IMG/VR virus record: IMGVR_UViG_3300025674_000053
Coordinates: 1 to 54,717 of that record
Length of the DNA stretch: 54,717 nt
From: a virus
Direction: 5' to 3' (one strand)
Part shown: positions 1 through 54,717 of the stretch, piece by piece
Position numbering within the stretch: the stretch's first letter is position 1
Layout of the letters: every line of letters begins with the position of its first letter
Made by a program: the position numbers and the translations under genes
The notes under the pieces: generated by a model
The model's database searches: none
The model's input: the letters and a program-made list of their open reading frames with translations, nothing else
Told to the model about the DNA's origin: nothing

Positions 1-1
1 A

Positions 2-598
2 AAAATACTTGGAGGTGAACCAACAACTCACCCACAGTTCCCCGAAATCGTTGACTTTTTGCTCGATTCAGGGGTAGCAAAAGAGGTTTGGTTAAATACA
101 AATGCTCTGAATATGACTGAAAAAGTAGTAAGTGCATGTTCTAAATTAGATAAAATTTTAATAAGTATATATCCTATGGTAGATACGAATACAAATCAAG
201 TGGCAGAGTACAAAAATAGTGGACTTACTAGACAGTTCAAGAAAGTTCACATAGCAGTAATGACAAGTTTCGAGAAGTTTGGTGTGCCACAACCACATCT
301 ACAGTACACACCTGAAGGAAACTGGAAAAGGTGTTGGCAGAAAGAATTTTGTAGAACAATAGAAGGAGAAACAATGTATCAATGTGCTATTTCTTTTGGT
401 AGAAAAGCAGAAGGAATACACATAGCAGATTGGGGTACTAAATTAGACAGACCTCTAAAGATGTGTGATACTTGTTATTTTCCTCCAGCAGAAGAACAAT
501 GGAGTAGTTTGAAACCTAAGAAGGATTACAGAAACCTTCACAAAGGTATCAAATTATGGAGAGAGTATAAAAACAAAATAAATATAAAGGAGATTTAA
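2..598 (+). CDS. Radical SAM family protein, C-terminal part (5' truncated by window)
   Basis: The reading frame is open from the window edge, so the gene begins upstream; the TTG at 59 is not a credible start. The first visible residues contain LGGEPTTHPQFPEIVDFLL, the GGEP motif that follows the [4Fe-4S] cluster segment in radical SAM enzymes and contacts the SAM amino group. The CxxxCxxC motif itself would lie upstream and is not visible. The C-terminal half has clustered cysteines (CWQKEFC, then MYQC, then MCDTCYFPP), resembling an auxiliary SPASM/twitch-type cluster region. The substrate cannot be told; such enzymes act on peptides, sugars or nucleotides. It heads a plus-strand run ending at the terminator near 2161. 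The family call is fairly safe, the role unknown. Confidence 0.72.
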   Translation, partial: KILGGEPTTHPQFPEIVDFLLDSGVAKEVWLNTNALNMTEKVVSACSKLDKILISIYPMVDTNTNQVAEYKNSGLTRQFKKVHIAVMTSFEKFGVPQPHLQYTPEGNWKRCWQKEFCRTIEGETMYQCAISFGRKAEGIHIADWGTKLDRPLKMCDTCYFPPAEEQWSSLKPKKDYRNLHKGIKLWREYKNKINIKEI

Positions 599-599
599 C

Positions 600-1238
600 A
601 TGGCAAATCATGTATATTTTAACATCGAAGTCACTGGTGTTGATGAAAGCGAATGGGAACAGACAGTTTTGTCTGAGAAAGTGACAAGAAAGAACTACGA
701 TGATGAGGACTACACAGTGTTAGAACCTCTAGAGTTAGAGAAACAACCTTTCATGCAAGGGTGTAAACCTGAGTTTGATGAAGATGACTACCTAAAAGAC
801 TCATACAACTGGTACTGCAATAATGTAGGTGCTAAGTGGTGTCATATTGAAAGTTGGGAATACAGTTATATTACAGGTTATTCAGCATGGTGTCAACCTA
901 CAGCAATGGTAGAGAACTTACTAGAGTACCTAAGTATGACTTATGACAAAGAGTTCAGTGCTAAAATGACATTTGAAGATGAGTTCAGAAACTTCATAGG
1001 AGTAGAATGGTATGACTCATACAAAGTAGGAGATGAGTGGGCAGTAGGTATGGATGAAAGCATTATAGATGGTGGAGACATAAACCTAAAAATAGAAGAA
1101 AACTACAAACTAGATATATCTGACGATGACTTTGATTGGTGGGGAGAATATAAAGACATCAATGGAGAAATGACAAACCCATCAGAGTATGCAGACGACC
1201 TAGTTTATGCTTTCTTTGATGATGGAGTGTGGAGATGA
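600..1238 (+). CDS. Acidic protein resembling Api92/YubB ferredoxin-like domain family
   Basis: A 212-aa, strongly acidic and aromatic protein with a clear ribosome binding site (AAGGAG ending about 8 nt before the ATG). The block NWYCNNVGAKWCHIESWEY, then ITGYSAWCQPTAMVENLLEYLS, then EDEFRNFIGVEWYD, recalls the plasmid/phage Api92-like family (DUF1281, YubB ferredoxin-like fold), where Trp-rich segments and a TAWxxP-like stretch are typical. That assignment rests on pattern memory only. The function of that family is unknown; charge and composition would suit a DNA-mimic or host-takeover protein, but that is speculation. The gene follows the radical SAM gene by 1 nt and overlaps the next gene by ATGA. 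Confidence 0.6.
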   Translation: MANHVYFNIEVTGVDESEWEQTVLSEKVTRKNYDDEDYTVLEPLELEKQPFMQGCKPEFDEDDYLKDSYNWYCNNVGAKWCHIESWEYSYITGYSAWCQPTAMVENLLEYLSMTYDKEFSAKMTFEDEFRNFIGVEWYDSYKVGDEWAVGMDESIIDGGDINLKIEENYKLDISDDDFDWWGEYKDINGEMTNPSEYADDLVYAFFDDGVWR

Positions 1239-1480
1239 GTCAATACACAGATATAGTAGAAAAACGAAGACTCTACCTAAAAGCAGAGGAGTGGGGTAAT
1301 AAAGTATCTCAGATATACTCTACGAAAGGTGGTATGGGTGATTTAGGATATGGCATGGGTATGTTTGTTTACTACAACAATGGTGCAGTACATAAACTAA
1401 AAGGTGACAGAATTGAAATAGTGCAAGTTCCGAACAGTATAGAGGAGGTCATAGATGACTACCAAAGACAAGGAATCTGA
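1235..1480 (+). CDS. Small hypothetical protein
   Basis: An 81-aa protein. A GTG six bases upstream would also open the frame, but the ATG at 1235 forms an ATGA overlap with the preceding stop and has GGAG 7 nt upstream, so it is preferred. The sequence has a Gly/Met-rich middle (GGMGDLGYGMGMFVYYNNG) and an acidic C-terminal helix. No family is recognised. It is followed by another small gene whose start lies inside its 3' end, a sign of translational coupling. Confidence 0.65.
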   Translation: MSQYTDIVEKRRLYLKAEEWGNKVSQIYSTKGGMGDLGYGMGMFVYYNNGAVHKLKGDRIEIVQVPNSIEEVIDDYQRQGI

Positions 1481-1610
1481 ATTTTATTCACTAGAACTAA
1501 AGTACGGAAAAGAAGAAGCAATTCGCATCGCTGCAGAAGAGTGGGGTGAATCAGTAAACATAGTAAAGCAAAGAGTCAAAGACTGGGAGGACATAACAAA
1601 GTGGCTATAA
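1455..1610 (+). CDS. Small hypothetical protein (51 aa), missed by length cut-offs
   Basis: An ATG preceded by a strong GAGGAGG sequence 6 nt upstream opens a 51-residue frame that overlaps the previous gene by 26 nt and the next by 10 nt. The protein is highly charged and probably all helical (MTTKDKESEFYSLELKYGKE start, IRIAAEEWGESVNIVKQRV core). The core pattern 'AAEEWGESVNIVKQRV' resembles the recognition-helix part of the small HTH proteins found elsewhere in this window, so it may be a minimal member of that group. No function can be assigned. Confidence 0.6.
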   Translation: MTTKDKESEFYSLELKYGKEEAIRIAAEEWGESVNIVKQRVKDWEDITKWL

Positions 1611-1909
1611 ATTATACAGAAAAACAAGTAAAACATATGATAGAAGCATATACATTTGAACCAACTAGAGAAACTGTGGAAAAATTAGCAGAAGAATATA
1701 ACAAGAGTGTAAAATCTATTATAGGTAAACTAAGTAGAGAAGGAGTATATAAGAAAACCGAGTATACTACCAAAACTGGAGAGAAACCAGTAACAAAATT
1801 AGAGTTAGTGCAAGAACTAGCAGAAAGATTAGATATTAACCCCAACGCCCTAGCGGGTTTAGAAAAAGCACCCAAGGTAGCGTTAAAAAAGATATTGGAG
1901 GCAATATGA
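1601..1909 (+). CDS. Small HTH-type DNA-binding protein
   Basis: A 102-aa protein beginning at a GTG preceded by GGGAGG about 12 nt upstream. The N-terminal 50 residues carry the pattern YTEKQVKHMIEAY...TRETVEKLAEEYNKS then VKSIIGKLSREGVYKK, a helix-turn-helix in which the 'S-x-x-S-I-x-x-K-L-x-R-x-G-V-Y' segment would be the recognition helix. The same signature recurs in the proteins at 13581-14051 and 20020-20736 and in the minus-strand protein at 2834-3010, so these look like paralogues. The C-terminal half is charged with a predicted helical tail. A role in transcription or replication control is inferred only from the fold. It overlaps the next gene by ATGA. Confidence 0.65.
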   Translation: MAINYTEKQVKHMIEAYTFEPTRETVEKLAEEYNKSVKSIIGKLSREGVYKKTEYTTKTGEKPVTKLELVQELAERLDINPNALAGLEKAPKVALKKILEAI

Positions 1910-2127
1910 GAGTATGTAAACTAGTGAAAGCTGGTGAAAATGTAAAATTAATTGACAAGCATGGACTATATGCAGAAGTGATGGGTCTTATCGAAAGCCC
2001 CAGCGGGTACAAAGCAAGACTTAAATTTGCTGATGGTCATAGAGAAACCCTAAGCGTACAAAGAGTGCGTATGCTACAGTCTGAAGTACCTAAGAGTAGA
2101 AATGGAGGATTCTGGGATAACCACTAG
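1906..2127 (+). CDS. Small hypothetical protein
   Basis: A 73-aa basic protein starting in an ATGA overlap with the preceding HTH gene; GGAGG lies about 7 nt before its ATG. The sequence is beta-rich in appearance (GENVKLIDKHGLYAEVMGLI, YKARLKFADGHRETLSV), which would suit a small SH3-like or KOW-like barrel, but no family is identified. It is the last gene before the terminator at 2161-2184. Confidence 0.65.
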   Translation: MRVCKLVKAGENVKLIDKHGLYAEVMGLIESPSGYKARLKFADGHRETLSVQRVRMLQSEVPKSRNGGFWDNH

Positions 2128-2160
2128 GGTACACGGGAAATTAGATTAAATTGAGGAAGA

Positions 2161-2184
2161 ACCCACTTAATTGTGGGTTTTTTA
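2161..2184 (+). terminator. Intrinsic terminator closing the left operon
   Basis: The stem ACCCAC / GTGGGT encloses a 6-nt loop (TTAATT) and runs straight into six T residues. This is a textbook Rho-independent terminator on the plus strand, 33 nt past the last gene of the left operon. Confidence 0.9.
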
Positions 2185-2619
2185 TTGCTTAGAGAAAATT
2201 TTGAATTGGTGCAAGTTTCTTAGAATTAAGACGTGATTGTAGTAATTAGTGGTTAAAGTGGGTGTTTATAAAGTCGTTGATGTTGACTTTAGCGATACTT
2301 GGTTGTATCTTGTTGATATGTTTATACAATTAACACTCTGTCATTGTCCCAGATTAGATGCTCAGCTGTCACTCTCGCTTCGCTTCGTTCCAGCTTCTCA
2401 GCATCAGTTAGGACTAACGAGTGTAATCGGTAGTTCGTATTGACTATATAATCAAATTATGATATTATTATATCACAACTTTTATCATAATGCAAGAAGT
2501 GTTTTTCCTAGGGGTATGAAATTGTGTTTTATTTTAAGTTGAGAATCCAAGAAAATATTTTGACTTTTTAGTGAGGATTGTAGAATTTAGTTTAATTGTT
2601 CTTGTGATTTTCGTAGGGG
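2185..2619. other. Gene-poor AT-rich stretch
   Basis: About 430 bases with no credible gene. It contains an imperfect inverted repeat at about 2358-2405 (GATGCT near the left end, AGCATC near the right end, with AGCTG/CAGCT inside), a perfect 6-bp-stem AT palindrome TGATAT-TATT-ATATCA at 2460-2475, and a possible plus-strand promoter at 2440-2468. Several short T-rich runs follow. It could hold a small RNA, an operator region or an origin-like element. None of these is demonstrated. Confidence 0.4.
2440..2468 (+). promoter_or_regulatory. Possible sigma-70-like promoter
   Basis: TTGACT and TATTAT are separated by 17 bp, the spacing used by every other promoter in the window. The upstream AAAATAGTTC extension is mostly absent (TAGTTCGTA precedes it), and no open frame follows. 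If active it would produce an RNA antisense to the bS21 region. Weak call. Confidence 0.3.
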
Positions 2620-2847
2620 TCAGATTTTCTTTGCGATACGCAATCTTCTTTCGAGTTGAAATGCTTTTCGTTTCTCTAATTCTCGTGTTCTTTTCCTATA
2701 ATTGTTCATTTCATTTCGCTTTTGATTGGGTTTGATGTAATATTTTCTGTTTCTGCACTCCTCTTTTATTCCAGCATTGTCGCATTTCTTCCGAAAGATA
2801 CGCAGTGCTTTTTCGAAACTCATATTCTTAGAATCAACTCTTGGCAT
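2620..2847 (-). CDS. rpsU: Ribosomal protein bS21, phage-encoded
   Basis: A 75-aa, very basic protein starting at an ATG with a near-perfect AGGAGGT site 6 nt upstream; longer in-frame extensions upstream lack such a site. The sequence SFEKALRIFRKKCDNAGI, then CRNRKYYIKPNQKRNE and a long Arg/Lys-rich helical tail, matches bS21 (family pattern: ALRxFKR, then GI...RRREFYEKP..KRK). bS21 is a small-subunit protein near the anti-Shine-Dalgarno end of 16S rRNA and helps initiation. Phage-borne bS21 genes are known from aquatic phages and are thought to join host ribosomes. The start lies inside the upstream HTH gene (14-nt overlap), so both share the promoter at 3017-3055. Confidence 0.9.
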   Translation of the reverse strand: MPRVDSKNMSFEKALRIFRKKCDNAGIKEECRNRKYYIKPNQKRNEMNNYRKRTRELEKRKAFQLERRLRIAKKI

Positions 2848-3010
2848 CAGACCTCCTGTGAAAAGTCCATCCACGTTTCCGTAGATAGTATACTAATGAG
2901 GTGACAGATGACGCACTCCTGTCCAGTGTACGTGCGATATCTTCTGTTGGCTTTACATTGTAATGCCGTTTGATGTATTCTTTTTCTGCCATAGTCCATG
3001 TTTTTTTCAT
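2834..3010 (-). CDS. Small HTH DNA-binding protein upstream of bS21
   Basis: A 58-aa protein starting MKKTWTMAEKEYIKRHY. The frame is open further upstream through a TTG, but that codon lies within the promoter, so the ATG at 3010 is the start. It sits exactly 7 nt past the -10 box and no ribosome binding site precedes it: a leaderless gene. The core KPTEDIARTLDRSASSVTSLVYYLRKRGW is a homeodomain/SANT-like HTH of the type found in the other small HTH proteins here. As the first gene of a two-gene operon with bS21 it may be an autoregulator, which is inference. Confidence 0.7.
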   Translation of the reverse strand: MKKTWTMAEKEYIKRHYNVKPTEDIARTLDRSASSVTSLVYYLRKRGWTFHRRSDAKS

Positions 3011-3016
3011 ATCTAT

Positions 3017-3055
3017 ATTATACAAAAATTTTTGATTGCTGTCAAGAACTATTTT
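3017..3055 (-). promoter_or_regulatory. Promoter, minus strand, for HTH-bS21 (leaderless start)
   Basis: On the minus strand: AAAATAGTTC extension, TTGACA (3045-3040), 17-bp spacer, TATAAT (3022-3017). The ATG of the HTH gene begins 7 nt beyond the -10 box, where transcription would normally start. Confidence 0.88.
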
Positions 3056-3066
3056 TAGGTATGTTC

Positions 3067-3105
3067 TAGATTATTCTTGACTTATGGTGGGAAAGTTGCT
3101 ATAAT
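3067..3105 (+). promoter_or_regulatory. Promoter, plus strand, for the 48-aa gene (leaderless start)
   Basis: TTGACT at 3077-3082, 17-bp spacer, TATAAT at 3100-3105. The upstream extension is degenerate (ends TATTC). The ATG at 3112 is exactly 7 nt past the -10 box. It diverges from the minus-strand promoter at 3017-3055; the two -35 boxes are about 31 bp apart. Confidence 0.82.
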
Positions 3106-3111
3106 ATATCT

Positions 3112-3258
3112 ATGAATGAAAATGATATATACTATTTATTTTTTCTAGCGATGTGTGTACATCTTGCCTATTCGCTGGGAAAACAACTCGGAATAAGAAC
3201 CACGATAGACTATTTGGAACACAAAGGACTCATAGAGTTTGATGACTCTGAAAAATAG
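3112..3258 (+). CDS. Small, possibly membrane-anchored protein (48 aa), leaderless
   Basis: The ATG coincides with the predicted transcription start of the promoter at 3077-3105. The 48-residue product has an N-terminal hydrophobic stretch (IYYLFFLAMCVHLAYSLG) that could be one membrane helix, followed by a short soluble tail ending LEHKGLIEFDDSEK. I recall similar short proteins of pattern 'G-x-x-x-G-x-x-x-T-x-x-Y-L-E-x-x-G-x-I-E-F' in other phages, without known function. The stop TAG is the TAG of the next promoter's AAAATAGTTC element. Confidence 0.65.
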   Translation: MNENDIYYLFFLAMCVHLAYSLGKQLGIRTTIDYLEHKGLIEFDDSEK

Positions 3259-3290
3259 TTCTTGACATCAAGGTTAAATTTTGATATAAT
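3252..3290 (+). promoter_or_regulatory. Promoter for the Hsp20 / lysis operon
   Basis: AAAATAGTTC extension, TTGACA at 3262-3267, 17-bp spacer, TATAAT at 3285-3290. The predicted start is near 3297, giving a leader of about 75 nt that begins directly with a stem-loop. Confidence 0.9.
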
Positions 3291-3296
3291 TATTTT

Positions 3297-3349
3297 GTAA
3301 GTGATAAGTTTCACTTGCGTATTGGTGCATCTACCGTTTTTGGAGATGC
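3297..3349 (+). promoter_or_regulatory. Structured 5' leader of the Hsp20 gene (two tandem hairpins)
   Basis: The first stem pairs GTAAGTGA (3297-3304) with TCACTTGC (3311-3318) around a 6-nt loop, including one G-U pair, and begins at the predicted +1. The second pairs GCATCT (3327-3332) with AGATGC (3344-3349), with CC/GG closing a T-rich loop after a single unpaired A. The AAGGA site before the ATG at 3372 stays outside both stems. This could be a stabilising 5' hairpin or a thermosensor-like leader; neither is shown. Confidence 0.55.
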
Positions 3350-3371
3350 GAGTATTTACTGAAAAGGAATT

Positions 3372-3764
3372 ATGGAGAAAAATATGAGTATAGATTTAAG
3401 TAAATTTTGGCTTGGATTGGATATGCCTACACTACCGAGTTACACGGAGAGTGGATATCCGAGATATAACCTAATCGAAAGGCAAGGCGACTATCGTATA
3501 GAAGTTGCAGTACCAGGTTGGAAAAAAGATGAGTTGGAGATAGTCTTTGATAACAAAGAACTCCACATCAAGGGTAAAAAAGAACAGAAACTGGGAGCTG
3601 ACGAACAATTTGTTCATCAGGGGCTAAGTCTGAAATCTTTTGAACGAAGATTTATTCTAAACGCTGACCTACAAGTAGATGAAGTAAGTCTACAAGACGG
3701 ATTACTGACAATCCAACTAACACGAACTCCAGATTCCAAGAGAAAAATCTTGGAGATTAATTAA
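3372..3764 (+). CDS. Small heat shock protein, Hsp20/alpha-crystallin family
   Basis: A 130-aa protein with an alpha-crystallin domain spanning about residues 38-125. Visible family features are the strand YRIEVAVPGWKKDELEIVF, the ELHIKGKKE segment, the LSLKSFERRFILNADL block and the closing GLLTIQLTR strand. An internal ATG four codons later is an alternative start. Hsp20 proteins are ATP-independent holdases; phages of cyanobacteria and marine bacteria often carry one, proposed to protect or scaffold virion or host proteins. This gene leads the operon that contains lysis genes and has its own promoter and structured leader. Confidence 0.9.
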   Translation: MEKNMSIDLSKFWLGLDMPTLPSYTESGYPRYNLIERQGDYRIEVAVPGWKKDELEIVFDNKELHIKGKKEQKLGADEQFVHQGLSLKSFERRFILNADLQVDEVSLQDGLLTIQLTRTPDSKRKILEIN

Positions 3765-3892
3765 TGAAAGCATTAGCAAAAGTTCGTGATAGTATATGTG
3801 AGAACGGAGAGTTCTGCAACATGGTTGCAAATACAACTCTCGTATGTGCCTTTGGTGGCATCATGCTGAATAGCATTGTCGTTCTTTCATAA
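3764..3892 (+). CDS. Small putative membrane peptide (42 aa)
   Basis: The ATG overlaps the stop of the Hsp20 gene by one base (TAATG) and has GGAG about 8 nt upstream. The C-terminal half, MVANTTLVCAFGGIMLNSIVVLS, is a good single transmembrane helix, and the N-terminus is short and charged. It lies just before the endolysin gene, so a holin or pinholin-like role is possible from position alone. No family is recognised and the gene is too short for certainty. Confidence 0.5.
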   Translation: MKALAKVRDSICENGEFCNMVANTTLVCAFGGIMLNSIVVLS

Positions 3893-3909
3893 ACTGTCAG
3901 AATGTATTC

Positions 3910-3930
3910 GGGGACTCATTGCGAGTCCCC
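3910..3930 (+). promoter_or_regulatory. Stem-loop upstream of the endolysin gene
   Basis: A perfect 7-bp stem, GGGGACT / AGTCCCC, encloses a 7-nt loop. It lacks a T tract, so it is not a standard terminator. It ends 10 nt before AAGGAG, the ribosome binding site of the endolysin, and may be an mRNA processing or expression-tuning element. Confidence 0.5.
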
Positions 3931-3947
3931 AACCTATAAGGAGAAGT

Positions 3948-4391
3948 ATGAAAATTTCAATAGAAGGATTAAGTTTAATTAAGAAGTTCGAAGGACTAGA
4001 ACTAGAGGCATACAAGTGTGCAGCTGGTGTGTGGACTATCGGATATGGACATATCAAAGATGTCAAAGAAGGAGACAAAATATCAAAGGCTGAAGCAGAT
4101 GAGATGCTAGTACATGAGATTGAGGAGTACGAAAACTACGTGAACACAGCAGTAAACGTTCCACTATCTCAGAATCAATTCGATGCAATTGTGTCTTGGG
4201 TGTTCAATCTCGGTAATGGTAATCTTCGCGCTTCAACTATGTTGAAAGTCATCAACTCTGGCGACCATGCTGGAGTCCCCGCTCAAATCAAAAGGTGGAA
4301 CAAAGCAGGGGGTAAGGTCTTAGAAGGACTTATCCGAAGAAGAGAAGCAGAAGCTTTGTTATACGAAGGCAAAGATTGGACTCATGTCTGA
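3948..4391 (+). CDS. Endolysin, GH24 lysozyme (T4/P22 type)
   Basis: A 147-aa muramidase. The frame is open upstream to 3876, but the ATG at 3948 has AAGGAG 6 nt before it, and MKISIEGLSLIKKFEG is a typical GH24 N-terminus. Catalytic positions follow T4 lysozyme spacing: Glu15 (KKFEG), residue 24, and Thr30 (WTIGYGH). Residue 24 is Cys (AYKCAAGVWT) where T4 has Asp20; I recall this E-C-T arrangement in other phage endolysins. No signal peptide or SAR helix is seen from this start, so release should need a holin. It is followed by the spanin pair. Confidence 0.9.
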   Translation: MKISIEGLSLIKKFEGLELEAYKCAAGVWTIGYGHIKDVKEGDKISKAEADEMLVHEIEEYENYVNTAVNVPLSQNQFDAIVSWVFNLGNGNLRASTMLKVINSGDHAGVPAQIKRWNKAGGKVLEGLIRRREAEALLYEGKDWTHV

Positions 4392-4623
4392 GTTTAGAGA
4401 AAAATTAAAAGACTGGTGGAACTGGTTTAAGTCCCTGTTCATTACATATTATAAACTACAAGTTAGTTATAATCATACATGGGGAGACGCAGACGACCAA
4501 ACCTTTGTAGTCAAAAAATTCCACAAGAAACAAGAAAAGTTCCTCTCATTCACCACACAAGATGGAGAACTAGTAGAAATACGAGGTGCAGAAGGACTTA
4601 ACTACAGGATAACAGAACTATGA
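4384..4623 (+). CDS. Hypothetical protein within the lysis cassette
   Basis: A 79-aa protein overlapping the endolysin by 8 nt and the i-spanin by 4 nt (ATGA). The N-terminus (KLKDWWNWFKSLFITYYKLQ) is amphipathic and aromatic, consistent with membrane-surface attachment but not a clear transmembrane helix. The rest looks like a small beta-rich domain (TFVVKKFHKK, KFLSFTTQDGELVEIRGAEG). The position between endolysin and spanins suggests a lysis or lysis-timing role. Family not recognised. Confidence 0.6.
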   Translation: MSEFREKLKDWWNWFKSLFITYYKLQVSYNHTWGDADDQTFVVKKFHKKQEKFLSFTTQDGELVEIRGAEGLNYRITEL

Positions 4624-5006
4624 ACCAATTAACTATAGGTGGTTTAGTTGTACTAGGAGGTCTTTGTTACTTTTTATACAACCAAAACGAAACCTTAAAG
4701 GAAAACAACATAAAGTTAGAAAACGCAGTGCAAGCCCAGCAAGAGGCAATGGACACACTGAGAGAGTCTTACGAAAAACAAGGTAAGTCTCTAATGAATA
4801 TGTCTAGAAGAAACTCAGAAATAGAAGCTGAGAAAGCAGAGTATCTTGCAATATTTAGCAGACACAATTTAGATATGTTAGCATTGAAAAAGCCTGGACT
4901 CATGTCAAACAGGTTCAACAATGGTAGTGAAAAAGTGATGGAGGGAATGGAAGATGATACAGAAAAGTTATACGAGCTTACTGTGCCTAGCACTGACGAT
5001 AAGTAG
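4620..5006 (+). CDS. Rz: i-spanin (Rz-like inner-membrane lysis protein)
   Basis: A 128-aa protein with one N-terminal transmembrane segment (LTIGGLVVLGGLCYFLY, about residues 4-20) followed by a long charged coiled-coil region to about residue 90 (ETLKENNIKLENAVQAQQEA onwards). This is the Rz layout: type II inner-membrane protein with a periplasmic coiled coil. The downstream lipoprotein gene starts inside it in the +1 frame, the classic Rz/Rz1 overlap. With the o-spanin it would fuse inner and outer membranes in the last step of lysis, which implies a Gram-negative host. Confidence 0.8.
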   Translation: MNQLTIGGLVVLGGLCYFLYNQNETLKENNIKLENAVQAQQEAMDTLRESYEKQGKSLMNMSRRNSEIEAEKAEYLAIFSRHNLDMLALKKPGLMSNRFNNGSEKVMEGMEDDTEKLYELTVPSTDDK

Positions 5007-5448
5007 TTGTAGTTTACTTCCTACTAAGAAAGTAGAGATAGTATCTAAACCACTAGAAATCGATATAATGCAACCAGACTTACCCAGACCACTAGAACTT
5101 ACCGCACCTAAATGGTGGGTAGTATCAGAAGCAAGGATAGCAAATCCTTGTATCAAAAGATTACAAGACGATGGCAGTATGAAAAGACCAAAGAGCTGCA
5201 TCAAAGAAGATACCGAAAATCCAGATTGGCCAGAGGGTTACACCTACTTAGACCAGTTCTTAGATGAAATGAAAGAGCAGAACAATGGAGAAATATTGTT
5301 CGTAGGAACAACAATCGGAGATTACAAAGTTATGTCAGAAGATATGCAAGAACTTAAAAGGTATATCAATCAACTAGGAGAAGTAGTAATATATTATAGA
5401 GAAGTAACTGCTCCTAAAGCTCCAAGCGAGACAAAAAATGAGAAATGA
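4954..5448 (+). CDS. Rz1: o-spanin (Rz1-like outer-membrane lipoprotein)
   Basis: A 164-aa protein starting inside the i-spanin gene in another frame (53-nt overlap). The N-terminus MIQKSYTSLLCLALTISSC is a lipoprotein signal peptide with lipobox I-S-S-C and lipidated Cys19. A Pro-containing linker follows (IMQPDLPRPLELTAPKWW), as in o-spanins. It is longer than lambda Rz1 and carries an extra domain of about 100 residues with two cysteines, so it may be a spanin fused to another periplasmic domain. Gene order and lipobox make the call good. Confidence 0.77.
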   Translation: MIQKSYTSLLCLALTISSCSLLPTKKVEIVSKPLEIDIMQPDLPRPLELTAPKWWVVSEARIANPCIKRLQDDGSMKRPKSCIKEDTENPDWPEGYTYLDQFLDEMKEQNNGEILFVGTTIGDYKVMSEDMQELKRYINQLGEVVIYYREVTAPKAPSETKNEK

Positions 5449-6176
5449 AAAAGATTCTAATAAACAACAGGGGAGTACTAAAAGACTTAGATTTAATGGC
5501 ACAGCAAGTGCTAAGACATCCGAGTACATTTAGGTACACTCCACCACCAAATGTCAGCATGGCAAGACTTAAACAAGTTATGGATGCAGACGATGGAACA
5601 ATAGAAGAATGTAATGGAGTAGACTATTCAGGTAGGCACTTCCATACACATGAGTATAGATACTATCCAAGTAGAAAAACAGGCGTAAAAACATTTAGTA
5701 AACCAGAGCCATGCACAACTAAGTATAATTTCTTAGGTTGGTTAAGAAAAGCAACCAACAATAAAGCATGGGAAATGGACACTTGGGAAATACAACCAGA
5801 GTATCATGGATGGACTCCATGGCATAGTGGTAAAAACAAACCTATAAATTTTATAAGATTTGTATGGAATTCAGGTGTAGGAGTAACAAATTATGTGTCT
5901 GATGGTAAGCATTATAAATACAGAGATTCTAAGTACACAGGACAAAAGAATTGGAATTGTTTAGTAGGAAAACTAGACGGAAGACAGTACTTATCCGATA
6001 GAAATATTGGTAATCACAAGAGAGTCATTCTACAGTTTAGTTTACCTTCTAAGTACACAGCTACAATGGATGAATTTGTACACATACTGTCAGCAGGAAA
6101 TAAAGAAGAAGCTGCACCAGGAGTACCTACATCTAACTATGAACGTGACATGATGCTAGGTAAATGGACAGCTTAA
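5445..6176 (+). CDS. Hypothetical protein
   Basis: A 243-aa protein overlapping the o-spanin by ATGA. It is rich in aromatic and basic residues (HFHTHEYRYYPSRK, NKAWEMDTWEIQPEYHGW) and has a His-rich centre (HGWTPWHSG). The later part, NFIRFVWNSGVGVTNYV ... NHKRVILQFSLPSKY, looks like a beta-sandwich and is weakly reminiscent of double-stranded beta-helix oxygenases, but no clear HxD...H metal triad is present, so no enzyme is claimed. It may be a virion or host-interaction protein. Confidence 0.6.
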   Translation: MKKILINNRGVLKDLDLMAQQVLRHPSTFRYTPPPNVSMARLKQVMDADDGTIEECNGVDYSGRHFHTHEYRYYPSRKTGVKTFSKPEPCTTKYNFLGWLRKATNNKAWEMDTWEIQPEYHGWTPWHSGKNKPINFIRFVWNSGVGVTNYVSDGKHYKYRDSKYTGQKNWNCLVGKLDGRQYLSDRNIGNHKRVILQFSLPSKYTATMDEFVHILSAGNKEEAAPGVPTSNYERDMMLGKWTA

Positions 6177-6361
6177 AACAACTTTTAACTTTATTATTCT
6201 GGAGGAAAGATTTAAACTCCTCTGCTAAATGGTTTGATAGAAACCAACCAGCACAAGACAGATTCTGGGAGTTGGAAGATTGGAATGAAGAACTTGAGGA
6301 ACGAATAATAAAACTAGAAGATGAACTTAACAATATCAACAATAAAATCAATAGCAAGTAG
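6164..6361 (+). CDS. Small coiled-coil protein
   Basis: A 65-aa protein overlapping the end of the previous gene by 13 nt. Residues 35-62 (FWELEDWNEELEERIIKLEDEL, then NNINNKI) form an acidic coiled coil. The last five residues, KINSK, are identical to the last five of the holin-like gene at 8453-8824, and the two genes share 17 identical bases there. No function is recognised. Confidence 0.55.
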   Translation: MDSLKQLLTLLFWRKDLNSSAKWFDRNQPAQDRFWELEDWNEELEERIIKLEDELNNINNKINSK

Positions 6362-6836
6362 AAATGTATGGAGTGCTGACTGGGGGATGCCTTTTGGTGA
6401 CGCCATACTTTTTTACAAACATGACATAGGTCGTACCGACTATAATCACACTCATCCCGAGTGGAGAAACAATCAAAAAGAAATAATGAAAGAACTTGAC
6501 ATCAGCAATAAAGTGTCAGGTTACAGTAGGGTAATGAAGATTACTTTATATAGATTTACAGAACGAAGTTTCCATCAAGCAATGGGAAGAAAAGCTATTT
6601 ATATATCACTAGGCGAGAATATAATTCTAGGAAGTAAACGTCCTGGACATCACATCTATGGTGAAATGGACAAGGTAAATGCTACTCCTTCTTGGAAAAG
6701 TGATTTTTATGACAAGAAGAAGATATGGAACAGTTATGTAGAAGATGAGGAGTTTGAAGTAGTAGGTAATATGGCTACAACTATGGTATATCCCAAGACA
6801 GGCAATATGTTTATAGAGGTGTGGTATGAGGTATAA
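6321..6836 (+). CDS. Hypothetical protein
   Basis: A 171-aa protein whose ATG lies 41 nt inside the preceding coiled-coil gene. The conserved-looking part begins at residue 16 (VWSADWGMPFGDAILFYKHD), and the N-terminal 15 residues could be replaced by a later start. It contains paired His and Asp residues (HDIGRTDYNHTHPEW) but no pattern I can assign. It overlaps the glycosyltransferase downstream by 11 nt. Confidence 0.55.
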   Translation: MNLTISTIKSIASRNVWSADWGMPFGDAILFYKHDIGRTDYNHTHPEWRNNQKEIMKELDISNKVSGYSRVMKITLYRFTERSFHQAMGRKAIYISLGENIILGSKRPGHHIYGEMDKVNATPSWKSDFYDKKKIWNSYVEDEEFEVVGNMATTMVYPKTGNMFIEVWYEV

Positions 6837-7767
6837 AACAGATTCATTTACAGTTGATGATAAAGACAACGGAGCTTTAGGTCAATCAGAAAAAACATAC
6901 CAACCTATTCACGATGAATACGATAACTCGCACAAAGCTAATAGAGTAGACTCAAAGTATTTAGATGCTACGGGTAGTGATACTACAGTAATACAAGTAC
7001 CAAAATCCAAAGATACAAAAAGGATTCCTGTATTTGTAGGTGCAAGTGACCATCCATGTGATAAGATACAAGAAAAGATACTAGCGTATACACTACATAA
7101 AAATTCTAGTAGACCATTGGACATAACATTTCTAAGACCAAGTATGTTTCCTGGAGTATCTGCATTTGGTTGGGGTACACCTTTTACAGGATTGAGGTAT
7201 GTAATACCAAAACTTATGGGATTTAAGGGAAAAGCTATCTATATGGATATGGACATGATAAACTTTAGAGATATTAGTGATTTTTATGACATAAACTTAT
7301 ATGGTAGACCTTTTGGAATGGTATGGGACGCAAAGATGATGGCAGGAAACAAAAGGGGAAGCTATTGTGATAGTATGATGTTGATGGATTGTGCAAAGAC
7401 ACAAGAATTTTTTGACTGGAATGAAGTTCATTCTTGGGGTGCAGTAACACCAGGCTTTAAGTGGATATTTATGGAAAGACTAAGAGCTAGAGCAAATCCT
7501 AACAATGAAGTAGAGAATATGATGATAACAAGAATAGACTCTAGGTGGAACTGTTTTGATGGGTATATAACAGACAGTCTTTTGAATGAAGACGAAGAAC
7601 AGGACGAGTATAAATTAAATCAGATATTCCATTTACATTTAACAGCACTTAGCTATCAACCATGGCACAGTTCATATTTGATGAGTGCTAAAGCAACGCA
7701 TAAAAGAACAGACATCACAGATTATTGGTGGCAGTTAGTAGATGAGGTAAGAGCCCTTGAAATTTGA
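6826..7767 (+). CDS. Glycosyltransferase, GT-A fold, GT8-like
   Basis: A 313-aa protein. After a 65-residue polar N-terminus comes a GT-A/GT8-type core: RIPVFVGASDHPCDKIQEK as the first strand and helix, ITFLRPSMF, FGWGTPFTGLRYVIPKLM, then KAIYMDMDMINFRDISDFYD with the metal-binding DxD in the usual place. The C-terminal part has His residues (FHLHLTALSYQPWHSS) seen in related enzymes that transfer sugar from a nucleotide-sugar donor. The acceptor is unknown. Several other glycosyltransferases occur in the window. Confidence 0.75.
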   Translation: MRYKTDSFTVDDKDNGALGQSEKTYQPIHDEYDNSHKANRVDSKYLDATGSDTTVIQVPKSKDTKRIPVFVGASDHPCDKIQEKILAYTLHKNSSRPLDITFLRPSMFPGVSAFGWGTPFTGLRYVIPKLMGFKGKAIYMDMDMINFRDISDFYDINLYGRPFGMVWDAKMMAGNKRGSYCDSMMLMDCAKTQEFFDWNEVHSWGAVTPGFKWIFMERLRARANPNNEVENMMITRIDSRWNCFDGYITDSLLNEDEEQDEYKLNQIFHLHLTALSYQPWHSSYLMSAKATHKRTDITDYWWQLVDEVRALEI

Positions 7768-8443
7768 AGAGCTGCTAGGCCCAATGGGTGTTGATAGATT
7801 TTATGAACAATACAAGGGTAAAAAACATTTTATAATTAAATCAAAGACCAGATTTAAAGATTATTTTAGTTGGCACGAGTTCGATAACTACCTCAATCAA
7901 ACAAAGATTGGGCAATGGGATAGAACTCCACAGTTACAGGTAGTTGATGATAAGGGTGGCAAGTGGTGTAAAAAGAAATCCGAGCAACCAAAGACTAGAG
8001 AAGAACTACTTGAGATGTGGAAAAATGGACACAGTTTTATACTAACCATCAGTGAGTTTCTTAATAAACAAATGTGGCAACAATGCCAAGAGTTTGAGAA
8101 ACACTATGGAGTTGGGCAAGCGAATATTTATTGTAGTAATCAAAAGGATGCAAAAACATTTAGTATTCACGCTGACTCTACAGATAACTTTCTTTTTCAT
8201 GTAAGAGGAAAGATACGCTGGTACATATACAAAGAGTTTCATAACAAGGGCATGCCGTACAGACCAGACAGTACAACCTTGTTAGACAGTTTTGTTCTTG
8301 ACGAAGGTGATTTACTTTACATTCCGAAAGGGCAATTCCATAGGGTAGAAACCCTAAGTCCAAGAATATCAATCAGTTTTCACTTTCAAGAGAAAGGGGA
8401 TAAACCTTACAAGAGGAAAGATTGGTACGATTGGAAGCCGTAG
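7757..8443 (+). CDS. JmjC/cupin-type Fe(II)/2-oxoglutarate oxygenase
   Basis: A 228-aa protein read from a TTG that overlaps the glycosyltransferase stop. The jelly-roll core carries a metal triad: His138 and Asp140 in TFSIHADSTDNFLF, and His195 in LLYIPKGQFHRVETLSPRISISFHF. The spacing, the 'GD-L-L-Y-I-P-x-x-x-x-H' motif and the following Ser/Arg strand match the cupin-like JmjC group that includes bacterial ribosomal oxygenases (YcfD/RoxA type) and other protein or nucleotide hydroxylases. The substrate is not identifiable. It is next to a glycosyltransferase, which might suggest a glycan or protein target. Confidence 0.72.
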   Translation: MKFEELLGPMGVDRFYEQYKGKKHFIIKSKTRFKDYFSWHEFDNYLNQTKIGQWDRTPQLQVVDDKGGKWCKKKSEQPKTREELLEMWKNGHSFILTISEFLNKQMWQQCQEFEKHYGVGQANIYCSNQKDAKTFSIHADSTDNFLFHVRGKIRWYIYKEFHNKGMPYRPDSTTLLDSFVLDEGDLLYIPKGQFHRVETLSPRISISFHFQEKGDKPYKRKDWYDWKP

Positions 8444-8452
8444 GAGAATATT

Positions 8453-8824
8453 ATGGCAGACGAGCGATTCAGTGGCGATATGTCACGGAACGAAGTAGAG
8501 ATAGACTTAAGTAAGTTTATGGAACTGGTAACTGAGAACAGTAATCTCAAAGCTGAGATAACAGAACTCAAAGCAAACAAGGAGCCAGACAATCCATGGC
8601 AGCGTTGGATATTCTTATCAAATATGATAGACGCATGGAGAATCTTTCCGAGAGCTTTCTTATCAGTATACATATTCTTACTATACTACGCAACAATGTG
8701 GTTCATGAACTTGGAAGACCCAACACTCGAACAGTCAGGTTTAATATCTGTCATAGTAGGTGCTGGAGCGGCTTGGTTTGGTCTTTATGCTGGTACAGCA
8801 AAAGACAAAATCAATAGCAAGTAA
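8453..8824 (+). CDS. Membrane protein, probable holin
   Basis: A 123-aa protein with a good ribosome binding site (TAGGAG 7 nt before ATG). Residues 1-45 are a charged, partly coiled-coil cytoplasmic segment. Two hydrophobic helices follow at about 65-85 (FPRAFLSVYIFLLYYATMWFM) and 98-115 (GLISVIVGAGAAWFGLYAG), with a short basic tail. I recall similar proteins with DAWRxFPR and VGAGAAWFGLY motifs annotated as holins in marine phages. As the window also has an endolysin and spanins, this is the best holin candidate. Confidence 0.68.
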   Translation: MADERFSGDMSRNEVEIDLSKFMELVTENSNLKAEITELKANKEPDNPWQRWIFLSNMIDAWRIFPRAFLSVYIFLLYYATMWFMNLEDPTLEQSGLISVIVGAGAAWFGLYAGTAKDKINSK

Positions 8825-8826
8825 TC

Positions 8827-8931
8827 ATGAACTCGATGTGGAAACACTTCTGCCGATGGATAAAGGACGTAGTCTACGTGCCTGTCGGTGAGAAGTGTCC
8901 ATATTGTAAGAAATCAGAAAATAATACTTGA
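8827..8931 (+). CDS. Small Cys-pair protein (34 aa)
   Basis: A short frame starting 3 nt after the holin stop. The product is MNSMWKHFCRWIKDVVYVPV followed by a CPYC pair and ending SENNT. The CxxC pair plus an upstream Cys could bind zinc. The TGA stop is part of the -35 box TTGACA of the next promoter, and the coding region covers that promoter's A-rich upstream element. Its size makes the call tentative, but composition and tight spacing resemble a real gene. Confidence 0.5.
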   Translation: MNSMWKHFCRWIKDVVYVPVGEKCPYCKKSENNT

Positions 8932-8956
8932 CATATGGTTATAAATTTAGTATAAT
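8918..8956 (+). promoter_or_regulatory. Promoter for the 8963 operon (leaderless start)
   Basis: AAAATAATAC extension, TTGACA at 8928-8933, 17-bp spacer, TATAAT at 8951-8956. The ATG at 8963 is exactly 7 nt past the -10 box. Confidence 0.88.
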
Positions 8957-8962
8957 ATTCAT

Positions 8963-9121
8963 ATGAAAAATACAGAATACAAAGAACACAGAACTTGTCA
9001 GATGTGGAATGCTGAGACAAAGTCATTTGATGATTGGCATATCGGAGAGTGCGAACACTGCGGAGAAGAACTAGACCATCAGTCTGGCGAATGTCCAAAG
9101 TATAAGTGCTGGATAGCATGA
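8963..9121 (+). CDS. Small zinc-ribbon-like protein (52 aa), leaderless
   Basis: The ATG lies at the predicted transcription start with no room for a ribosome binding site. The product begins MKNTEYKEHRTC and continues with CEHCGEELDHQSGECPKYKC, i.e. Cys13, a CxxC pair and two further Cys. This suits a small zinc-binding fold. It ends in an ATGA overlap with the next gene. No family name can be given. Confidence 0.65.
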   Translation: MKNTEYKEHRTCQMWNAETKSFDDWHIGECEHCGEELDHQSGECPKYKCWIA

Positions 9122-9717
9122 ATCTATTTTATCTTGACGAAGACCTCGACAAGTGCGCTGAGTACCATGTCGACAAGCACATAGTAAAGATGCCTCTCGA
9201 GGCAGCACAACTCTTATGTACTGCGATATGGGTCGATGCAAAGCTAGGCTTTGTTCCTCGTGCATTGGACAAAGAAGAAAGAGAAGTTCTGAATAGTGAG
9301 AAAGCCAAGATTAAACATCTTCCTTTGGAAGAAAGACCACTCACACCATACCTGCCGATGATGTACAATCATCCTTGCACAATATGGGTTCGGTCTAGCT
9401 TGGATAACTTTGAGTGGACTCATTGTTATGCTAACGCACTCAACGATGAGTACCACTATCGTTATGGTAAACAACACAAGTCTATTGTAGAAGTAGTAAA
9501 TAAACTACCCGAACCAAAGAATCTACCTAGACTTGGATTCACAGAGTTCGGACTAGCAATGCCTGATGAACTGAAAGACTACGATAATCCTATACAGAGT
9601 TATCGTGACTACTATCATCTTGACAAAGCTACGTTCGCAGCATGGTCTCACAGAGACAAGCCTTACTGGTGGAATGAAGATTACGCCGACTATGAGGAAA
9701 GGATAACAGCAAAATGA
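9118..9717 (+). CDS. Conserved phage protein, pyrimidine-dimer glycosylase-like family (uncertain)
   Basis: A 199-aa protein starting in an ATGA overlap. The N-terminus NLFYLDEDLDKCAEYHVDKH and the following IVKMPLEAAQLLCTAIW are, as I recall, the signature of a widespread phage and giant-virus family (CAxYHxDKHVVKMxxEtAQLL), with a later NHPCTIWVRSSLDNFEW block. Members are sometimes annotated as pyrimidine dimer DNA glycosylase-like, but no activity is established to my knowledge. The conserved His/Lys/Glu cluster suggests an enzyme. Confidence 0.65.
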   Translation: MNLFYLDEDLDKCAEYHVDKHIVKMPLEAAQLLCTAIWVDAKLGFVPRALDKEEREVLNSEKAKIKHLPLEERPLTPYLPMMYNHPCTIWVRSSLDNFEWTHCYANALNDEYHYRYGKQHKSIVEVVNKLPEPKNLPRLGFTEFGLAMPDELKDYDNPIQSYRDYYHLDKATFAAWSHRDKPYWWNEDYADYEERITAK

Positions 9718-9938
9718 CAGATGATTATTTAGGAGACAACTTAATTAAGTACGAAGTCAATGGTATGTCTATGGTATTTCCAAAAGACATAACAGAAGAA
9801 GAACTACACAAGGCAATTATGAAAAGACTAAACAGTCTATATTTTACTAAAAGACCTATAGTAGTTAGAAAAAGTAATGGGGAAGAATATAAATTACTCA
9901 ATGGCACACGGATGCAGGGTAAAAGACACTCATCATGA
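9714..9938 (+). CDS. Small hypothetical protein
   Basis: A 74-aa protein coupled by ATGA overlaps to both neighbours. It has a predicted alpha/beta start (LIKYEVNGMSMVFPKDITEEE) and a basic C-terminus (KRPIVVRKSNGEEYKLLNGT). No family is recognised. The tight packing from 9118 to 10812 indicates a single translationally coupled unit. Confidence 0.65.
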   Translation: MTDDYLGDNLIKYEVNGMSMVFPKDITEEELHKAIMKRLNSLYFTKRPIVVRKSNGEEYKLLNGTRMQGKRHSS

Positions 9939-10138
9939 ATTTAGAACAATTAATTGCAGTAGCAGAGGAGAAACCACAAGTAATGGGAAAAGCAGAAGTT
10001 ATAAAACAAAATCTGAAAACACAACACGATAAAGTCAGTGCTGAGATTGGTATCCTCGAAAAACAATTAGCAGACAAGAAAGAGTATCTTGCAAAGATTG
10101 AGGGTGGAATAGATGTAGTTGATGAATTACTAAAATGA
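9935..10138 (+). CDS. Small coiled-coil protein
   Basis: A 67-aa protein that is almost wholly helical: residues 20-58 (EVIKQNLKTQHDKVSAEIGI, then LEKQLADKKEYLAKIEGG) have coiled-coil heptads. ATGA overlaps join it to both neighbours. Likely a structural or regulatory adaptor; function unknown. Confidence 0.65.
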   Translation: MNLEQLIAVAEEKPQVMGKAEVIKQNLKTQHDKVSAEIGILEKQLADKKEYLAKIEGGIDVVDELLK

Positions 10139-10812
10139 TAGTAATTGAGGACGATTTCTACCCAAATCCAGATGAGGTGCGTAAGAACGCACTAAATATG
10201 TTTTTTATGCCTGGAGTGAAAGGCAAGAAGGTTATGTTTGCAGGACAGAGGTCTCTTGGCAGTTTTTCTGCACAGAACAGACTATACTGTAAGAATAGAT
10301 TAGAGAAGTTAATAAACAGAAAGATAATACTATTCCCTACCAATAACAGTAACTGTAGCTTTACTCTAGGCAAAGACTTGCATGGACAAGACCATAAGTA
10401 TAGAAATTGGATTCATCAAGATAAAGGCGACCACGAAACAAAGAGAACAAAACATTTGAACTCTCAGATGTTTGCGGCTGTCTGTTATTTGACACCAAAT
10501 AATATAGCACCTTCTTTGAAGTATGGAACAGGACTGTTCACTAATGTAGAAACAGGAAAGAACTGGGCTACTGAAGGCAAAGGTTATGGTAAGTCCTTAA
10601 ATTTTTCAGGAGAGTGGCCAGGTGAGCCAGGGTATGACTTACACACTTACGTAGGTAATATGTATAATAGAATAGTAGTATACCCTGCTACTTACTGGCA
10701 TGCTCCTTACAATGCAGGTTTTGGACATGACAAGTACTCAGGAAGATTAATTCAAGTATTCTTTTTTCACGCAGAGAAAAGCGGAGTAGAAAGAGCATAT
10801 GAGCTTAATTAA
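10135..10812 (+). CDS. Fe(II)/2-oxoglutarate-dependent oxygenase-like protein (DUF6445 type)
   Basis: A 225-aa protein beginning MIVIEDDFYPNPDEVRKNAL, the usual opening of this oxygenase group. The metal triad is visible as His94 and Asp96 in RNWIHQDKGD and His189 in YPATYWHAP. Arg204 in SGRLIQVFFFH is well placed to bind 2-oxoglutarate. The AAVCYLTP and GTGLF segments between them are typical. These enzymes are common in marine phages with unknown substrates; related ones hydroxylate proteins or nucleotides. It overlaps the glycosyltransferase gene downstream by 14 nt. Confidence 0.75.
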   Translation: MIVIEDDFYPNPDEVRKNALNMFFMPGVKGKKVMFAGQRSLGSFSAQNRLYCKNRLEKLINRKIILFPTNNSNCSFTLGKDLHGQDHKYRNWIHQDKGDHETKRTKHLNSQMFAAVCYLTPNNIAPSLKYGTGLFTNVETGKNWATEGKGYGKSLNFSGEWPGEPGYDLHTYVGNMYNRIVVYPATYWHAPYNAGFGHDKYSGRLIQVFFFHAEKSGVERAYELN

Positions 10813-11806
10813 ATTAAATGGCAAAGGCATAAGAGACTTAGAGAAGAATGTACTGCACGAAGAAATAACTAAAAGCGAGAAAAATAAAGAGTGGTTAAAG
10901 TACCATTCAATAGTTCCAAAACTATGGGACAGACCTCGCTTACATTGTTATGCTTACTCTCTCTACGGAGATGAGAAGTACTTAACTTATCTTAGATACT
11001 CTATTATGAGTTTGCGTATGGTACATAATGATGCAAAAATTATAGTTTTTGCAGAAGAAAAGTTATGGGCAAAAGCAAGAGAAGAACTAAAACACTTAAT
11101 ATTTGAACACGATATAATATTTGTAAAAGGTGTTGGTGCTTGTTACAAGCAAGTTCTTGCGTGCCACTACATATTGAAAGACTACAAACACTGTACGATT
11201 TTAGATGCAGACCTTTTCTTTTTAAGCAAGAAGAACGATAGCTTTAGACAGTACTTGAATATTGTAAAAGATTTAATTAACAAGAATCCTAAGTCTTTTG
11301 TGTGGGCATTTGGTAGAAAAGAAACACCAAACGTAAACGATACTGTTATGTATAAGAGAGGTAGAGAGGAGACTCTTTGGCCTCACACTTATATCTGGGA
11401 CATGGAAGAAGAAATGGATATGGATATAGTACAACTTCTGGAAAAGGAGACACTATGGAACATCTCCTATATATTTTCTTTCAGTCCCAAGCAGTTGCAG
11501 TCTGATAAATACAAAGCATGGGCAATGTGGACTATGTTTAATAATAATATGTGTGATGAAACTTGCTGGTGGCTATGGAGTAAGAAGTATAATTGGAAGG
11601 CTTTTTACTGGAATAATGTAAATAAGAATCTTAGTATAGATTCTAAGACACACGAAGGCAAAGAGGTTCATCTATTTCAACCCATGTTTACAGACGAGTT
11701 AGAAAAGAAAATACATAGAAGATACCAAACTTTTATGGCAATACTAGAGATAGAAAATAAATACAAAGAGTTTATACATGAGCGATTACAACACGAACAA
11801 ATTTAA
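10799..11806 (+). CDS. Glycosyltransferase-like protein, GT-A fold
   Basis: A 335-aa protein. The core begins RLHCYAYSLYGDEKYLTYLR and proceeds through NDAKIIVFAEE to HCTILDADLFFL, which contains a DxD metal/nucleotide-sugar motif. The C-terminal half is Trp-rich (WAMWTMFNNNMCDETCWWLW) and ends with HLFQPMF, a His that could complete the metal site. Donor and acceptor are unknown. Four further glycosyltransferase genes are recognised at 6826, 31854, 41531 and 42841, besides the GT29-like gene at 43446. Confidence 0.65.
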   Translation: MSLIKLNGKGIRDLEKNVLHEEITKSEKNKEWLKYHSIVPKLWDRPRLHCYAYSLYGDEKYLTYLRYSIMSLRMVHNDAKIIVFAEEKLWAKAREELKHLIFEHDIIFVKGVGACYKQVLACHYILKDYKHCTILDADLFFLSKKNDSFRQYLNIVKDLINKNPKSFVWAFGRKETPNVNDTVMYKRGREETLWPHTYIWDMEEEMDMDIVQLLEKETLWNISYIFSFSPKQLQSDKYKAWAMWTMFNNNMCDETCWWLWSKKYNWKAFYWNNVNKNLSIDSKTHEGKEVHLFQPMFTDELEKKIHRRYQTFMAILEIENKYKEFIHERLQHEQI

Positions 11807-12095
11807 CGAGGACGAAGCACTCAAAACGCTTCAAACCTATATTGAATCCACATACGATGGACATTATAGTATGAATAAAATACAGTCTACTGAGTTCATA
11901 TTTGACGCAGGGCATGGAGAAGGTTTCTGTTTAGGAAACATAATAAAGTATGCACAGAGATATGGAAAGAAAGAAGGAAAGAACACAGCAGATTTATTAA
12001 AAATTTTACATTACGGAATTATTTTACTAGGGGCAACATATGAGAACGAAAAAACACGAAAATCTTACACAAGCAAATATAACCAAGGTAATTGA
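11778..12095 (+). CDS. DUF3310 family protein
   Basis: A 105-aa protein overlapping the previous gene by 29 nt. The signature HYSMNKIQSTEFIFDAGHGE, then GFCLGNIIKYAQRYGKKEG and ADLLKILHYGIILL, matches DUF3310, a common phage family (pattern QPIExI...F..GNaiKYi.R.gkK). The family is often found with nucleotide metabolism genes and has been called nucleotide kinase-like without proof. Here it precedes an HTH protein. Confidence 0.82.
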   Translation: MSDYNTNKFNEDEALKTLQTYIESTYDGHYSMNKIQSTEFIFDAGHGEGFCLGNIIKYAQRYGKKEGKNTADLLKILHYGIILLGATYENEKTRKSYTSKYNQGN

Positions 12096-12699
12096 GTTAT
12101 TAAACCCTACAGATGGTAGTAAGCCAATCACTAAGAAAGAAGCATGTAGTATACTTAACATAGCTTACAACACAACTAGATTGGGCAACATCATCGCAGA
12201 GTTTCATGAGATGCAAGAGTTCCGTGCAAGAAGAAAAGCACAGAATAGAGGCAAGGCGGCAACGCCACAAGAAATACAAACAACAGTACAAATGTACTTA
12301 GAAGGAGACAATGTCAGTGATATTGCCAAAGCACTATACAGGTCTCCAGCATTTGTAAAAGGTATCATTGATAGAATTGGTGTACCACAAAAATTGGCAA
12401 TGACGGACTATCAGGGGAGAAGAGAGGCTATGCTACCAGAACAATGTGTAGCAGATGAATTTGAACCAGAAGAAAGAGTTTGGGCAATTAGACAGAACTA
12501 TCCAGCGATAGTAAAGCGAGAGTTACAACCTGAACTTGCAGAAGAAAGAGGTTACAAATTATACCTTGTTGACACGATAGAGTGTACACAAGACGACTTA
12601 AAAAATACATACTTCCCACATTTGAGTCATGCAGGAAAGCAATACTGTTTACCAGCATATGATATGGGCAGTCTAAGACATTTACGAGAGTATATGTAA
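12040..12699 (+). CDS. HTH DNA-binding protein
   Basis: A 219-aa protein whose start lies 56 nt inside the DUF3310 gene. Two HTH segments are apparent: residues 29-55 (ITKKEACSILNIAYNTTRLG) and residues 75-115 (TPQEIQTTVQMYLEGDNVSD, then IAKALYRSPAFVKGIIDRIG). The second resembles resolvase/Hin-type HTHs. The C-terminal domain, EERVWAIRQNYPAIVKREL onward, is unassigned. I recall similar proteins in other marine phages annotated only as DNA-binding. No catalytic motif is seen. Confidence 0.65.
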   Translation: MRTKKHENLTQANITKVIELLNPTDGSKPITKKEACSILNIAYNTTRLGNIIAEFHEMQEFRARRKAQNRGKAATPQEIQTTVQMYLEGDNVSDIAKALYRSPAFVKGIIDRIGVPQKLAMTDYQGRREAMLPEQCVADEFEPEERVWAIRQNYPAIVKRELQPELAEERGYKLYLVDTIECTQDDLKNTYFPHLSHAGKQYCLPAYDMGSLRHLREYM

Positions 12700-12710
12700 A
12701 AAGGAAATAT

Positions 12711-12950
12711 ATGGAATATATAATTGCTATGTGGTTTTCTGCGTGGCTAATACAACTGTGGTCAATATTTAGACCAATTTGGTTACTAATACCAAAAGGC
12801 AATATGGTCATGAGACATAAATATATCACTGGAACTGTAATGGCAGTAATGGTATTCGTTTTAGTACCTTTACTATTATTACCAATGATGAGTGATACAC
12901 ATAGATTAAGATTTCAGAATAGTTTTCTGAGAGGATTATTAGGAGAATAA
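12711..12950 (+). CDS. Small membrane protein
   Basis: A 79-aa protein with AAAAAGGAA before the ATG. Two hydrophobic helices are visible: residues 3-27 (YIIAMWFSAWLIQLW, then IWLLIP) and 41-59 (TGTVMAVMVFVLVPLLLLPM), separated by a short basic loop. A second holin or antiholin-like role is conceivable, but it lies far from the lysis genes. Not recognised. Confidence 0.6.
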   Translation: MEYIIAMWFSAWLIQLWSIFRPIWLLIPKGNMVMRHKYITGTVMAVMVFVLVPLLLLPMMSDTHRLRFQNSFLRGLLGE

Positions 12951-12951
12951 T

Positions 12952-13164
12952 ATGGCATACATAGGCAACCCCTATTACGATGCACTTGAAGCAAAGTACA
13001 TAGCACAGATAAAAGAAGCACAAGCAGTATTGCAGACATACTTTCAAAACTCTGTAGGTATCGGAGAACACTCTGATTTATTACCTGAGTTTGATAAGTG
13101 GGTAGAGCAACTTGCAAGTGCAGATGAAAAGCTACAAGCATTGCGCAAGTTACTAAAAAGATGA
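12952..13164 (+). CDS. Small hypothetical protein
   Basis: A 70-aa mainly helical protein with TTAGGAG about 7 nt upstream of its ATG. It starts MAYIGNPYYDALEAKYIAQI and contains an amphipathic C-terminal helix (ASADEKLQALRKLLKR). It overlaps the next gene by ATGA. Function unknown. Confidence 0.6.
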   Translation: MAYIGNPYYDALEAKYIAQIKEAQAVLQTYFQNSVGIGEHSDLLPEFDKWVEQLASADEKLQALRKLLKR

Positions 13165-13517
13165 ATCAATCACTAATCTTAGAAGATGGTGATGTAAAGA
13201 TTGCTGTAGTACGAAACACATACGAAAGAGCTGTGTTTCACTATATGCATGGACTAGACTTTATAGGTTTTGATAACTGGTTAATGGAAGGCAACTTAAA
13301 AAATCAGTTTGAACTATATAAAGAATGTGACCACTTCATAGATTTTAATGATTGGCAGAATGAATTAAAGCTTTTAGACTTACATCCAAAAGATACTTCA
13401 GTTATGGAAGGTCAAGTGGGAATATCTGACTACAAGAACTGGTACACACTAAAGAGCCGACAAGTAATATTCCATCTGTATATGGATGAGATTAAACATT
13501 ACGGGTATAGCTACTAA
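13161..13517 (+). CDS. Hypothetical protein
   Basis: A 118-aa protein in an ATGA overlap with the preceding gene. It is rich in aromatic residues and Asp/Asn (FIGFDNWLMEGNLKNQFELY, FIDFNDWQNELKLLDLHP). No motif is recognised. It is the last gene of the unit started at 8963; its stop lies 10 nt before the -35 box of the next promoter. Confidence 0.6.
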   Translation: MNQSLILEDGDVKIAVVRNTYERAVFHYMHGLDFIGFDNWLMEGNLKNQFELYKECDHFIDFNDWQNELKLLDLHPKDTSVMEGQVGISDYKNWYTLKSRQVIFHLYMDEIKHYGYSY

Positions 13518-13556
13518 AAAATAGTTCTTGACTCATGCTTAAAATTCTTGTATAAT
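13518..13556 (+). promoter_or_regulatory. Promoter for the 13581 HTH gene
   Basis: AAAATAGTTC extension, TTGACT at 13528-13533, 17-bp spacer, TATAAT at 13551-13556. The predicted start is near 13563, leaving an 18-nt leader with AAGGAA before the ATG at 13581. Confidence 0.9.
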
Positions 13557-13580
13557 ATATTTATATTAAGGAAATAAGCA

Positions 13581-14051
13581 ATGAGTGACAGATTTTACCA
13601 ACAAATGCTAGACACCACAGGTTGGTGCCCTGGTTATCGTAATACTAGTACTATTGCCGAATACAAACAAAACTACACATTAAAAAGGAAAAGAAACATG
13701 GCGTGGACAGACGAAAGTAAAGAACAAGCAGTTGAGATGTATACTGCTGAAGAACCGACTCCAGACAATAGTATGGAGATTGTTAAGATGATTGCTGAAG
13801 AATTAGGCGAGAGCCCAAATGGTGTCAGAATGATTCTTACTAAAGCAGGAGTATATGTAAAGAAAACTCCAGCTACTAAATCTAGCAGTGGTGGAACTGG
13901 TGGTGGCAGAGTAAACAAAGCTGCTGCTCAAGACGAGTTAGCCAAAGCTATTAGTGATATGGGCGAAGAAGCAGATGATGCTATCATCAGCAAGCTAACA
14001 GGGAAAGCTGCTACATATTTCACAAACTTAATCAACAAACTTAACGATTAA
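13581..14051 (+). CDS. HTH DNA-binding protein, conserved in marine phages
   Basis: A 156-aa protein. Residues 1-39 are a basic leader (MSDRFYQQMLDTTGWCPGY start). A second ATG at codon 40 (MAWTDESKEQ) has AAAGGAAAAG upstream, so a short form may also be made. The body has an HTH signature, SMEIVKMIAEELGESPNGVR then MILTKAGVYVKK, matching the small HTH protein at 1601. A Ser/Gly linker and a helical C-terminal domain (GEEADDAIISKLTGKAATYF) follow. I recall near relatives in many marine phages; the role is unknown, with abundant transcription or nucleoid-type binding a guess. It stands alone between a promoter and a terminator. Confidence 0.78.
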   Translation: MSDRFYQQMLDTTGWCPGYRNTSTIAEYKQNYTLKRKRNMAWTDESKEQAVEMYTAEEPTPDNSMEIVKMIAEELGESPNGVRMILTKAGVYVKKTPATKSSSGGTGGGRVNKAAAQDELAKAISDMGEEADDAIISKLTGKAATYFTNLINKLND

Positions 14052-14060
14052 TACCCCTGA

Positions 14061-14096
14061 AAACATGGGGAGGGCAACCTCCCTGTGTATTTTTGT
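14061..14096 (+). terminator. Intrinsic terminator after the HTH gene
   Basis: GGGAGG (14068-14073), tetraloop GCAA, CCTCCC (14078-14083), flanked by ACA/TGT, then TGTATTTTTGT. A stable GNRA-capped stem with a T-rich tail. Confidence 0.8.
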
Positions 14097-14171
14097 ATCT
14101 AACAAAAGCACCTTACAGAGTAATACCATGATTGGACGGTAATAGATATTAACCTACCAACAAGGAAACGC

Positions 14172-14444
14172 ATGAAAAAAGACGATTTTGTTAAAAAACT
14201 TGATGACGCTGGCGATGCCATTGTTACATACAGAAGTCAAAATAGTCGCAGAATGAAATATAATGTTTGCACTAGTGACTTTAATAATAAGTATATACAA
14301 GAGAAAAAGAATCGAGCAAAACCAAATGATAGACAGGTTTTATTATTTTGCTGGGATACTGACTCCTATAGACTATTATCGCCTGAGAACGTGACTTCTA
14401 TCGTTCCTTTATCGAGGATATTGAAGAATGATAGAATTACATGA
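14172..14444 (+). CDS. Conserved phage hypothetical protein
   Basis: A 90-aa protein with AAGGAAACG before the ATG. The pattern VTYRSQNSRRMKYNVCTSDF, YIQEKKNRAKPN and QVLLFCWDTDSYRLLSPENV is familiar from a marine phage family I remember beside replication genes. It looks like a small beta-rich domain of unknown function. No promoter is seen between the terminator at 14061-14096 and this gene, so expression may come from read-through. It overlaps the next gene by 17 nt. Confidence 0.65.
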   Translation: MKKDDFVKKLDDAGDAIVTYRSQNSRRMKYNVCTSDFNNKYIQEKKNRAKPNDRQVLLFCWDTDSYRLLSPENVTSIVPLSRILKNDRIT

Positions 14445-14730
14445 GGCACCAGCTGTCTATGAAAAAGAAATAAGTTATAACGAAGCTAAACATGAAAAAG
14501 TATTCGTTATGATAAATACTTTTCGTGGAACAGAATATATACACATAAGAAAATATTATCAAGACTTTGACGAAGAATGGAAACCTACCAAGGACGGTAT
14601 TGCCATGCCTTTAGATTTTAATAATAGTCGTGGACTATTTGAGGCGTTAGTTGAGATTCTGTCAATATCAGAGGTCAAAGGAGTATTAGAAACTCATTTC
14701 AAAGAAGTTCTCGATAAGATATACCTATAG
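14428..14730 (+). CDS. PC4-like ssDNA-binding protein
   Basis: A 100-aa protein with a PC4 (transcriptional coactivator p15) C-terminal fold: the strand MINTFRGTEYIHIRKYYQDF, the 'WKPTKDGIAMPLDF' turn and a final helix (RGLFEALVEIL) match the family pattern yvdIReyy...g...PtkkGisL. PC4-like proteins bind single-stranded DNA as dimers and occur in some bacteria and phages. A role in replication, repair or promoter melting is possible. It directly precedes the DNA ligase promoter. Confidence 0.72.
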   Translation: MIELHEAPAVYEKEISYNEAKHEKVFVMINTFRGTEYIHIRKYYQDFDEEWKPTKDGIAMPLDFNNSRGLFEALVEILSISEVKGVLETHFKEVLDKIYL

Positions 14731-14736
14731 CATCAA

Positions 14737-14775
14737 AAAATAATACTTGACAAATCCTTAAAAATTCTGTATAAT
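14737..14775 (+). promoter_or_regulatory. Promoter for the ligase N-terminal half (leaderless start)
   Basis: AAAATAATAC extension, TTGACA at 14747-14752, 17-bp spacer, TATAAT at 14770-14775. The ATG at 14782 is exactly 7 nt past the -10 box. Confidence 0.9.
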
Positions 14776-14781
14776 ATTCAT

Positions 14782-15720
14782 ATGAATAAGACAGAATACC
14801 TAGAATTATGTAATCAAAAGTATGCAGAAGGTAATCCTATATTACCTGACGATGTATACGATAGACTCGTAGAGAATACCGAACTTGAAAATAAAGTTGG
14901 GTATGATGTAAGCGAGGCGAGACATAAACATCCTTACCCAATGTATTCATTACAGAAAGTCTTTATCGGAGAAGATAAAGAACCAGATTGGGATTCCAAA
15001 CAACCACACATAATGACTGCCAAGTTGGACGGTGCAGCTGTGTCTATAACTTATATAGATGGCGTACTGACACAGGCATTGACTCGTGGAGATGGTAAAG
15101 CAGGACTAGATATTACTGATAAAATTAAGACTTTAGTACCAAATAAAATATGGAGTAAAGGACTGAAACAGATTACTGGAGAAGTTGTTGCCCCTAAGAA
15201 AATACCAAATGCTAGAAATTATGCAAGTGGTGCTTTGAATCTAAAGGACTTAGAAGAATTTAAATCTCGTGATTTAACTTTTATTGCTTATGGTATTCAA
15301 CCAGCAATTTGTCCCGAGTGGACTGCTGATATGGGCATGGTAAAAGACATGGGATTTAATACTGTCACACTTAGTGATTGGAATGAATTTCCTCAGGACG
15401 GTAAAGTTGTAAGGGTCGACTCTAATAGATATTTTGACACATTAGGCCACACCTCACACCACCCTAGAGGAGCTTTCGCTCTAAAGACAAGACAGGCTGG
15501 AATAGTTACTCGACTCTTGGACGTTGAATGGAATGTCGGGAAATCAGGTGCTGTATCACCAGTTGCAATCTTAGAGCCTTGTGTCATAGGAGAGGCGACA
15601 GTAAGCAGAGCAACCCTACATAATATCGGATATATCGAAGCATTAGACTTAGAGATTGGATGTGATGTAGAGGTTATTCGTAGTGGAGAAATCATACCTA
15701 GAATTGTAAAACGAGTATGA
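14782..15720 (+). CDS. ligA: NAD-dependent DNA ligase, N-terminal half (adenylation + OB domains)
   Basis: A 312-aa protein. A short Ia-like domain (YAEGNPILPDDVYDRLV, then HPYPMYSLQKVF) precedes the nucleotidyltransferase domain with active-site motif K81-L-D-G (MTAKLDGAAVSITY). Later come TRGDGKAG, ITGEVVAPKK, ALKTRQAGIVTRLLDVEWNV and GATVSRATLHN-like GEATVSRATLHNIG, then the OB-fold end GCDVEVIRSGEIIPRIVKRV. It stops where the zinc finger of LigA should begin. Zinc-finger, HhH and BRCT domains are instead encoded at 19259-20017. Translation starts on a leaderless message from its own promoter. Confidence 0.92.
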   Translation: MNKTEYLELCNQKYAEGNPILPDDVYDRLVENTELENKVGYDVSEARHKHPYPMYSLQKVFIGEDKEPDWDSKQPHIMTAKLDGAAVSITYIDGVLTQALTRGDGKAGLDITDKIKTLVPNKIWSKGLKQITGEVVAPKKIPNARNYASGALNLKDLEEFKSRDLTFIAYGIQPAICPEWTADMGMVKDMGFNTVTLSDWNEFPQDGKVVRVDSNRYFDTLGHTSHHPRGAFALKTRQAGIVTRLLDVEWNVGKSGAVSPVAILEPCVIGEATVSRATLHNIGYIEALDLEIGCDVEVIRSGEIIPRIVKRV

Positions 15721-15917
15721 AACTGAAAGATAAGATACAAAAAAGACTAGATGTACTAGAGTTTATGATGCGTAATAATATACACCTCGCAGACCCCGAC
15801 GGGTGCATGGACTATAGTTGTAGCATTAGTAAGTTTTGGTCAGTTCTTTCAGAAGAAGATAGAGATTTTATCCAAGGTTGCCAGTCTTCAATCGAAGAAG
15901 GCTGGGAGTGGAAATGA
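15717..15917 (+). CDS. Small hypothetical protein
   Basis: A 66-aa protein in an ATGA overlap with the ligase. The segment CSISKFWSVLSEEDRDFIQG, then EEGWEWK, resembles a short phage protein found beside replication genes in other phages as I recall. It seems to be helical. Function unknown. Confidence 0.6.
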   Translation: MKLKDKIQKRLDVLEFMMRNNIHLADPDGCMDYSCSISKFWSVLSEEDRDFIQGCQSSIEEGWEWK

Positions 15918-16549
15918 GAGTACTAATTCTAGCAAATGGAAGAACTGGCAGTACAAGTCTTATGTTAGGACTTGCCAGTGGACTTCGTTGTGAGTACATA
16001 GCAGAGCCTTGGAATCTAGACCTAATCGATAAAATAGAACCCAAACATCATGAGATAGATTATCACAATCTTCCCGAAGATGTAGTAGTAAAGTGTATTG
16101 TAAATGTAAAGCAGTACCTTGGATTCTATATGTATTGGACAAATTGTCCTTTTGATTGTTCAGGACTAGACTGGTTGGACAATGGTAGTGAAGCTGTATT
16201 TTGGTATAGGTTTGCACAGAAGTTTGACAAAGTTATAATACTAGATAGATATGATGTTAGAGCAAGAGTGTTAAGTGCATTACACGCACAACACTATGAA
16301 GAGTGGCATGGCGAGTATGAGTTCAAAGAGGAGATAATACCTCCACATAAAAATATGAAAGAACTATATATCAAGGAAGAAGTCAGTAGTGAACTCTTAA
16401 AATTGCTTTCGAGAAAATTAGAAGTTGATATAACATACTATGAAGAAATTTTCAATAATAAACAAAGGGAAAGTTATTTCGGTCTTCCAATAGATTCTGA
16501 GAAACTTTTTGAAAATTTCCTAAATACAAAACATAGGTATCAACAATGA
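15914..16549 (+). CDS. Sulfotransferase-like protein
   Basis: A 211-aa protein; the ATG in the ATGA overlap is preferred over an upstream frame extension because MRVLILANGRTGSTSLMLGL is a typical sulfotransferase opening. 'GRTGSTSL' is the 5'-phosphosulfate-binding loop that grips PAPS. A 3'-phosphate-binding segment is plausible in KVIILDRYDVRARVLSALHA (R..D.RAR..S pattern). It would transfer sulfate to a carbohydrate or similar hydroxyl. The neighbours are a nuclease-like gene and a carbamoyltransferase, so a role in surface or fibre decoration is inferred. Confidence 0.72.
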   Translation: MRVLILANGRTGSTSLMLGLASGLRCEYIAEPWNLDLIDKIEPKHHEIDYHNLPEDVVVKCIVNVKQYLGFYMYWTNCPFDCSGLDWLDNGSEAVFWYRFAQKFDKVIILDRYDVRARVLSALHAQHYEEWHGEYEFKEEIIPPHKNMKELYIKEEVSSELLKLLSRKLEVDITYYEEIFNNKQRESYFGLPIDSEKLFENFLNTKHRYQQ

Positions 16550-16926
16550 GTGGCGGCGTATATAATAAAACCTTTTTTGACAACCATCCGTGGGAGAAAG
16601 AAAAGGACGGCATACTATATGGCATAGTACTGGTAAACATGCAAACATGGGAACGAGAAACAATAAAAGTCGGCATCGCAAAAGGGCGAACATTCAAAGA
16701 CGCAGTAAAAAGAGGGCGTGGCTTCACCAATTACGATATAAGAATACAGAGGCTTTGGCAGGGGACGATATACGACTGCTGGAGATGGGAACAGAAACTA
16801 CACAAGATGTTCGAGAATGACAGACACAAAACACAGCACCATTTTGGAGGGCATACGGAATGCTTTAGCATGGAATCAAAGATTCTACAAAGCTTCCCCA
16901 AAAAGAATGACATATTTAGGGATTAG
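16546..16926 (+). CDS. GIY-YIG/T5orf172-like nuclease
   Basis: A 126-aa protein overlapping the sulfotransferase by ATGA. The first strands GILYGIVLVNM and IKVGIAKG, followed by Arg-containing GRGFTNYDIRIQRLWQG, Glu in WEQKLHKMF and the closing FGGHTECFS, match the MUG113/T5orf172 branch of GIY-YIG-like nucleases (pattern KvGis, then E, then F.G.tECF). It may cut host DNA or be a homing relic; the free-standing position between metabolic genes would allow either. Confidence 0.6.
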   Translation: MSGGVYNKTFFDNHPWEKEKDGILYGIVLVNMQTWERETIKVGIAKGRTFKDAVKRGRGFTNYDIRIQRLWQGTIYDCWRWEQKLHKMFENDRHKTQHHFGGHTECFSMESKILQSFPKKNDIFRD

Positions 16927-18253
16927 TGAAGGGTTCCACGATGCAGCTATTGCAGTCGTGAGAGACCAAAAAATACTATTTGCTTCTCATATAGAGAGAA
17001 TGACACGCAAGAAGAATGATGCGTGGGTGCCAGAGTGGGTCAAAGAACACGCATATAACGAGTACGCATATGATAAAACAATATTTTACGAACATACTGA
17101 AATCAAGAATTGTAGACGAGAGATGTACGGACTGGCAGCGACAGAGAATGGCAGAGCGTACGATGTCAGAGATATACTTCACCATAAAAGTCACTACGCC
17201 AGTGCTTATTTTACTGCTCCTTTCGTACCTAACAGCACAGTTGTCATAGATGCTATAGGTGAGTTTGATACTGCAAGTATTTGGGTAGATGGAGAAAAAG
17301 TATGGAGTCGACAATACCCATGGTCACTAGGTCTATTTTATAGTGCTATAACAAAACGAATAGGACTGAAACCTAATGAAGATGAGTATATCACAATGGG
17401 CATGGCTGCATATGGAGATATAACAATCGACATGATGAAGTTCATTAACGAAAACCACCACAAAGGTATTCCAATGCGTAAATGGTTTTGGGAAACACCT
17501 GAAGATATAGCTGCTTCAGCACAAGCACACTTAGAGAATGAACTCATGGAAATATTTGCAAAGGCTCGTAAGTATGGGCCGAAGGTTGCATATGCTGGTG
17601 GAGTTGCGTTAAACTGTGTAGCGAACAGTAAGATTCGTAAAATGTTTGATGATATGTGGATATTCCCAAGTCCAGGGGATGCAGGTAGTTCACTAGGGTG
17701 TATACTAGCACATACACAACAAAAGATAAAGTTTGAAGATTGCTACTTAGGGTACGATATAGATAGAGAGGTAAACCCCATAAAAGTAGTAGAAGAAATA
17801 ATTAATAATAAAGTAGTAGGAGTAGCAAATGGAAAAGCAGAGTTTGGCCCTAGGGCGCTTGGTAATCGTAGTCTGCTTGGCGATGTCCGTTACGATATTA
17901 AAGACACAGTCAATGATATCAAACGTAGACAGAAGTTCAGGCCTTTTGCCCCCGCGATACTTGAGGAGTTTGTAGATGAATATTTTGAAGGGTATGCTAA
18001 TGAGTATATGCAGTATGTTTCAAAAGCAAAACATGACTACGATAGCGTCTCACACGTCGATGGAACAGCACGAGTACAGGTGGTTAGAAAAGACAGTAAG
18101 TCAATACTTCGACCCATACTAGAAACGTATTATGAAGCTACCAAAGTGCCTATGTTATTAAACACAAGTTTGAATATTAAAGGGCAACCCATGGTAAATA
18201 CTTGGGAACATGCCAAAGAGTTTGAAAAGAATTATGGAGTAAAAGTATTTTGA
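16907..18253 (+). CDS. Carbamoyltransferase, NodU/CmcH/TobZ family
   Basis: A 448-aa protein read from the ATG of MTYLGISEGFHDAAIAVV, the canonical start of the family; an upstream extension lacks similarity. Conserved features are DILHHKSHYASAYF (metal-binding His), VVIDAIGEFDTASIW, the MGMAAYG segment, YAGGVALNCVANSKI and, in the YrdC-like C-terminal region, FGPRALGNRSLLGD and RQKFRPFAPAILEE. These enzymes make a carbamoyl-adenylate from carbamoyl phosphate and ATP and transfer it to a hydroxyl, often of a sugar. It lies beside sulfotransferase and SGNH-like genes, suggesting successive sugar modifications. Confidence 0.93.
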   Translation: MTYLGISEGFHDAAIAVVRDQKILFASHIERMTRKKNDAWVPEWVKEHAYNEYAYDKTIFYEHTEIKNCRREMYGLAATENGRAYDVRDILHHKSHYASAYFTAPFVPNSTVVIDAIGEFDTASIWVDGEKVWSRQYPWSLGLFYSAITKRIGLKPNEDEYITMGMAAYGDITIDMMKFINENHHKGIPMRKWFWETPEDIAASAQAHLENELMEIFAKARKYGPKVAYAGGVALNCVANSKIRKMFDDMWIFPSPGDAGSSLGCILAHTQQKIKFEDCYLGYDIDREVNPIKVVEEIINNKVVGVANGKAEFGPRALGNRSLLGDVRYDIKDTVNDIKRRQKFRPFAPAILEEFVDEYFEGYANEYMQYVSKAKHDYDSVSHVDGTARVQVVRKDSKSILRPILETYYEATKVPMLLNTSLNIKGQPMVNTWEHAKEFEKNYGVKVF

Positions 18254-19083
18254 GTGAATCAGTACTAGATTTAAATTATGTAGACAATCCTGATACTTGT
18301 AAGAGATATACAAGTACACGCCCTGACATCTATTTCAATGGAGATAGTTTTACGCAAGGTATGGAATTACAGGATAGATTCAATGGATGTTATACACATC
18401 TTGTAGCAGAACACTTTAATCAAACATGGGGCAGGTCATCAAAGATAGGTGGAGGTAATGACAGAATACTGAGAGTTACTTCATCCGATATGTTGATGAT
18501 GCCCAAGAAACCTAAACTAGCAATAATACTTTGGTCTGGCCCGAACAGACATGAGTACCTAAGTAATCTCAATATTTGGAGACAAGTAGGGCATATTCGT
18601 TTTGCTTTTGACAGGAGGGATTTAGAAATAAAAAGAAGTGATATATACTGCCACCCTGACATGACTCGTGAACAGTACGAAGGTTGGAAGAAATATATGG
18701 CAAACTGTAGAACTATTAAATGGAATCTACACGCAACTCTTATGAGTATGATTTATCTTAGAAGGTTATTCAACAGTGAGGGCATACCTCATTTGTATTA
18801 CTGGATGTCAAAGGGACAAGTAGATTGCGCACTAAAATCTTTAGATGAGATTAAAAAAGAGGGAGCTAATGTCATATGGGAACAGCAATACAATATGACT
18901 AAAAAGGATTTCTTGAGAGAAATACCTGAACTAGAAGATGAAGGTTTCTATGAAATGACAAAGTTTAGATTAAAGAACCAGTATGGCCCAATGGACCATC
19001 CGTTAGAGGAAGGTCATCAAGCAATGGCCGATAGAATTATAAAGGATATATATGATAAAAAATTGGATAAAGTATTTAAGTAA
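18250..19083 (+). CDS. SGNH/GDSL hydrolase-like protein
   Basis: A 277-aa protein starting at a TTG that overlaps the carbamoyltransferase stop. The N-terminal block DIYFNGDSFTQGMELQDRF contains GDS with the nucleophile Ser. IGGGNDRI supplies the Gly and Asn of the oxyanion hole, and DHPLEEGHQAMADRI near the end has the D-H pair of block V. These are the SGNH signatures of esterases and O-acetyl or acyl transferases. The substrate is probably a saccharide given the neighbours, but this is inference. Confidence 0.7.
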   Translation: MSESVLDLNYVDNPDTCKRYTSTRPDIYFNGDSFTQGMELQDRFNGCYTHLVAEHFNQTWGRSSKIGGGNDRILRVTSSDMLMMPKKPKLAIILWSGPNRHEYLSNLNIWRQVGHIRFAFDRRDLEIKRSDIYCHPDMTREQYEGWKKYMANCRTIKWNLHATLMSMIYLRRLFNSEGIPHLYYWMSKGQVDCALKSLDEIKKEGANVIWEQQYNMTKKDFLREIPELEDEGFYEMTKFRLKNQYGPMDHPLEEGHQAMADRIIKDIYDKKLDKVFK

Positions 19084-19095
19084 AAAATTGAAAGC

Positions 19096-19206
19096 ATGGA
19101 AGTTTCAATGGGACAATCGAAACGTGGTAGAAGATACCCACATCTACGAGGAGTAGTAAATTTTGATTGTACAAATTTTCCTGAGCAAATCAAAAATAGT
19201 TCTTGA
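19096..19206 (+). CDS. Short basic peptide ending inside a promoter (36 aa)
   Basis: An open frame MEVSMGQSKRGRRYPHLRG... of 36 codons fills the gap before the next promoter. Its last codons (KNSS then stop) are encoded by the AAAATAGTTC element and the TGA of TTGACA. There is no strong ribosome binding site, and it could be fortuitous. The same 'KNSS-stop' ending is used by the well-supported gene at 31854-32750, which is why it is listed. Confidence 0.35.
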   Translation: MEVSMGQSKRGRRYPHLRGVVNFDCTNFPEQIKNSS

Positions 19207-19231
19207 CAGATGCTTAAACTTTTTGTATAAT
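19193..19231 (+). promoter_or_regulatory. Promoter for the ligase C-terminal half
   Basis: AAAATAGTTC extension, TTGACA at 19203-19208, 17-bp spacer, TATAAT at 19226-19231. The predicted start is near 19238, leaving a 21-nt leader with GAGAGA before the ATG at 19259. Confidence 0.9.
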
Positions 19232-19258
19232 ATATAATATATTTGAGAGAGAAAAAGA

Positions 19259-20017
19259 ATGACAACAATCACACCACCAACCAACTGTCCTTGTTGTGAC
19301 TCCATACTGGAGTTAGTAAACGAGCAGTTGTTTTGCAGAAACACAAAGTGTCCTGCACAGTGGAGTAAAAAGTTGGAGTCCTTTTCCTCTACTCTTAAAA
19401 TCAAAGGGTTAGGCCCTTCGACTATCTCTAAGTTAGGTGTCGAATCCTTACCCGAGCTTTACGAACTTACTGTATCTGATATACAGGATAAGATTCACAG
19501 TGAAAAATTAGCTGAGAAACTCTATGACGAACTACAAAAGTCTAAGAGTAGCAAGCTGGTAGATATTCTGCCTGCTTTCTCAATACCACTTATTGGTCGG
19601 TCAGCTTCTCAAAAATTATGCGATACGATATCACACATCGAAGATATTAGCGAGAACAGTTGTACTGAGGCAGGTATCGGACCAAAAGCATCAGCTAATC
19701 TGGTAAACTTCATGGAAACAGAATTTTATCCGAACAGATACATAGACACATTACCCTTCAATTGGAATAATAAAATTAGTAAAAAGAAAGAGGTCACTGG
19801 TGTTGTATGTATTAGTGGTAAGTTAAAAAGCTACCCTACAAAGGCTCACGCTACGAAAGTACTAGAGTCATATGGATTTGTAGTAAAATCAAGTCTGACA
19901 AAAGAATGTACTCATCTCATAAATGAGTCAGGTATCGAGTCAGCAAAGACGCAGACAGCTCGTGACCGAGGTGTTTTAATAATAAGTAATATAAAACATT
20001 TAATTGGAGAAAATTAA
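19259..20017 (+). CDS. ligA: NAD-dependent DNA ligase, C-terminal half (Zn finger, HhH, BRCT)
   Basis: A 252-aa protein equivalent to the second half of bacterial LigA. The four-Cys zinc finger is CPCC (Cys10, Cys13) with Cys26 and Cys31 (CRNTKC). Helix-hairpin-helix repeats follow: LKIKGLGPSTISKLG, SIPLIGRSASQKLC and EAGIGPKASANLVNF. A BRCT domain fills about 180-252 (VTGVVCISGKLKSYPT, then KECTHLINES). It has no adenylation domain. It would need to bind the N-terminal half (14782-15720) to reconstitute a full ligase, or act in DNA binding. The two halves are separated by about 3.5 kb and use separate promoters. Confidence 0.9.
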   Translation: MTTITPPTNCPCCDSILELVNEQLFCRNTKCPAQWSKKLESFSSTLKIKGLGPSTISKLGVESLPELYELTVSDIQDKIHSEKLAEKLYDELQKSKSSKLVDILPAFSIPLIGRSASQKLCDTISHIEDISENSCTEAGIGPKASANLVNFMETEFYPNRYIDTLPFNWNNKISKKKEVTGVVCISGKLKSYPTKAHATKVLESYGFVVKSSLTKECTHLINESGIESAKTQTARDRGVLIISNIKHLIGEN

Positions 20018-20019
20018 AA

Positions 20020-20736
20020 ATGGCATTACCAAAATGGACAGACGAAAGAACACAATCTTTAGTGGACTTTGTCGGTGGAGAAAGCCCTGTATCACAGGCA
20101 ACTGTTGCTAACGCAGCAGACGAACTAGAAACTTCAGTAAGAAGTGTTAGTTCAAAACTAAGAAAAATGGGTTTTGATGTAGAACTAGCTTCTGCTTCAC
20201 AATCTAAGTCTTTTTCAGATGAGCAAGAAGCAACTCTTAGCACATTCGTACAAGACAATAGCGGTTCTTACACTTATGCAGAAATCGCTTCTAACTTTGA
20301 AGGCGGAGCTTTTTCAGCTAAGTCAATTCAAGGTAAAATCCTTTCTATGCAGTTAACAGAACATGTTAAACCTGCTCCTAAAGTTGAGACTGTTAAGTCT
20401 TACAATGAGGAAGAAGAAGGACAATTTGTATCATTAGTTAATGATGGTGCATTTATTGAGGACATCGCTGAAGCTTTAGGCAGAAGTGTAAACTCAATCA
20501 GAGGAAAAGCTTTATCACTCTTAAGAGCTGGTGAAATCAATGCTATTCCTAAGCAGAAAGAAACCAAAGGTTCAAGCAAAGCTGACCCTTTAGCAGGTGT
20601 CGACATTGACGGCATGACTGTTGAAGAAATTGCTGATGAAATCGGCAAAACAGTAAGAGGCGTGAAAACAATGCTTACTAGAAGAGGCTTACAGTGCTCA
20701 GACTATAACGGTGCTGCTAAAAAAGAAATAGGCTAA
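20020..20736 (+). CDS. Multi-HTH repeat protein
   Basis: A 238-aa protein built of about four related HTH units: residues 5-50 (WTDERTQSLVDFVGG ... SVRSVSSKLRKMG), 65-108 (FSDEQEATLSTFVQD ... SAKSIQGKILSM), 125-168 (YNEEEEGQFVSLVND ... SVNSIRGKALSLL) and 195-227 (MTVEEIADEIGKT, then VRGVKTMLTRRG). Each repeats the 'S-V/I-x-x-K-x-L' recognition pattern of the small HTH proteins at 1601, 2834 and 13581. I remember relatives in several marine phages without function. It may coat or bend DNA or read extended operators. It follows the ligase half and ends at a terminator. Confidence 0.78.
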   Translation: MALPKWTDERTQSLVDFVGGESPVSQATVANAADELETSVRSVSSKLRKMGFDVELASASQSKSFSDEQEATLSTFVQDNSGSYTYAEIASNFEGGAFSAKSIQGKILSMQLTEHVKPAPKVETVKSYNEEEEGQFVSLVNDGAFIEDIAEALGRSVNSIRGKALSLLRAGEINAIPKQKETKGSSKADPLAGVDIDGMTVEEIADEIGKTVRGVKTMLTRRGLQCSDYNGAAKKEIG

Positions 20737-20752
20737 TACCTATTCATCTCAT

Positions 20753-20787
20753 GGCGAGCTTTCCTTCGGGATTGCCTCGCCTTTTTT
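20753..20787 (+). terminator. Intrinsic terminator after the multi-HTH gene
   Basis: GGCGAG (20753-20758) pairs with CTCGCC (20776-20781), followed by six T residues. Rho-independent form. The helicase gene starts about 30 nt after it with no recognisable promoter, so partial read-through is likely. Confidence 0.85.
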
Positions 20788-20817
20788 ATAACTTAATAAT
20801 TGTTTTGGGAGATTCAA

Positions 20818-22179
20818 TTGACATTAGAAAGTGCATTACTTAAGCAAATACTTGCGAATGGTGATTTTAATACTTGGAACGGGTTAAAAGAACACTATTT
20901 CCCTGAAGGTGAGTACCGAAAACTGTGGAAAATAGTAGACAAGCACGTACACAAGTATCATGACTTGCCAACATTTGAAGATTTAAAACTAGAAGTTCGT
21001 TCAAGAGAACTTCAAGAAAAGATTTATGCTATTGAGACAGTAGAGACAGATGTTGCTCCAGAATTATTATTAGATTATTTAAAAAATCAATTTACACAAA
21101 GTGAGATTCTTACAAGAATTGAATCTTTTGTAGACAATCAAATAGCTATCGGCGATGCTCGTGAGAACATTGACTTACTACAAGAAATTGTAGTGCAAGT
21201 AGAAGATAGGGTAGAAACCAATGACGAAAACGAAAGTATGGAAACTATCGAGCTGTTTGACAGTGAGGAAGATTACGCTAAGTATCTACCTCTAGGTCTT
21301 AATCATGAGTATGATTTTGACTATAAATTCTCTCCCAAAGACCTGGTCGTTGTTGGCGGAAGTCGTGGTGGAGGTAAATCATTTACGTGTTGTAACGTTG
21401 CCGTATCGGCTACCGAAAAAGGTAAGTCGGCACTATACTTTACAATCGAAATGGAACCAAGACAGATTCTTCAAAGAGTCTGTGCTATGGCATGTAATAT
21501 TCCTATCAAGCGAATCAATACTAAAAATCTATCTCCTATGGAGTGGCATAAAGTAGCTGATTGGTGGGCAGGAAGATTTGAGAAAGGAGAAGAAGCTAGG
21601 GAAGCGTTCAATGAACACGAAGATTTTGATAAGTTCCATTATCAATTGACTCGTAATCCCTTACGTACAGATGTTCCTCAAGTAGACATCTACTACGACC
21701 CAAGTCTTACACTCGCTAAAATTATTAGTGTAGTAAGACAAAAGGTTGCATCTACTCCAGACCTTGGCATAGTTATTGTGGATTACCTAAACCAAGTCAG
21801 ACGCCACAACGCTCCCAGTCGTGGTGGTCAGTACGAATGGACTGAACAGATAGAGATATCCAAAGGGCTAAAAGCACTAGCCCAAGAGAACAATGTCCTT
21901 GTTCTCTCAGCATTTCAAACAAACGAAAAAGGAGAAGCAAGATTCGCCAAGGGTATTCTTGACGCAGTTGATGCTGCCTACAGTATTCAGCATTGGGGCG
22001 ACACAGAACCTGCAATCAAGTTGAAATGTGATAAGATGAGAAATGGAAAAGTAGAAGGCTTCGTATCCACAATGAATTGGGACAGCCTACGTATCGGTCC
22101 TCAAACTGAGATAGACCCAGACGAGAAAGCTGAAATGAAAGAAGCTTTATCTACAGGAGAAAGTGCTTATGATTTATAA
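20818..22179 (+). CDS. dnaB: Replicative DNA helicase, DnaB-like
   Basis: A 453-aa protein. The TTG at 20818 has GGGAGA 5 nt upstream and is preferred over the TTG at 20800. Residues 1-130 are a DnaB-type helical N-terminal domain (SALLKQILANGDFNTWNGL). The RecA-like core has Walker A GGSRGGGKSF at about 180-190, IEMEPRQILQR, and Walker B DLGIVIVDYLNQVRR at about 318-330. The later VLVLSAFQTNEKGEAR and KLKCDKMRNGKVEGF match DnaB/gp41-like helicases (QLNR and R.G-like positions). It would unwind DNA at the fork with the primase encoded at 24435. Confidence 0.87.
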   Translation: MTLESALLKQILANGDFNTWNGLKEHYFPEGEYRKLWKIVDKHVHKYHDLPTFEDLKLEVRSRELQEKIYAIETVETDVAPELLLDYLKNQFTQSEILTRIESFVDNQIAIGDARENIDLLQEIVVQVEDRVETNDENESMETIELFDSEEDYAKYLPLGLNHEYDFDYKFSPKDLVVVGGSRGGGKSFTCCNVAVSATEKGKSALYFTIEMEPRQILQRVCAMACNIPIKRINTKNLSPMEWHKVADWWAGRFEKGEEAREAFNEHEDFDKFHYQLTRNPLRTDVPQVDIYYDPSLTLAKIISVVRQKVASTPDLGIVIVDYLNQVRRHNAPSRGGQYEWTEQIEISKGLKALAQENNVLVLSAFQTNEKGEARFAKGILDAVDAAYSIQHWGDTEPAIKLKCDKMRNGKVEGFVSTMNWDSLRIGPQTEIDPDEKAEMKEALSTGESAYDL

Positions 22180-22843
22180 CCCTTTACAACAAAGAATATG
22201 TATTGGAGTAATTGATACTAGAGATTTATTTAGAACAATTCCATGCCCCAGTATGAACAATGTAAAAGGGTGGTGGCAGCGACAGCAGAATAGACAAGAC
22301 ATAAGACTGTATGCTTTCATCAAAGATGTATTACAGAATGGATTTGTAGACCCACTTATTGTGTGGTACAATGATGGTAAACAAGAGTTCTCATTACATC
22401 CTGGAATGAATAGAGTAATGCTAAACAAAGTCTTAAAATTACCTATGCAAGCATGGGTAATCAGTGCAGATATAAAAGACTACAGAAGATTAGGAAAAGT
22501 ATTTCCAGGCATTACAAAATTGAAACTAGACCCCAGCGGGAATAGAGATATAAAAATGACTGCACAACATAGAAAAGATAATAGATTATATGAAATTGTA
22601 TTTGACAATGACAAGATACTTCCAACTATGAGAACTGCTAAAAATGATGCAGAGTGGGCAGAAGTCCACAGCCGAACAGGTTTTTATGTGTGGTGTGGAG
22701 GAGAACAAATTTGCAAGATAGGTACTCCAACACAAAACGACCACTGGAACGTAAAAGATGTATCAGGTATCTACGAACTTGCACTCAAATACTTTTTTAA
22801 CTACGAGGTAAAAAATGCTTTTATACACAGAAGAACAACTTAA
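22169..22843 (+). CDS. ParB-N-like domain protein
   Basis: A 224-aa protein starting at the ATG that overlaps the helicase stop by 11 nt; an upstream GTG is possible. The segment KDVLQNGFVDPLIVWYNDGK ... FSLHPGMNRVMLNKVLKL resembles a ParB N-terminal domain, with the usual 'G-x-x-x-P-L-x-V' strand followed by a Gly-His/Arg box (here HPGMNRV instead of GERR). The C-terminal half has a second mixed domain with a Trp/Cys cluster (FYVWCGGEQICKIG). ParB-like folds bind DNA or CTP, and some are nucleases. Role unknown. Confidence 0.55.
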   Translation: MIYNPLQQRICIGVIDTRDLFRTIPCPSMNNVKGWWQRQQNRQDIRLYAFIKDVLQNGFVDPLIVWYNDGKQEFSLHPGMNRVMLNKVLKLPMQAWVISADIKDYRRLGKVFPGITKLKLDPSGNRDIKMTAQHRKDNRLYEIVFDNDKILPTMRTAKNDAEWAEVHSRTGFYVWCGGEQICKIGTPTQNDHWNVKDVSGIYELALKYFFNYEVKNAFIHRRTT

Positions 22844-22988
22844 AGTAGCGTACACAACATATTTACGCAAACTTATTTTTGCAAATAAACAGGGCATAGA
22901 AGTGCCTTTTCCAACACTAGAACAGTTTAGAGAAATCTATGAAGATGAATGGAATCAAAGATACAGGGAAATGAATGAAGGACTATAA
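22815..22988 (+). CDS. Small hypothetical protein (57 aa)
   Basis: The ATG has GAGGTAAAAA directly upstream and lies inside the previous gene (29-nt overlap). The product is MLLYTEEQLKVAYTTYLRKL followed by IEVPFPTLEQFREIYEDEW and a charged end. A similar short helical protein pattern (YTEEQL..AY..Y...G..F.tlE.FR..YE.EW) is familiar from other phages. It overlaps the nuclease-like gene by 14 nt. No function known. Confidence 0.6.
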   Translation: MLLYTEEQLKVAYTTYLRKLIFANKQGIEVPFPTLEQFREIYEDEWNQRYREMNEGL

Positions 22989-23346
22989 AAAACACGAACT
23001 ATTAGTAGAAAAACTATGTAGAGATGCAGGGCATGAAGTAGATACTCAAGTTCCTTATTGGAGTGACTACAAAGGAAAAGACAGTTTTATGGATATAGTT
23101 CTATATAATAACTTAGCAATTGAATGTAAGTTTCAAAAAGGCACAGGTACAGCAGATGAAAAGTTTCCTTATGTAATGCAAGAATGTTTTAAAAACTGGG
23201 GCGGAGGAATAATAGTTGTAGATGGTAGTTGGTGGGACGAAGACCAAGGATTAAATATAGTAACATACTGTAAGACAATTGCACATAAGTGGAACTCCGA
23301 AGTACTATACTTAGAAGAATTTAAGGAGAGAGTACATGGCTTATGA
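22975..23346 (+). CDS. PD-(D/E)XK nuclease-like protein
   Basis: A 123-aa protein with a probable restriction-endonuclease-like core: a helix with Glu (HELLVEKLCRDAG), a strand with Asp (DSFMDIVLYNN) and LAIECKFQKGTG, where D...ECK fits the D-Xn-(E/D)XK catalytic motif. QECFKNWGGGIIVVDGSWW supplies the next strands. The target could be host or phage DNA. It lies between two ParB-like genes, so these may form a functional group. Start in an overlap with the small gene before it. Confidence 0.6.
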   Translation: MKDYKKHELLVEKLCRDAGHEVDTQVPYWSDYKGKDSFMDIVLYNNLAIECKFQKGTGTADEKFPYVMQECFKNWGGGIIVVDGSWWDEDQGLNIVTYCKTIAHKWNSEVLYLEEFKERVHGL

Positions 23347-23824
23347 TAGAGTAAGTAGAGAAACTGCGGAACTAGTACCATTACCTCCACATACTTGGTA
23401 TGTGAGAACAGTTGGATGGTTACTAGAACAAGACAAAGTAAAAGAAAATATACAAAACGTTCCGCTAAATGAAAAGTTAAGGGAAAGTTTGGCAAAAGAC
23501 GGAGTAAAATCTCCCATACTCTGCATGCCAAACTGGTACCCCATAGCAGGGAGTCAGAGGATGAGATGTCTTCAGGAACTCCCTGCCCTACATGGGCAAG
23601 AGATAAGAGTCTGCCGATTCGATAAAGAATGGTGGTTAGTATTCTATCTATGGGGTCAAACACAAGAAAGAGACAGAATGGTAGCAATCTATTTCCAAAT
23701 GCTAGAATTAGTATGGAAGTCAATGTACTATGAGGAGAATGGTGCAGACTCTATGGGAACAGACTACAAAGAATTTGAGAAGATAGGAGACGAGCTAGAT
23801 GGCTGGAAACACAAACAAACCTGA
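23336..23824 (+). CDS. ParB-like domain protein
   Basis: A 162-aa protein with GGAGAG about 6 nt before the ATG. The block LNEKLRESLAKDGVKSPILC, then MPNWYPIAGSQRMRCLQEL, matches the ParB/Srx fold: 'L..sI...G...Pi.v' followed by a G-x-x-R-h box, here AGSQRMRC. It is a second ParB-like protein in the same operon. The C-terminal half is helical and aromatic. Binding of nucleotide or DNA is plausible, but nothing more specific can be said. Confidence 0.62.
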   Translation: MAYDRVSRETAELVPLPPHTWYVRTVGWLLEQDKVKENIQNVPLNEKLRESLAKDGVKSPILCMPNWYPIAGSQRMRCLQELPALHGQEIRVCRFDKEWWLVFYLWGQTQERDRMVAIYFQMLELVWKSMYYEENGADSMGTDYKEFEKIGDELDGWKHKQT

Positions 23825-24392
23825 GAACTATTTACCTGAAGGCATACCCGAGTTTGGAAGTATGCGTTTTAACCCACCTTCTAATTGGGTGGAGTGGAAA
23901 ACAAAAAGAAATACTGAGTGGTTTGGACTTGTAGCGTTGGCACATTCTTTAGAGATTGACAATGGCTACATGATAGAGATAGGAACATATGCAGGGGAAT
24001 CTACTGCAATATTCGCATCTAGTGGTAAATTTAAAAAGATTCATACGATTGACCCTTACTTTTATGGATGCGCGCACGAAGTATACATGGAAGCAAAGGT
24101 TAACTGCAGATACTGGGACTACATAGAGTTTCATAGAGATTACTCTCAGAACTGTTCAAACAAGTTTACAGATGGAGTATTTGACTTTGTTTATGTAGAT
24201 GGCGACCATCAAGGACACGCAGTAGCAAAAGACTTAGATTTATACTGGCCGAAAGTAAAACCAGGTGGGTACATGGGAGGGCATGACTATAACAAACAGT
24301 ACTGGCCTGAAGTATATAAAGCTGTAAACAATAAGTTTGGAAACAAAATAATGCAAGTATTTGACGATAAATCATGGGTAGTTCGAAAATAG
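23799..24392 (+). CDS. SAM-dependent methyltransferase, class I (Methyltransf_24 type)
   Basis: A 197-aa protein. Motif I is MIEIGTYAGESTAIFA (SAM-binding loop E-I-G-x-x-x-G), the acidic residue after strand 2 is in IHTIDPYF, and motif IV/post is FDFVYVDGDHQGHAVAKDL with the D-G-D-H metal/substrate pattern of this group, followed by VKPGGYMGGHDY. Related enzymes O-methylate sugars or small molecules in glycan clusters. Its stop TAG is the TAG in AAAATAGTTC of the primase promoter. Confidence 0.83.
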   Translation: MAGNTNKPENYLPEGIPEFGSMRFNPPSNWVEWKTKRNTEWFGLVALAHSLEIDNGYMIEIGTYAGESTAIFASSGKFKKIHTIDPYFYGCAHEVYMEAKVNCRYWDYIEFHRDYSQNCSNKFTDGVFDFVYVDGDHQGHAVAKDLDLYWPKVKPGGYMGGHDYNKQYWPEVYKAVNNKFGNKIMQVFDDKSWVVRK

Positions 24393-24424
24393 TTCTTGAC
24401 AAGAACTTAAAATTCGTGTATAAT
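24386..24424 (+). promoter_or_regulatory. Promoter for the primase-polymerase operon
   Basis: AAAATAGTTC extension, TTGACA at 24396-24401, 17-bp spacer, TATAAT at 24419-24424. The ATG of the primase is 11 nt past the -10 box, so the leader would be only about 3-5 nt with no ribosome binding site. Confidence 0.9.
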
Positions 24425-24434
24425 ATATGTAATT

Positions 24435-25274
24435 ATGATAGCAGAAGACTTATTAAGAGAGAAGAAAATACAGTATACCCTAAGTGGTAGGGATGCTCTT
24501 ATACATTGTCTAAACCCTGAACATGATGATAACTCTCCTTCAATGAGAGTAGATAAAGTTACAGGAATATTTCACTGTTTCTCATGCGGTTACAAGGGTA
24601 ATCTGTTTACATATTTTGGTGCACCTGCTTCTCCACTAGAAGTTCGTATGCACAGAATTAAAGAATCAATCAACAAAGTCAGGTCAGCAACTGTCGGTAT
24701 CCAACTCCCAAAGGATAGACTATCGTGGAAAGGTGGTGGAATCAGAAATATATCTGAAGAAACTCTTGCTAAATGGGATGCGTTCACATGGAACGTTCCT
24801 AAGTTTGAGAATCGCATCATCTTTCCGATACGAGATATCACAGGCAAGACGGTGGCTTTAATAGGTAGAAGTCTGGACGACTTCAGTAATCAAAAGTATT
24901 ATATCTACCCACAAGGTGTAGAGATGCCTTTTTGTCCAGCAAAAGTAAAACCTATACAAAACAGAGTTATATTGGTAGAGGGCATCTTTGATGCTCTTAA
25001 CCTTTGGGACAAAGGTCTCAAGAATACTGTGTGTACATTTGGCACACAACAAGTCAATTGGGTCAAACTAAGTCTACTGAAACTCCAAGGTATCACAGGA
25101 GTTGACATTATGTTTGACGGAGATGATGCAGGAATACAAGCGGCTGAGAAAGCCAAAGACCTTGCTGACAAGTTAGAAATGTCCGCAAGAGTAGTAAAAT
25201 TACGAGATAATATAGACCCTGGCAATCTAACAACGCCAGAGATAGAAAGATTAAAGGAAAAATTATATGGCTAA
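24435..25274 (+). CDS. dnaG: DNA primase, DnaG-like (CHC2 zinc finger + TOPRIM)
   Basis: A 279-aa protein. The zinc finger is Cys25, His30, Cys48, Cys51 (HCLNPEHDDNSPSM ... GIFHCFSCGYKG), a CHC2 type. TOPRIM motifs are VILVEGIFDALNLW (Glu) and GVDIMFDGDDAGIQAAEKA (DxD-like acidic cluster). It is shorter than bacterial DnaG (about 580 aa) and lacks a helicase-interaction domain, as is common in phage. It would make RNA primers with the helicase encoded at 20818. Near-leaderless start; the polymerase start lies 8 nt inside its end. Confidence 0.9.
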   Translation: MIAEDLLREKKIQYTLSGRDALIHCLNPEHDDNSPSMRVDKVTGIFHCFSCGYKGNLFTYFGAPASPLEVRMHRIKESINKVRSATVGIQLPKDRLSWKGGGIRNISEETLAKWDAFTWNVPKFENRIIFPIRDITGKTVALIGRSLDDFSNQKYYIYPQGVEMPFCPAKVKPIQNRVILVEGIFDALNLWDKGLKNTVCTFGTQQVNWVKLSLLKLQGITGVDIMFDGDDAGIQAAEKAKDLADKLEMSARVVKLRDNIDPGNLTTPEIERLKEKLYG

Positions 25275-27525
25275 TGTAGCACTAATAGAAACAACAATGT
25301 CCAGCACGAACTGGGATAAATACTTTGACTTTGAATATGATAGGTTTGCCCTATGTTCAGATAGTTCAAAGAAGAAAATTTTGAAAAGAGATGTTGATAT
25401 CGAAATCGATATCGATGCGTACGAATGGCTCATTGTTGTAGGTTCAGAGCCTTTCAAAATGTATACTAGAAAAACATCTATAACTGAGTACAATGGAAAA
25501 GTTTGCGATGATAAATTTTTAGCAATAATCAATCCTGCTATGATAAAGTTCAGACCAGAAGCAAAGAAGACATTCGAGGAAGCGGTCGAGAGTATAACGG
25601 GATATGTGAGTGGAAAACTCAAACAAATGACCATACCAAAAGACAGATGTTATGGCATACAAGACACAGACGAATTAAATGCGTGGTTACAGAAAGCATT
25701 AGACCACGAAGGCGACTTCATAGCGCTTGACTCCGAGACATCAGCATTGTACTGCCGTGATGGCTACATGCTAGGTTTCTCGATGTCCTATGAATTTGAG
25801 CATGGTATCTATGCCGATTGTGAGTGCATGGATGAAGAATCTGAGAGACTCATGCAAGAGATATTCAATAAGAAACGAGTTGTATTTCATAACGCTAAGT
25901 TTGATTTACAATGGTTTGAGTATCACTTCAACTTTGAGTTTCCTCATTTTGAAGATACTATGCTTATGCATTATATGTTTGACGAGAGACCAGGAACACA
26001 TGGTCTTAAGACACTAGCAATCAAGCATACTCCATATGGAGATTACGAAGCAGAACTTTCTAACTGGATTGCTGACTTCAAGAAAAGAACAGGTATACTC
26101 AAAGATTCTTTTGATTATAGTATGGTTCCATTTGAAGTTATGCGAAACTACGCAGCAATGGATGCTATCGTAACGTTTATGTTATTTGAGAAGTTTGAGA
26201 AAGCTCTCAAAACAAATGATAAACTCTATGGAGTATACAGAAGAATCCTAATAGAAGGATGTAGATTTCTAAAATGTATCGAGAGCAATGGCGTTCCCTT
26301 CGACAAAGTTCGTTTAGAATTTGGTCAGAAGCGTATGGGCGAAGATATTGATGCAGCAGTAAAAGCTCTATATGAGTTTCCTGAAGTCAAACAGTTTATC
26401 GCAGACAAGGGTGCATTTAACCCTAACTCAACTCTGCAACTAAGAGCTTTACTCTTTGACTATATCGGACTGAAGTCTGACAAGAAAACCGCAACGGGTG
26501 CACTCAGTACAGATGCTGAAGTACTTGGTAATCTTGCAGAAGAACATGATGTGCCTAAACACATTCTAGAAGTTCGTCAAAAGGTTAAAATCAAGACTAC
26601 ATATCTTGATAAAATTATTCCTAACCTAGACATGGATGGAAGACTTAGAACAAACTTCAATCTACATGGCACAACCAGTGGTAGATTGAGTAGTAGTGGT
26701 AAACTTAATATGCAACAGCTCCCTAGAGATAATCCCACAGTAAAAGGCTGTATCAAAGCCAAAGCAGGACACAAGATTGTGGCAATGGACTTGACAACAG
26801 CAGAAGTATACTGTGCGGCTGTACTAGCAGATGATAAAGGTTTGATGGAAGTATTTAGAAGCGGTGGTAACTTTCATAGTACGATTGCTAAACAAGTATT
26901 CAGATTACCTTGCGATGTTGATGATGTCGCAGAAATGTACGGTGCACAAAGACAACAAGCTAAAGCTGTTACCTTTGGTATCATGTATGGAGCTGGGCCG
27001 AAGAAGATAAGTGAACAAGTAACAAAGGATAGTGGAGAATACTTCAGTATGCAAGATGCAGCAAATACTATTAAAGATTATTTTGAGGCGTTCCCTAAAC
27101 TTCGTGAGTGGCTAGACAACCAAAAGAAATTTATTCAAGCGAATGGATTTGTTTATAGTAGGTTTGGCAGAAAGAGAAGATTACCTGATGTCCATTCACA
27201 GGACAAAGGAATCGCTTCTCATGAAGTGCGTAGTGGAATTAACTTCTTAGTACAATCTGTAGCATCTGATATCAACCTTATGGGCGGTATCGATATGCAG
27301 AGGTATATAGAAAAGACAGGAATGAAATCTAAGATATTTGCACTTGTTCACGATTCGGTTTTAGCAGAAGTGCCTGAAGATGAGATAGAACACTACTCAG
27401 AAAAATTACAAGAGTTTATACAAAAAGATAGAGGACTATCAATACCTGGAGCTCCAGTTGGGTGTGACTTTGATGTTGCTGATGATTATTCACTAGGCAA
27501 GTTTGAAAAGTTATATGCAAGTTAA
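25267..27525 (+). CDS. polA: DNA polymerase I family (family A) with 3'-5' exonuclease
   Basis: A 752-aa replicative polymerase. Exonuclease motifs: ALDSETSALYC (Exo I), VVFHNAKFDLQWFEYHF (Exo II), NYAAMDAIVTFML (Exo III). Polymerase motif A is AMDLTTAEVYCAAVL (Asp508, Glu conserved), motif B RQQAKAVTFGIMYG (Arg562, Lys566, Phe570, the residue equivalent to E. coli Phe762), and motif C LVHDSVLAEV (His695, Asp696, Ser697). In most family A enzymes motif C is HDE, so Ser replaces the usual Glu. No 5'-nuclease domain; that activity is encoded at 37768-38619. Confidence 0.94.
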   Translation: MANVALIETTMSSTNWDKYFDFEYDRFALCSDSSKKKILKRDVDIEIDIDAYEWLIVVGSEPFKMYTRKTSITEYNGKVCDDKFLAIINPAMIKFRPEAKKTFEEAVESITGYVSGKLKQMTIPKDRCYGIQDTDELNAWLQKALDHEGDFIALDSETSALYCRDGYMLGFSMSYEFEHGIYADCECMDEESERLMQEIFNKKRVVFHNAKFDLQWFEYHFNFEFPHFEDTMLMHYMFDERPGTHGLKTLAIKHTPYGDYEAELSNWIADFKKRTGILKDSFDYSMVPFEVMRNYAAMDAIVTFMLFEKFEKALKTNDKLYGVYRRILIEGCRFLKCIESNGVPFDKVRLEFGQKRMGEDIDAAVKALYEFPEVKQFIADKGAFNPNSTLQLRALLFDYIGLKSDKKTATGALSTDAEVLGNLAEEHDVPKHILEVRQKVKIKTTYLDKIIPNLDMDGRLRTNFNLHGTTSGRLSSSGKLNMQQLPRDNPTVKGCIKAKAGHKIVAMDLTTAEVYCAAVLADDKGLMEVFRSGGNFHSTIAKQVFRLPCDVDDVAEMYGAQRQQAKAVTFGIMYGAGPKKISEQVTKDSGEYFSMQDAANTIKDYFEAFPKLREWLDNQKKFIQANGFVYSRFGRKRRLPDVHSQDKGIASHEVRSGINFLVQSVASDINLMGGIDMQRYIEKTGMKSKIFALVHDSVLAEVPEDEIEHYSEKLQEFIQKDRGLSIPGAPVGCDFDVADDYSLGKFEKLYAS

Positions 27526-27991
27526 TTTTGAACCAGACTGGGATTATATGCTCGAGAAGTCTTGTGACTTCTATGCAAGAACACCTTATATAGATTTAAA
27601 TACAGGGTATACTTATGCCGATTATATGGACAGTAATATAGAAAAGTTTTTGGGAATCAATCCAGCAGAAGTATCAGTAGTTGAATCAAAAGGAAAACAA
27701 ATTAAATTAACCAATCCACATCAAATGGGTTTAGGAAGTCTCATAGTAGCTAGATTTGAATGGCGATGGGAACACAGAGGACCAAGGCATTTTCCAAAAG
27801 GTGCAAAAAGTTGTGTAGAATGGAACTTAAGAGAACAAAAAGCATACATAACAAATCTGTCTAACAATGTAAAACCAATATCTGTTGTACAACCCGAACA
27901 AGTATGGTTTTGTGCATATGGCACTAAATCTTATGAGGAAATAGTAGATTTTTGGAGAAAAACTTGGAAAGTGAGAACAATAAATGATTAG
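27515..27991 (+). CDS. Hypothetical protein
   Basis: A 158-aa protein whose ATG is 11 nt inside the polymerase end. The frame could also begin at a TTG 12 nt earlier. It is rich in aromatic and basic residues (FEWRWEHRGPRHFPKGAKSC) with no motif I recognise. It overlaps the next gene by 8 nt and belongs to the primase-polymerase operon. Confidence 0.55.
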   Translation: MQVNFEPDWDYMLEKSCDFYARTPYIDLNTGYTYADYMDSNIEKFLGINPAEVSVVESKGKQIKLTNPHQMGLGSLIVARFEWRWEHRGPRHFPKGAKSCVEWNLREQKAYITNLSNNVKPISVVQPEQVWFCAYGTKSYEEIVDFWRKTWKVRTIND

Positions 27992-28448
27992 ATATCCAGT
28001 ATATGTATTACATAATGAGCCAGAGGAACTGGACAATATGCTATGGCTTGAAGACCAAGTCATTGATGATAGAAATATGTTAGGGGAATCCCTAGGATTA
28101 AGAAGACTACAGACTCCAATGAAGAGTTTGTATCCACTTAAGTATCAATGTGATGATGAAGTAGCGATGCTTAAACACAGGGGAAAACATTTTGTTGATT
28201 CTAATGGACTATACTTTTACAATGAAAAGCTAGAAACAGCTCCATTGAAGTATCATAAAATTAGAATTGTAAAGAAAAAAGATGTGGCAACAGTATTATG
28301 GCTAAAGGATTGTCCTTTTCCTTTTACTGTGGCAAGACCACCAAAGGCAGAAGAAACATGGGCAGGTATACTTTATAAAAAAGGTATACCTTATGCTTTA
28401 TGGGAGTATGCAACTGAAAGGAAAAAAGACACATGGCGCAAGATTTAG
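27984..28448 (+). CDS. Hypothetical protein
   Basis: A 154-aa protein of mixed composition, starting MIRYPVYVLHNEPEELDNML. It contains several Pro-rich basic segments (CPFPFTVARPPKAEETW) and no recognised domain. It overlaps both neighbours by 8-16 nt, the normal packing in this operon. Confidence 0.55.
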   Translation: MIRYPVYVLHNEPEELDNMLWLEDQVIDDRNMLGESLGLRRLQTPMKSLYPLKYQCDDEVAMLKHRGKHFVDSNGLYFYNEKLETAPLKYHKIRIVKKKDVATVLWLKDCPFPFTVARPPKAEETWAGILYKKGIPYALWEYATERKKDTWRKI

Positions 28449-28687
28449 ATAAATTAAAAAGAAAACTAGAGAAGAAAATATGTCTAGTGCAGTTTGAATG
28501 TTTAAAAACAGGAGAAACAAAAACAAGAGAAATGACTACTAATCCTGATTGGACTAGAGGTATGGACATGAGAGCAATTAATGAAGATACTAGTAAAGTA
28601 GATAATAAAATTATCATGTATGACGTAGAGTTTATGAAGTGGCATGATATAAAGGAAAACACAATATTACACTGGAAAGAGTTATAA
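28433..28687 (+). CDS. Small protein resembling DUF2693-type phage proteins
   Basis: An 84-aa protein. The pattern LVQFECLKTGETKTREMTTN followed, after a gap, by IIMYDVEFMKWHDIKENTIL recalls a small phage family (DUF2693-like: 'F.KkdGteR.M.cTl.P ... vwDve...WRsf'). The function of that family is unknown. The call is from memory of the pattern and is uncertain. Its stop overlaps the next ATG by one base. Confidence 0.45.
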   Translation: MAQDLDKLKRKLEKKICLVQFECLKTGETKTREMTTNPDWTRGMDMRAINEDTSKVDNKIIMYDVEFMKWHDIKENTILHWKEL

Positions 28688-30204
28688 TGTGTGGGTTTGT
28701 AGTCACTAGTTTAAATAACGAAGCAGATAAGTATATAGATGCCCAGCGTTTCAGAGGTCCTGATGCACGAGGCGAAACTATTAGGTACATGACAAACCTT
28801 ACATTTGCTCATGTGTTATTAGACATATCAGGGGAAAGTGAAGTTCAACCTTATATAACCAAGAAAGGTAATATAATGGTATTTAATGGAGAAGTATATG
28901 ACTCTAACATACCAAACGATACTAAGTTCTTGGCAGAGGGCTATGAGAAGTATGGATTTAAGTTTATAGAGTTTGCAAATTGGCATGGCTCTTTCTGTTT
29001 TATGAATTACAAAACAGGCATATGCGATATCGTAAGAGACCATTTTGGAGCTAAGCCCCTGTGGATAAAGAAAGAATATAACAAAGAAATATCCATATCT
29101 ACTAGCTTAGCTAGTTTTGTAGGCTCTGAGACAGTAGACATATCTGACAGCTTTTGGAAAAATCCTATATGGATGTATAAAGGCTCTCCCTTCAAAAATA
29201 TAATAAAAGTAGAGCCAGGCCAGTTGTATCACTATAATACTATAACACAAGTACTAAAGAAGGGTACTAATCTGTGGAATGGCTACAGAATAGATAATAA
29301 ACCTTTAGTAGAAGAAGAATTTAAAGAAAACTTAGTAAAAGGAATACAGTTAGTAGCAAAAAACAAACAAAAGACTGCTATATTTTTAAGTGGAGGTTTA
29401 GATAGCACCTGTGCTTTAGGAGTAGTAAAAGATATGGGGTTAGATTTAACTGCATATATTTGTGCATACTCTGATGAAAAAGGGGATATGTATAGACAAG
29501 AAATATTTGCTGACGAATCCGACTTAGCAATAAAAACTTGTGAAGAGTGGGGCATACCATACAAAGTAGTAACTCTAACTAAAAAACAAAGAGATGAGTA
29601 TGGAAAAGCTTGGGTAGAAGGAAATAACTATTTATGGAATGATAGTAACAGAAGAGCTCCCAGATACGCACTTGCTAAAGCAGCTTCGGAAGATGGATGT
29701 AAAGTTGTACTAACAGGTGATAGTGCTGATGAATTTTTCAGCGGATACCAACATCATGCTAAAAGATATACAAAAGGATATAACCAACAATGGATAGAGA
29801 ACTTTTGTAATAGACAAAGATGGTTAAGTGAGCGTATATTTAAAAACGATAAACAAGGATTTAACTCTACACTATTCATGGATTTAATGAGTACAAGTGA
29901 AAACAATGTATTAGCTGCTGACCAAACATGCGGATTATTCGGTATGGAATCTAGACCAGTGTATTTATCACAAGAGTTTACTAGATATGTCTACGAGACT
30001 GATGGTAAAATAAAAATGAAAATGCACAAAGATTATGCGTCTGGCACTTACAAGTATTTATTAAGGGAAGTTATGTCAGATTATTTACCTAAACATATAA
30101 AAGAAAGAAAAAAGAAATGTGGATGGTCTAGTCCTTGGGATAATAATTCAAACGAAATGAGACAACATAATAAAAAAGTATGGGAAGAATGGACAAACAG
30201 ATAG
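28687..30204 (+). CDS. Asparagine synthetase-like glutamine amidotransferase (AsnB family)
   Basis: A 505-aa protein. It starts Met-Cys-Gly (MCGFVVTSLN), placing the catalytic Cys at position 2 as in class II (Ntn) glutaminase domains. The N-terminal domain shows RFRGPDARGETIRY and IMVFNGEVYD, although the usual 'H-x-R-L-S-I' segment is weakened (FAHVLLDISG). The synthetase domain has the ATP pyrophosphatase loop IFLSGGLDSTCALG and GDSADEFFSGYQHH. It is slightly shorter than E. coli AsnB (554 aa). Phage relatives could make Asn or amidate a sugar or other metabolite. The following cytidylyltransferase-like gene supports a glycan or nucleotide-sugar link. Confidence 0.88.
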   Translation: MCGFVVTSLNNEADKYIDAQRFRGPDARGETIRYMTNLTFAHVLLDISGESEVQPYITKKGNIMVFNGEVYDSNIPNDTKFLAEGYEKYGFKFIEFANWHGSFCFMNYKTGICDIVRDHFGAKPLWIKKEYNKEISISTSLASFVGSETVDISDSFWKNPIWMYKGSPFKNIIKVEPGQLYHYNTITQVLKKGTNLWNGYRIDNKPLVEEEFKENLVKGIQLVAKNKQKTAIFLSGGLDSTCALGVVKDMGLDLTAYICAYSDEKGDMYRQEIFADESDLAIKTCEEWGIPYKVVTLTKKQRDEYGKAWVEGNNYLWNDSNRRAPRYALAKAASEDGCKVVLTGDSADEFFSGYQHHAKRYTKGYNQQWIENFCNRQRWLSERIFKNDKQGFNSTLFMDLMSTSENNVLAADQTCGLFGMESRPVYLSQEFTRYVYETDGKIKMKMHKDYASGTYKYLLREVMSDYLPKHIKERKKKCGWSSPWDNNSNEMRQHNKKVWEEWTNR

Positions 30205-30593
30205 GATTTACTTGCGGAGCATTTGATTTGCTTCATGCAGGACATATAGTAATGCTCAAAGAAGCAAAAGATAACTGTGAGTATTTAATAGTAGGATTAC
30301 AAACAGACCCTAGTATAGATAGGCAGGAGAAGAAGCAACCAGTACAGTCTATATTTGAGAGATATATACAACTACGAGCAGTTAAGTATGTAGACGAAAT
30401 CATTCCTTATGATACAGAACAAAGTCTATTAGACTTGCTAGAAGCAACACCAATACATCTTCGATTTGTTGGAGAGGATTGGACAGATAGACATTTTACA
30501 GGAAAAGGATTACATGAGATTTTTTACACTAGTAGAGCTCATTCTTTTTCTAGTACGAATCTAAGGAATAAGATACATGAAAGCAGTTCTTAG
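30180..30593 (+). CDS. Cytidylyltransferase-like nucleotidyltransferase (TagD/GCT type)
   Basis: A 137-aa protein. The motif GFTCGAFDLLHAGHIVMLKE contains the HxGH nucleotide-binding site (His-Ala-Gly-His), ERYIQLRAVKYVDEIIPYD is the next conserved block, and RAHSFSSTNLRNKI corresponds to the RTEGISTT motif. Such enzymes make CDP-glycerol, CDP-ethanolamine or ADP-heptose-like donors. There are two possible ATGs (30180 and 30189), both within the end of the synthetase gene. It may supply an activated donor for phage-encoded transferases, which is inference. Confidence 0.84.
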   Translation: MGRMDKQIGFTCGAFDLLHAGHIVMLKEAKDNCEYLIVGLQTDPSIDRQEKKQPVQSIFERYIQLRAVKYVDEIIPYDTEQSLLDLLEATPIHLRFVGEDWTDRHFTGKGLHEIFYTSRAHSFSSTNLRNKIHESSS

Positions 30594-31857
30594 TAACAGA
30601 ATATACATGAGTGTAACTAAAGAGTTACACAATATTATCGAAAAGGAACTTACTTATAGTATTCCTCCACGTATACCTACAGACCCACCTTTAGTATTTA
30701 AAACAATACGATTTATAAAAGAAGGTTTGATATCCATACCTATCGGAAGAGTGGATTTAATCCCAGACGATTACGAAATAATCGACAAGAGGGTTAATGT
30801 GCCAACAGAACATGAAAAGTTTAAGTTTGAATTACGACCAAGTCAAAAGAGGGTGCATGACGAGATAGATGACAACGCTATAGTTAACGCTTGGGTAAGT
30901 TGGGGAAAGACATTTACAGGTTTAGCTATCGCAGCGAAGCTTGGTCAGAAAACATTAGTTGTTACCCACACAACTAACTTAAGAAACCAGTGGGAAAAAG
31001 AAGTACAAAAATGCTTTGGAATACAGGCAGGCAGAATAGGTAGTGGACAATTTAATATAAAGGCACCTATCGTTATCGGGAATATACAGAGTTTGTACCG
31101 AAAAATGGACGATATAAAACAAGAGTTTGGAACATTGATATTAGATGAAATGCATCACGTCAGTAGTCCTACTTTTACTCGTATTGTAGACGAAATGCCT
31201 ACGAGATATAAGATAGGCTTGACAGGAACTTTAGAGAGAAAAGATGGACGCCATGTAGTTTTTAGAGACTACTTTGGGCATAATGTTTTTAAACCGCCTA
31301 AAGAAAACTATCTTATACCAGAGGTGCATGTTATAAAGTCTGATATAAGATTCTTAGATGGTTCATTTACGCCTTGGGCAGAACGCATAAATCACTTAGC
31401 ATACAATGAAGAATATGTGCATAGTGTTGCAATGATAGCTGCAAAATATGCTGCACTAGGACATAAGGTATTAGTAGTGTCTGATAGAGTTGCATTTCTA
31501 AAAGCTTGTGCTAGATTAGTAGGCGACAATGCAGTATCAATTACAGGGGATATGGATTTTGAAGAAAGAGAAAAAACTATGGAACAAATAAAAGAGGATA
31601 AAAATATACTCTTTGGTACACAGTCTATTTTCTCAGAAGGTATATCTCTAAACGATTTAAGTTGTTTAGTATTGGGTACACCAGTTAACAATGAACCTTT
31701 GCTTACACAGTTAGTAGGTAGGGTTATAAGAGATAAAGAAGGAAAAGAAAAACCAGTGGTAGTAGATATTCACTTAAAAGGAAAAACAGCAACCCGACAA
31801 GCAAATGCTAGAATGGGTTACTACTTAAAACAAGATTATGAGGTAAAAGTGTTATGA
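30577..31857 (+). CDS. SF2 DNA helicase, UvsW-like
   Basis: A 426-aa protein. Motif Q-like entry RPSQKRVHDEI, Walker A AWVSWGKTFTGLAIA (degenerate but with GKT), motif Ia LVVTHTTNLRNQWEKEV, Walker B TLILDEMHHVSS (DEMH), motif III GLTGTLER, and motifs V-VI FGTQSIFSEGISL and TQLVGRVIRDKEG. This matches T4 UvsW/RadD-type helicases that handle recombination intermediates and R-loops. Start overlaps the cytidylyltransferase gene by 17 nt; its end overlaps the next by ATGA. Confidence 0.87.
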   Translation: MKAVLSNRIYMSVTKELHNIIEKELTYSIPPRIPTDPPLVFKTIRFIKEGLISIPIGRVDLIPDDYEIIDKRVNVPTEHEKFKFELRPSQKRVHDEIDDNAIVNAWVSWGKTFTGLAIAAKLGQKTLVVTHTTNLRNQWEKEVQKCFGIQAGRIGSGQFNIKAPIVIGNIQSLYRKMDDIKQEFGTLILDEMHHVSSPTFTRIVDEMPTRYKIGLTGTLERKDGRHVVFRDYFGHNVFKPPKENYLIPEVHVIKSDIRFLDGSFTPWAERINHLAYNEEYVHSVAMIAAKYAALGHKVLVVSDRVAFLKACARLVGDNAVSITGDMDFEEREKTMEQIKEDKNILFGTQSIFSEGISLNDLSCLVLGTPVNNEPLLTQLVGRVIRDKEGKEKPVVVDIHLKGKTATRQANARMGYYLKQDYEVKVL

Positions 31858-32750
31858 GCGAAATTGAATTAAATTTAGATGAAATGAGGAAGCATAAGTT
31901 TATGATTGCTACTCCTATGTATGGAGGTATGTGTCATGGACTATACACTAGGTCTCTTATGGAAACCTGTGGAACACTGCAACAGTATGGGGTAGGTGCA
32001 CAGCTATTTTCTATATTCAATGAGAGTCTAATAACTAGAGCTAGAAACTATTGTGTAGCAAACTTTCTAAAAAGTGATTGTGATTACTTAGTTTTTATAG
32101 ATAGTGATATTGGGTGGAGGTCAATGGATTTTATGTACATGTTACATTTAATTACAGATAATCCTGATAAGTATAGAATTATGTGCGGACTTTATCCTAA
32201 GAAAACTATTGCATGGGAAAAGGTACTACACGCTGCTAAAAGCGGTATGTATGACGAAGCACCTTGGGAACTAGAGCAGATAGGAGGAGACATGGCGTTC
32301 AATCCTTTACCTAGTGAGTACCCCGATGGCCGAGCGCCTGTATTTGAGCCTATAAAAGTAAGAGAGGGCGCTACTGGTTTTATGATTATACAAAGAAGCG
32401 TATTTGAAGAATATGCAGAAGCACACCCTGAGTTGCTATATACTCCTGACCATCTTAGAGAAGGAGAGTTTGCACCAGGTGAAAAGATAACTGCTTTCTT
32501 TGATTGCATTATTAATGAAGATAACAGATATCTTTCAGAAGATTATATGTTTTCAGAGTACTGTATAAATCTTGGTATAGATATTTGGGCATTACCTGCA
32601 GTAGAACTAATGCATTGTGGCTCACATATCTACAGAGGAAATCTTGTCAAAATGGCTCAAAGCGATGTTCATGCTACAATCTCACCAGACGAAGTCGCTA
32701 ACATGCAGAACAAACCCAATGACTTAAGACACGACAAAAATAGTTCTTGA
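31854..32750 (+). CDS. Glycosyltransferase, GT-A fold
   Basis: A 298-aa protein. The core is FMIATPMYGGMCHGLYTRSL, LITRARNYCVANFLKSDCDY, then LVFIDSDIGWRSMDFMYML with a D-S-D metal motif, and MCGLYPKKTIAWEK. This is a widespread phage/bacterial group related to GT2/Anp1-like transferases. The C-terminal part carries EDYMFSEYCINLGIDIWALP and MHCGSHIYRGN, giving the late acidic and His residues of the GT-A site. The gene ends KNSS-stop, encoded by the AAAATAGTTC element and the TGA of the next promoter's TTGACA. Confidence 0.8.
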   Translation: MSEIELNLDEMRKHKFMIATPMYGGMCHGLYTRSLMETCGTLQQYGVGAQLFSIFNESLITRARNYCVANFLKSDCDYLVFIDSDIGWRSMDFMYMLHLITDNPDKYRIMCGLYPKKTIAWEKVLHAAKSGMYDEAPWELEQIGGDMAFNPLPSEYPDGRAPVFEPIKVREGATGFMIIQRSVFEEYAEAHPELLYTPDHLREGEFAPGEKITAFFDCIINEDNRYLSEDYMFSEYCINLGIDIWALPAVELMHCGSHIYRGNLVKMAQSDVHATISPDEVANMQNKPNDLRHDKNSS

Positions 32751-32775
32751 CACGAGTTCAAAAATTTGTTATAAT
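32737..32775 (+). promoter_or_regulatory. Promoter for the SSB-recombination operon
   Basis: AAAATAGTTC extension, TTGACA at 32747-32752, 17-bp spacer, TATAAT at 32770-32775. The predicted start is near 32782, giving a leader of about 21 nt to the ATG at 32803. Confidence 0.9.
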
Positions 32776-32802
32776 ATGTTACTATTTAATTGGAATAAGA
32801 TA

Positions 32803-33168
32803 ATGAGAGTAAGCAAAGGGAATGTTGCTGATGCAATACAAATCCTTCGTATAATTACTTACAAGATTGAACCAAAAAATTATCATGATAAGACTTTTAA
32901 GTTTTATCAGTATCGATTCGGTGGACAGTCGTATCTCCTAAACCCAAAGGAGTTACTAGAAACTGGTCGAGCATTGAGTGATAGAGAAGTTGTTGAATAT
33001 GCAGGTGTCGCATCATTCCGCAATTATCACAACTATGTAAACACAAAAGACACCACACTAGACCTTCTGGAATGTCCAATTTCAGAAGAAATTATAAACA
33101 ATAACAGACTGCTTGAAGTCAAAAATGGAAGGGTACACTTTTGCTTTGAGGAGACATTAGGAGAATAA
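32803..33168 (+). CDS. Hypothetical protein
   Basis: A 121-aa protein. The frame is open back to 32776, but that codon directly follows the -10 box and would not be transcribed, so the ATG at 32803 (MRVSKGNVADAIQILRIITY) is chosen. The sequence FYQYRFGGQSYLLNPKELLE and SFRNYHNYVNTK shows no known motif. It is the first gene of the operon that goes on to the ssDNA-binding protein. Confidence 0.6.
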   Translation: MRVSKGNVADAIQILRIITYKIEPKNYHDKTFKFYQYRFGGQSYLLNPKELLETGRALSDREVVEYAGVASFRNYHNYVNTKDTTLDLLECPISEEIINNNRLLEVKNGRVHFCFEETLGE

Positions 33169-33170
33169 TT

Positions 33171-33803
33171 ATGGCTATAGGCTTTAATACAACAAAGGGC
33201 TCAGCCCAAAAATCTAAAATCGAAACATATAACTACGCAGGTAAAGAAGACCACCATGTAAGACTGGTTGGTGACTTATTACCTAGGTACGTCTATTGGA
33301 TTAAAGGTGAGAATGGTAAAAACATTCCTATGGAGTGTCTAGCTTTTGATAGAAACTCAGAAACTTTTAATAACAAAGAACATGACCATGTTCGTGACTT
33401 TTACCCAGACTTAAAATGTGGATGGTCTTATGCCGTTCAGTGCATAGACTACGCCGATAAATCAGTAAAAGTTCTTAATCTAAAAAGAAAACTATTCGAC
33501 CAAGTTATAGTAGCTATGGAAGAGTTGGGTGACCCAACAGACCCAGTCACAGGATATGATATCCATTTCAAAAGAAAGAAGACTGGCCCACAGGTATTTA
33601 ATGTTGAGTATCAATTACAAGTTCTAAAGTGTAAACCAAGAGAACTTGAAGATTGGGAAAAAGAACTAACCGCAGACCTTAAGTCTATGGATGATGTTTT
33701 GCCAAGACCAACAGCAGACGCACAGTTAGAATTGTTGAGAAGAGTAAATGACCAAGGTGGAGAAACACCTGAGGAAGTATCAGAGGAGTTTGACGTATCA
33801 TGA
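33171..33803 (+). CDS. ssDNA-binding protein, gp32-like
   Basis: A 210-aa protein with TTAGGAG before the ATG. The N-terminus MAIGFNTTKGSAQKSKIETY and the segment HVRLVGDLLPRYVYWIKGENGK suit the OB-fold of marine phage SSBs that I recall. CLAFDRNSE, FYPDLKCGWSYAVQCIDY and VLNLKRKLFDQVI continue the fold. The C-terminal tail is acidic (GETPEEVSEEFDVS), the hallmark of SSB/gp32 partner-binding tails. It lies in the same operon as SbcD/SbcC-like proteins. Confidence 0.75.
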   Translation: MAIGFNTTKGSAQKSKIETYNYAGKEDHHVRLVGDLLPRYVYWIKGENGKNIPMECLAFDRNSETFNNKEHDHVRDFYPDLKCGWSYAVQCIDYADKSVKVLNLKRKLFDQVIVAMEELGDPTDPVTGYDIHFKRKKTGPQVFNVEYQLQVLKCKPRELEDWEKELTADLKSMDDVLPRPTADAQLELLRRVNDQGGETPEEVSEEFDVS

Positions 33804-34321
33804 TTGGAGTAGGAGAGAAGTTTCCTGCATTTAAATTGCAGGGTGTCAATAAAGACAACGAGTTTGTAGAAGTTTCAGTTACTGAACACTATGACCCGTT
33901 AAAGCACGATTATACAGTAATCTACTTCTATCCGAAAGATTTTACATTCATATGTCCAACCGAAATAGCGGGCATGGATGTATTAGTGGATGAAGCAAAC
34001 GTAATCGGTATTAGTGGGGATAATGAGTTCTGTAAATTGGCTTGGAAAAAAGACAATGAACTTATTGGAAACATTAATCATTCATTAGCAGCAGACTGCG
34101 GCTTAAGACTTTCAGACGAACTAGGAATAGTTGATGAAGAAGCAGGAGTTTGTTATAGAGCAACCTACATTATTGATAGAAATGATGTAGTACAACATGT
34201 AAGTGTTAACGCACTTGACACAGGCAGAAATGCAAATGAAGTTCTTAGAACTTTACAAGGCATTAAAGCAGGTGGATTAACGGGGTGTGAATGGACACCT
34301 GGGGATGACTTCGTAGTATGA
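33800..34321 (+). CDS. Peroxiredoxin, AhpC/Prx1 type
   Basis: A 173-aa thioredoxin-fold protein. The peroxidatic Cys52 sits in YPKDFTFICPTEI, the signature of typical 2-Cys peroxiredoxins, and the C-terminal resolving Cys163 is in GLTGCEWTPGDDF. DVLVDEANVIGISGDNEFC and AADCGLRLSDELGI complete the family blocks. It reduces peroxides and would be recycled by a thiol reductant. An extra Cys (FCKLAW) is present. The gene sits between SSB and SbcD with 4-nt overlaps, an unusual place for a stress enzyme. It may protect the infected cell or DNA from oxidative damage. Confidence 0.92.
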   Translation: MIGVGEKFPAFKLQGVNKDNEFVEVSVTEHYDPLKHDYTVIYFYPKDFTFICPTEIAGMDVLVDEANVIGISGDNEFCKLAWKKDNELIGNINHSLAADCGLRLSDELGIVDEEAGVCYRATYIIDRNDVVQHVSVNALDTGRNANEVLRTLQGIKAGGLTGCEWTPGDDFVV

Positions 34322-35271
34322 TTTTATTTACAGCAGATTGGCATATAAAACTTGGACAAAAGAATGTACCTGTAGGGTGGGCATGCTCACGCTATGAGAT
34401 GTTCTTTGAACAAGTGCAGGACGCTGTAGATAGTCATGGAGTAACCCTCCATATCATTGGCGGGGACTTGTTTGACCGAGTCCCTTCCATGGATGAACTT
34501 ACTTTGTACTTTGATTTTGTGAAAAGAACAAATGTAAGAACAATTATCTATGATGGCAACCATGAAGCCACTAGAAAGAACAAGACTTTCTTTGATAATT
34601 TGAAGAGAGTAACAAATGAACTTAATCCACTAGTAAGTGTGATTACAGAAACATACTATGAAGATAACTGGTGTATCTTGCCTTACGCAGATTTACACAG
34701 AAAAAATAGTATAGAAAATATAGATGCAGAACATCTATTCACTCATGTGCGTGGAGAGATACCACCTCATGTTAACCCAGAAGTAGATTTAACTAGATTT
34801 GATAAGTACACAACAGTTTTTGCTGGAGACTTACATGCTCACGAGAATACTCAACGAAACATTGTATATCCAGGAAGTCCCATGACTACATCATTTCATA
34901 GAAACGAGGTCCAAACGGGGTATCTAATTATTGATGATTCGTTTAATTGGACATGGCATCAATTCGACTTACCACAACTTATTCGTAAGACTGTGGATAA
35001 TACGGAAGAAATGGTACAGACAGACTTTCACCACACTATTTACGAAGTCACAGGAGATATGCAGGATTTGGCACAGGTCAAAAACTCAGAACTTCTTGAT
35101 AAGAAAGTTGTAAATAGAACTGTGGATGCAAGACTAGACTTGAGTGGTGATTTATCTATTTCTGATGAATTAATAAAGTATCTTCAAGAGATTCTATCTT
35201 TTGATGATGATAAAATAAAAAACATAATGGGAGTATTTAATGATTATTCTTCAGAAGTTGAAGTGGGATAA
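34318..35271 (+). CDS. sbcD: SbcD/gp47-like recombination nuclease subunit
   Basis: A 317-aa metallophosphoesterase. Motifs are FTADWHIKLGQKN (DxH), IIGGDLFDRVPS (GDxxD), YDGNHEATRKNK (GNHE), LFTHVRGE (His) and FAGDLHAHENTQRNIVYPGS (GDxHxH-like, then YPGS). This is the Mre11/SbcD/T4 gp47 arrangement. With the SbcC-like ATPase downstream (32-nt overlap) it forms the nuclease that processes DNA ends for recombination-dependent replication or degrades host DNA. Confidence 0.92.
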   Translation: MILFTADWHIKLGQKNVPVGWACSRYEMFFEQVQDAVDSHGVTLHIIGGDLFDRVPSMDELTLYFDFVKRTNVRTIIYDGNHEATRKNKTFFDNLKRVTNELNPLVSVITETYYEDNWCILPYADLHRKNSIENIDAEHLFTHVRGEIPPHVNPEVDLTRFDKYTTVFAGDLHAHENTQRNIVYPGSPMTTSFHRNEVQTGYLIIDDSFNWTWHQFDLPQLIRKTVDNTEEMVQTDFHHTIYEVTGDMQDLAQVKNSELLDKKVVNRTVDARLDLSGDLSISDELIKYLQEILSFDDDKIKNIMGVFNDYSSEVEVG

Positions 35272-37054
35272 CTGCTTTTCCTACGGGGCAGGTAACGAGA
35301 TTGACTTATCAGAATCAACTCTCACACAATTAGTAGGAACAAATGGAGTGGGAAAATCCTCTATTCCCCTTATATTAGAGGAAGTTTTATTTAATAAGAA
35401 TAGTAAAAATGTTAAGAAAGCCGACATCGCAAACCGTTATGTCAATAATGGTTATAATATCAGCTTATCTTTTACAGTGGATGCTTCTGAGTATGTTATT
35501 AGCGTAAATCGTAAATCTGCTTTGAAGTGTAAACTTACCAAAGATGGCGAGGATATAAGTTCACACACAGCGTCAAATACTTACAAGACGCTTGGAGAAA
35601 TATTGGGTATTGATTTTAAGACGTTTTCGCAATTAGTGTACCAAAACACCAACGCATCATTACAATTCTTGACAGCGACAGATACTAATCGTAAGAAGTT
35701 CTTAATTGACCTCTTAAAACTAGACGATTATGTCGCATACTTTGATACTTTCAAAGAAGCAGTAAGGGTTGCTAGTAGTACAATTACAAGTGAGCAAGCC
35801 AAAATTGCAACAATTGAGAAATGGCTTACAGACAATTTTTTGGAAAATACAGAACTACTTGAAAAGATGATTTTACCAAAAATTTCGGAAGAAGACGAAC
35901 AATCTTTGCGTTCTTTACAATTAGATTTTGAAAATATCTCCGAAAAGAACAAAAAAATAAATCTGAATGAAAGTCTGAAGGAACAGTTAAAATCGATAGA
36001 CCTTGATAAAGCAAAAATGCAATTGACAAGCTATCCTGAAGAACAACCTTATATAGAACATTTAGGAAAAGTACAGACACTCAAAGTAGAAAGTCTAAAT
36101 GAAAAAGAGATGGTAAGTAAATATACTGACCTAATGTCTCAAACAAATGCAGAGTGCCCCACTTGTAGTCAAACTATAGATGATGCTTTTGTAGCTAGTC
36201 AGCTAGAGAAACATGAGGCTGAGTTTGCAAAAATTAACCAAGAGTTGGAAGAACAGCAACAACTCACAGATACAATTAGTAAAGAAAATGAGATACATAA
36301 ACAAGCAAAACGGAATGTCAAACAGTGGGAGGACCTCTACAGGTCTATCGACATTGACCTCCCGGAACAAGCAATTAATGCAGAAGAAATCCAAGAACAA
36401 ATTCAGGAACTTCGTACAAAAATTGCCACTGCTAGGTCGTCTCTTCAAGAGGTAATTGATGAAAACGAAAAAAGAGAAAGGCATAACACAAGAATTGGAA
36501 TTATTCTTGAGCAAACGGAACAGTTTGAGAGCGACCTTAGTGAAAGCGAGTCTAGATTACAGAGTGCAGAAGACAAACTGGCGGTACTTGAAACACTTAA
36601 GAAGGCTTTCTCGACAAACGGACTCTTAGCCTATAAAATAGAGAGTTTAGTAAAAGAGTTAGAAGTTCTTACAAATGAATATCTAGCAGAGTTTAGTGAT
36701 GGTAGATTTGCCATCAATTTTGTAGTGGAGAATGATAAACTAAATGTGGAAGTGTCAGACAACGGCAATATTATTGACATCCTTGCTCTTTCTAGCGGCG
36801 AGTTAGCTAGAGTAAATATTGCAACGTTAGTATCAATTAGGAAGTTAATGGCTTCAATAAGTAGAAGCCAAATCAATGTTCTTTTCCTTGACGAAGTAAA
36901 CCAAGCGTTAGACGAAGTCGGAAAAGAAAAAGTAGTAGAGGTATTGTTAAAAGAAGAGAATCTTAATACATACATGGTGTCACATGGTTGGACACATCCT
37001 CTGCTAGAGAAAATAGAAATAATAAAAGAAGACAACATCAGTTCTCTTGAATAG
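35240..37054 (+). CDS. sbcC: SbcC/gp46-like recombination ATPase subunit
   Basis: A 604-aa SMC-like protein. Walker A is VGTNGVGKSSIPL (residues 32-44). Long coiled coils flank a zinc hook CPTC at about residues 305-308 (AECPTCSQTID). The ABC signature LSSGELARVNIA lies near 517, and Walker B NVLFLDEVNQALDEVG near 547-560. The coiled coils are short compared with E. coli SbcC (1048 aa), matching T4 gp46 (560 aa). It should act with the nuclease encoded immediately upstream. Confidence 0.93.
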   Translation: MIILQKLKWDNCFSYGAGNEIDLSESTLTQLVGTNGVGKSSIPLILEEVLFNKNSKNVKKADIANRYVNNGYNISLSFTVDASEYVISVNRKSALKCKLTKDGEDISSHTASNTYKTLGEILGIDFKTFSQLVYQNTNASLQFLTATDTNRKKFLIDLLKLDDYVAYFDTFKEAVRVASSTITSEQAKIATIEKWLTDNFLENTELLEKMILPKISEEDEQSLRSLQLDFENISEKNKKINLNESLKEQLKSIDLDKAKMQLTSYPEEQPYIEHLGKVQTLKVESLNEKEMVSKYTDLMSQTNAECPTCSQTIDDAFVASQLEKHEAEFAKINQELEEQQQLTDTISKENEIHKQAKRNVKQWEDLYRSIDIDLPEQAINAEEIQEQIQELRTKIATARSSLQEVIDENEKRERHNTRIGIILEQTEQFESDLSESESRLQSAEDKLAVLETLKKAFSTNGLLAYKIESLVKELEVLTNEYLAEFSDGRFAINFVVENDKLNVEVSDNGNIIDILALSSGELARVNIATLVSIRKLMASISRSQINVLFLDEVNQALDEVGKEKVVEVLLKEENLNTYMVSHGWTHPLLEKIEIIKEDNISSLE

Positions 37055-37061
37055 CATTACG

Positions 37062-37100
37062 AAAGTATTACTTGACAAGAGAGTTGTTTTCTGTTATAAT
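37062..37100 (+). promoter_or_regulatory. Promoter for the glutaredoxin-RNR-glycosyltransferase operon
   Basis: A partly conserved extension (AAAGTATTAC), TTGACA at 37072-37077, 17-bp spacer, TATAAT at 37095-37100. The predicted start is near 37107, with TTGGAGA between it and the ATG at 37121. No further promoter of this type is seen until the strand switch at 44.1 kb, so this may drive about 7 kb. Confidence 0.88.
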
Positions 37101-37120
37101 ATATTATATTTGGAGACAAT

Positions 37121-37348
37121 ATGAAAGTAGAAATATACAGCATACCCAACTGCACTTACTGCAAGAAAGCTAAGTTCTTAGCTGACCACGCTGATGAAGT
37201 GACTAGAGTTGAGTATAAAATGATTGGAACAGACTTTTCCGCAGCAGACGTTAGAACGTTATTTCCTGGTGCAAGAACATTCCCGCAAATCAAAGTTGAC
37301 GATAAACATATCGGTGGCTACACAGATTTGGAGAAGTTAATTGGTTAA
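37121..37348 (+). CDS. Glutaredoxin
   Basis: A 75-aa protein, the usual size for phage/bacterial glutaredoxins. The active site is C11-T-Y-C14 in YSIPNCTYCKKAK. The cis-Pro segment ARTFPQIKVDDKHIGGYTDL gives TxPQI and GGYTDL, which bind glutathione. It would reduce the phage ribonucleotide reductase encoded 1.3 kb downstream in the same operon, and might also help the peroxiredoxin encoded upstream at 33800. Confidence 0.93.
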   Translation: MKVEIYSIPNCTYCKKAKFLADHADEVTRVEYKMIGTDFSAADVRTLFPGARTFPQIKVDDKHIGGYTDLEKLIG

Positions 37349-37829
37349 TAGCAGACAGAAAGGGAACAACGCAGAACTAAAAGTAGCAGAGATGCTTCAC
37401 AGAATTACAGGAGAAACCTTTACGCAAACTCCTGGTAGCGGTAGTGGTAAAATAAAAGGTGACTTGATGATACCACACAAGAATAATAAGTTTACAATCG
37501 AAGTAAAATTCTACCGAGATATGGCATTTAACCATAAAATATTTACTCAAAAGAGTAACACCTTTGTTGGGTGGTGGACTAAGTTAGTAGAACAGGCGGA
37601 ACAGATGAATCAAGAACCCCTGCTCATTTTCAAAGAAAACCACTCACGCTGGTATGTGGCAACGACAAGAAAGCCACTTTACAAAAAACATATGTACATT
37701 AATTGGCTTGGGTGCTACGTTACCTTTGCTGAGCAATTTTTAGAAACACAAAACATGGAATTTACAGATGGCGATAAAGTTTACGAACCATGGAAAGCCG
37801 AGCCCGAACGGGAACTTACTGATTGTTGA
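37341..37829 (+). CDS. Holliday junction resolvase-like PD-(D/E)XK nuclease
   Basis: A 162-aa protein read from a TTG overlapping the glutaredoxin stop. The N-terminus NSRQKGNNAELKVAEMLHRI (conserved Glu), then TPGSGSGKIKGDLMIPHKNN (catalytic Asp) and FTIEVKFYRD (E-x-K), form the E...D...ExK pattern of archaeal Hjc-like and phage resolvases. The SGSGKIKGDL stretch is characteristic. It probably cleaves branched DNA before packaging. The FEN exonuclease gene starts 62 nt before its end in another frame. Confidence 0.75.
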   Translation: MVNSRQKGNNAELKVAEMLHRITGETFTQTPGSGSGKIKGDLMIPHKNNKFTIEVKFYRDMAFNHKIFTQKSNTFVGWWTKLVEQAEQMNQEPLLIFKENHSRWYVATTRKPLYKKHMYINWLGCYVTFAEQFLETQNMEFTDGDKVYEPWKAEPERELTDC

Positions 37830-38619
37830 TGGACTCAATCTAGCTTTTCGATGGAAACACCAAGGTAATACTGACTTTGAACATGAATATGTTCGTACAG
37901 TTCAGTCACTTGCCAAGTCCTACAACTGTGGAGAGATAGTCGTCTTAGGAGATGGCGGTAGTAATTACCGTAAAGAAATCTATCCAGAGTACAAAGCAAA
38001 TCGTAAAGAACGATATGCAGAACAAACCCCCGAAGAAGAAGCCGAGTTCTTAGAATTTTTACAAGAATTTGGTACAACTATGAATACTTTAAAGTATAAG
38101 GGGTATCTTACGCTCAAATATCAGGGCGTAGAAGCTGATGATATAGCCGCTCTTATCTGTCAAAACAGAGAAGAATTAGGTCTCGAAGAGATTTGGATGA
38201 TATCATCAGACCGCGACTGGGATTTACTAGTCGATGAAAACATCAGTCGTTTTTCGACTGTAACTAGAAAAGAAACAACACTCCTAAATTGGGACGAGCA
38301 TTATGACTTTGACCCTGAGTACTTTTTAACATATAAGTGCTTAACTGGAGATAAAGGAGATAACGTACCTGGAGTTGATGGTGTTGGCCCTAAGCGAGCA
38401 TCCCAGCTTATAGAACAGTATGGCGATATCTTTGATATTATGGCGAGTTTGCCTCTTGAAGGAAAGTACAAGTATATTCAGAACTTAAATGAGTTCGGAA
38501 GCGAAGGACTAGAAACAGGAATACAACTCATGGATTTAACTTATGACGTAGACGGTGCAGTCTTAGGTCATGCAAAAGAAATTATAGGATTAGTAGAAGA
38601 TTATGTCAGTAAAAATTGA
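37768..38619 (+). CDS. 5'-3' exonuclease, FEN/T5 type
   Basis: A 283-aa protein. LLIVDGLNLAFRW and VVLGDGGSNYRKEIYPEYKANRKE are the first acidic and arch segments, KYQGVEADDIAALIC and IWMISSDRDWDLLV give the metal-binding acidic clusters, and LTGDKGDNVPGVDGVGPKRASQLIEQYG is a helix-3-turn-helix with K+ site. The size and motifs match T4 RNase H/T5 exonuclease. It supplies the activity that the phage PolA lacks, removing RNA primers. The start overlaps the resolvase gene by 62 nt. Confidence 0.92.
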   Translation: MAIKFTNHGKPSPNGNLLIVDGLNLAFRWKHQGNTDFEHEYVRTVQSLAKSYNCGEIVVLGDGGSNYRKEIYPEYKANRKERYAEQTPEEEAEFLEFLQEFGTTMNTLKYKGYLTLKYQGVEADDIAALICQNREELGLEEIWMISSDRDWDLLVDENISRFSTVTRKETTLLNWDEHYDFDPEYFLTYKCLTGDKGDNVPGVDGVGPKRASQLIEQYGDIFDIMASLPLEGKYKYIQNLNEFGSEGLETGIQLMDLTYDVDGAVLGHAKEIIGLVEDYVSKN

Positions 38620-40375
38620 TTTTAGTAAAGATAAACTTTTAGATGATTTTGCACATGCAACTCTAAAAGATAGATATATGGTAGGTGATGAGACTTCACC
38701 TCAAGAAGCTTTTGCTCGTGCTGCAATGGCTTTTGCAGATGATGATGACCACGCACAAAGGTTATACGATTATGTAAGTAATCTGTGGTTTATGTTTGCC
38801 ACACCAGTATTATCAAATGGAGGTACTCGCAGAGGGCTTCCGATTAGTTGTTTTTTAAACTATGTTGATGATAGTAGAGAAGGAATTACAGACCATTTTG
38901 TAGAAAATGCGTTCTTAAGTTCTTTCGGAGGAGGTATTGGCGGTAGCTGGAGTGACGTAAGGTCTATGGGAAGTAAAACTTCTAAAGGCTCGGAATCCAC
39001 TGGTGTCATACCTTTTGTTAAAGTTGTAGATGCAGAGATGCTTGCATTCTCACAAGGTGTAACTAGACGGGGTAGTTATGCTGGGTATTTACATATCTCT
39101 CACCCCGAAATTGAGGAATTTTTAGATGTTAGGAAACCTACTGGCGGTGATACAAACCGCAAGTGTCTTAACCTTCACCACGGTATCGTTATATCTGATG
39201 CTTTCATGGAGCTCATACACTCCGCAAGTAAGTATCCCGACTTCGATGATAGTTGGGAGTTGGTTGACCCTCACTCTCATGAGGTCAGAAAAACTGTAAG
39301 TGCAAGAGCATTGTGGGTTAAGATACTACAAAATAGAATAGAAACAGGCGAGCCATACATAATGTATGAAGATGCAGTACAAAACGCCTTACCTGACTTT
39401 CAGAAAAGAAAGGGGTTACAAGTACATCACTCTAATTTATGTAGTGAGATTACTCTTGCTACTGACGAAGAAAGAACAGCAGTATGTTGTCTTTCTAGTG
39501 TAAATTTAGAGTATTATGATGAGTGGAAAAACCATCCCTCATTCATCCCCGACTTGATTAGGATGCTAGATAATGTATTAACATACTTTATTGAAAATGC
39601 ACCTAGTCAATTAGACAAGGCTAAGTTCAGTGCTTACAGGGAGAGAAGTATTGGACTTGGTGCAATGGGGTTTCATGCATACTTGCAGAAAAATAGTATT
39701 CCGTTTGAGAGTGCTATGGCAGGTGGTACAAACTTAGAAATGTTTGCATTTATTAAAAGACACGCAGACAACGAAACTAGAAAACTAGCGGCAGAAAGAG
39801 GTGCTTGTCCAGATGATGATTCTTGTACAGTAAGAAATGCTCATCTATTAGCTATTGCTCCTAATGCTAGTTCTAGTATTATTTGTGGAAACACAAGTCC
39901 AAGTATTGAGCCATATAGAGCCAATGCTTACACACAAAAAACAAAAACAGGAAGTAACTTAGTAAAAAATAAGTTCTTAGATAAAATCATCAAAGAAAAA
40001 GTTACTCCTGAACTGTATGATGAAACATGGTCTAGCATAGTTGCAAACAAAGGAAGTGTGCAGCATTTAGATATACTAGATGATTGGGAGAAAGATGTAT
40101 TCAAAACAGCAGTAGAAATTAATCAGTCGTGGGTTATAGAACACGCTTCAGTCAGACAAGAGTTTATCTGTCAGTCACAAAGTGTCAATCTATTCTTCCC
40201 GCCTGATGTAAATAAAGGGGATTTGCATAATGTTCATATGTTAGCATGGGCAAAGAACTTAAAAACATTATATTACCTAAGAAGTGAAGCTATTGGCAGA
40301 GCCGATAATGTATCTTCTTTGGCTAAAAGAGAGATAATCTTTGAGCAATCAGATTGTCTAAGTTGCGAGGGATAA
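38603..40375 (+). CDS. nrdA: Ribonucleotide reductase large subunit, class I
   Basis: A 590-aa alpha subunit. Conserved blocks are FATPVLSNGGTRRGLPISCF (first redox Cys), SFGGGIGGSWSDVR, SNLCSEITLATDEERTAVCC (N-x-C-x-E active site and partner Cys) and APNASSSIICGNTSPSIEP. It ends SDCLSCEG, a CxxC tail for reduction by glutaredoxin or thioredoxin. The N-terminal ATP-cone domain found in many NrdA proteins is absent, so dATP inhibition may be lost, which fits a phage enzyme. It starts 17 nt inside the FEN gene and abuts nrdB. Confidence 0.94.
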   Translation: MSVKIDFSKDKLLDDFAHATLKDRYMVGDETSPQEAFARAAMAFADDDDHAQRLYDYVSNLWFMFATPVLSNGGTRRGLPISCFLNYVDDSREGITDHFVENAFLSSFGGGIGGSWSDVRSMGSKTSKGSESTGVIPFVKVVDAEMLAFSQGVTRRGSYAGYLHISHPEIEEFLDVRKPTGGDTNRKCLNLHHGIVISDAFMELIHSASKYPDFDDSWELVDPHSHEVRKTVSARALWVKILQNRIETGEPYIMYEDAVQNALPDFQKRKGLQVHHSNLCSEITLATDEERTAVCCLSSVNLEYYDEWKNHPSFIPDLIRMLDNVLTYFIENAPSQLDKAKFSAYRERSIGLGAMGFHAYLQKNSIPFESAMAGGTNLEMFAFIKRHADNETRKLAAERGACPDDDSCTVRNAHLLAIAPNASSSIICGNTSPSIEPYRANAYTQKTKTGSNLVKNKFLDKIIKEKVTPELYDETWSSIVANKGSVQHLDILDDWEKDVFKTAVEINQSWVIEHASVRQEFICQSQSVNLFFPPDVNKGDLHNVHMLAWAKNLKTLYYLRSEAIGRADNVSSLAKREIIFEQSDCLSCEG

Positions 40376-41338
40376 ATGAGCAAACTATTAGAAGAAAGAG
40401 ATTATTATAAACCTTTTGATTATCCTTGGGCGTTTGAGTTCTATAAGAAACAACAACAAATGCATTGGCTACCTGAAGAAGTGCCACTCCAAGATGACAT
40501 CAAAGATTATAACCAAAAATTATCAGAGGGCGAAAGAAAACTTATAGATAATATATTTAAGTTTTTTACACAAGCTGATGTAGATGTATGTTGTGGATAT
40601 GCAAAGCATTATTTACCAACATTCAAACAACCAGAAATAAGAATGATGCTAGTTAGTTATGCTGCTATGGAAGCAGTACACCAAGAAGCATATTCTTTGT
40701 TACTAGAGACATTAGGAAAGTCAGATGAACAATACACAGAGTTCTTTGAAATACAAGCTATGGCAGAGAAACATGAGTATTTAACTGACTTTAATATGTC
40801 AAGTCCACACGAGATTGCAAAAACAATGGCAGTTTATAGTGGATTTACAGAAGGAGTACAACTATTTAGTAGTTTTGCTATACTTCTAAACTATCCTAGA
40901 CATAATCTTATGAAAGGTATGGGGCAGATAGTAACATGGTCTATAAGAGACGAGTCACTTCATGTTGAAGGACTATCAAAACTCTTTAGGACTTTTATTG
41001 CAGAAAATCCAGATATATGGACAGATAAACTGAAATATGAGATATATTGTGCAGCAGAACGCGTTGTTGAATTAGAAGATAAGTTTATTGATGTTTGTTT
41101 TGATAAAGCAGACATACCTGACTTAACAGCGAAGGAAGTAAAAGAGTATATTAGATATATTGCAGATAGAAGATTACTAGGTCTAGGAATGAAAAACATA
41201 TTCCATAGTACTACTAATCCACTGCCTTGGATTGATATGCAAGTAAACGCAGTTGAGCATACCAACTTTTTTGAAAACCGTGCTACCGAGTATGCTAAGG
41301 CTAGTACACAAGGAAATTGGCAGGATATATTTAAATGA
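40376..41338 (+). CDS. nrdB: Ribonucleotide reductase small subunit, class I
   Basis: A 320-aa ferritin-like beta subunit immediately after nrdA. Metal-binding residues are seen in FFTQADVDVCCGY (acidic ligand), AAMEAVHQEAYSLLLETLG (Glu, His, and a Tyr at the place of the radical Tyr122) and, in the second half, GFTEGVQLFSSFA and RDESLHVEGLSKLF (Glu/His). It generates the radical needed by NrdA for dNTP synthesis. Together with the glutaredoxin gene this is a full dNTP-production set. Confidence 0.94.
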   Translation: MSKLLEERDYYKPFDYPWAFEFYKKQQQMHWLPEEVPLQDDIKDYNQKLSEGERKLIDNIFKFFTQADVDVCCGYAKHYLPTFKQPEIRMMLVSYAAMEAVHQEAYSLLLETLGKSDEQYTEFFEIQAMAEKHEYLTDFNMSSPHEIAKTMAVYSGFTEGVQLFSSFAILLNYPRHNLMKGMGQIVTWSIRDESLHVEGLSKLFRTFIAENPDIWTDKLKYEIYCAAERVVELEDKFIDVCFDKADIPDLTAKEVKEYIRYIADRRLLGLGMKNIFHSTTNPLPWIDMQVNAVEHTNFFENRATEYAKASTQGNWQDIFK

Positions 41339-41553
41339 GCGAAGAACAAAGTATCACCATTGACGGCGTAGCACACTTTATTAGAGATTTATCTGATGAA
41401 CAGAAAGCTATAGTTACGTCTATAAATGTGGCAGACCAAGAGATTGAAAGATGTAAACATCTTATAGCTATCTGCCAGACAGCCAGACAGGCTTATATTA
41501 ATGATTTAGGTAATCAATTAAATAGTAGCGATGTCGGTGAAGAAGACAGTTAG
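41335..41553 (+). CDS. Small coiled-coil protein (DUF6447-like)
   Basis: A 72-aa protein in an ATGA overlap with nrdB. The segment ITIDGVAHFIRDLSDEQKAI ... INVADQEIERCKHLIAICQT, then ARQAY, follows the pattern 'I-x-I-D-G-x-x-Y..-L-s-x-e-x-k-x-x-I-x-x-I-x-x-v-D-x-E-I', a common short phage protein family. It is predicted to be helical. Its role is unknown. Confidence 0.6.
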   Translation: MSEEQSITIDGVAHFIRDLSDEQKAIVTSINVADQEIERCKHLIAICQTARQAYINDLGNQLNSSDVGEEDS

Positions 41554-42844
41554 ATTTTATATACTCACTACTGCAGCAGGTAGGTATTTAGACTGGTATG
41601 ACAGAAGTGCCTCTACAGACACTAGTTTTAAAAGTTTACAAATACATTTTGACCCGCGATGGTCAAATATACCTTACAAAGATGCAGTAGTAGTTATAAA
41701 TACGCCTGACTCGGGGTATGAACAAGCAGTAAGTAAGTGGTGTTCTGAAAGAAACATAGAACACCATATTACTGAATGTAATGGAACTCCAGGTAAAGGA
41801 AAAAATGAACTGCTAAAAATATTCTTGAAGTCTAATGACGACTACATGGTACAAATTGACGGAGATGATATGTTAACCCCTTACGGGGTTGATTTGTATA
41901 AAGGGTTTGCAAAAGAAGGTGCGCCCGATAGTATAATTATATATCATCAGTGGTCTCAGTTTATAGATAAATATGGACAAAGACACTTCACAAGAATCAT
42001 GAATAATCAAGATAGACCTGCAAATTTTGAGAAAGATAAAGAATTTCTGGGTCAGTACATGCCATTAGCTTATAAGTATCAGAAATGGTATAGAAAAAAA
42101 GTTGATGAACTAGGTGGACTAGAGGCTGTTATAAATAAATTTGCTCAGTATACAAATGATATGCATGAGATGTGTAGAAAGTATAATGAAACATACTTCT
42201 CTCATGTGACTAATCAGATGATGGTAGATAATCACTGTAGACCTGTATGGTATTCAAGAAAAGCAGCAGAGTACAGATTTGATGAAACTATGCGAATAGG
42301 AGAAGATACTAGATTCTATTTACATTTAAAGACAGCGCACTATAAAGGATTACTAAATGTTAAAAGATTAAAAGAAGTTCCTTGTAGTTATGTATATAAT
42401 AATTTGTATGGCGGAATAGTAGCAGACGAATCAAATGGCATGACTAATATGCTTTGGATGGAAAAGTATATGAAGTATGTAGAACAAGATGTAAAAGAAG
42501 GGAAAATAGGTAAATACCCAAATTTACCCGAATTACAAGTGTCTATACCAGACCAAGTAAACGATTATTATATCACACAAGAGTTTAATATAGATGATTT
42601 AGACCCTAATAGTGAAGCATATAAGAACATAAAACTGTGCGATGAAACTAGAATTGCACTAAAAAACAAAATAAAAAGGATTCAAGAAGATACTTACTTT
42701 TCATCTAAAAAGCTGATTACTAGTATAAAACCTGGAGGAGCACACTGGGCATACTTCTCTAATCCTTTCTTTAAAAATATTTATTCCGTCTGTCCTATGG
42801 GAGAGAAAATGGAACATTACTTTCAAAAAAGGATAATACTATGA
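41531..42844 (+). CDS. Glycosyltransferase-like protein, GT2-type
   Basis: A 437-aa protein. After RFYILTTAAGRYLDWYDRSA, a GT2-like core shows CNGTPGKGKNELLKIFLKSN, then DDYMVQIDGDDMLTPYGVDL where D-G-D-D is the metal/donor motif, and later FDETMRIGEDTRFYLHLKTA with the E-D pair expected at the catalytic base. A C-terminal extension of about 130 residues is unassigned. It is the first of three consecutive transferase-like genes at the end of the RNR operon. Acceptor unknown. Confidence 0.72.
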   Translation: MSVKKTVRFYILTTAAGRYLDWYDRSASTDTSFKSLQIHFDPRWSNIPYKDAVVVINTPDSGYEQAVSKWCSERNIEHHITECNGTPGKGKNELLKIFLKSNDDYMVQIDGDDMLTPYGVDLYKGFAKEGAPDSIIIYHQWSQFIDKYGQRHFTRIMNNQDRPANFEKDKEFLGQYMPLAYKYQKWYRKKVDELGGLEAVINKFAQYTNDMHEMCRKYNETYFSHVTNQMMVDNHCRPVWYSRKAAEYRFDETMRIGEDTRFYLHLKTAHYKGLLNVKRLKEVPCSYVYNNLYGGIVADESNGMTNMLWMEKYMKYVEQDVKEGKIGKYPNLPELQVSIPDQVNDYYITQEFNIDDLDPNSEAYKNIKLCDETRIALKNKIKRIQEDTYFSSKKLITSIKPGGAHWAYFSNPFFKNIYSVCPMGEKMEHYFQKRIIL

Positions 42845-43470
42845 AAATTTTTATTGGGTACGAATCTGAATACCCAGAAATGTTTGACGTATGTGCAAAA
42901 AGCATAACTCGTTACAATTCCAATCATGAAATCATACCACTCAAAAAATCGGAAATATCCGAATATACTCGTCCATTTCAGAACGAGAGTACGGAATTTG
43001 CCTTTACTCGTTTTCTAGTACCACAGCTCTGTGACTACGAAGGACAAGCTTTATTCTGTGATGGAGATTTCTTATGGCTTTGTGACCCTGAAGAAGTTAT
43101 GGATTATTTTTCCGATGAACATACAGTTCATGTGGTAAAACATCCTAGTTTCCTCGTTAAGACTAAGAAAATGATAAACAAGAAAAATCATGGTTATCCT
43201 AGAAAATACTGGTCAAGTCTCATGCTTTTTAATAATCCTAAGTGTACAGAACTTACTTATGATTATGTAAACCAAGCCCCAGCGGGTGCATTGCATGAGT
43301 TGCGGTGGGCGGACAGCATAGGAGAACTTCCCGCGCAGTACAATGCCATGGTAAATTACTACAAATTTAAAAGACCAAAAGCCCTACACTACACAGACGG
43401 CGGGCCTTGGTTAAATATAAACGAAGACTCGGAGCTTACAGCATTATGGATGAAACTTTACAGAAGTTAA
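42841..43470 (+). CDS. Glycosyltransferase, GT8-like
   Basis: A 209-aa protein overlapping its predecessor by ATGA. MKIFIGYESEYPEMFDVCAK is the start of the nucleotide-binding fold, STEFAFTRFLVPQLCDYEGQ followed by ALFCDGDFLWLCDPEE gives the D-G-D metal motif of GT8 enzymes, and HPSFLVKTKK, WSSLMLFNNPKC and KALHYTDGGPW (late His and Gly) complete the fold. I recall related proteins in marine phages and cyanobacteria. Donor and acceptor are not identifiable. Confidence 0.78.
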   Translation: MKIFIGYESEYPEMFDVCAKSITRYNSNHEIIPLKKSEISEYTRPFQNESTEFAFTRFLVPQLCDYEGQALFCDGDFLWLCDPEEVMDYFSDEHTVHVVKHPSFLVKTKKMINKKNHGYPRKYWSSLMLFNNPKCTELTYDYVNQAPAGALHELRWADSIGELPAQYNAMVNYYKFKRPKALHYTDGGPWLNINEDSELTALWMKLYRS

Positions 43471-44108
43471 CAGAAAACAAAAATTTAATACTTGTGGGAA
43501 ACTCTGTCGAAATCATGCAATATGATTTTGGACAATACATAGATAGTTTTGACACAGTTGTGCGATTTGGGAAAGGTGTACCTGACATTACAAATAGTGA
43601 ACATGTGGGAACTCGTACAGATATTTGGATTACTGGATGGTTAAGAATGAACTTCTATCCTGCGTTTGAAAAAGCATACCCCTTGTTTAATCGTTGCCGT
43701 ATAAATCTCGACAAATACCCAGACCATAGAGGAGCACCGCCTTGGGGTCACGATAATGATATGTTCTCAGATGAAGAATTAAAAGTTATATTTGAAGATG
43801 TTGGTGCAGTTAATAATAAATGGGGGAAGGGCAAACGTCCAAGTGCAGGTTATCTCGGTATATTATTTTTCTTACAGAAGTGTAATTATAAAAGTTTGAC
43901 ACTAATTGGATTTGATTTCTTTTCTAAAAAGTTACCAATAAAGACAGGCGAAGATTACCCTTCAAGTTGGCACATGCCTATAAATGCTTCGGGTACAAAT
44001 CCTCATAATCCTAATGAAAAAGAGATAGTTTCTAAATGGAGAGATGAAGGTAAGTTAAATTGGAAAGTTCTTTCCGACCTAAAAGAGGAGATGTTAAAGT
44101 TTTCCTAA
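43446..44108 (+). CDS. GT29 (sialyltransferase)-like glycosyltransferase
   Basis: A 220-aa protein read from the ATG at 43446; the open frame extends 39 nt upstream without support. NLILVGNSVEIMQYDFGQYI, then DSFDTVVRFGKG and EHVGTRTDIW, resemble sialyl motif L of GT29 (GNSg...G..ID..d.ViR.n). RPSAGYLGILFFLQKCNYKS, then LTLIGFDFF, resembles motif S (PStG...l..a...C..v.l.GF). A late His (SWHMP) could serve the motif VS role. GT29 enzymes transfer sialic acid from CMP-donors in animals; bacterial and phage members are of unknown use. Its end overlaps the minus-strand gene by 15 nt. Confidence 0.72.
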   Translation: MDETLQKLTENKNLILVGNSVEIMQYDFGQYIDSFDTVVRFGKGVPDITNSEHVGTRTDIWITGWLRMNFYPAFEKAYPLFNRCRINLDKYPDHRGAPPWGHDNDMFSDEELKVIFEDVGAVNNKWGKGKRPSAGYLGILFFLQKCNYKSLTLIGFDFFSKKLPIKTGEDYPSSWHMPINASGTNPHNPNEKEIVSKWRDEGKLNWKVLSDLKEEMLKFS

Positions 44109-45014
44109 TCTATATCCTACTTGTATAAGTTTACTCGCAGTACCTTTTTGTCTATTTGATTTGTATGATATGTTTTCACATACTCTTGCATTTCTATAGT
44201 TTACAGGTATCTTTGGTATAAGGTCTGCATATAGTTCCCATGGAGTAGATAGTTGAGTTCCTGTAGTACACTTAGCATATCCAAGTTCTAGTGCCTTTGT
44301 AGGCATAGCAATACTCCAAGATTTTCTAAGCATTACATTATAATTCAAGTATTCTCTTGAAGGCAAAGCATCCCATTGAATAAGCAAATCACTCTTACCA
44401 TTCATATATCTAGGTAATACTCCGTGTGGTCTATTGTGTAATTTTGAAAAGAAGAACTGGTTTGTTGCTGCAAGTACTCTACTGTCGTAGTTCTGATAAA
44501 AGCCTTGTGCATAGAATAAATCAGTATCTCTTGCATCTTTTAGTAAGTCGTAGTTTATCATAAAAAACTCTGTGTCCCAGTTTGCAGGCATGTCTCCTTT
44601 AGCAAAATCTAGTATACCGTAGTAGTTTTCAAAATGAGGGTGTCCTATAAAAGTTTTCTTTCTTGACAAGTGTGCCATTTTATTTTGGAAAAAGTCTTCG
44701 CTTGGTATTTCATTCTTCCAATTATCTTTTAGGAATATTCTATTTCCACCTGCATACATAATTCTTTTATGCAACCCTTTATCTTTCCAGAATAGTCTAA
44801 GATGTTGTATTGCTCTTGCAGCAAAATCTTTCTTCCAATAGCTTTCGTAGATTCTTACATTGGGTATATTTTCAAATATCCAGCTTACTGGCAAATCGGC
44901 ATAGTCATCCTCATGCACATATAAGTGCAGACGAAAATCCTCATCTTTGTCAATCAGCGAAGCTATAGTGAAGTAACTCCAGTCTGGCTTCCATGTATGT
45001 ACTATCTCAATCAT
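44094..45014 (-). CDS. Hypothetical protein at the end of the fibre operon
   Basis: A 306-aa protein, last gene of the minus-strand unit. It begins MIEIVHTWKPDWSYFTIASL and has an alpha/beta look: RLHLYVHEDDYADLP, KRIMYAGGNRIFLKDNW, DTEFFMINYDLLKDA, resembling the strand order of GT-A glycosyltransferases but with no convincing DxD. It lies immediately downstream of the other minus genes (8-nt overlap) and converges on the glycosyltransferase block on the plus strand. It could modify the fibre protein encoded upstream in the same transcript. The function is unassigned. Confidence 0.55.
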   Translation of the reverse strand: MIEIVHTWKPDWSYFTIASLIDKDEDFRLHLYVHEDDYADLPVSWIFENIPNVRIYESYWKKDFAARAIQHLRLFWKDKGLHKRIMYAGGNRIFLKDNWKNEIPSEDFFQNKMAHLSRKKTFIGHPHFENYYGILDFAKGDMPANWDTEFFMINYDLLKDARDTDLFYAQGFYQNYDSRVLAATNQFFFSKLHNRPHGVLPRYMNGKSDLLIQWDALPSREYLNYNVMLRKSWSIAMPTKALELGYAKCTTGTQLSTPWELYADLIPKIPVNYRNARVCENISYKSNRQKGTASKLIQVGYRLGKL

Positions 45015-45891
45015 TTGTTTTCTTAAACTCCCAAAAATTATTTATATAATTATTCATTCGTGCTTGTGCATCTTCATCAAAGGCAAATATAATACCTGAA
45101 TTAGTTGCTGAAAATATTTTTTCTATACCGCCTCTTGCTTGTGCACAGGCATAGTAAATACTTTCGTATGTTAGTAAACTTTTTTCTCTTTCTTCTTTTG
45201 TATAACTTATCATTCTTAAATGCTTCTTAAGTAATAATGCAATGAGTCCCATTTCACTATTTGGCATTGTAGCAACATGAGAACATTTCATTAATAGTTC
45301 CATACCACCTGATTTTTTATCTAAAACTTTGTCTTTGCCAAACTTTCTTTTTAGTCTAGCAACATATAAATCAGTAGTAATTGGATGTGGTTTTATTACA
45401 TAACCTTCATCTATACATTGTTTTATTCTACCCCAATGAACACAATTTGGTTTAGTAAGTAAGTTTGTTCCTGGAGGAAATACTACTTTATCGTATTCTT
45501 CATCAGTATGTTTTAAATGATATTTATTTCTAAGATTATTTTTGACTTTTTGTATTCGTTCTTCGTCAATTTTTATGTCAGAATTAACAATACTTAACAT
45601 CAATTTATCATTTATTTTTACACTAGGAACCCTTAAGTATATACCTGCTCCTAGAAAATCTGTGTATAACCACTTTCTAATAGTATGTAATTCATTAGTA
45701 TTGAACCACACATCATATTCAAAAGTTAGTCCAAACCTTTGGTCTGGGATAAGTTCCTTTTTCATTTGACCCAGTTCATTTAAATCTTCTTTAGGTCTTG
45801 TACAAGAACCTGATTTAAATATATGAGTTGTTTGGTCACCTAATTCTTCTACAGAAGCAAAAGGTACTAATTTATTAGTCCTTACTACCAT
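45007..45891 (-). CDS. Hypothetical protein in the fibre operon, possibly GT-B-like
   Basis: A 294-aa protein with ATG at 45891, overlapping the upstream coiled-coil gene by 17 nt. Residues 165-180 (EGYVIKPHPITTDLY) and 205-225 (SHVATMPNSEMGLIALLLKK) resemble the K-P-H-P and N-S-E-x-G-L elements of GT-B-type capsule or CDP-glycerol transferases, where the C-terminal Rossmann domain binds the nucleotide. The N-terminal half is not recognised. The assignment is weak, but a glycosyl- or phosphoglycerol-transferase is the best guess. Confidence 0.5.
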   Translation of the reverse strand: MVVRTNKLVPFASVEELGDQTTHIFKSGSCTRPKEDLNELGQMKKELIPDQRFGLTFEYDVWFNTNELHTIRKWLYTDFLGAGIYLRVPSVKINDKLMLSIVNSDIKIDEERIQKVKNNLRNKYHLKHTDEEYDKVVFPPGTNLLTKPNCVHWGRIKQCIDEGYVIKPHPITTDLYVARLKRKFGKDKVLDKKSGGMELLMKCSHVATMPNSEMGLIALLLKKHLRMISYTKEEREKSLLTYESIYYACAQARGGIEKIFSATNSGIIFAFDEDAQARMNNYINNFWEFKKTND

Positions 45892-46051
45892 TCTCTAGCC
45901 TTTTAATTGTATGTTTTAAATCTACTATATGTAACTCTTGTTCTTTCAGTCTTTCTTCAAACTGATGGATTGAGTCAAATAAAGCACTGGCTAAGCTTTC
46001 TAGCTTGTCACTCACATATTTAGGAGTGATATCTTTTTCTTCTAATTTCAT
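45875..46051 (-). CDS. Small coiled-coil protein after the fibre gene
   Basis: A 58-aa protein; the ATG at 46051 has GGAG 6 nt upstream, whereas the longer frame would overlap the fibre gene. Most of it is an amphipathic coiled coil (LASALFDSIHQFEERLKEQE, then LHIVDLKHTIKRLEN). Such small helical proteins beside fibre genes often serve as assembly chaperones, which is inference. Confidence 0.6.
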   Translation of the reverse strand: MKLEEKDITPKYVSDKLESLASALFDSIHQFEERLKEQELHIVDLKHTIKRLENGSKD

Positions 46052-46071
46052 TGTTTCTCCGTTGGTAATTA

Positions 46072-49000
46072 TTAATCTTCCGACCACTGGCTACCATCCC
46101 AGAAGGACGCATTAAATGCTTCTGCGCTAGAAACTTCTGTGTCGAAGATTGTTCCAGCTGCTGATGCGGTAATTCTTTCAAATACTTGTGTACCTGTCTC
46201 AAACGTTGTAGTTGTAGTAGGAGTTGTCGTCCTAGTTGTATCTGTATCTCTAGTTGTTTGAATTGTTGTAGTTGTACTTTGACCTGTTGCATAGGTTGTA
46301 GTTCTAGTTGTATTGAATGTTGTAGTTGTATTAAATACTGTTGTTCTACTTGTTTCAGTCGCTCTACTAGTATTGAATGTACTTGTCGTGTCTCTACTAG
46401 ACCCTGTGCTTCTACTTGTAAGAGAGGCTCTTGAAGTTTCATATGTAGATACTGTGTCTTGACTTGTGACAGTTCCTCTACTTGTAAGAGAATCTCTTGA
46501 GGTTGCAAAGGTAGATACTGTATCTTTGCTTGTAACAGTTCCTCTAGTTGTTTCTGATAGTCTAGAAGTGTTGTATGTAGATACTGTATCTTTTGAAGTA
46601 AGTGTTGATTTACTTGTCCCTGTAGTAGTATTTGTATCAAACGTTGTAGTTGTACTTTTACTTGTGCCTGTTGACCTAGTTGTAAGAGTTCCTTGAGAAG
46701 TAGCATATACTGTCGTGGTGTCTCTACTTGTAAGAGTTGCATTACTTGTATCTGTTGATTGTGTTGTATTAAATACTGTTGTAGTATCTTTACTTGTTCC
46801 TGTAGTTCTAGTTGTATCTGATACTCTTGAAGTATTAAATGTAGTACTTGTACTTTTGTCTGTTCCTGTAGTTCTAGTTGTATCTGACAGTCTAGAAGTA
46901 TTAAATGTTGTTGTTGTATCTCTATCTGTAACTGTTCCTCTAGCTGTGTTAAATACTGTTGTAGTATCTCTACTTGTTCCTGTGCTTCTAGAAGATAGTC
47001 TTGAAGTTTGATATGTTGTCTCAAATTCTGTAGTTCTACTTGTATTTGTTGTCTGAGTAGTATTATAACTTGTTGACTGCGCAGTATTACTTGTTCTACT
47101 CGTATTTGTTGTAAATGATGTATTGTACGAGGTAGACTGTGCCGTACTACTCGTTCTACTCGTATTCGTTGTAAATGATGTATTATACGAAGTAGATTGT
47201 GCAGTACTACTTGTTCTACTTGTATTTGTTGTAAATGATGTATTATACGAAGTAGATTGTGACGTACCAGTTGTTTTACTTGTATTTGTTGTAAACGACG
47301 TGTTGTACGAAGTAGATTGTGCAGTACTACTTGTTCTACTTGTGTTAGTAGATTGTGTAGTAGTGTAACTTGTTGATTGTGCAGTATTACTTGTTCTACT
47401 TGTATTAGTAGATTGTGTAGTAGTATAACTTGTTGACTGCGAAGTATTACTTGTTCTACTTGTATTTGTTACCTGAGTAGTAGTATAACTTGTGGAAATA
47501 ATAGTATCTGTAGTTGCTGAAGTATTTGTAGTCCTTGTTGTAGCAAAGGACGTATTGTTAGTAAATACTGTTGTTCTACTTGTGTTTGTGCTTCTTGCAG
47601 TTGTAAATGATGTATTATCAGTATATTGTGTAAGTCTACTTGTATTTGTACTTCTTGTGGTAGCAAAGGATGTGTTATCAGTAAATACTGTTGTTCTACT
47701 TGTTGCAGTATTTCTTGTTGTAGCTTGTGATGTATTATCACTATATTCTGTAAGTCTACTTGTCGCAGTATTTCTTGTTGTAGCTTGTGATGTATTATCA
47801 GTATATTCAGTTGTTCTACTTGTTGCAGTATTTCTAGTTGTAGCTTGCGATGTATTATCAGTGTATTGTGTAAGTCTACTTGTGTTAGTAGAGTTTGTAA
47901 AGCCTGTACTTCTTGTTGTAGCAAAGGACGTATTGTTAGAAGTATTTGTATTTCTACTTGTCGCAGTGTTTCTTGTTGTACCTGCTAAGTCTTCAGTTAC
48001 TCTAGTCGTATTATTTGTAAATGCAGTATTTACAGATGTGTTTGTTCCGAAAGACGTAGCGTTTGTGAATGATGTATTACTAGCATACTCTGTAGTTCTT
48101 GCTGTATTATTTGTAAATCCTGTACTTCTACTTGTGTTTGTTCCAAAGGATGTAGAGTTTGTAAATCCTGTGTTATCGGTATATTCAGTTGTTCTTGCTG
48201 TGTTATTTGTAAATCCTGTACTTACACTTGTGTTTGTACCGAAGGATGTAGAGTTTGTAAACCCTGTACTTGCTGTATATTCAGTTGTTCTCGCTGTGTT
48301 TGTAGCGAATGAAGTAGCATTTGTAAACTCTGTAGTTCTCGCTGTGTTAGTTGCGAATGAAGTAGAATTTGTAAACGCTGTATTTCTTGCTGTGTTGGTA
48401 GCTTGAGAAGTGTTGTAATTAGTACCTGTAATACCTGCAGTAATAGTATCCGTAAATAATGTAGCTTGAACGTAGCCCTGACTATAAGAGAAGTATGTAT
48501 ACGTAAACGAAGTAGTAGTAACATGCGATGTATTTGTAGCCCTACTAGTTCCAAAACTGGTATTATTTGTAAATCCTGTACTTCTTGCTGTGTTTGTATT
48601 TCTTGTAGTATTATTTGTAAATCCTGTACTTCTTGCTGTGTTTGTATTTCTTGTAGTATTATTTGTAAAGCCTGTACTGTTTGATGTATTTGTATTTCTA
48701 GCAGTATTTGTGTTTCTAGTTGTATTTGCTGCAAATTCTGTAGTTCTTGCTGTGTTAGTTGCGAATGAAGTACTTCTTGATGTATTTGTACCTCTTGCTG
48801 TATTTGTATTTCTAGTCGTGTTAGCTGTATATTCAGTTGTTCTTGCTGTGTTTGTAGCAAATGAAGTAGAATTTGACGTGTTTGTACTTCTACTTGTTGC
48901 AGTATTTCTAGATGTATTTGCCGTAAACTCTGAAACTCTCGATGTATTCGTAGCAAAGGCCGTAGCGAAAGATGTATTTGTACCAAACGAAGTAGAGTTT

Positions 49001-50937
49001 GTAAATGATGTACTTCCTGTGTATTCTGTTAGTCTTGCTGTATCATACGAAGTATTTCTCGCTGTATTTGTATTGACAGCAGCAAGTGCTGTATTTCTAG
49101 AAGTGTTTGTAGCAAAAGCAGTATTGTACGAAGTACTATTCGTGAAGCCTGTACTTCTTGATGTATTCGTAGCAAACGCTGTATTGTAGGATGTACTGTT
49201 TGTAAAGCCTGTACTTCTTGATGTATTCGTAGCAAAAGCAGTATTATATGATGTAGAGTTTGTAAAGCCTGTACTTCTACTTGTGTTTGTAGACTGTGTA
49301 GTAGTATACGAAGTATTTACTGCATCTAACGCTGTATTTCTAGATGTATTGGTAGACTGAGTAGTAGTATAGTTTGTATTTACTGCATCTAACGCTGTAT
49401 TTCTAGAGGTGCTTGTAGATTGTGTAGTATTGTATGAGGTACTAGCCTCAAAAGCAGTGGTTGTATCATGTGCAGTATTTCTTGTTGTAGCAAATGATGT
49501 ATTGTCTTCGTAAGCAGTTGTTGTACTAAACGTTGTAGTTCTAGTTGTGCCAAATGATGTATTATCTGAATAAGCAGTTGTTGTACTAAACGTTGTAGTT
49601 CTAGTAGTAGCAAATGATGTATTATCTGAATAAGCAGTTGTTGTATCAAATGTTGTTGTTCTAGTGGTTGACTGAGATGTACTGTCCTCATATGCAGTAG
49701 TTGTATCAAATGTTGTTGTTCTAGTCGTAGATTGAGAGGTACTGTCTTCATATGCTGTAGTCGTATCAAATGTTGTTGTTCTAGTCGTAGATTGAGATGT
49801 ACTATCTTCATATGCTGTAGTCGTATCATATGTAGTTGTTCTTGTAGTTGATTGTGACGTACTGTCCTCATATGCTGTAGTAGTCTCAAATGTTGTAGTT
49901 CTAGTCGTAGCAAACGAAGTACTATTTGTAAATTCTGTAAGTCTATTAGTTAAAATAGTCGTATCAAAGAAAGTTGTAAATGTAGTTGTAGTTTCGTACG
50001 CTGTTGTAGTTGTGAGCGTAGTATTAAACGTTGTAGTTGTTGTAAAATCTGTTGTAGTTTCAAGCGTTGTGTTAAACGTTGTTGTTGTAGTAAACGTTGT
50101 TGTTGTATTAAATGCAGTAGTCGTATTTCTGCTAGTTTCAAATACTGTTGTAGTCTCAAATGTTGTAGTTGTATTAAATGCGGTAGTTGTAGTTTTACTA
50201 GTATTAAATGTTGTAGTTGTAGTAAACGTTGTAGTTGTGTTAAACGCAGTTGTTGTAGTAGTATTTGTATCAAACGTTGTAGTTGTAGTAAACGTTGTAG
50301 TTGTGTTAAACGCAGTTGTTGTACCTTGCGTAGTTGCATAAGTTGTTGTAGTATTAAATGCAGTTGTAGTACTAAACTCTGTTGTTGTTGTTATTGTTGT
50401 GTTAAACGTTGTTGTTGTATTAAATGCAGTTGTAGTTGTAAAATCAGTTGTTGTAGTTGTAGTTGTATCAAATGTAGTTGTTGTATTAAACTGCGTTGTT
50501 GTTGTAAAATCTGTAACCGTAGTAATGGTTGTATTGAAAGTTGTTGTAGTGTTAAATGCAGTGGTGGTAGTAAATGCAGTTGTAGTATTGATTGTAGTTG
50601 CAAATACTGTTGTAGTTTCAAAAGTAGTAGTTCTGTTTGTTTCAGTACTTCTTGATGTATTAAATTCTGTAGTTCTACTAGTATCGAAACCTGTTGTTGT
50701 ATTGTAGTCAGTATCAAAAGCTGTAGTAGTATTAAAGGTAGTTACAATATCAGTGGTATTTGTTGTTCTCGCTGTGTCAGTATTTCTAGTTGTTTCATGC
50801 ACAGCAGAAAACGGCCCCGCAAGGTTGCCGTTATCGTTTACATATACTTCATTGACCCTTCGTATTGTGCCGCCATCGTTGACTGCAAGGAAGGATATCT
50901 GACGTAATGTACCACTGTCATTAACATATATTGCCAT
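46072..50937 (-). CDS. Giant Thr/Ser-rich repeat fibre protein (mucin-like)
   Basis: A 1621-aa protein. Residues 1-47 carry three copies of a short motif (YVNDSGTLRQI, AVNDGGTIRRV, YVNDNGNLAGP). Nearly all the rest is low-complexity sequence dominated by Thr, with Ser, Asn, Arg and spaced Phe/Tyr: T-tracts with F every 6-10 residues first (TTTTFNTTTTF type), then 20-residue units such as TTRTTTFDTTTAYEDSTSQS, TNTSRSTGFTNSTSYNTAFA and TNTSRTSNTAQSTSYTTTQS. The last 45 residues are non-repetitive (VFERITASAAGTIFDTEVSS ... FWDGSQWSED). Context between virion-like genes suggests a tail fibre or surface fibre. No homologue is recognised. Regular aromatic spacing suggests a beta-solenoid or elongated fibril; Thr density would allow O-glycosylation. 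Confidence 0.8.
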   Translation of the reverse strand: MAIYVNDSGTLRQISFLAVNDGGTIRRVNEVYVNDNGNLAGPFSAVHETTRNTDTARTTNTTDIVTTFNTTTAFDTDYNTTTGFDTSRTTEFNTSRSTETNRTTTFETTTVFATTINTTTAFTTTTAFNTTTTFNTTITTVTDFTTTTQFNTTTTFDTTTTTTTDFTTTTAFNTTTTFNTTITTTTEFSTTTAFNTTTTYATTQGTTTAFNTTTTFTTTTTFDTNTTTTTAFNTTTTFTTTTTFNTSKTTTTAFNTTTTFETTTVFETSRNTTTAFNTTTTFTTTTTFNTTLETTTDFTTTTTFNTTLTTTTAYETTTTFTTFFDTTILTNRLTEFTNSTSFATTRTTTFETTTAYEDSTSQSTTRTTTYDTTTAYEDSTSQSTTRTTTFDTTTAYEDSTSQSTTRTTTFDTTTAYEDSTSQSTTRTTTFDTTTAYSDNTSFATTRTTTFSTTTAYSDNTSFGTTRTTTFSTTTAYEDNTSFATTRNTAHDTTTAFEASTSYNTTQSTSTSRNTALDAVNTNYTTTQSTNTSRNTALDAVNTSYTTTQSTNTSRSTGFTNSTSYNTAFATNTSRSTGFTNSTSYNTAFATNTSRSTGFTNSTSYNTAFATNTSRNTALAAVNTNTARNTSYDTARLTEYTGSTSFTNSTSFGTNTSFATAFATNTSRVSEFTANTSRNTATSRSTNTSNSTSFATNTARTTEYTANTTRNTNTARGTNTSRSTSFATNTARTTEFAANTTRNTNTARNTNTSNSTGFTNNTTRNTNTARSTGFTNNTTRNTNTARSTGFTNNTSFGTSRATNTSHVTTTSFTYTYFSYSQGYVQATLFTDTITAGITGTNYNTSQATNTARNTAFTNSTSFATNTARTTEFTNATSFATNTARTTEYTASTGFTNSTSFGTNTSVSTGFTNNTARTTEYTDNTGFTNSTSFGTNTSRSTGFTNNTARTTEYASNTSFTNATSFGTNTSVNTAFTNNTTRVTEDLAGTTRNTATSRNTNTSNNTSFATTRSTGFTNSTNTSRLTQYTDNTSQATTRNTATSRTTEYTDNTSQATTRNTATSRLTEYSDNTSQATTRNTATSRTTVFTDNTSFATTRSTNTSRLTQYTDNTSFTTARSTNTSRTTVFTNNTSFATTRTTNTSATTDTIISTSYTTTQVTNTSRTSNTSQSTSYTTTQSTNTSRTSNTAQSTSYTTTQSTNTSRTSSTAQSTSYNTSFTTNTSKTTGTSQSTSYNTSFTTNTSRTSSTAQSTSYNTSFTTNTSRTSSTAQSTSYNTSFTTNTSRTSNTAQSTSYNTTQTTNTSRTTEFETTYQTSRLSSRSTGTSRDTTTVFNTARGTVTDRDTTTTFNTSRLSDTTRTTGTDKSTSTTFNTSRVSDTTRTTGTSKDTTTVFNTTQSTDTSNATLTSRDTTTVYATSQGTLTTRSTGTSKSTTTTFDTNTTTGTSKSTLTSKDTVSTYNTSRLSETTRGTVTSKDTVSTFATSRDSLTSRGTVTSQDTVSTYETSRASLTSRSTGSSRDTTSTFNTSRATETSRTTVFNTTTTFNTTRTTTYATGQSTTTTIQTTRDTDTTRTTTPTTTTTFETGTQVFERITASAAGTIFDTEVSSAEAFNASFWDGSQWSED
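47041..47520 (-). repeat. 60-bp tandem repeats in the Thr-rich fibre gene (C-terminal part)
   Basis: Successive 60-bp units, each encoding 20 residues like TNTSRTSNTAQSTSYTTTQS, stay in register for about eight copies with only scattered substitutions. The shared element encodes TNTSRT (read as ..GTTCTACTTGTATTTGTT.. on the plus strand). Neighbouring blocks use the same 60-bp period. Confidence 0.85.
49481..49930 (-). repeat. 60-bp tandem repeats in the Thr-rich fibre gene (N-terminal part)
   Basis: Seven or so 60-bp units encoding variants of TTRTTTFDTTTAYEDSTSQS and TTRTTTFSTTTAYSDNTSFA. Adjacent copies differ by a few bases, mostly silent or conservative, showing expansion by duplication with selection on the encoded pattern. 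Confidence 0.85.
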
Positions 50938-50940
50938 CTC

Positions 50941-51162
50941 TTAACTCGAATATACAAACCATACATGACCGTCACTCGTGCCGGAAGTATTTGTTGGTGC
51001 GGTTGTTGTAATTGTAAAAGGTAGTCTAGCTTTTGCGATAGTACCTGAGCCTACCTTACTAGCTGCGACAGACCCTTCGAAGTTTCTACTTGCGTCAATT
51101 ACGTCAGCACCATCAATTTTGATACCAGCGTCCTCGATATTAAAATCTAATTTTTGTCCCAT
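50941..51162 (-). CDS. Small virion-like protein between the two fibre genes
   Basis: A 73-aa protein with GAGGT 6 nt upstream of its ATG. The first part, MGQKLDFNIEDAGIKIDGAD, then SRNFEGSVAASKVGSGTIAK, contains one copy of the 'S-K-V-G-S-G-T-I-A-K-A-R' pattern seen in the neighbouring repeat fibre, and the end is TSGTSDGHVWFVYSS. This suggests a short fibre-associated protein or a tip piece. The compact genes here are all on one transcript running leftward. Confidence 0.6.
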   Translation of the reverse strand: MGQKLDFNIEDAGIKIDGADVIDASRNFEGSVAASKVGSGTIAKARLPFTITTTAPTNTSGTSDGHVWFVYSS

Positions 51163-51163
51163 G

Positions 51164-54100
51164 TTATACCTCTATTGTTGTCCTTATAAACTTGAACGCC
51201 ATAGTATCTGTACTTGCTGGCGTTGCTCTTAATCTTACATTTCCTGAATTTATATCCGCATCAAATGTTGCCTGCGCTCCATTTTCAAAAATAGATGCGT
51301 ACTGTGTTAAGTATACATCAGTTCCGTCATGGAATAATAAAATTTCAATTGCTTGAAAATCTGTGTCTGTTGAATTATGTACCTGTACTAAATACTTAGC
51401 AGTTCTAAATGTAGCTACTGCAAAACTATCTAATGTAAACTGTGCTGTTGCAGATGAACTTCCTGAGCCTACACTCATACCAGCTACTTCATCTAAGTGA
51501 AGCATTTGTGGTGGATTACTATCTCTTACACCTAGTGTTTGTATATTTGTAATATCTCCTGTACCATTACCTAGATTTAAATCTCCAGTAAAGTTAATAT
51601 TACCTGACATTGTTTTACCACCAAGTGCTGCACTTGATAGTTGTGTAGTAGTTACAGAATTATTTGCAATCTCACTTGACCCAACAGCGTTTGCTGCTAT
51701 CTTTGCTGCTGTAACTGCATTAGCTGCTATTGAGCCTGTTGCTACTTGTGCACCACCAATTTTTGCTGTTGTAACTGCATCATCTGCTAAATGTATAGTA
51801 TCAATACTACCACTTATTAATTCTGCACTATCAACTGAGTTAGATGCTAAATCGCCTGCTGCAATAGTACCGTCAGCTATTTGTGTAGTTGTAATAGAAC
51901 CGTCTGGTATTTTTGCTGCTGTTATAGCGTTATCTGCAATTTCTGCTGTTCCTACAACACCGTTTTGGATTATGCCAGCTGTGACCGAGTTAAGTGCTAT
52001 TTCGCTTGTTCCGACAGCATTACCAGCTATCTTTGCACTTGTTACTGAATTATCTCCAATATGTATAGTATCAATTGAACCTGTTACGAGTTCTGCTGAA
52101 TCTACTGAGTTTGCAGCTAGTTCTGTTGCTGATATAGAACCTGCAACTATTTTTGATTGTGTTACTGAGTTATTAGCTAAATCTGCTGTTACAATAGAGC
52201 CATTTACTATTTTTGATGAGTCTACTGAATTAGCCGCTAGTTTACCTAGTGTTACTTGTGCGTCTGCAATATGTATTGTATCAATACTGCCTGAAACTAT
52301 CTCACCACTATCTACTGAATTTGCTGCTAAGTGACCTCCATTTATAAGGCCATTTGCTATTTGTCCAGCAGAATCTATAGCATTATCTGCTATTTTTGAA
52401 CTTACTATTTGGTCAGACCCAATATGTCTTGTTAAAATTCCACCTGATATAATTTTTGTTGCATTTACATTGTTATCTGCAATATTTGCTGTTAAGATTG
52501 TATTGGCTGCTATCTCAGCTGTTGTAATACTTCCTGCTACAATCTTACTTGCATTTACAGTATTGTTTGCTATTGCACTTGCTGTACCTGTTAAGTTACC
52601 TGTAACATTTCCTTCTACGTTTGCTACAAGTGTTCCGACTGCATATCCTGTACCTTCTGTATTTACTGTTGTGGTTGGCGCAGTCTGTAAATCTTTAAAT
52701 ATTTTCCACTTACCTGAGTCTCCAGCATCTCTGAAGAAACCTGAGTATTTGTCTGTTCCTGATTGGTCGTATAGTCCATAGAAACCAATGTCAACTGAAT
52801 CTGCTGAATCATTTGTTGTTGCTAATGCAAGTAGTGGGTCTGCTACATTAATTGTTGTAGAAGATACTGTAGTTGTTGTTCCTGATACAGTTAAGTTTCC
52901 AGATAATACTACATTACCTGAGAAAGTCTGTCCACCAAGTGCTGTACTTGCTAGTTCGCTTGTTCCTATACTGTTTGCGGCTATTTCTGAACTACCTACT
53001 GCATTTGCTTGAATTTTTGCTGATGTAACTGAGTTACCTGCTAGTTGATTAGTATTAATTAAACCGTCTTGAATAAATGCAACACTGTTGATTGCATTAT
53101 CTGCTATTTTGTTTGCTGTTACAGAATCAGTCGCTAGTTCACTTGAACCTACTTGTCCTGCTCCGATTTTTCCTGCAGTAACAGAGTTAGCAGCTAAATG
53201 TATAGCATCTATACTACCTGTAACAAGTTCTGCTGAGTCTACTGAGTTTGCAGCTATTTGTAAAGCGCCTACAGCATCAGTTGCTATGTGTGATGAATCT
53301 ATAGCATTGGCAACGATTCTATTACCATTGATTGCATTGTGTGCAATATTTCCTGCAACAATTGTGGAATCTGCTATTTTAGCACTTGTAACTGCGTCGT
53401 CTGCTAAATGTATAGTGTCTATGCCGCCCGATACAAGTTCTGCTGAATCTACTGAGTTTGCTGCTAATAAATCTGCTGTTACAGTACCACTTGGAATATG
53501 TATTGCTCCAATAGAGTTTTGTGCTATTTCTGAAGCACCTATTGTATTTTCCGCTATTTTTGCACTAGTGATTGCATTATCAGCCAGGTCGGCCGTAGCT
53601 ATAGTGCCGTTGACTATCTTAGCTGAAGTGACAGAATTATCTCCGAGTTTGGCAGTTGTGACAGCTCCCGCGGCGATTTTTGCAGTAGTAACCTGTAAAG
53701 CTCCTATGTGTATCGTATCGATAGAGCCAGTAATTAATTCTGCGCTGTCAACACTGTTTGCTCCAAGTTGAGTGCTAGTGATACTCCCATCAGCAATATG
53801 ATGAGCAGTAACGTTGTTTCCAGCAATCTTCGCTGTTGTAACCGCGTTTGCCGAAATGTGAATTGTGTCGATACTACCAGTAGCAATTTCGCTTGAATCG
53901 ATTGAATTTTCTGCTATTTCATTCGAGGTTATTGCATTTGCAGCTATCTTGGCTGTGGTAACTTGACCAGTTCCAATGTGGATTGTGTCAATACTTCCTG
54001 TTACTAATTCTGAACTGTCTACTGAGTTTGCAGCTAAGCCTGCGGCTGTTACCGAGTTATCTGCTACTGCAGTTACAGCTGTTGCTTGTAATTCAGCTGC

Positions 54101-54250
54101 TCCAACAGAGTTTGTTGCTAATTCTGCAGCTGTTACAGAATTTAAAGCTAATTCAGAAGCTGTAATAGCATTGGCCGCAATCTTACTTGCAACTACACTA
54201 TTGTTACCTATTGAATCTTGTTGTACTAAAAACTTACCTATTAACGGCAT
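51164..54250 (-). CDS. Tail fibre with NSVxxxKIA-type repeats
   Basis: A 1028-aa protein; the ATG at 54250 has GGAG about 10 nt upstream and follows the neighbouring stop directly. It starts MPLIGKFLVQQDSIGNNSVV. Most of the chain is made of about 8-12-residue units such as NSVTSAKIADNAI, VDSAELVTGSIDTIHIG and ITTAKIAANAV, a repeat I know from marine phage tail fibres that probably forms a beta-helix-like shaft. A distinct inserted domain (GGQTFSGNVVLSGNLTVSG ... DIGFYGLYDQSG ... TLVANVEGNVTGNLTG) lies at about 455-585. The C-terminal domain from about residue 870 (GGKTMSGNINFTGDLNLGNG, FRTAKYLVQVHNSTD, EILLFHDGTDVYLTQYASIF) is a common marine phage virion domain, possibly the receptor-binding end. 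Confidence 0.83.
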   Translation of the reverse strand: MPLIGKFLVQQDSIGNNSVVASKIAANAITASELALNSVTAAELATNSVGAAELQATAVTAVADNSVTAAGLAANSVDSSELVTGSIDTIHIGTGQVTTAKIAANAITSNEIAENSIDSSEIATGSIDTIHISANAVTTAKIAGNNVTAHHIADGSITSTQLGANSVDSAELITGSIDTIHIGALQVTTAKIAAGAVTTAKLGDNSVTSAKIVNGTIATADLADNAITSAKIAENTIGASEIAQNSIGAIHIPSGTVTADLLAANSVDSAELVSGGIDTIHLADDAVTSAKIADSTIVAGNIAHNAINGNRIVANAIDSSHIATDAVGALQIAANSVDSAELVTGSIDAIHLAANSVTAGKIGAGQVGSSELATDSVTANKIADNAINSVAFIQDGLINTNQLAGNSVTSAKIQANAVGSSEIAANSIGTSELASTALGGQTFSGNVVLSGNLTVSGTTTTVSSTTINVADPLLALATTNDSADSVDIGFYGLYDQSGTDKYSGFFRDAGDSGKWKIFKDLQTAPTTTVNTEGTGYAVGTLVANVEGNVTGNLTGTASAIANNTVNASKIVAGSITTAEIAANTILTANIADNNVNATKIISGGILTRHIGSDQIVSSKIADNAIDSAGQIANGLINGGHLAANSVDSGEIVSGSIDTIHIADAQVTLGKLAANSVDSSKIVNGSIVTADLANNSVTQSKIVAGSISATELAANSVDSAELVTGSIDTIHIGDNSVTSAKIAGNAVGTSEIALNSVTAGIIQNGVVGTAEIADNAITAAKIPDGSITTTQIADGTIAAGDLASNSVDSAELISGSIDTIHLADDAVTTAKIGGAQVATGSIAANAVTAAKIAANAVGSSEIANNSVTTTQLSSAALGGKTMSGNINFTGDLNLGNGTGDITNIQTLGVRDSNPPQMLHLDEVAGMSVGSGSSSATAQFTLDSFAVATFRTAKYLVQVHNSTDTDFQAIEILLFHDGTDVYLTQYASIFENGAQATFDADINSGNVRLRATPASTDTMAFKFIRTTIEV
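51650..54230 (-). repeat. Degenerate repeats encoding the NSVxxxKIA fibre shaft
   Basis: Dozens of copies of a short unit encoding patterns like S-V-x-x-x-x-I-A/V-x-x-x-I follow one another, interrupted by one non-repeat domain (about 52500-52920). Larger modules recur, for example the block encoding NSVDSAELVTGSIDTIHI appears several times with small changes. Confidence 0.75.
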
Positions 54251-54251
54251 C

Positions 54252-54584
54252 TTATGTTTGCTCCAAATACGATAGAACGACATCTACCGAACTTGCCGTG
54301 TTTGACGAAACTTTTATAATATCCCCTGCTTCTAAAACGACTTTTGCGTCGCCTCCTATTGGTGCAAGTGTTGAACCTGCTGGTATCTCTACTCCGTTCA
54401 CAATTGAGGCATGATGGTCTGAACTAGCATTATAAAACTGACAAGTAACAGTAATATCTGCTCCTGCAGTATTACATAAATATAATCCGATTATTGTTGT
54501 AGTTGTACTTGATGGACAAGTGTATACAGAGGTTAAACTTGTACCTACGTCAACTCCTGTCGCTGTTTTAAATGCTGATGCCAT
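54252..54584 (-). CDS. Small virion-like protein
   Basis: A 110-aa protein starting MASAFKTATGVDVGTSLTSV, with beta-sandwich features: YTCPSSTTTTIIGLYLCNTA, GADITVTCQFYN, GVEIPAGSTLAPIGG and KVVLEAGDIIKVSS. I recall this pattern (T..gvd..GTs.t.vYT.p.g..a.v.gl...N) in marine phage tail proteins. It lies directly upstream of the fibre gene. Probably structural. Confidence 0.65.
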   Translation of the reverse strand: MASAFKTATGVDVGTSLTSVYTCPSSTTTTIIGLYLCNTAGADITVTCQFYNASSDHHASIVNGVEIPAGSTLAPIGGDAKVVLEAGDIIKVSSNTASSVDVVLSYLEQT

Positions 54585-54588
54585 ATCT

Positions 54589-54717
54589 CTATCCTAATGC
54601 TATTGAGAAAGCAACCAGGTCGTCTGTTGTTAACGCTCCTGGTACATGACTTGCTAGTACTACTACTGAGCCATTTGATGCTTTCGTATAAATCTTTTGG
54701 TCAGCCACATTCATAGC
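54589..54717 (-). CDS. Small virion-like protein, possibly 5' truncated
   Basis: An open frame reaches the window edge on the minus strand; an ATG at 54714 would give 41 residues, MNVADQKIYTKASNGSVVVL then ASHVPGALTTDDLVAFSIALG. The real start may be outside the window. It ends 5 nt before the next ATG (54584). Composition and position suggest a phage structural gene. Confidence 0.5.
   Translation of the reverse strand, partial: AMNVADQKIYTKASNGSVVVLASHVPGALTTDDLVAFSIALG

Follow-up and report, generated by a model that had tools for sequence, protein, structure and literature searches.

Leaderless and Shine-Dalgarno-led expression predicted under one promoter type in a clade of uncultured T5-like phages

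Introduction

Why would a start codon lie exactly where RNA polymerase is expected to begin the transcript? The question is raised by a 54.7-kb IMG/VR fragment (IMGVR_UViG_3300025674_000053, 54,717 nt; this whole stretch is called the window below). A first-pass annotation of the window had pointed to four genes whose ATG follows a TATAAT box so closely that transcription and translation would start on the same base, and to other genes under the same promoter with longer leaders. What is known of leaderless mRNAs in phages comes mainly from a small number of repressor genes. Among open-access papers, we found none on leaderless messages in T5-like phages.

Results

The window holds ten strong promoters of the form TTGAC[AT]-17-TATAAT, most of them extended upstream by AAAATAGTTC or AAAATAATAC (Table 1). 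We define the offset as the number of nucleotides between TATAAT and the ATG and take the seventh base after the hexamer as +1; the modal sigma-70 transcription start lies 7 bp past the -10 element (PMC5730371). The four-gene observation is confirmed. The ATGs at 3010 (minus strand) and at 3112, 8963 and 14782 (plus strand) all lie 6 nt from TATAAT, their A being the seventh base, and TTGACA or TTGACT stands exactly 17 nt upstream of the -10 box. The very short leader proposed for the primase gene also holds, with 10 nt between TATAAT and ATG. Four of the longer leaders stand at the lengths given in Table 1, but the one of 21 nt ascribed to 32803 was measured to a wrong start.

Table 1. Promoters and associated genes of the window (leader lengths and leaderless status are predicted).
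Feature	Positions	Strand	Remarks
bS21 (phage), 75 aa	2620..2847	-	PF01165 E 9e-13; SD AGGAGG a few nt before ATG
Small HTH protein, 58 aa, predicted leaderless	2834..3010	-	ATG offset 6
Promoter of leaderless HTH gene	3017..3045	-	TTGACA-17-TATAAT, sigma-70-type
Promoter of leaderless 48-aa gene	3077..3105	+	
48-aa small protein, possibly membrane-associated, predicted leaderless	3112..3258	+	ATG offset 6
Promoter for Hsp20 (3372-3764)	3262..3290	+	75-nt leader; SD AAGGA
Promoter of leaderless 52-aa gene	8928..8956	+	
52-aa Cys-rich protein, predicted leaderless	8963..9121	+	C-terminus ..YKCWIA; ATGA overlap with 9118
PHROG 624 / Pyr_excise-like gene	9118..9717	+	Coupled to 52-aa gene in the window
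Promoter for 13581 (PHROG 1725)	13528..13556	+	18-nt SD leader
Promoter of leaderless ligA	14747..14775	+	
ligA, NAD-dependent DNA ligase subunit A, 312 aa, predicted leaderless	14782..15720	+	Offset 6; PHROG 3359 E 4e-102
Promoter for ligB (19259-20017)	19203..19231	+	21-nt SD leader
Promoter for primase (24435-25274)	24396..24424	+	Predicted 4-nt leader
Promoter of PHROG 4258 gene	32747..32775	+	-10 box abuts ATG 32776; ATG upstream of predicted +1
Promoter for glutaredoxin (37121-37348)	37072..37100	+	14-nt SD leader

The genes of the window are T5-like and include a split NAD ligase (ligA at 14782, ligB at 19259), a D5-like regulator, primase, polymerase, helicase and SbcC. Among them, ligA/ligB, the D5-like regulator, primase, DNA polymerase and SbcC form a Demerecviridae-type set of homologues related to T5. 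Identity to the closest cultured phages is at most ~48% for ligA and ~43% for the polymerase, which places the window phage in a distant T5-like clade, and an 8-kb stretch of the window gave no DNA-level match to cultured phages. Searches for a host found no relative of ligA in GTDB genomes, and bS21 gave weak matches only, to Omnitrophota and one uncultured proteobacterium. The phages that carry the offset-6 arrangement are uncultured and mostly marine.

A protein search of IMG/VR with ligA retrieved 80 loci. The ATG-to-TATAAT distance, which had been proposed for comparison in related genomes, is exactly 6 nt in 80/80 of these homologues despite variation in promoter spacers, upstream genes and discriminators (ATTCAT, ATATCT, ATACAT, ATTCTT, ATACTT, ATATGT and others). 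Because relatives keep the exact spacing, it appears to mark a real expression mode. Nine longer relatives were also fetched, and in the eight whose promoters were laid out one by one, the promoters occupy the same loci with a spacing specific to each locus: 6 for ligA, 6 or 7 for the 48-aa gene, 6-8 for the 52-aa gene, 24-25 for the PHROG 1725 gene and 10 for the primase gene, whose offset is 7 or 15 in relatives other than the long ones examined. The HTH protein, which has weak similarity to T5 D5-like regulators (PHROG 323), has offset 6 in 16 of 17 distinct ORFs and 7 in the other (dN/dS ~0.33, 8 pairs). For the 48-aa gene there are 10 distinct orthologues, with offsets of 6 or 7 (dN/dS ~0.23), and for the 52-aa gene 30, with offsets of 6-8 (dN/dS ~0.21). 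The divergent promoters of 3010(-) and 3112(+) have 31 bp between their -35 boxes, and the distance is 30-32 bp in 17/19 such pairs of related contigs. In all, the leaderless class comprises 169 distinct ORFs in 22 gene families. The eight largest families have dN/dS values of 0.04-0.33, some from few pairs, and in seven of the eight most or all members begin at one alignment column.

Five cultured T5-like phages (T5_ev212, Vibrio D138, Gary, KEY and AhSzq-1) have a ligA that is SD-led or that adjoins or overlaps the preceding gene. A promoter scan covering part of each genome found no offset-6 ATG in the first four of these phages; where a scanned promoter has a gene after it, the leader mostly carries an SD. 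We therefore rejected the arrangement as a general T5 trait, within the parts scanned.

For a histogram of offsets, 298 non-redundant promoters (<75% identity) were taken from the window, its relatives and 199 further loci, and an ATG was counted only if it opened at least 35 codons. Eighty promoter-matched loci were picked with TATAATAT, a pattern that leaves the ATG position at offset 6 unconstrained. The distribution is bimodal. There are 55 ATGs at offset 6, 13 at 7, 5 at 8, one at 5 and none at 3-4; offsets 9-19 are sparsely occupied, and a second, broad hump follows at 20-30 nt. The same histogram is flat for 2,242 control TATAAT sites without a -35 box, and the peak at 6 persists under redundancy cuts of 60% and 50%. 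Against a background of ~0.5% per offset, four of ten window promoters at offset 6 have P ~1e-7, and 55 of 298 in the clade have P ~1e-63 to 1e-66. Offsets 5-8 take 1, 74, 18 and 7% of the ATGs. A Boltzmann prediction for start positions 6-9 gives 3, 70, 23 and 4% (chi-square p 0.36), and the observed fractions are somewhat narrower than the library-wide values of 8, 55, 29 and 7% (prediction and library values from PMC5730371). This fit to the predicted start-site frequencies suggests that the ATGs lie at RNA polymerase start positions. When +1 was read from the leadered promoters alone, TA steps were common at offset 6 and at offset 8.

An SD-like motif precedes none of 73 leaderless starts, and only 1% of them reach -4 kcal/mol, whereas an SD is present at 83% of 102 leadered starts and at 21% of random ATGs, a comparison with a small bias because the leadered start was picked by best SD. 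Codons 2-6 are A-rich at the leaderless starts, where the first 40 nt have 29% GC and little structure; at the leadered ones there is 39% GC and more structure. Start codons at offsets 5-8 are ATG in 61 cases, TTG in four and GTG in none; GTG and TTG starts are found at offsets 20-35, among the leadered genes. In addition, orthologues of one gene switch between the two predicted modes. The PHROG 1725 orthologues (13581 in the window) mostly start 21-28 nt from the box, usually behind GGAA, GGAG or GAGG, but six start at 7-8 nt with no SD. PHROG 624 orthologues are leaderless by the same reading in nine distinct cases and SD-led in one; in phages without the 52-aa gene, it is the PHROG 624 gene itself that is leaderless. 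Invariant spacing, start-site-like offsets, an SD in one class only, the AUG bias and this switching give strong support to the proposal that one promoter type serves two initiation modes, one of them on predicted leaderless messages.

In many cases a leaderless gene and the gene after it share 1-20 nt, which suggests translational coupling; ligA, for instance, overlaps the gene at 15717 by 4 nt. The operon of the HTH gene and bS21, also proposed earlier, is borne out by the layout: bS21 directly follows the HTH gene and overlaps its end by 14 nt. PF01165 (Ribosomal_S21) scores above its cut-off in 6/6 contigs tested, and the bS21 gene is kept in relatives, mostly with a clear SD.

The arrangement at the promoter upstream of 32803 does not fit this pattern. 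The ATG at 32803 is not conserved, being ATA, GTA or TTA in relatives, and the protein begins at 32776. The PHROG 4258 profile matches this longer form from position 1 (E 3e-22; 7.5e-18 for the shorter form), and codons 2-9 carry synonymous changes, which show this part to be translated. In 18 distinct homologues the ATG lies 0-2 nt past the -10 box, upstream of the predicted +1. Therefore, either read-through transcripts are needed or the promoter behaves differently, and a start codon near this type of promoter is not always leaderless. The T5_ev212 homologue, read by eye, seems to begin with AUU behind GAGGAG. We did not accept a small leaderless-looking ORF (G002:225, G008:37725) as a gene, because another relative lacks its ATG and the locus resembles a hairpin leader.

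Discussion

We assign a probability of about 0.9 to the reading that a clade of uncultured T5-like phages uses near-consensus sigma-70 promoters for both leaderless and SD-led expression. Conservation, the bimodal offsets, the SD contrast, mode switching and the absence of the arrangement from the scanned parts of cultured T5-like genomes together argue for a clade-wide dual mode. On this comparative evidence, it is very likely that the predicted leaderless expression is real and that it is a conserved, systematic feature of the clade. The leaderless set takes in the HTH-bS21 operon and ligA together with, among others, the 48-aa and 52-aa genes. Here the modal transcription start, 7 bp past the -10 box, would coincide with the A of the first ATG, so that the mRNA would begin with AUG and be initiated without an SD. 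Ribosomes would then start at this predicted 5'-terminal AUG, possibly by 70S-type initiation, by analogy with other systems. In the other set, the start would mostly lie 14-25 nt further on, behind an SD. Later genes of the leaderless operons would be reached by their own SD or by overlapping stop and start codons.

The ATG positions might instead reflect genome compactness, with translation from longer read-through transcripts that start upstream, which we consider distinctly unlikely. Some leaderless genes do follow genes on the same strand, as ligA follows 14172-14730, where read-through could add leadered transcripts, and the PHROG 4258 gene, with its ATG before the predicted +1, seems to need this explanation. 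However, compaction does not predict the sharp peak at offset 6, the counts of 0-1 at offsets 3-5 or the RNA polymerase start-site profile. Read-through mRNAs would also have no SD at the leaderless starts, and no gene in the same direction lies close upstream of either member of the divergent pair 3010(-)/3112(+).

It is still less probable, and very much so, that the wrong start codons were chosen, with the 5'-terminal AUG as a decoy and the genuine starts further downstream, behind ribosome binding sites. 5'-terminal AUGs do exist ahead of SD-led genes in E. coli (PMC4965119). Against this, a conserved start further downstream, preceded by a ribosome binding site, which the first-pass annotation had named as an outcome that would tell against leaderless messages, did not turn up for any of the four leaderless genes of the window. 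The next in-frame ATG of ligA falls within the conserved adenylation domain, and the N-terminal length of ligA equals that of homologues with annotated SD-led starts in cultured T5-like phages. With purifying selection in all eight families tested and start columns shared by most or all members in seven, misassignment is rejected for ligA and the main families. A chance coincidence of ATG and promoter spacing has next to no probability: we found no point in its favour, and it is rejected by the flat control and by the offset statistics (P ~1e-7 for the window by itself, ~1e-63 or less for the clade).

Dual-mode expression of this kind has partial parallels. The lambda cI mRNA is leaderless and begins with AUG, as cited in PMC3160421 and PMC9031893; PY54 cI and cro likewise give AUG-first mRNAs from a strong promoter that immediately precedes the start codon (PMC4488713). 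The phages described here share the strong promoter next to the start codon and, by prediction, the AUG-first mRNA. Those genes, however, are repressors of temperate phages with mapped 5' ends, whereas here many operons are involved, including that of a DNA ligase, and the 5' ends are predicted. The leaderless genes, ligA and unrelated small genes among T5-like replication neighbours, do not form a lysogeny-repressor system of the lambda cI type. In TA-led bacterial genes and in Deinococcus-Thermus, where -10 motifs adjoin ORFs, the -10 lies ~6-7 bp before the ORF (PMC3160421, PMC12340547), and the box likewise stands in for the ribosome binding site. There the genes are cellular and the -10 motif alone defines them; the phage promoters, by contrast, were all selected for a near-consensus -35, and most have a phage-specific extension upstream. 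Leader lengths in Lactococcus cremoris are bimodal, and leaders of 4-14 nt were not found (PMC10986495). This gap resembles the sparse offsets in our histogram, but it was measured in a Gram-positive bacterium, whereas ours is predicted in phage genomes and the primase promoter stands at 4 nt. The HTH-bS21 pair resembles an engineered bicistronic design of Corynebacterium, in which a leaderless first cistron feeds an SD-bearing second (PMC10367133), but is natural, conserved and viral.

The leaderless genes might further constitute a translational regulon: in the course of infection, the phage would switch ribosomes from one initiation mode to the other, 5'-AUG or SD-led, and its bS21, encoded by an SD-led cistron within a leaderless operon, would take part in the switch. 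We regard this as rather unlikely. The promoters and SD use of the window phage are presumably unlike those of Bacteroidia. Bacteroidia ribosomes without bS21 prefer strong SD sequences (PMC9976891), which is a lead only as to what bS21 might do here. Phage-encoded bS21 is a ribosomal protein next to the anti-SD (PMC9723584, PMC6375957). In freshwater phages its gene lies among structural genes (PMC9723584), whereas here it is a later gene of a predicted leaderless operon and has a strong SD.

Our comparisons suggest that a whole T5-like clade uses leaderless mRNAs for several operons and that orthologues move between modes. The clade would thus offer a natural set of cases in which to ask why a virus abandons the ribosome binding site. 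In addition, the match of ATG offsets to RNA polymerase start-site frequencies may provide a way to detect leaderless genes by sequence alone. In random IMG/VR contigs with consensus promoters, a weaker peak is present at offsets 6-8 (12 seen, ~2.5 expected), so leaderless genes are probably commoner in phages than annotated, and may be common but overlooked.

Promoter architecture

A divergent pair of promoters of the TTGAC[AT]-17-TATAAT type separates the small HTH gene from the 48-aa gene in the window, and 17 of the 19 such pairs found in related contigs keep 30-32 bp, about three helical turns, between their -35 boxes, despite differences in sequence and in flanking genes. Such a pair may be a place where two polymerases, or a regulator, interact. 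Immediately 5' of TTGACA, promoters across the clade carry a strongly conserved AAAATAGTTC (alternatively AAAATAATTC or AAAATAATAC). This stretch may be an UP-like or activator site that is particular to this phage group.

Promoter-associated features (G, longer related contigs; L, further loci compared)
Feature	Location	Detail
Divergent promoter pair	window 3017-3105	both strands; -35 boxes 31 bp apart
Divergent pair elsewhere	G001:62907, G002:5347, G003:28657, G008:32639; L091, L126, L137, L157, L160, L168, L174, L175	
PHROG 4258 gene start region	window 32747-32803	protein begins MLLFNWNKI..
Promoter then AAAAGAAAAAGGAAACCACATTTTCC	G002:225, G008:37725, G001:57848	
Strong promoter, no ORF close downstream	G001:56672, G001:56824, G003:22624, G004:77992	

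The AAAAGAAAAAGGAAACCACATTTTCC downstream of three promoters is probably a hairpin leader RNA; an ATG at offset 6 (nt from TATAAT) is present at these loci in two phages and missing from another. The strong promoters without a nearby ORF lie within a cluster of very small transcripts and possibly produce small RNAs.

Start codons

The predicted leaderless genes at 8963 (52-aa, Cys-rich) and 14782 (ligA) have in common their promoter flank, the discriminator ATTCAT and the N-terminal stretch ACAGAATAC..AGAA, which suggests a duplicated promoter-plus-start cassette. For the PHROG 4258 gene, only 0-2 nt separate TATAAT from the ATG in 18 distinct homologues from very divergent phages, and the ATG lies upstream of the predicted transcription start. 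The homologue in the cultured T5-like phage T5_ev212 (L251, about 25250-25310) seems to begin with AUU after a GAGGAG Shine-Dalgarno sequence, upstream of its annotated start.

Behind consensus promoters in unrelated IMG/VR contigs (L256-L330), from phages beyond this clade, ATGs also peak at offset 6-8 (12 versus about 2.5 expected).

Follow-up and report, generated by a model that had tools for sequence, protein, structure and literature searches.

bS21 is the most common of the ribosomal proteins found in phages (PMC9976891), as the original prediction for the locus described here had it, and the occurrence of bS21 in phages is in itself already published. The question of why phages carry this protein has stood since 2019. 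According to an existing hypothesis, it biases initiation by the ribosomes of the host (PMC9723584, PMC6375957). The bS21 of the pelagiphage HTVC008M enters E. coli 70S ribosomes and alters their activity, with the ribosomes about 5% active (PMC6375957), and bS21 affects the choice of mRNAs in Francisella and Flavobacterium (PMC9578407, PMC9976891). What is new here is a core bS21 locus of a T5-like clade, with a predicted leaderless helix-turn-helix (HTH) partner gene and an unclassified structured RNA.

Genomic context of the bS21 gene

The window, i.e. the whole stretch of DNA analysed, is a 54.7-kb linear virus record and represents a fragment. It harbours a T5-type replication set composed of a split NAD-dependent ligase (A/B), a D5-like regulator, a DnaB-like helicase, a primase, a family A polymerase, SbcD/SbcC and an exonuclease, and a ribonucleotide reductase was also counted among these T5-like replication genes. 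They are arranged in the T5 order, and the family A polymerase is 43% identical to those of Demerecviridae isolates. No capsid or terminase protein was recognised among the window proteins scanned. The replication genes and their order identify the contig as a T5-like phage. The phage source given in the original prediction is borne out. Contamination with host DNA was rejected, as the bS21 gene is present inside a T5-like genome and in dozens of viral contigs.

Elsewhere in the window, a 1621-aa protein without a PHROG match (46072-50937, minus strand) adjoins the tail-fibre genes. A 102-aa protein (1601-1909, plus strand) matches the IF-2 N-terminal domain (PF04760, 7.8e-6, barely above the cut-off) and HTH_3, and may be one more small protein with a link to DNA or to translation.

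The bS21 gene (2620-2847, minus strand) starts with an ATG at 2847; its last sense codon ends at 2623 and is followed by a stop codon at 2622-2620, giving a protein of 75 residues. This protein matches the Ribosomal_S21 family (PF01165) at 4e-11, with 42.9 bits against a cut-off of 27, as well as phrog_21469, 'ribosomal protein S21'. By these profile matches its assignment to bS21 is far beyond chance, and the exact limits of the reading frame confirm that the gene is complete, as originally claimed. The claim that it is well initiated likewise holds: its Shine-Dalgarno (SD) sequence AGGAGGT (2851-2857, minus strand), located inside the HTH coding region, has a duplex energy of -10.6 kcal/mol and ranks 2 among the 78 window starts scored.

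Close relatives of this bS21 are encoded at 51 viral loci, with 37 distinct sequences at the DNA level and 27 at the protein level. The bS21 gene is under purifying selection, with a median dN/dS ratio of 0.21 (Nei-Gojobori, pairs with dS < 1.5); the corresponding ratio of the HTH gene is 0.30, and therefore both genes are maintained. At two loci (L043 and L044), a CTG preceded by GGAG occupies the conserved bS21 start position, such that translation may begin at this CTG or at a later ATG. Among the bS21-bearing loci, L428 also carries a cluster of four tRNA genes (3494-3800, minus strand) and L048 a single one (21-93, minus strand). Two bS21 sequences served as queries against 50,697 phage records. 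The matches were to Mosig, jumbo Pseudomonas phages and others, and none of them was to a T5-like isolate.

The HTH gene and the conserved site

The first gene of the operon is a small HTH gene (2834-3010, minus strand; 58 aa, ATG at 3010, stop at 2834) that shares 14 nt with the start of bS21. The two-gene minus-strand operon of the original prediction, with bS21 in second position after the HTH gene, is real and conserved: in almost all loci the HTH gene lies upstream of bS21 and the start overlap is kept. At locus L038, the start of the HTH gene is altered, and another small ORF is found between it and bS21. In a distant contig (G010, loci L267/L402), an HTH-like gene, a cell-wall-hydrolase-like gene and a strongly diverged bS21 gene are found in succession, and no leaderless promoter was seen at this HTH-like/bS21 site.

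In Pfam the HTH match is weak, the best one (0.011) being under every cut-off. The protein matches PHROG 323 (T5 D5-like regulators; 1.4e-5) over a single domain, and its profile matches the window's own D5-like regulator with an hhalign probability of 88%. It comprises one domain only and is not a full-length D5-like protein. Its AlphaFold model has three helices (pLDDT 89), and a Foldseek search with this model returned generic HTH matches only. The HTH assignment is supported by the PHROG 323 match, the predicted three-helix fold and the similarity to the D5-like profile.

The operon promoter (TTCTTGACA-17-TATAAT; 3017-3048, minus strand) has the geometry of a leaderless gene. It matches TTGACA(3045)-17-TATAAT(3017) at 12 of 12 positions, and only 6 nt separate the -10 box from the ATG; therefore, the HTH mRNA is predicted to be leaderless, which is borne out as a prediction from sequence. 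This promoter is retained in most divergent loci.

On the other side of the operon lies a divergent promoter (11 of 12 positions) that precedes a putatively leaderless gene for a 48-aa membrane-like protein (3074-3258, plus strand), with its ATG 6 nt past the -10 box. The same type of gene adjoins hsp20 at loci L391 and L088. In the window it is followed by an Hsp20 gene with a promoter of the same family (3262-3764, plus strand; PF00011, 1e-15), which we used as a marker of the site. The conservation of the site was determined in a sample of 26 related records and the window, 11 of which contain hsp20. All 10 contigs spanning the site carry bS21 at no more than about 2 kb from hsp20; the eleventh hsp20 record (G434) stops about 0.3 kb beyond this gene. 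As judged from these gene neighbourhoods, bS21 and the HTH gene beside hsp20 form a core locus of a large marine T5-like clade.

Promoter family and leaderless starts

The promoters of the locus belong to a family, aaaaatagTTCTTGACA-17-TATAAT, with 13 sites in the window (at most 2 mismatches) for 1.2 expected, and 225 distinct sites over all the viral loci fetched. An ORF-opening ATG is present 5-9 nt past the -10 box at 78 of these 225 sites (35%) compared with 3.2% of random points, these counts reflecting promoter geometry in loci related by descent. The -10-to-ATG spacings peak sharply at 6 nt (54 sites), with another, broad peak at 24-29 nt. The 78 sites with leaderless geometry precede 29 HTH genes and 49 other genes. 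In the window, further genes with this geometry are found on the plus strand at 3112-3258, 8963-9121 and 14782-15720, the last one coding for DNA ligase subunit A. No leaderless case was found in stretches of 50 and 40 kb from two T5-like isolates, the promoters of which are similar. Most window genes use ordinary SD sequences. The coexistence of leaderless and SD-led starts noted in the original prediction is systematic; by promoter geometry, leaderless starts are a regular feature of this phage family.

Features of the bS21 protein

Alignments A1 and A2 showed that the conserved core residues M1, P2, R16, F18, A25, R32, K39 and P40 are retained in the window protein. It has the bS21 core pattern (MP..., F-ALR-F, AG, R, Y-KP, R) and the helical architecture of the family, with helices predicted at residues 11-24, 27-32 and 42-74. 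Foldseek with the predicted model gave no useful match, the helices being flexible. In E. coli, the last residues of bS21, RLY, pack on h37 and A1167 of 16S rRNA, a feature found across Gammaproteobacteria (PMC7550191). The window protein ends in RIAKKI and has no such RLY/KLY-like motif. A C-terminal [RK]x[YF] is present in 2 of the 27 distinct clade proteins, as opposed to 47 of the 56 bacterial C-termini sampled. The original prediction named the loss of residues contacting 16S rRNA as a refutation; the outcome is mixed, the N-terminal core being retained and the C-terminal head contact (h37/A1167) lost.

A profile of the phage proteins scored about 57 bits on the Pseudomonas and E. coli bS21 proteins and 21 bits on that of Flavobacterium johnsoniae. 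With a phage-only profile, the sampled gammaproteobacteria reached up to 72 bits and Marinimicrobia up to 53 bits, in a scan whose patterns and sampling are biased and whose sample lies outside Alphaproteobacteria. By sequence similarity, the window bS21 is of the gamma/betaproteobacterial type, which falls short of proof of the host. The comparison originally proposed for inferring the host led no further than 'most like gamma/betaproteobacterial bS21'. We dropped naming the host on this basis, since the outcome amounts to higher scores for gamma-type than for Marinimicrobia proteins with biased sampling.

A structured RNA downstream of bS21

A feature missed in the original prediction is a structured RNA downstream of bS21. 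The stretch at 2130-2620 has no ORF, yet it is 70-87% conserved. It contains the core of a putative structured non-coding RNA, a long hairpin with covariation (2324-2435), on the same strand as bS21. This core is preceded by a promoter (2467-2517, minus strand) made up of the box ATACCCCTnnnAAAAAnAnTTCTTG (2517-2493) and a TATAAT whose end is at 2467. On the other side, the RNA locus is bounded by the terminator of a convergent plus-strand operon (2157-2184, plus strand), a hairpin (z of -4.8) followed by a T run.

The consensus structure, built from 14 sequences, has 29 pairs, 10 of them with compensatory double changes. The proportion of paired cells is 97.8%, as against 29-42% with slid partners, and the covariation score is 0.346, compared with 0.169 in shuffles and reached by none of 500; all these statistics are those of alignment A5 alone, the mixed alignment A6, which includes a second RNA subgroup, being misaligned and having yielded no structure. 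The covariance model found matches downstream of bS21 at loci L391 (E value of 4e-12) and L266 (8e-9), and weak matches at L048, L050 and L392. Relative to shuffled sequences, folding has a z below -2 in 35 of 37 RNAs, and for 30 of the 37 the sense strand is the better folder of the two. Rfam 15 contains no match to the RNA at the gathering score, nor any at E values up to 1. Mimicry of the anti-SD sequence by the RNA was considered and rejected, CCUCC being present in none of the 37 sequences.

We scanned for the RNA promoter box with a query devoid of bS21 sequence, which gave 58 distinct loci, 54 of them with enough upstream DNA. bS21 is encoded upstream of the box in 53 of these 54 loci, within about 230 nt in 52 of them. 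The lone box without bS21 (L431) is a chance match of the pattern within a coding region; bS21 is thus present at 53 of 53 genuine loci. At L404, genes are inserted between bS21 and the RNA, which are about 1.1 kb apart and both retained. As far as sequence comparison goes, the greatest novelty of the locus lies in the RNA, whose link to bS21 is by position only. Since neither was ever encountered without the other, the RNA is probably a binding partner or a regulator of bS21.

Possible role of the locus

Promoter geometry, gene overlap, conservation and covariation can be read from the sequences themselves. They indicate that a host-type sigma-70 promoter drives a predicted leaderless HTH-bS21 mRNA in which bS21 is SD-led, and that the structured RNA just downstream has another promoter belonging to that family. 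Host RNA polymerase would transcribe the locus early, unlike the situation in Bacteroidetes phages, where bS21 RNA goes with late genes (PMC9723584). The HTH protein, related to the D5 regulator of T5 but with one domain only, might tune the local promoter cluster. The phage bS21 would bind the host 30S subunit late and exchangeably through its conserved N-terminal part and displace the host bS21, and its differing C-terminal part, beside the SD helix, might shift the ribosome pool towards phage mRNAs. Entry into the 30S subunit is plausible because the HTVC008M protein enters E. coli 70S ribosomes (PMC6375957), and an effect on mRNA choice is plausible given the literature on bS21 (PMC9578407, PMC9976891). 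By analogy, a bias of host initiation by phage bS21 is plausible. We give roughly even chances to this joint reading, a conserved clade locus whose bS21 replaces that of the host on the 30S subunit and favours phage mRNAs. In its favour are the purifying selection on bS21, its constant place beside hsp20, the conserved HTH overlap and leaderless promoter, the sigma-70-like promoter family, the collinear T5-like replication module, the covariation of the RNA and its linkage to bS21, and the published binding of a structured RNA, OLE, by bS21 (PMC12054373). The absence of the gammaproteobacterial RLY head contact from the window protein counts against it, as do the drop of translation to about 5% in the single published test of a viral bS21 (PMC6375957) and the late timing in Bacteroidetes phages. 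The simple notion that bS21 promotes leaderless translation is unsupported, because in E. coli it is the ribosomes without bS21 and other proteins that favour leaderless mRNAs (PMC4929434); if an initiation bias exists, the altered C-terminus of bS21 is its likelier cause. It is quite doubtful that the HTH protein, bS21 and the RNA form a single translation-takeover module in which, through binding of the RNA to phage bS21 or to the modified 30S subunit, they jointly shift initiation to the leaderless and short-leader mRNAs that are systematic in this clade and seemingly not made by T5-like isolates. Autoregulation of the Bacteroidia type through an extended SD (PMC9976891) was also considered and rejected, as the profile does not resemble that of Bacteroidetes and only the subclade of the window has the perfect SD.

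The conservation of the N-terminal core and the variability of the C-terminus within the clade would also fit a matter of supply rather than bias, with phage bS21 topping up or replacing an exchangeable, perhaps limiting host protein for all mRNAs, and the C-terminal change resulting from drift or from adaptation to a host bS21 devoid of RLY. The C-termini of phage S21 proteins tend to track those of the host (PMC7550191), and the ordinary SDs of most window genes agree with this proposal; however, it leaves the conserved linkage to the HTH gene and the structured RNA unexplained, and we consider it rather unlikely. A less probable explanation still is an extraribosomal role, in which bS21 would mainly bind the neighbouring RNA rather than serve as a ribosome component, for example to stabilise RNA, in counter-defence or to control its own operon. 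Bacterial bS21 can bind the structured non-coding RNA OLE (PMC12054373), and the strict co-occurrence of bS21 with the RNA as well as its diverged C-terminus point in the same direction. In contrast, the residues retained are those shared with ribosomal bS21, and the RNA has no anti-SD mimic (CCUCC in 0/37).

The structured element might instead be a DNA site, such as an origin of replication or a cruciform, or else part of a folded 3' UTR, its link with bS21 being inherited gene order only. The common descent of all the loci and the convergent intergenic position are consistent with this, and the antisense strand folds too, albeit less well. However, the element is preceded by a promoter that belongs to the phage family, its consensus contains many G-U pairs, and the bS21-sense strand has the lower folding z in 30 of 37 cases. 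We consider this explanation rather unlikely, too.

The clade with bS21 can be set against a cultured sister lineage, the T5-like isolates, where searches turned up no bS21; together with the difference in mRNA start types and the companion RNA, this makes it testable whether phage bS21 changes which mRNAs are started. With the locus comes, in addition, a phage RNA of no known class, a possible partner of bS21.

Comparison with known systems

In the window, as in the T5-like Demerecviridae GreteKellenberger and KEY, split NAD ligase, D5, polA and SbcCD form a collinear replication module, and the promoter skeleton is similar. In contrast, none of the T5-like isolates has a match to bS21 or to the HTH protein, and leaderless promoters are absent from the stretches checked. 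OLE (PMC12054373) is likewise a structured non-coding RNA that goes together with bS21, an association that here is one of position, but it is much larger and has an anti-SD mimic, whereas the window RNA has neither this mimic nor an Rfam match.

In the Bacteroidetes jumbo phages (PMC9723584), as in the window, the bS21 gene is oriented opposite to its neighbours, the C-terminus is divergent and a neighbouring gene is co-conserved. However, their bS21 is of the Bacteroidetes type, encoded near structural genes and tied to late expression, whereas the window promoters look like early, sigma-70 ones and its bS21 profile gives 21 bits for F. johnsoniae as opposed to 57 for Pseudomonas and E. coli. 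HTVC008M and Mosig (PMC6375957) also represent marine phages that encode bS21, and the HTVC008M protein enters E. coli ribosomes. Those phages are pelagimyophages, and the bS21 of Mosig is only 29% identical to that of the window. In contrast, the locus described here belongs to a T5-like phage and combines a gamma-type bS21 with a putatively leaderless HTH partner and a structured RNA.
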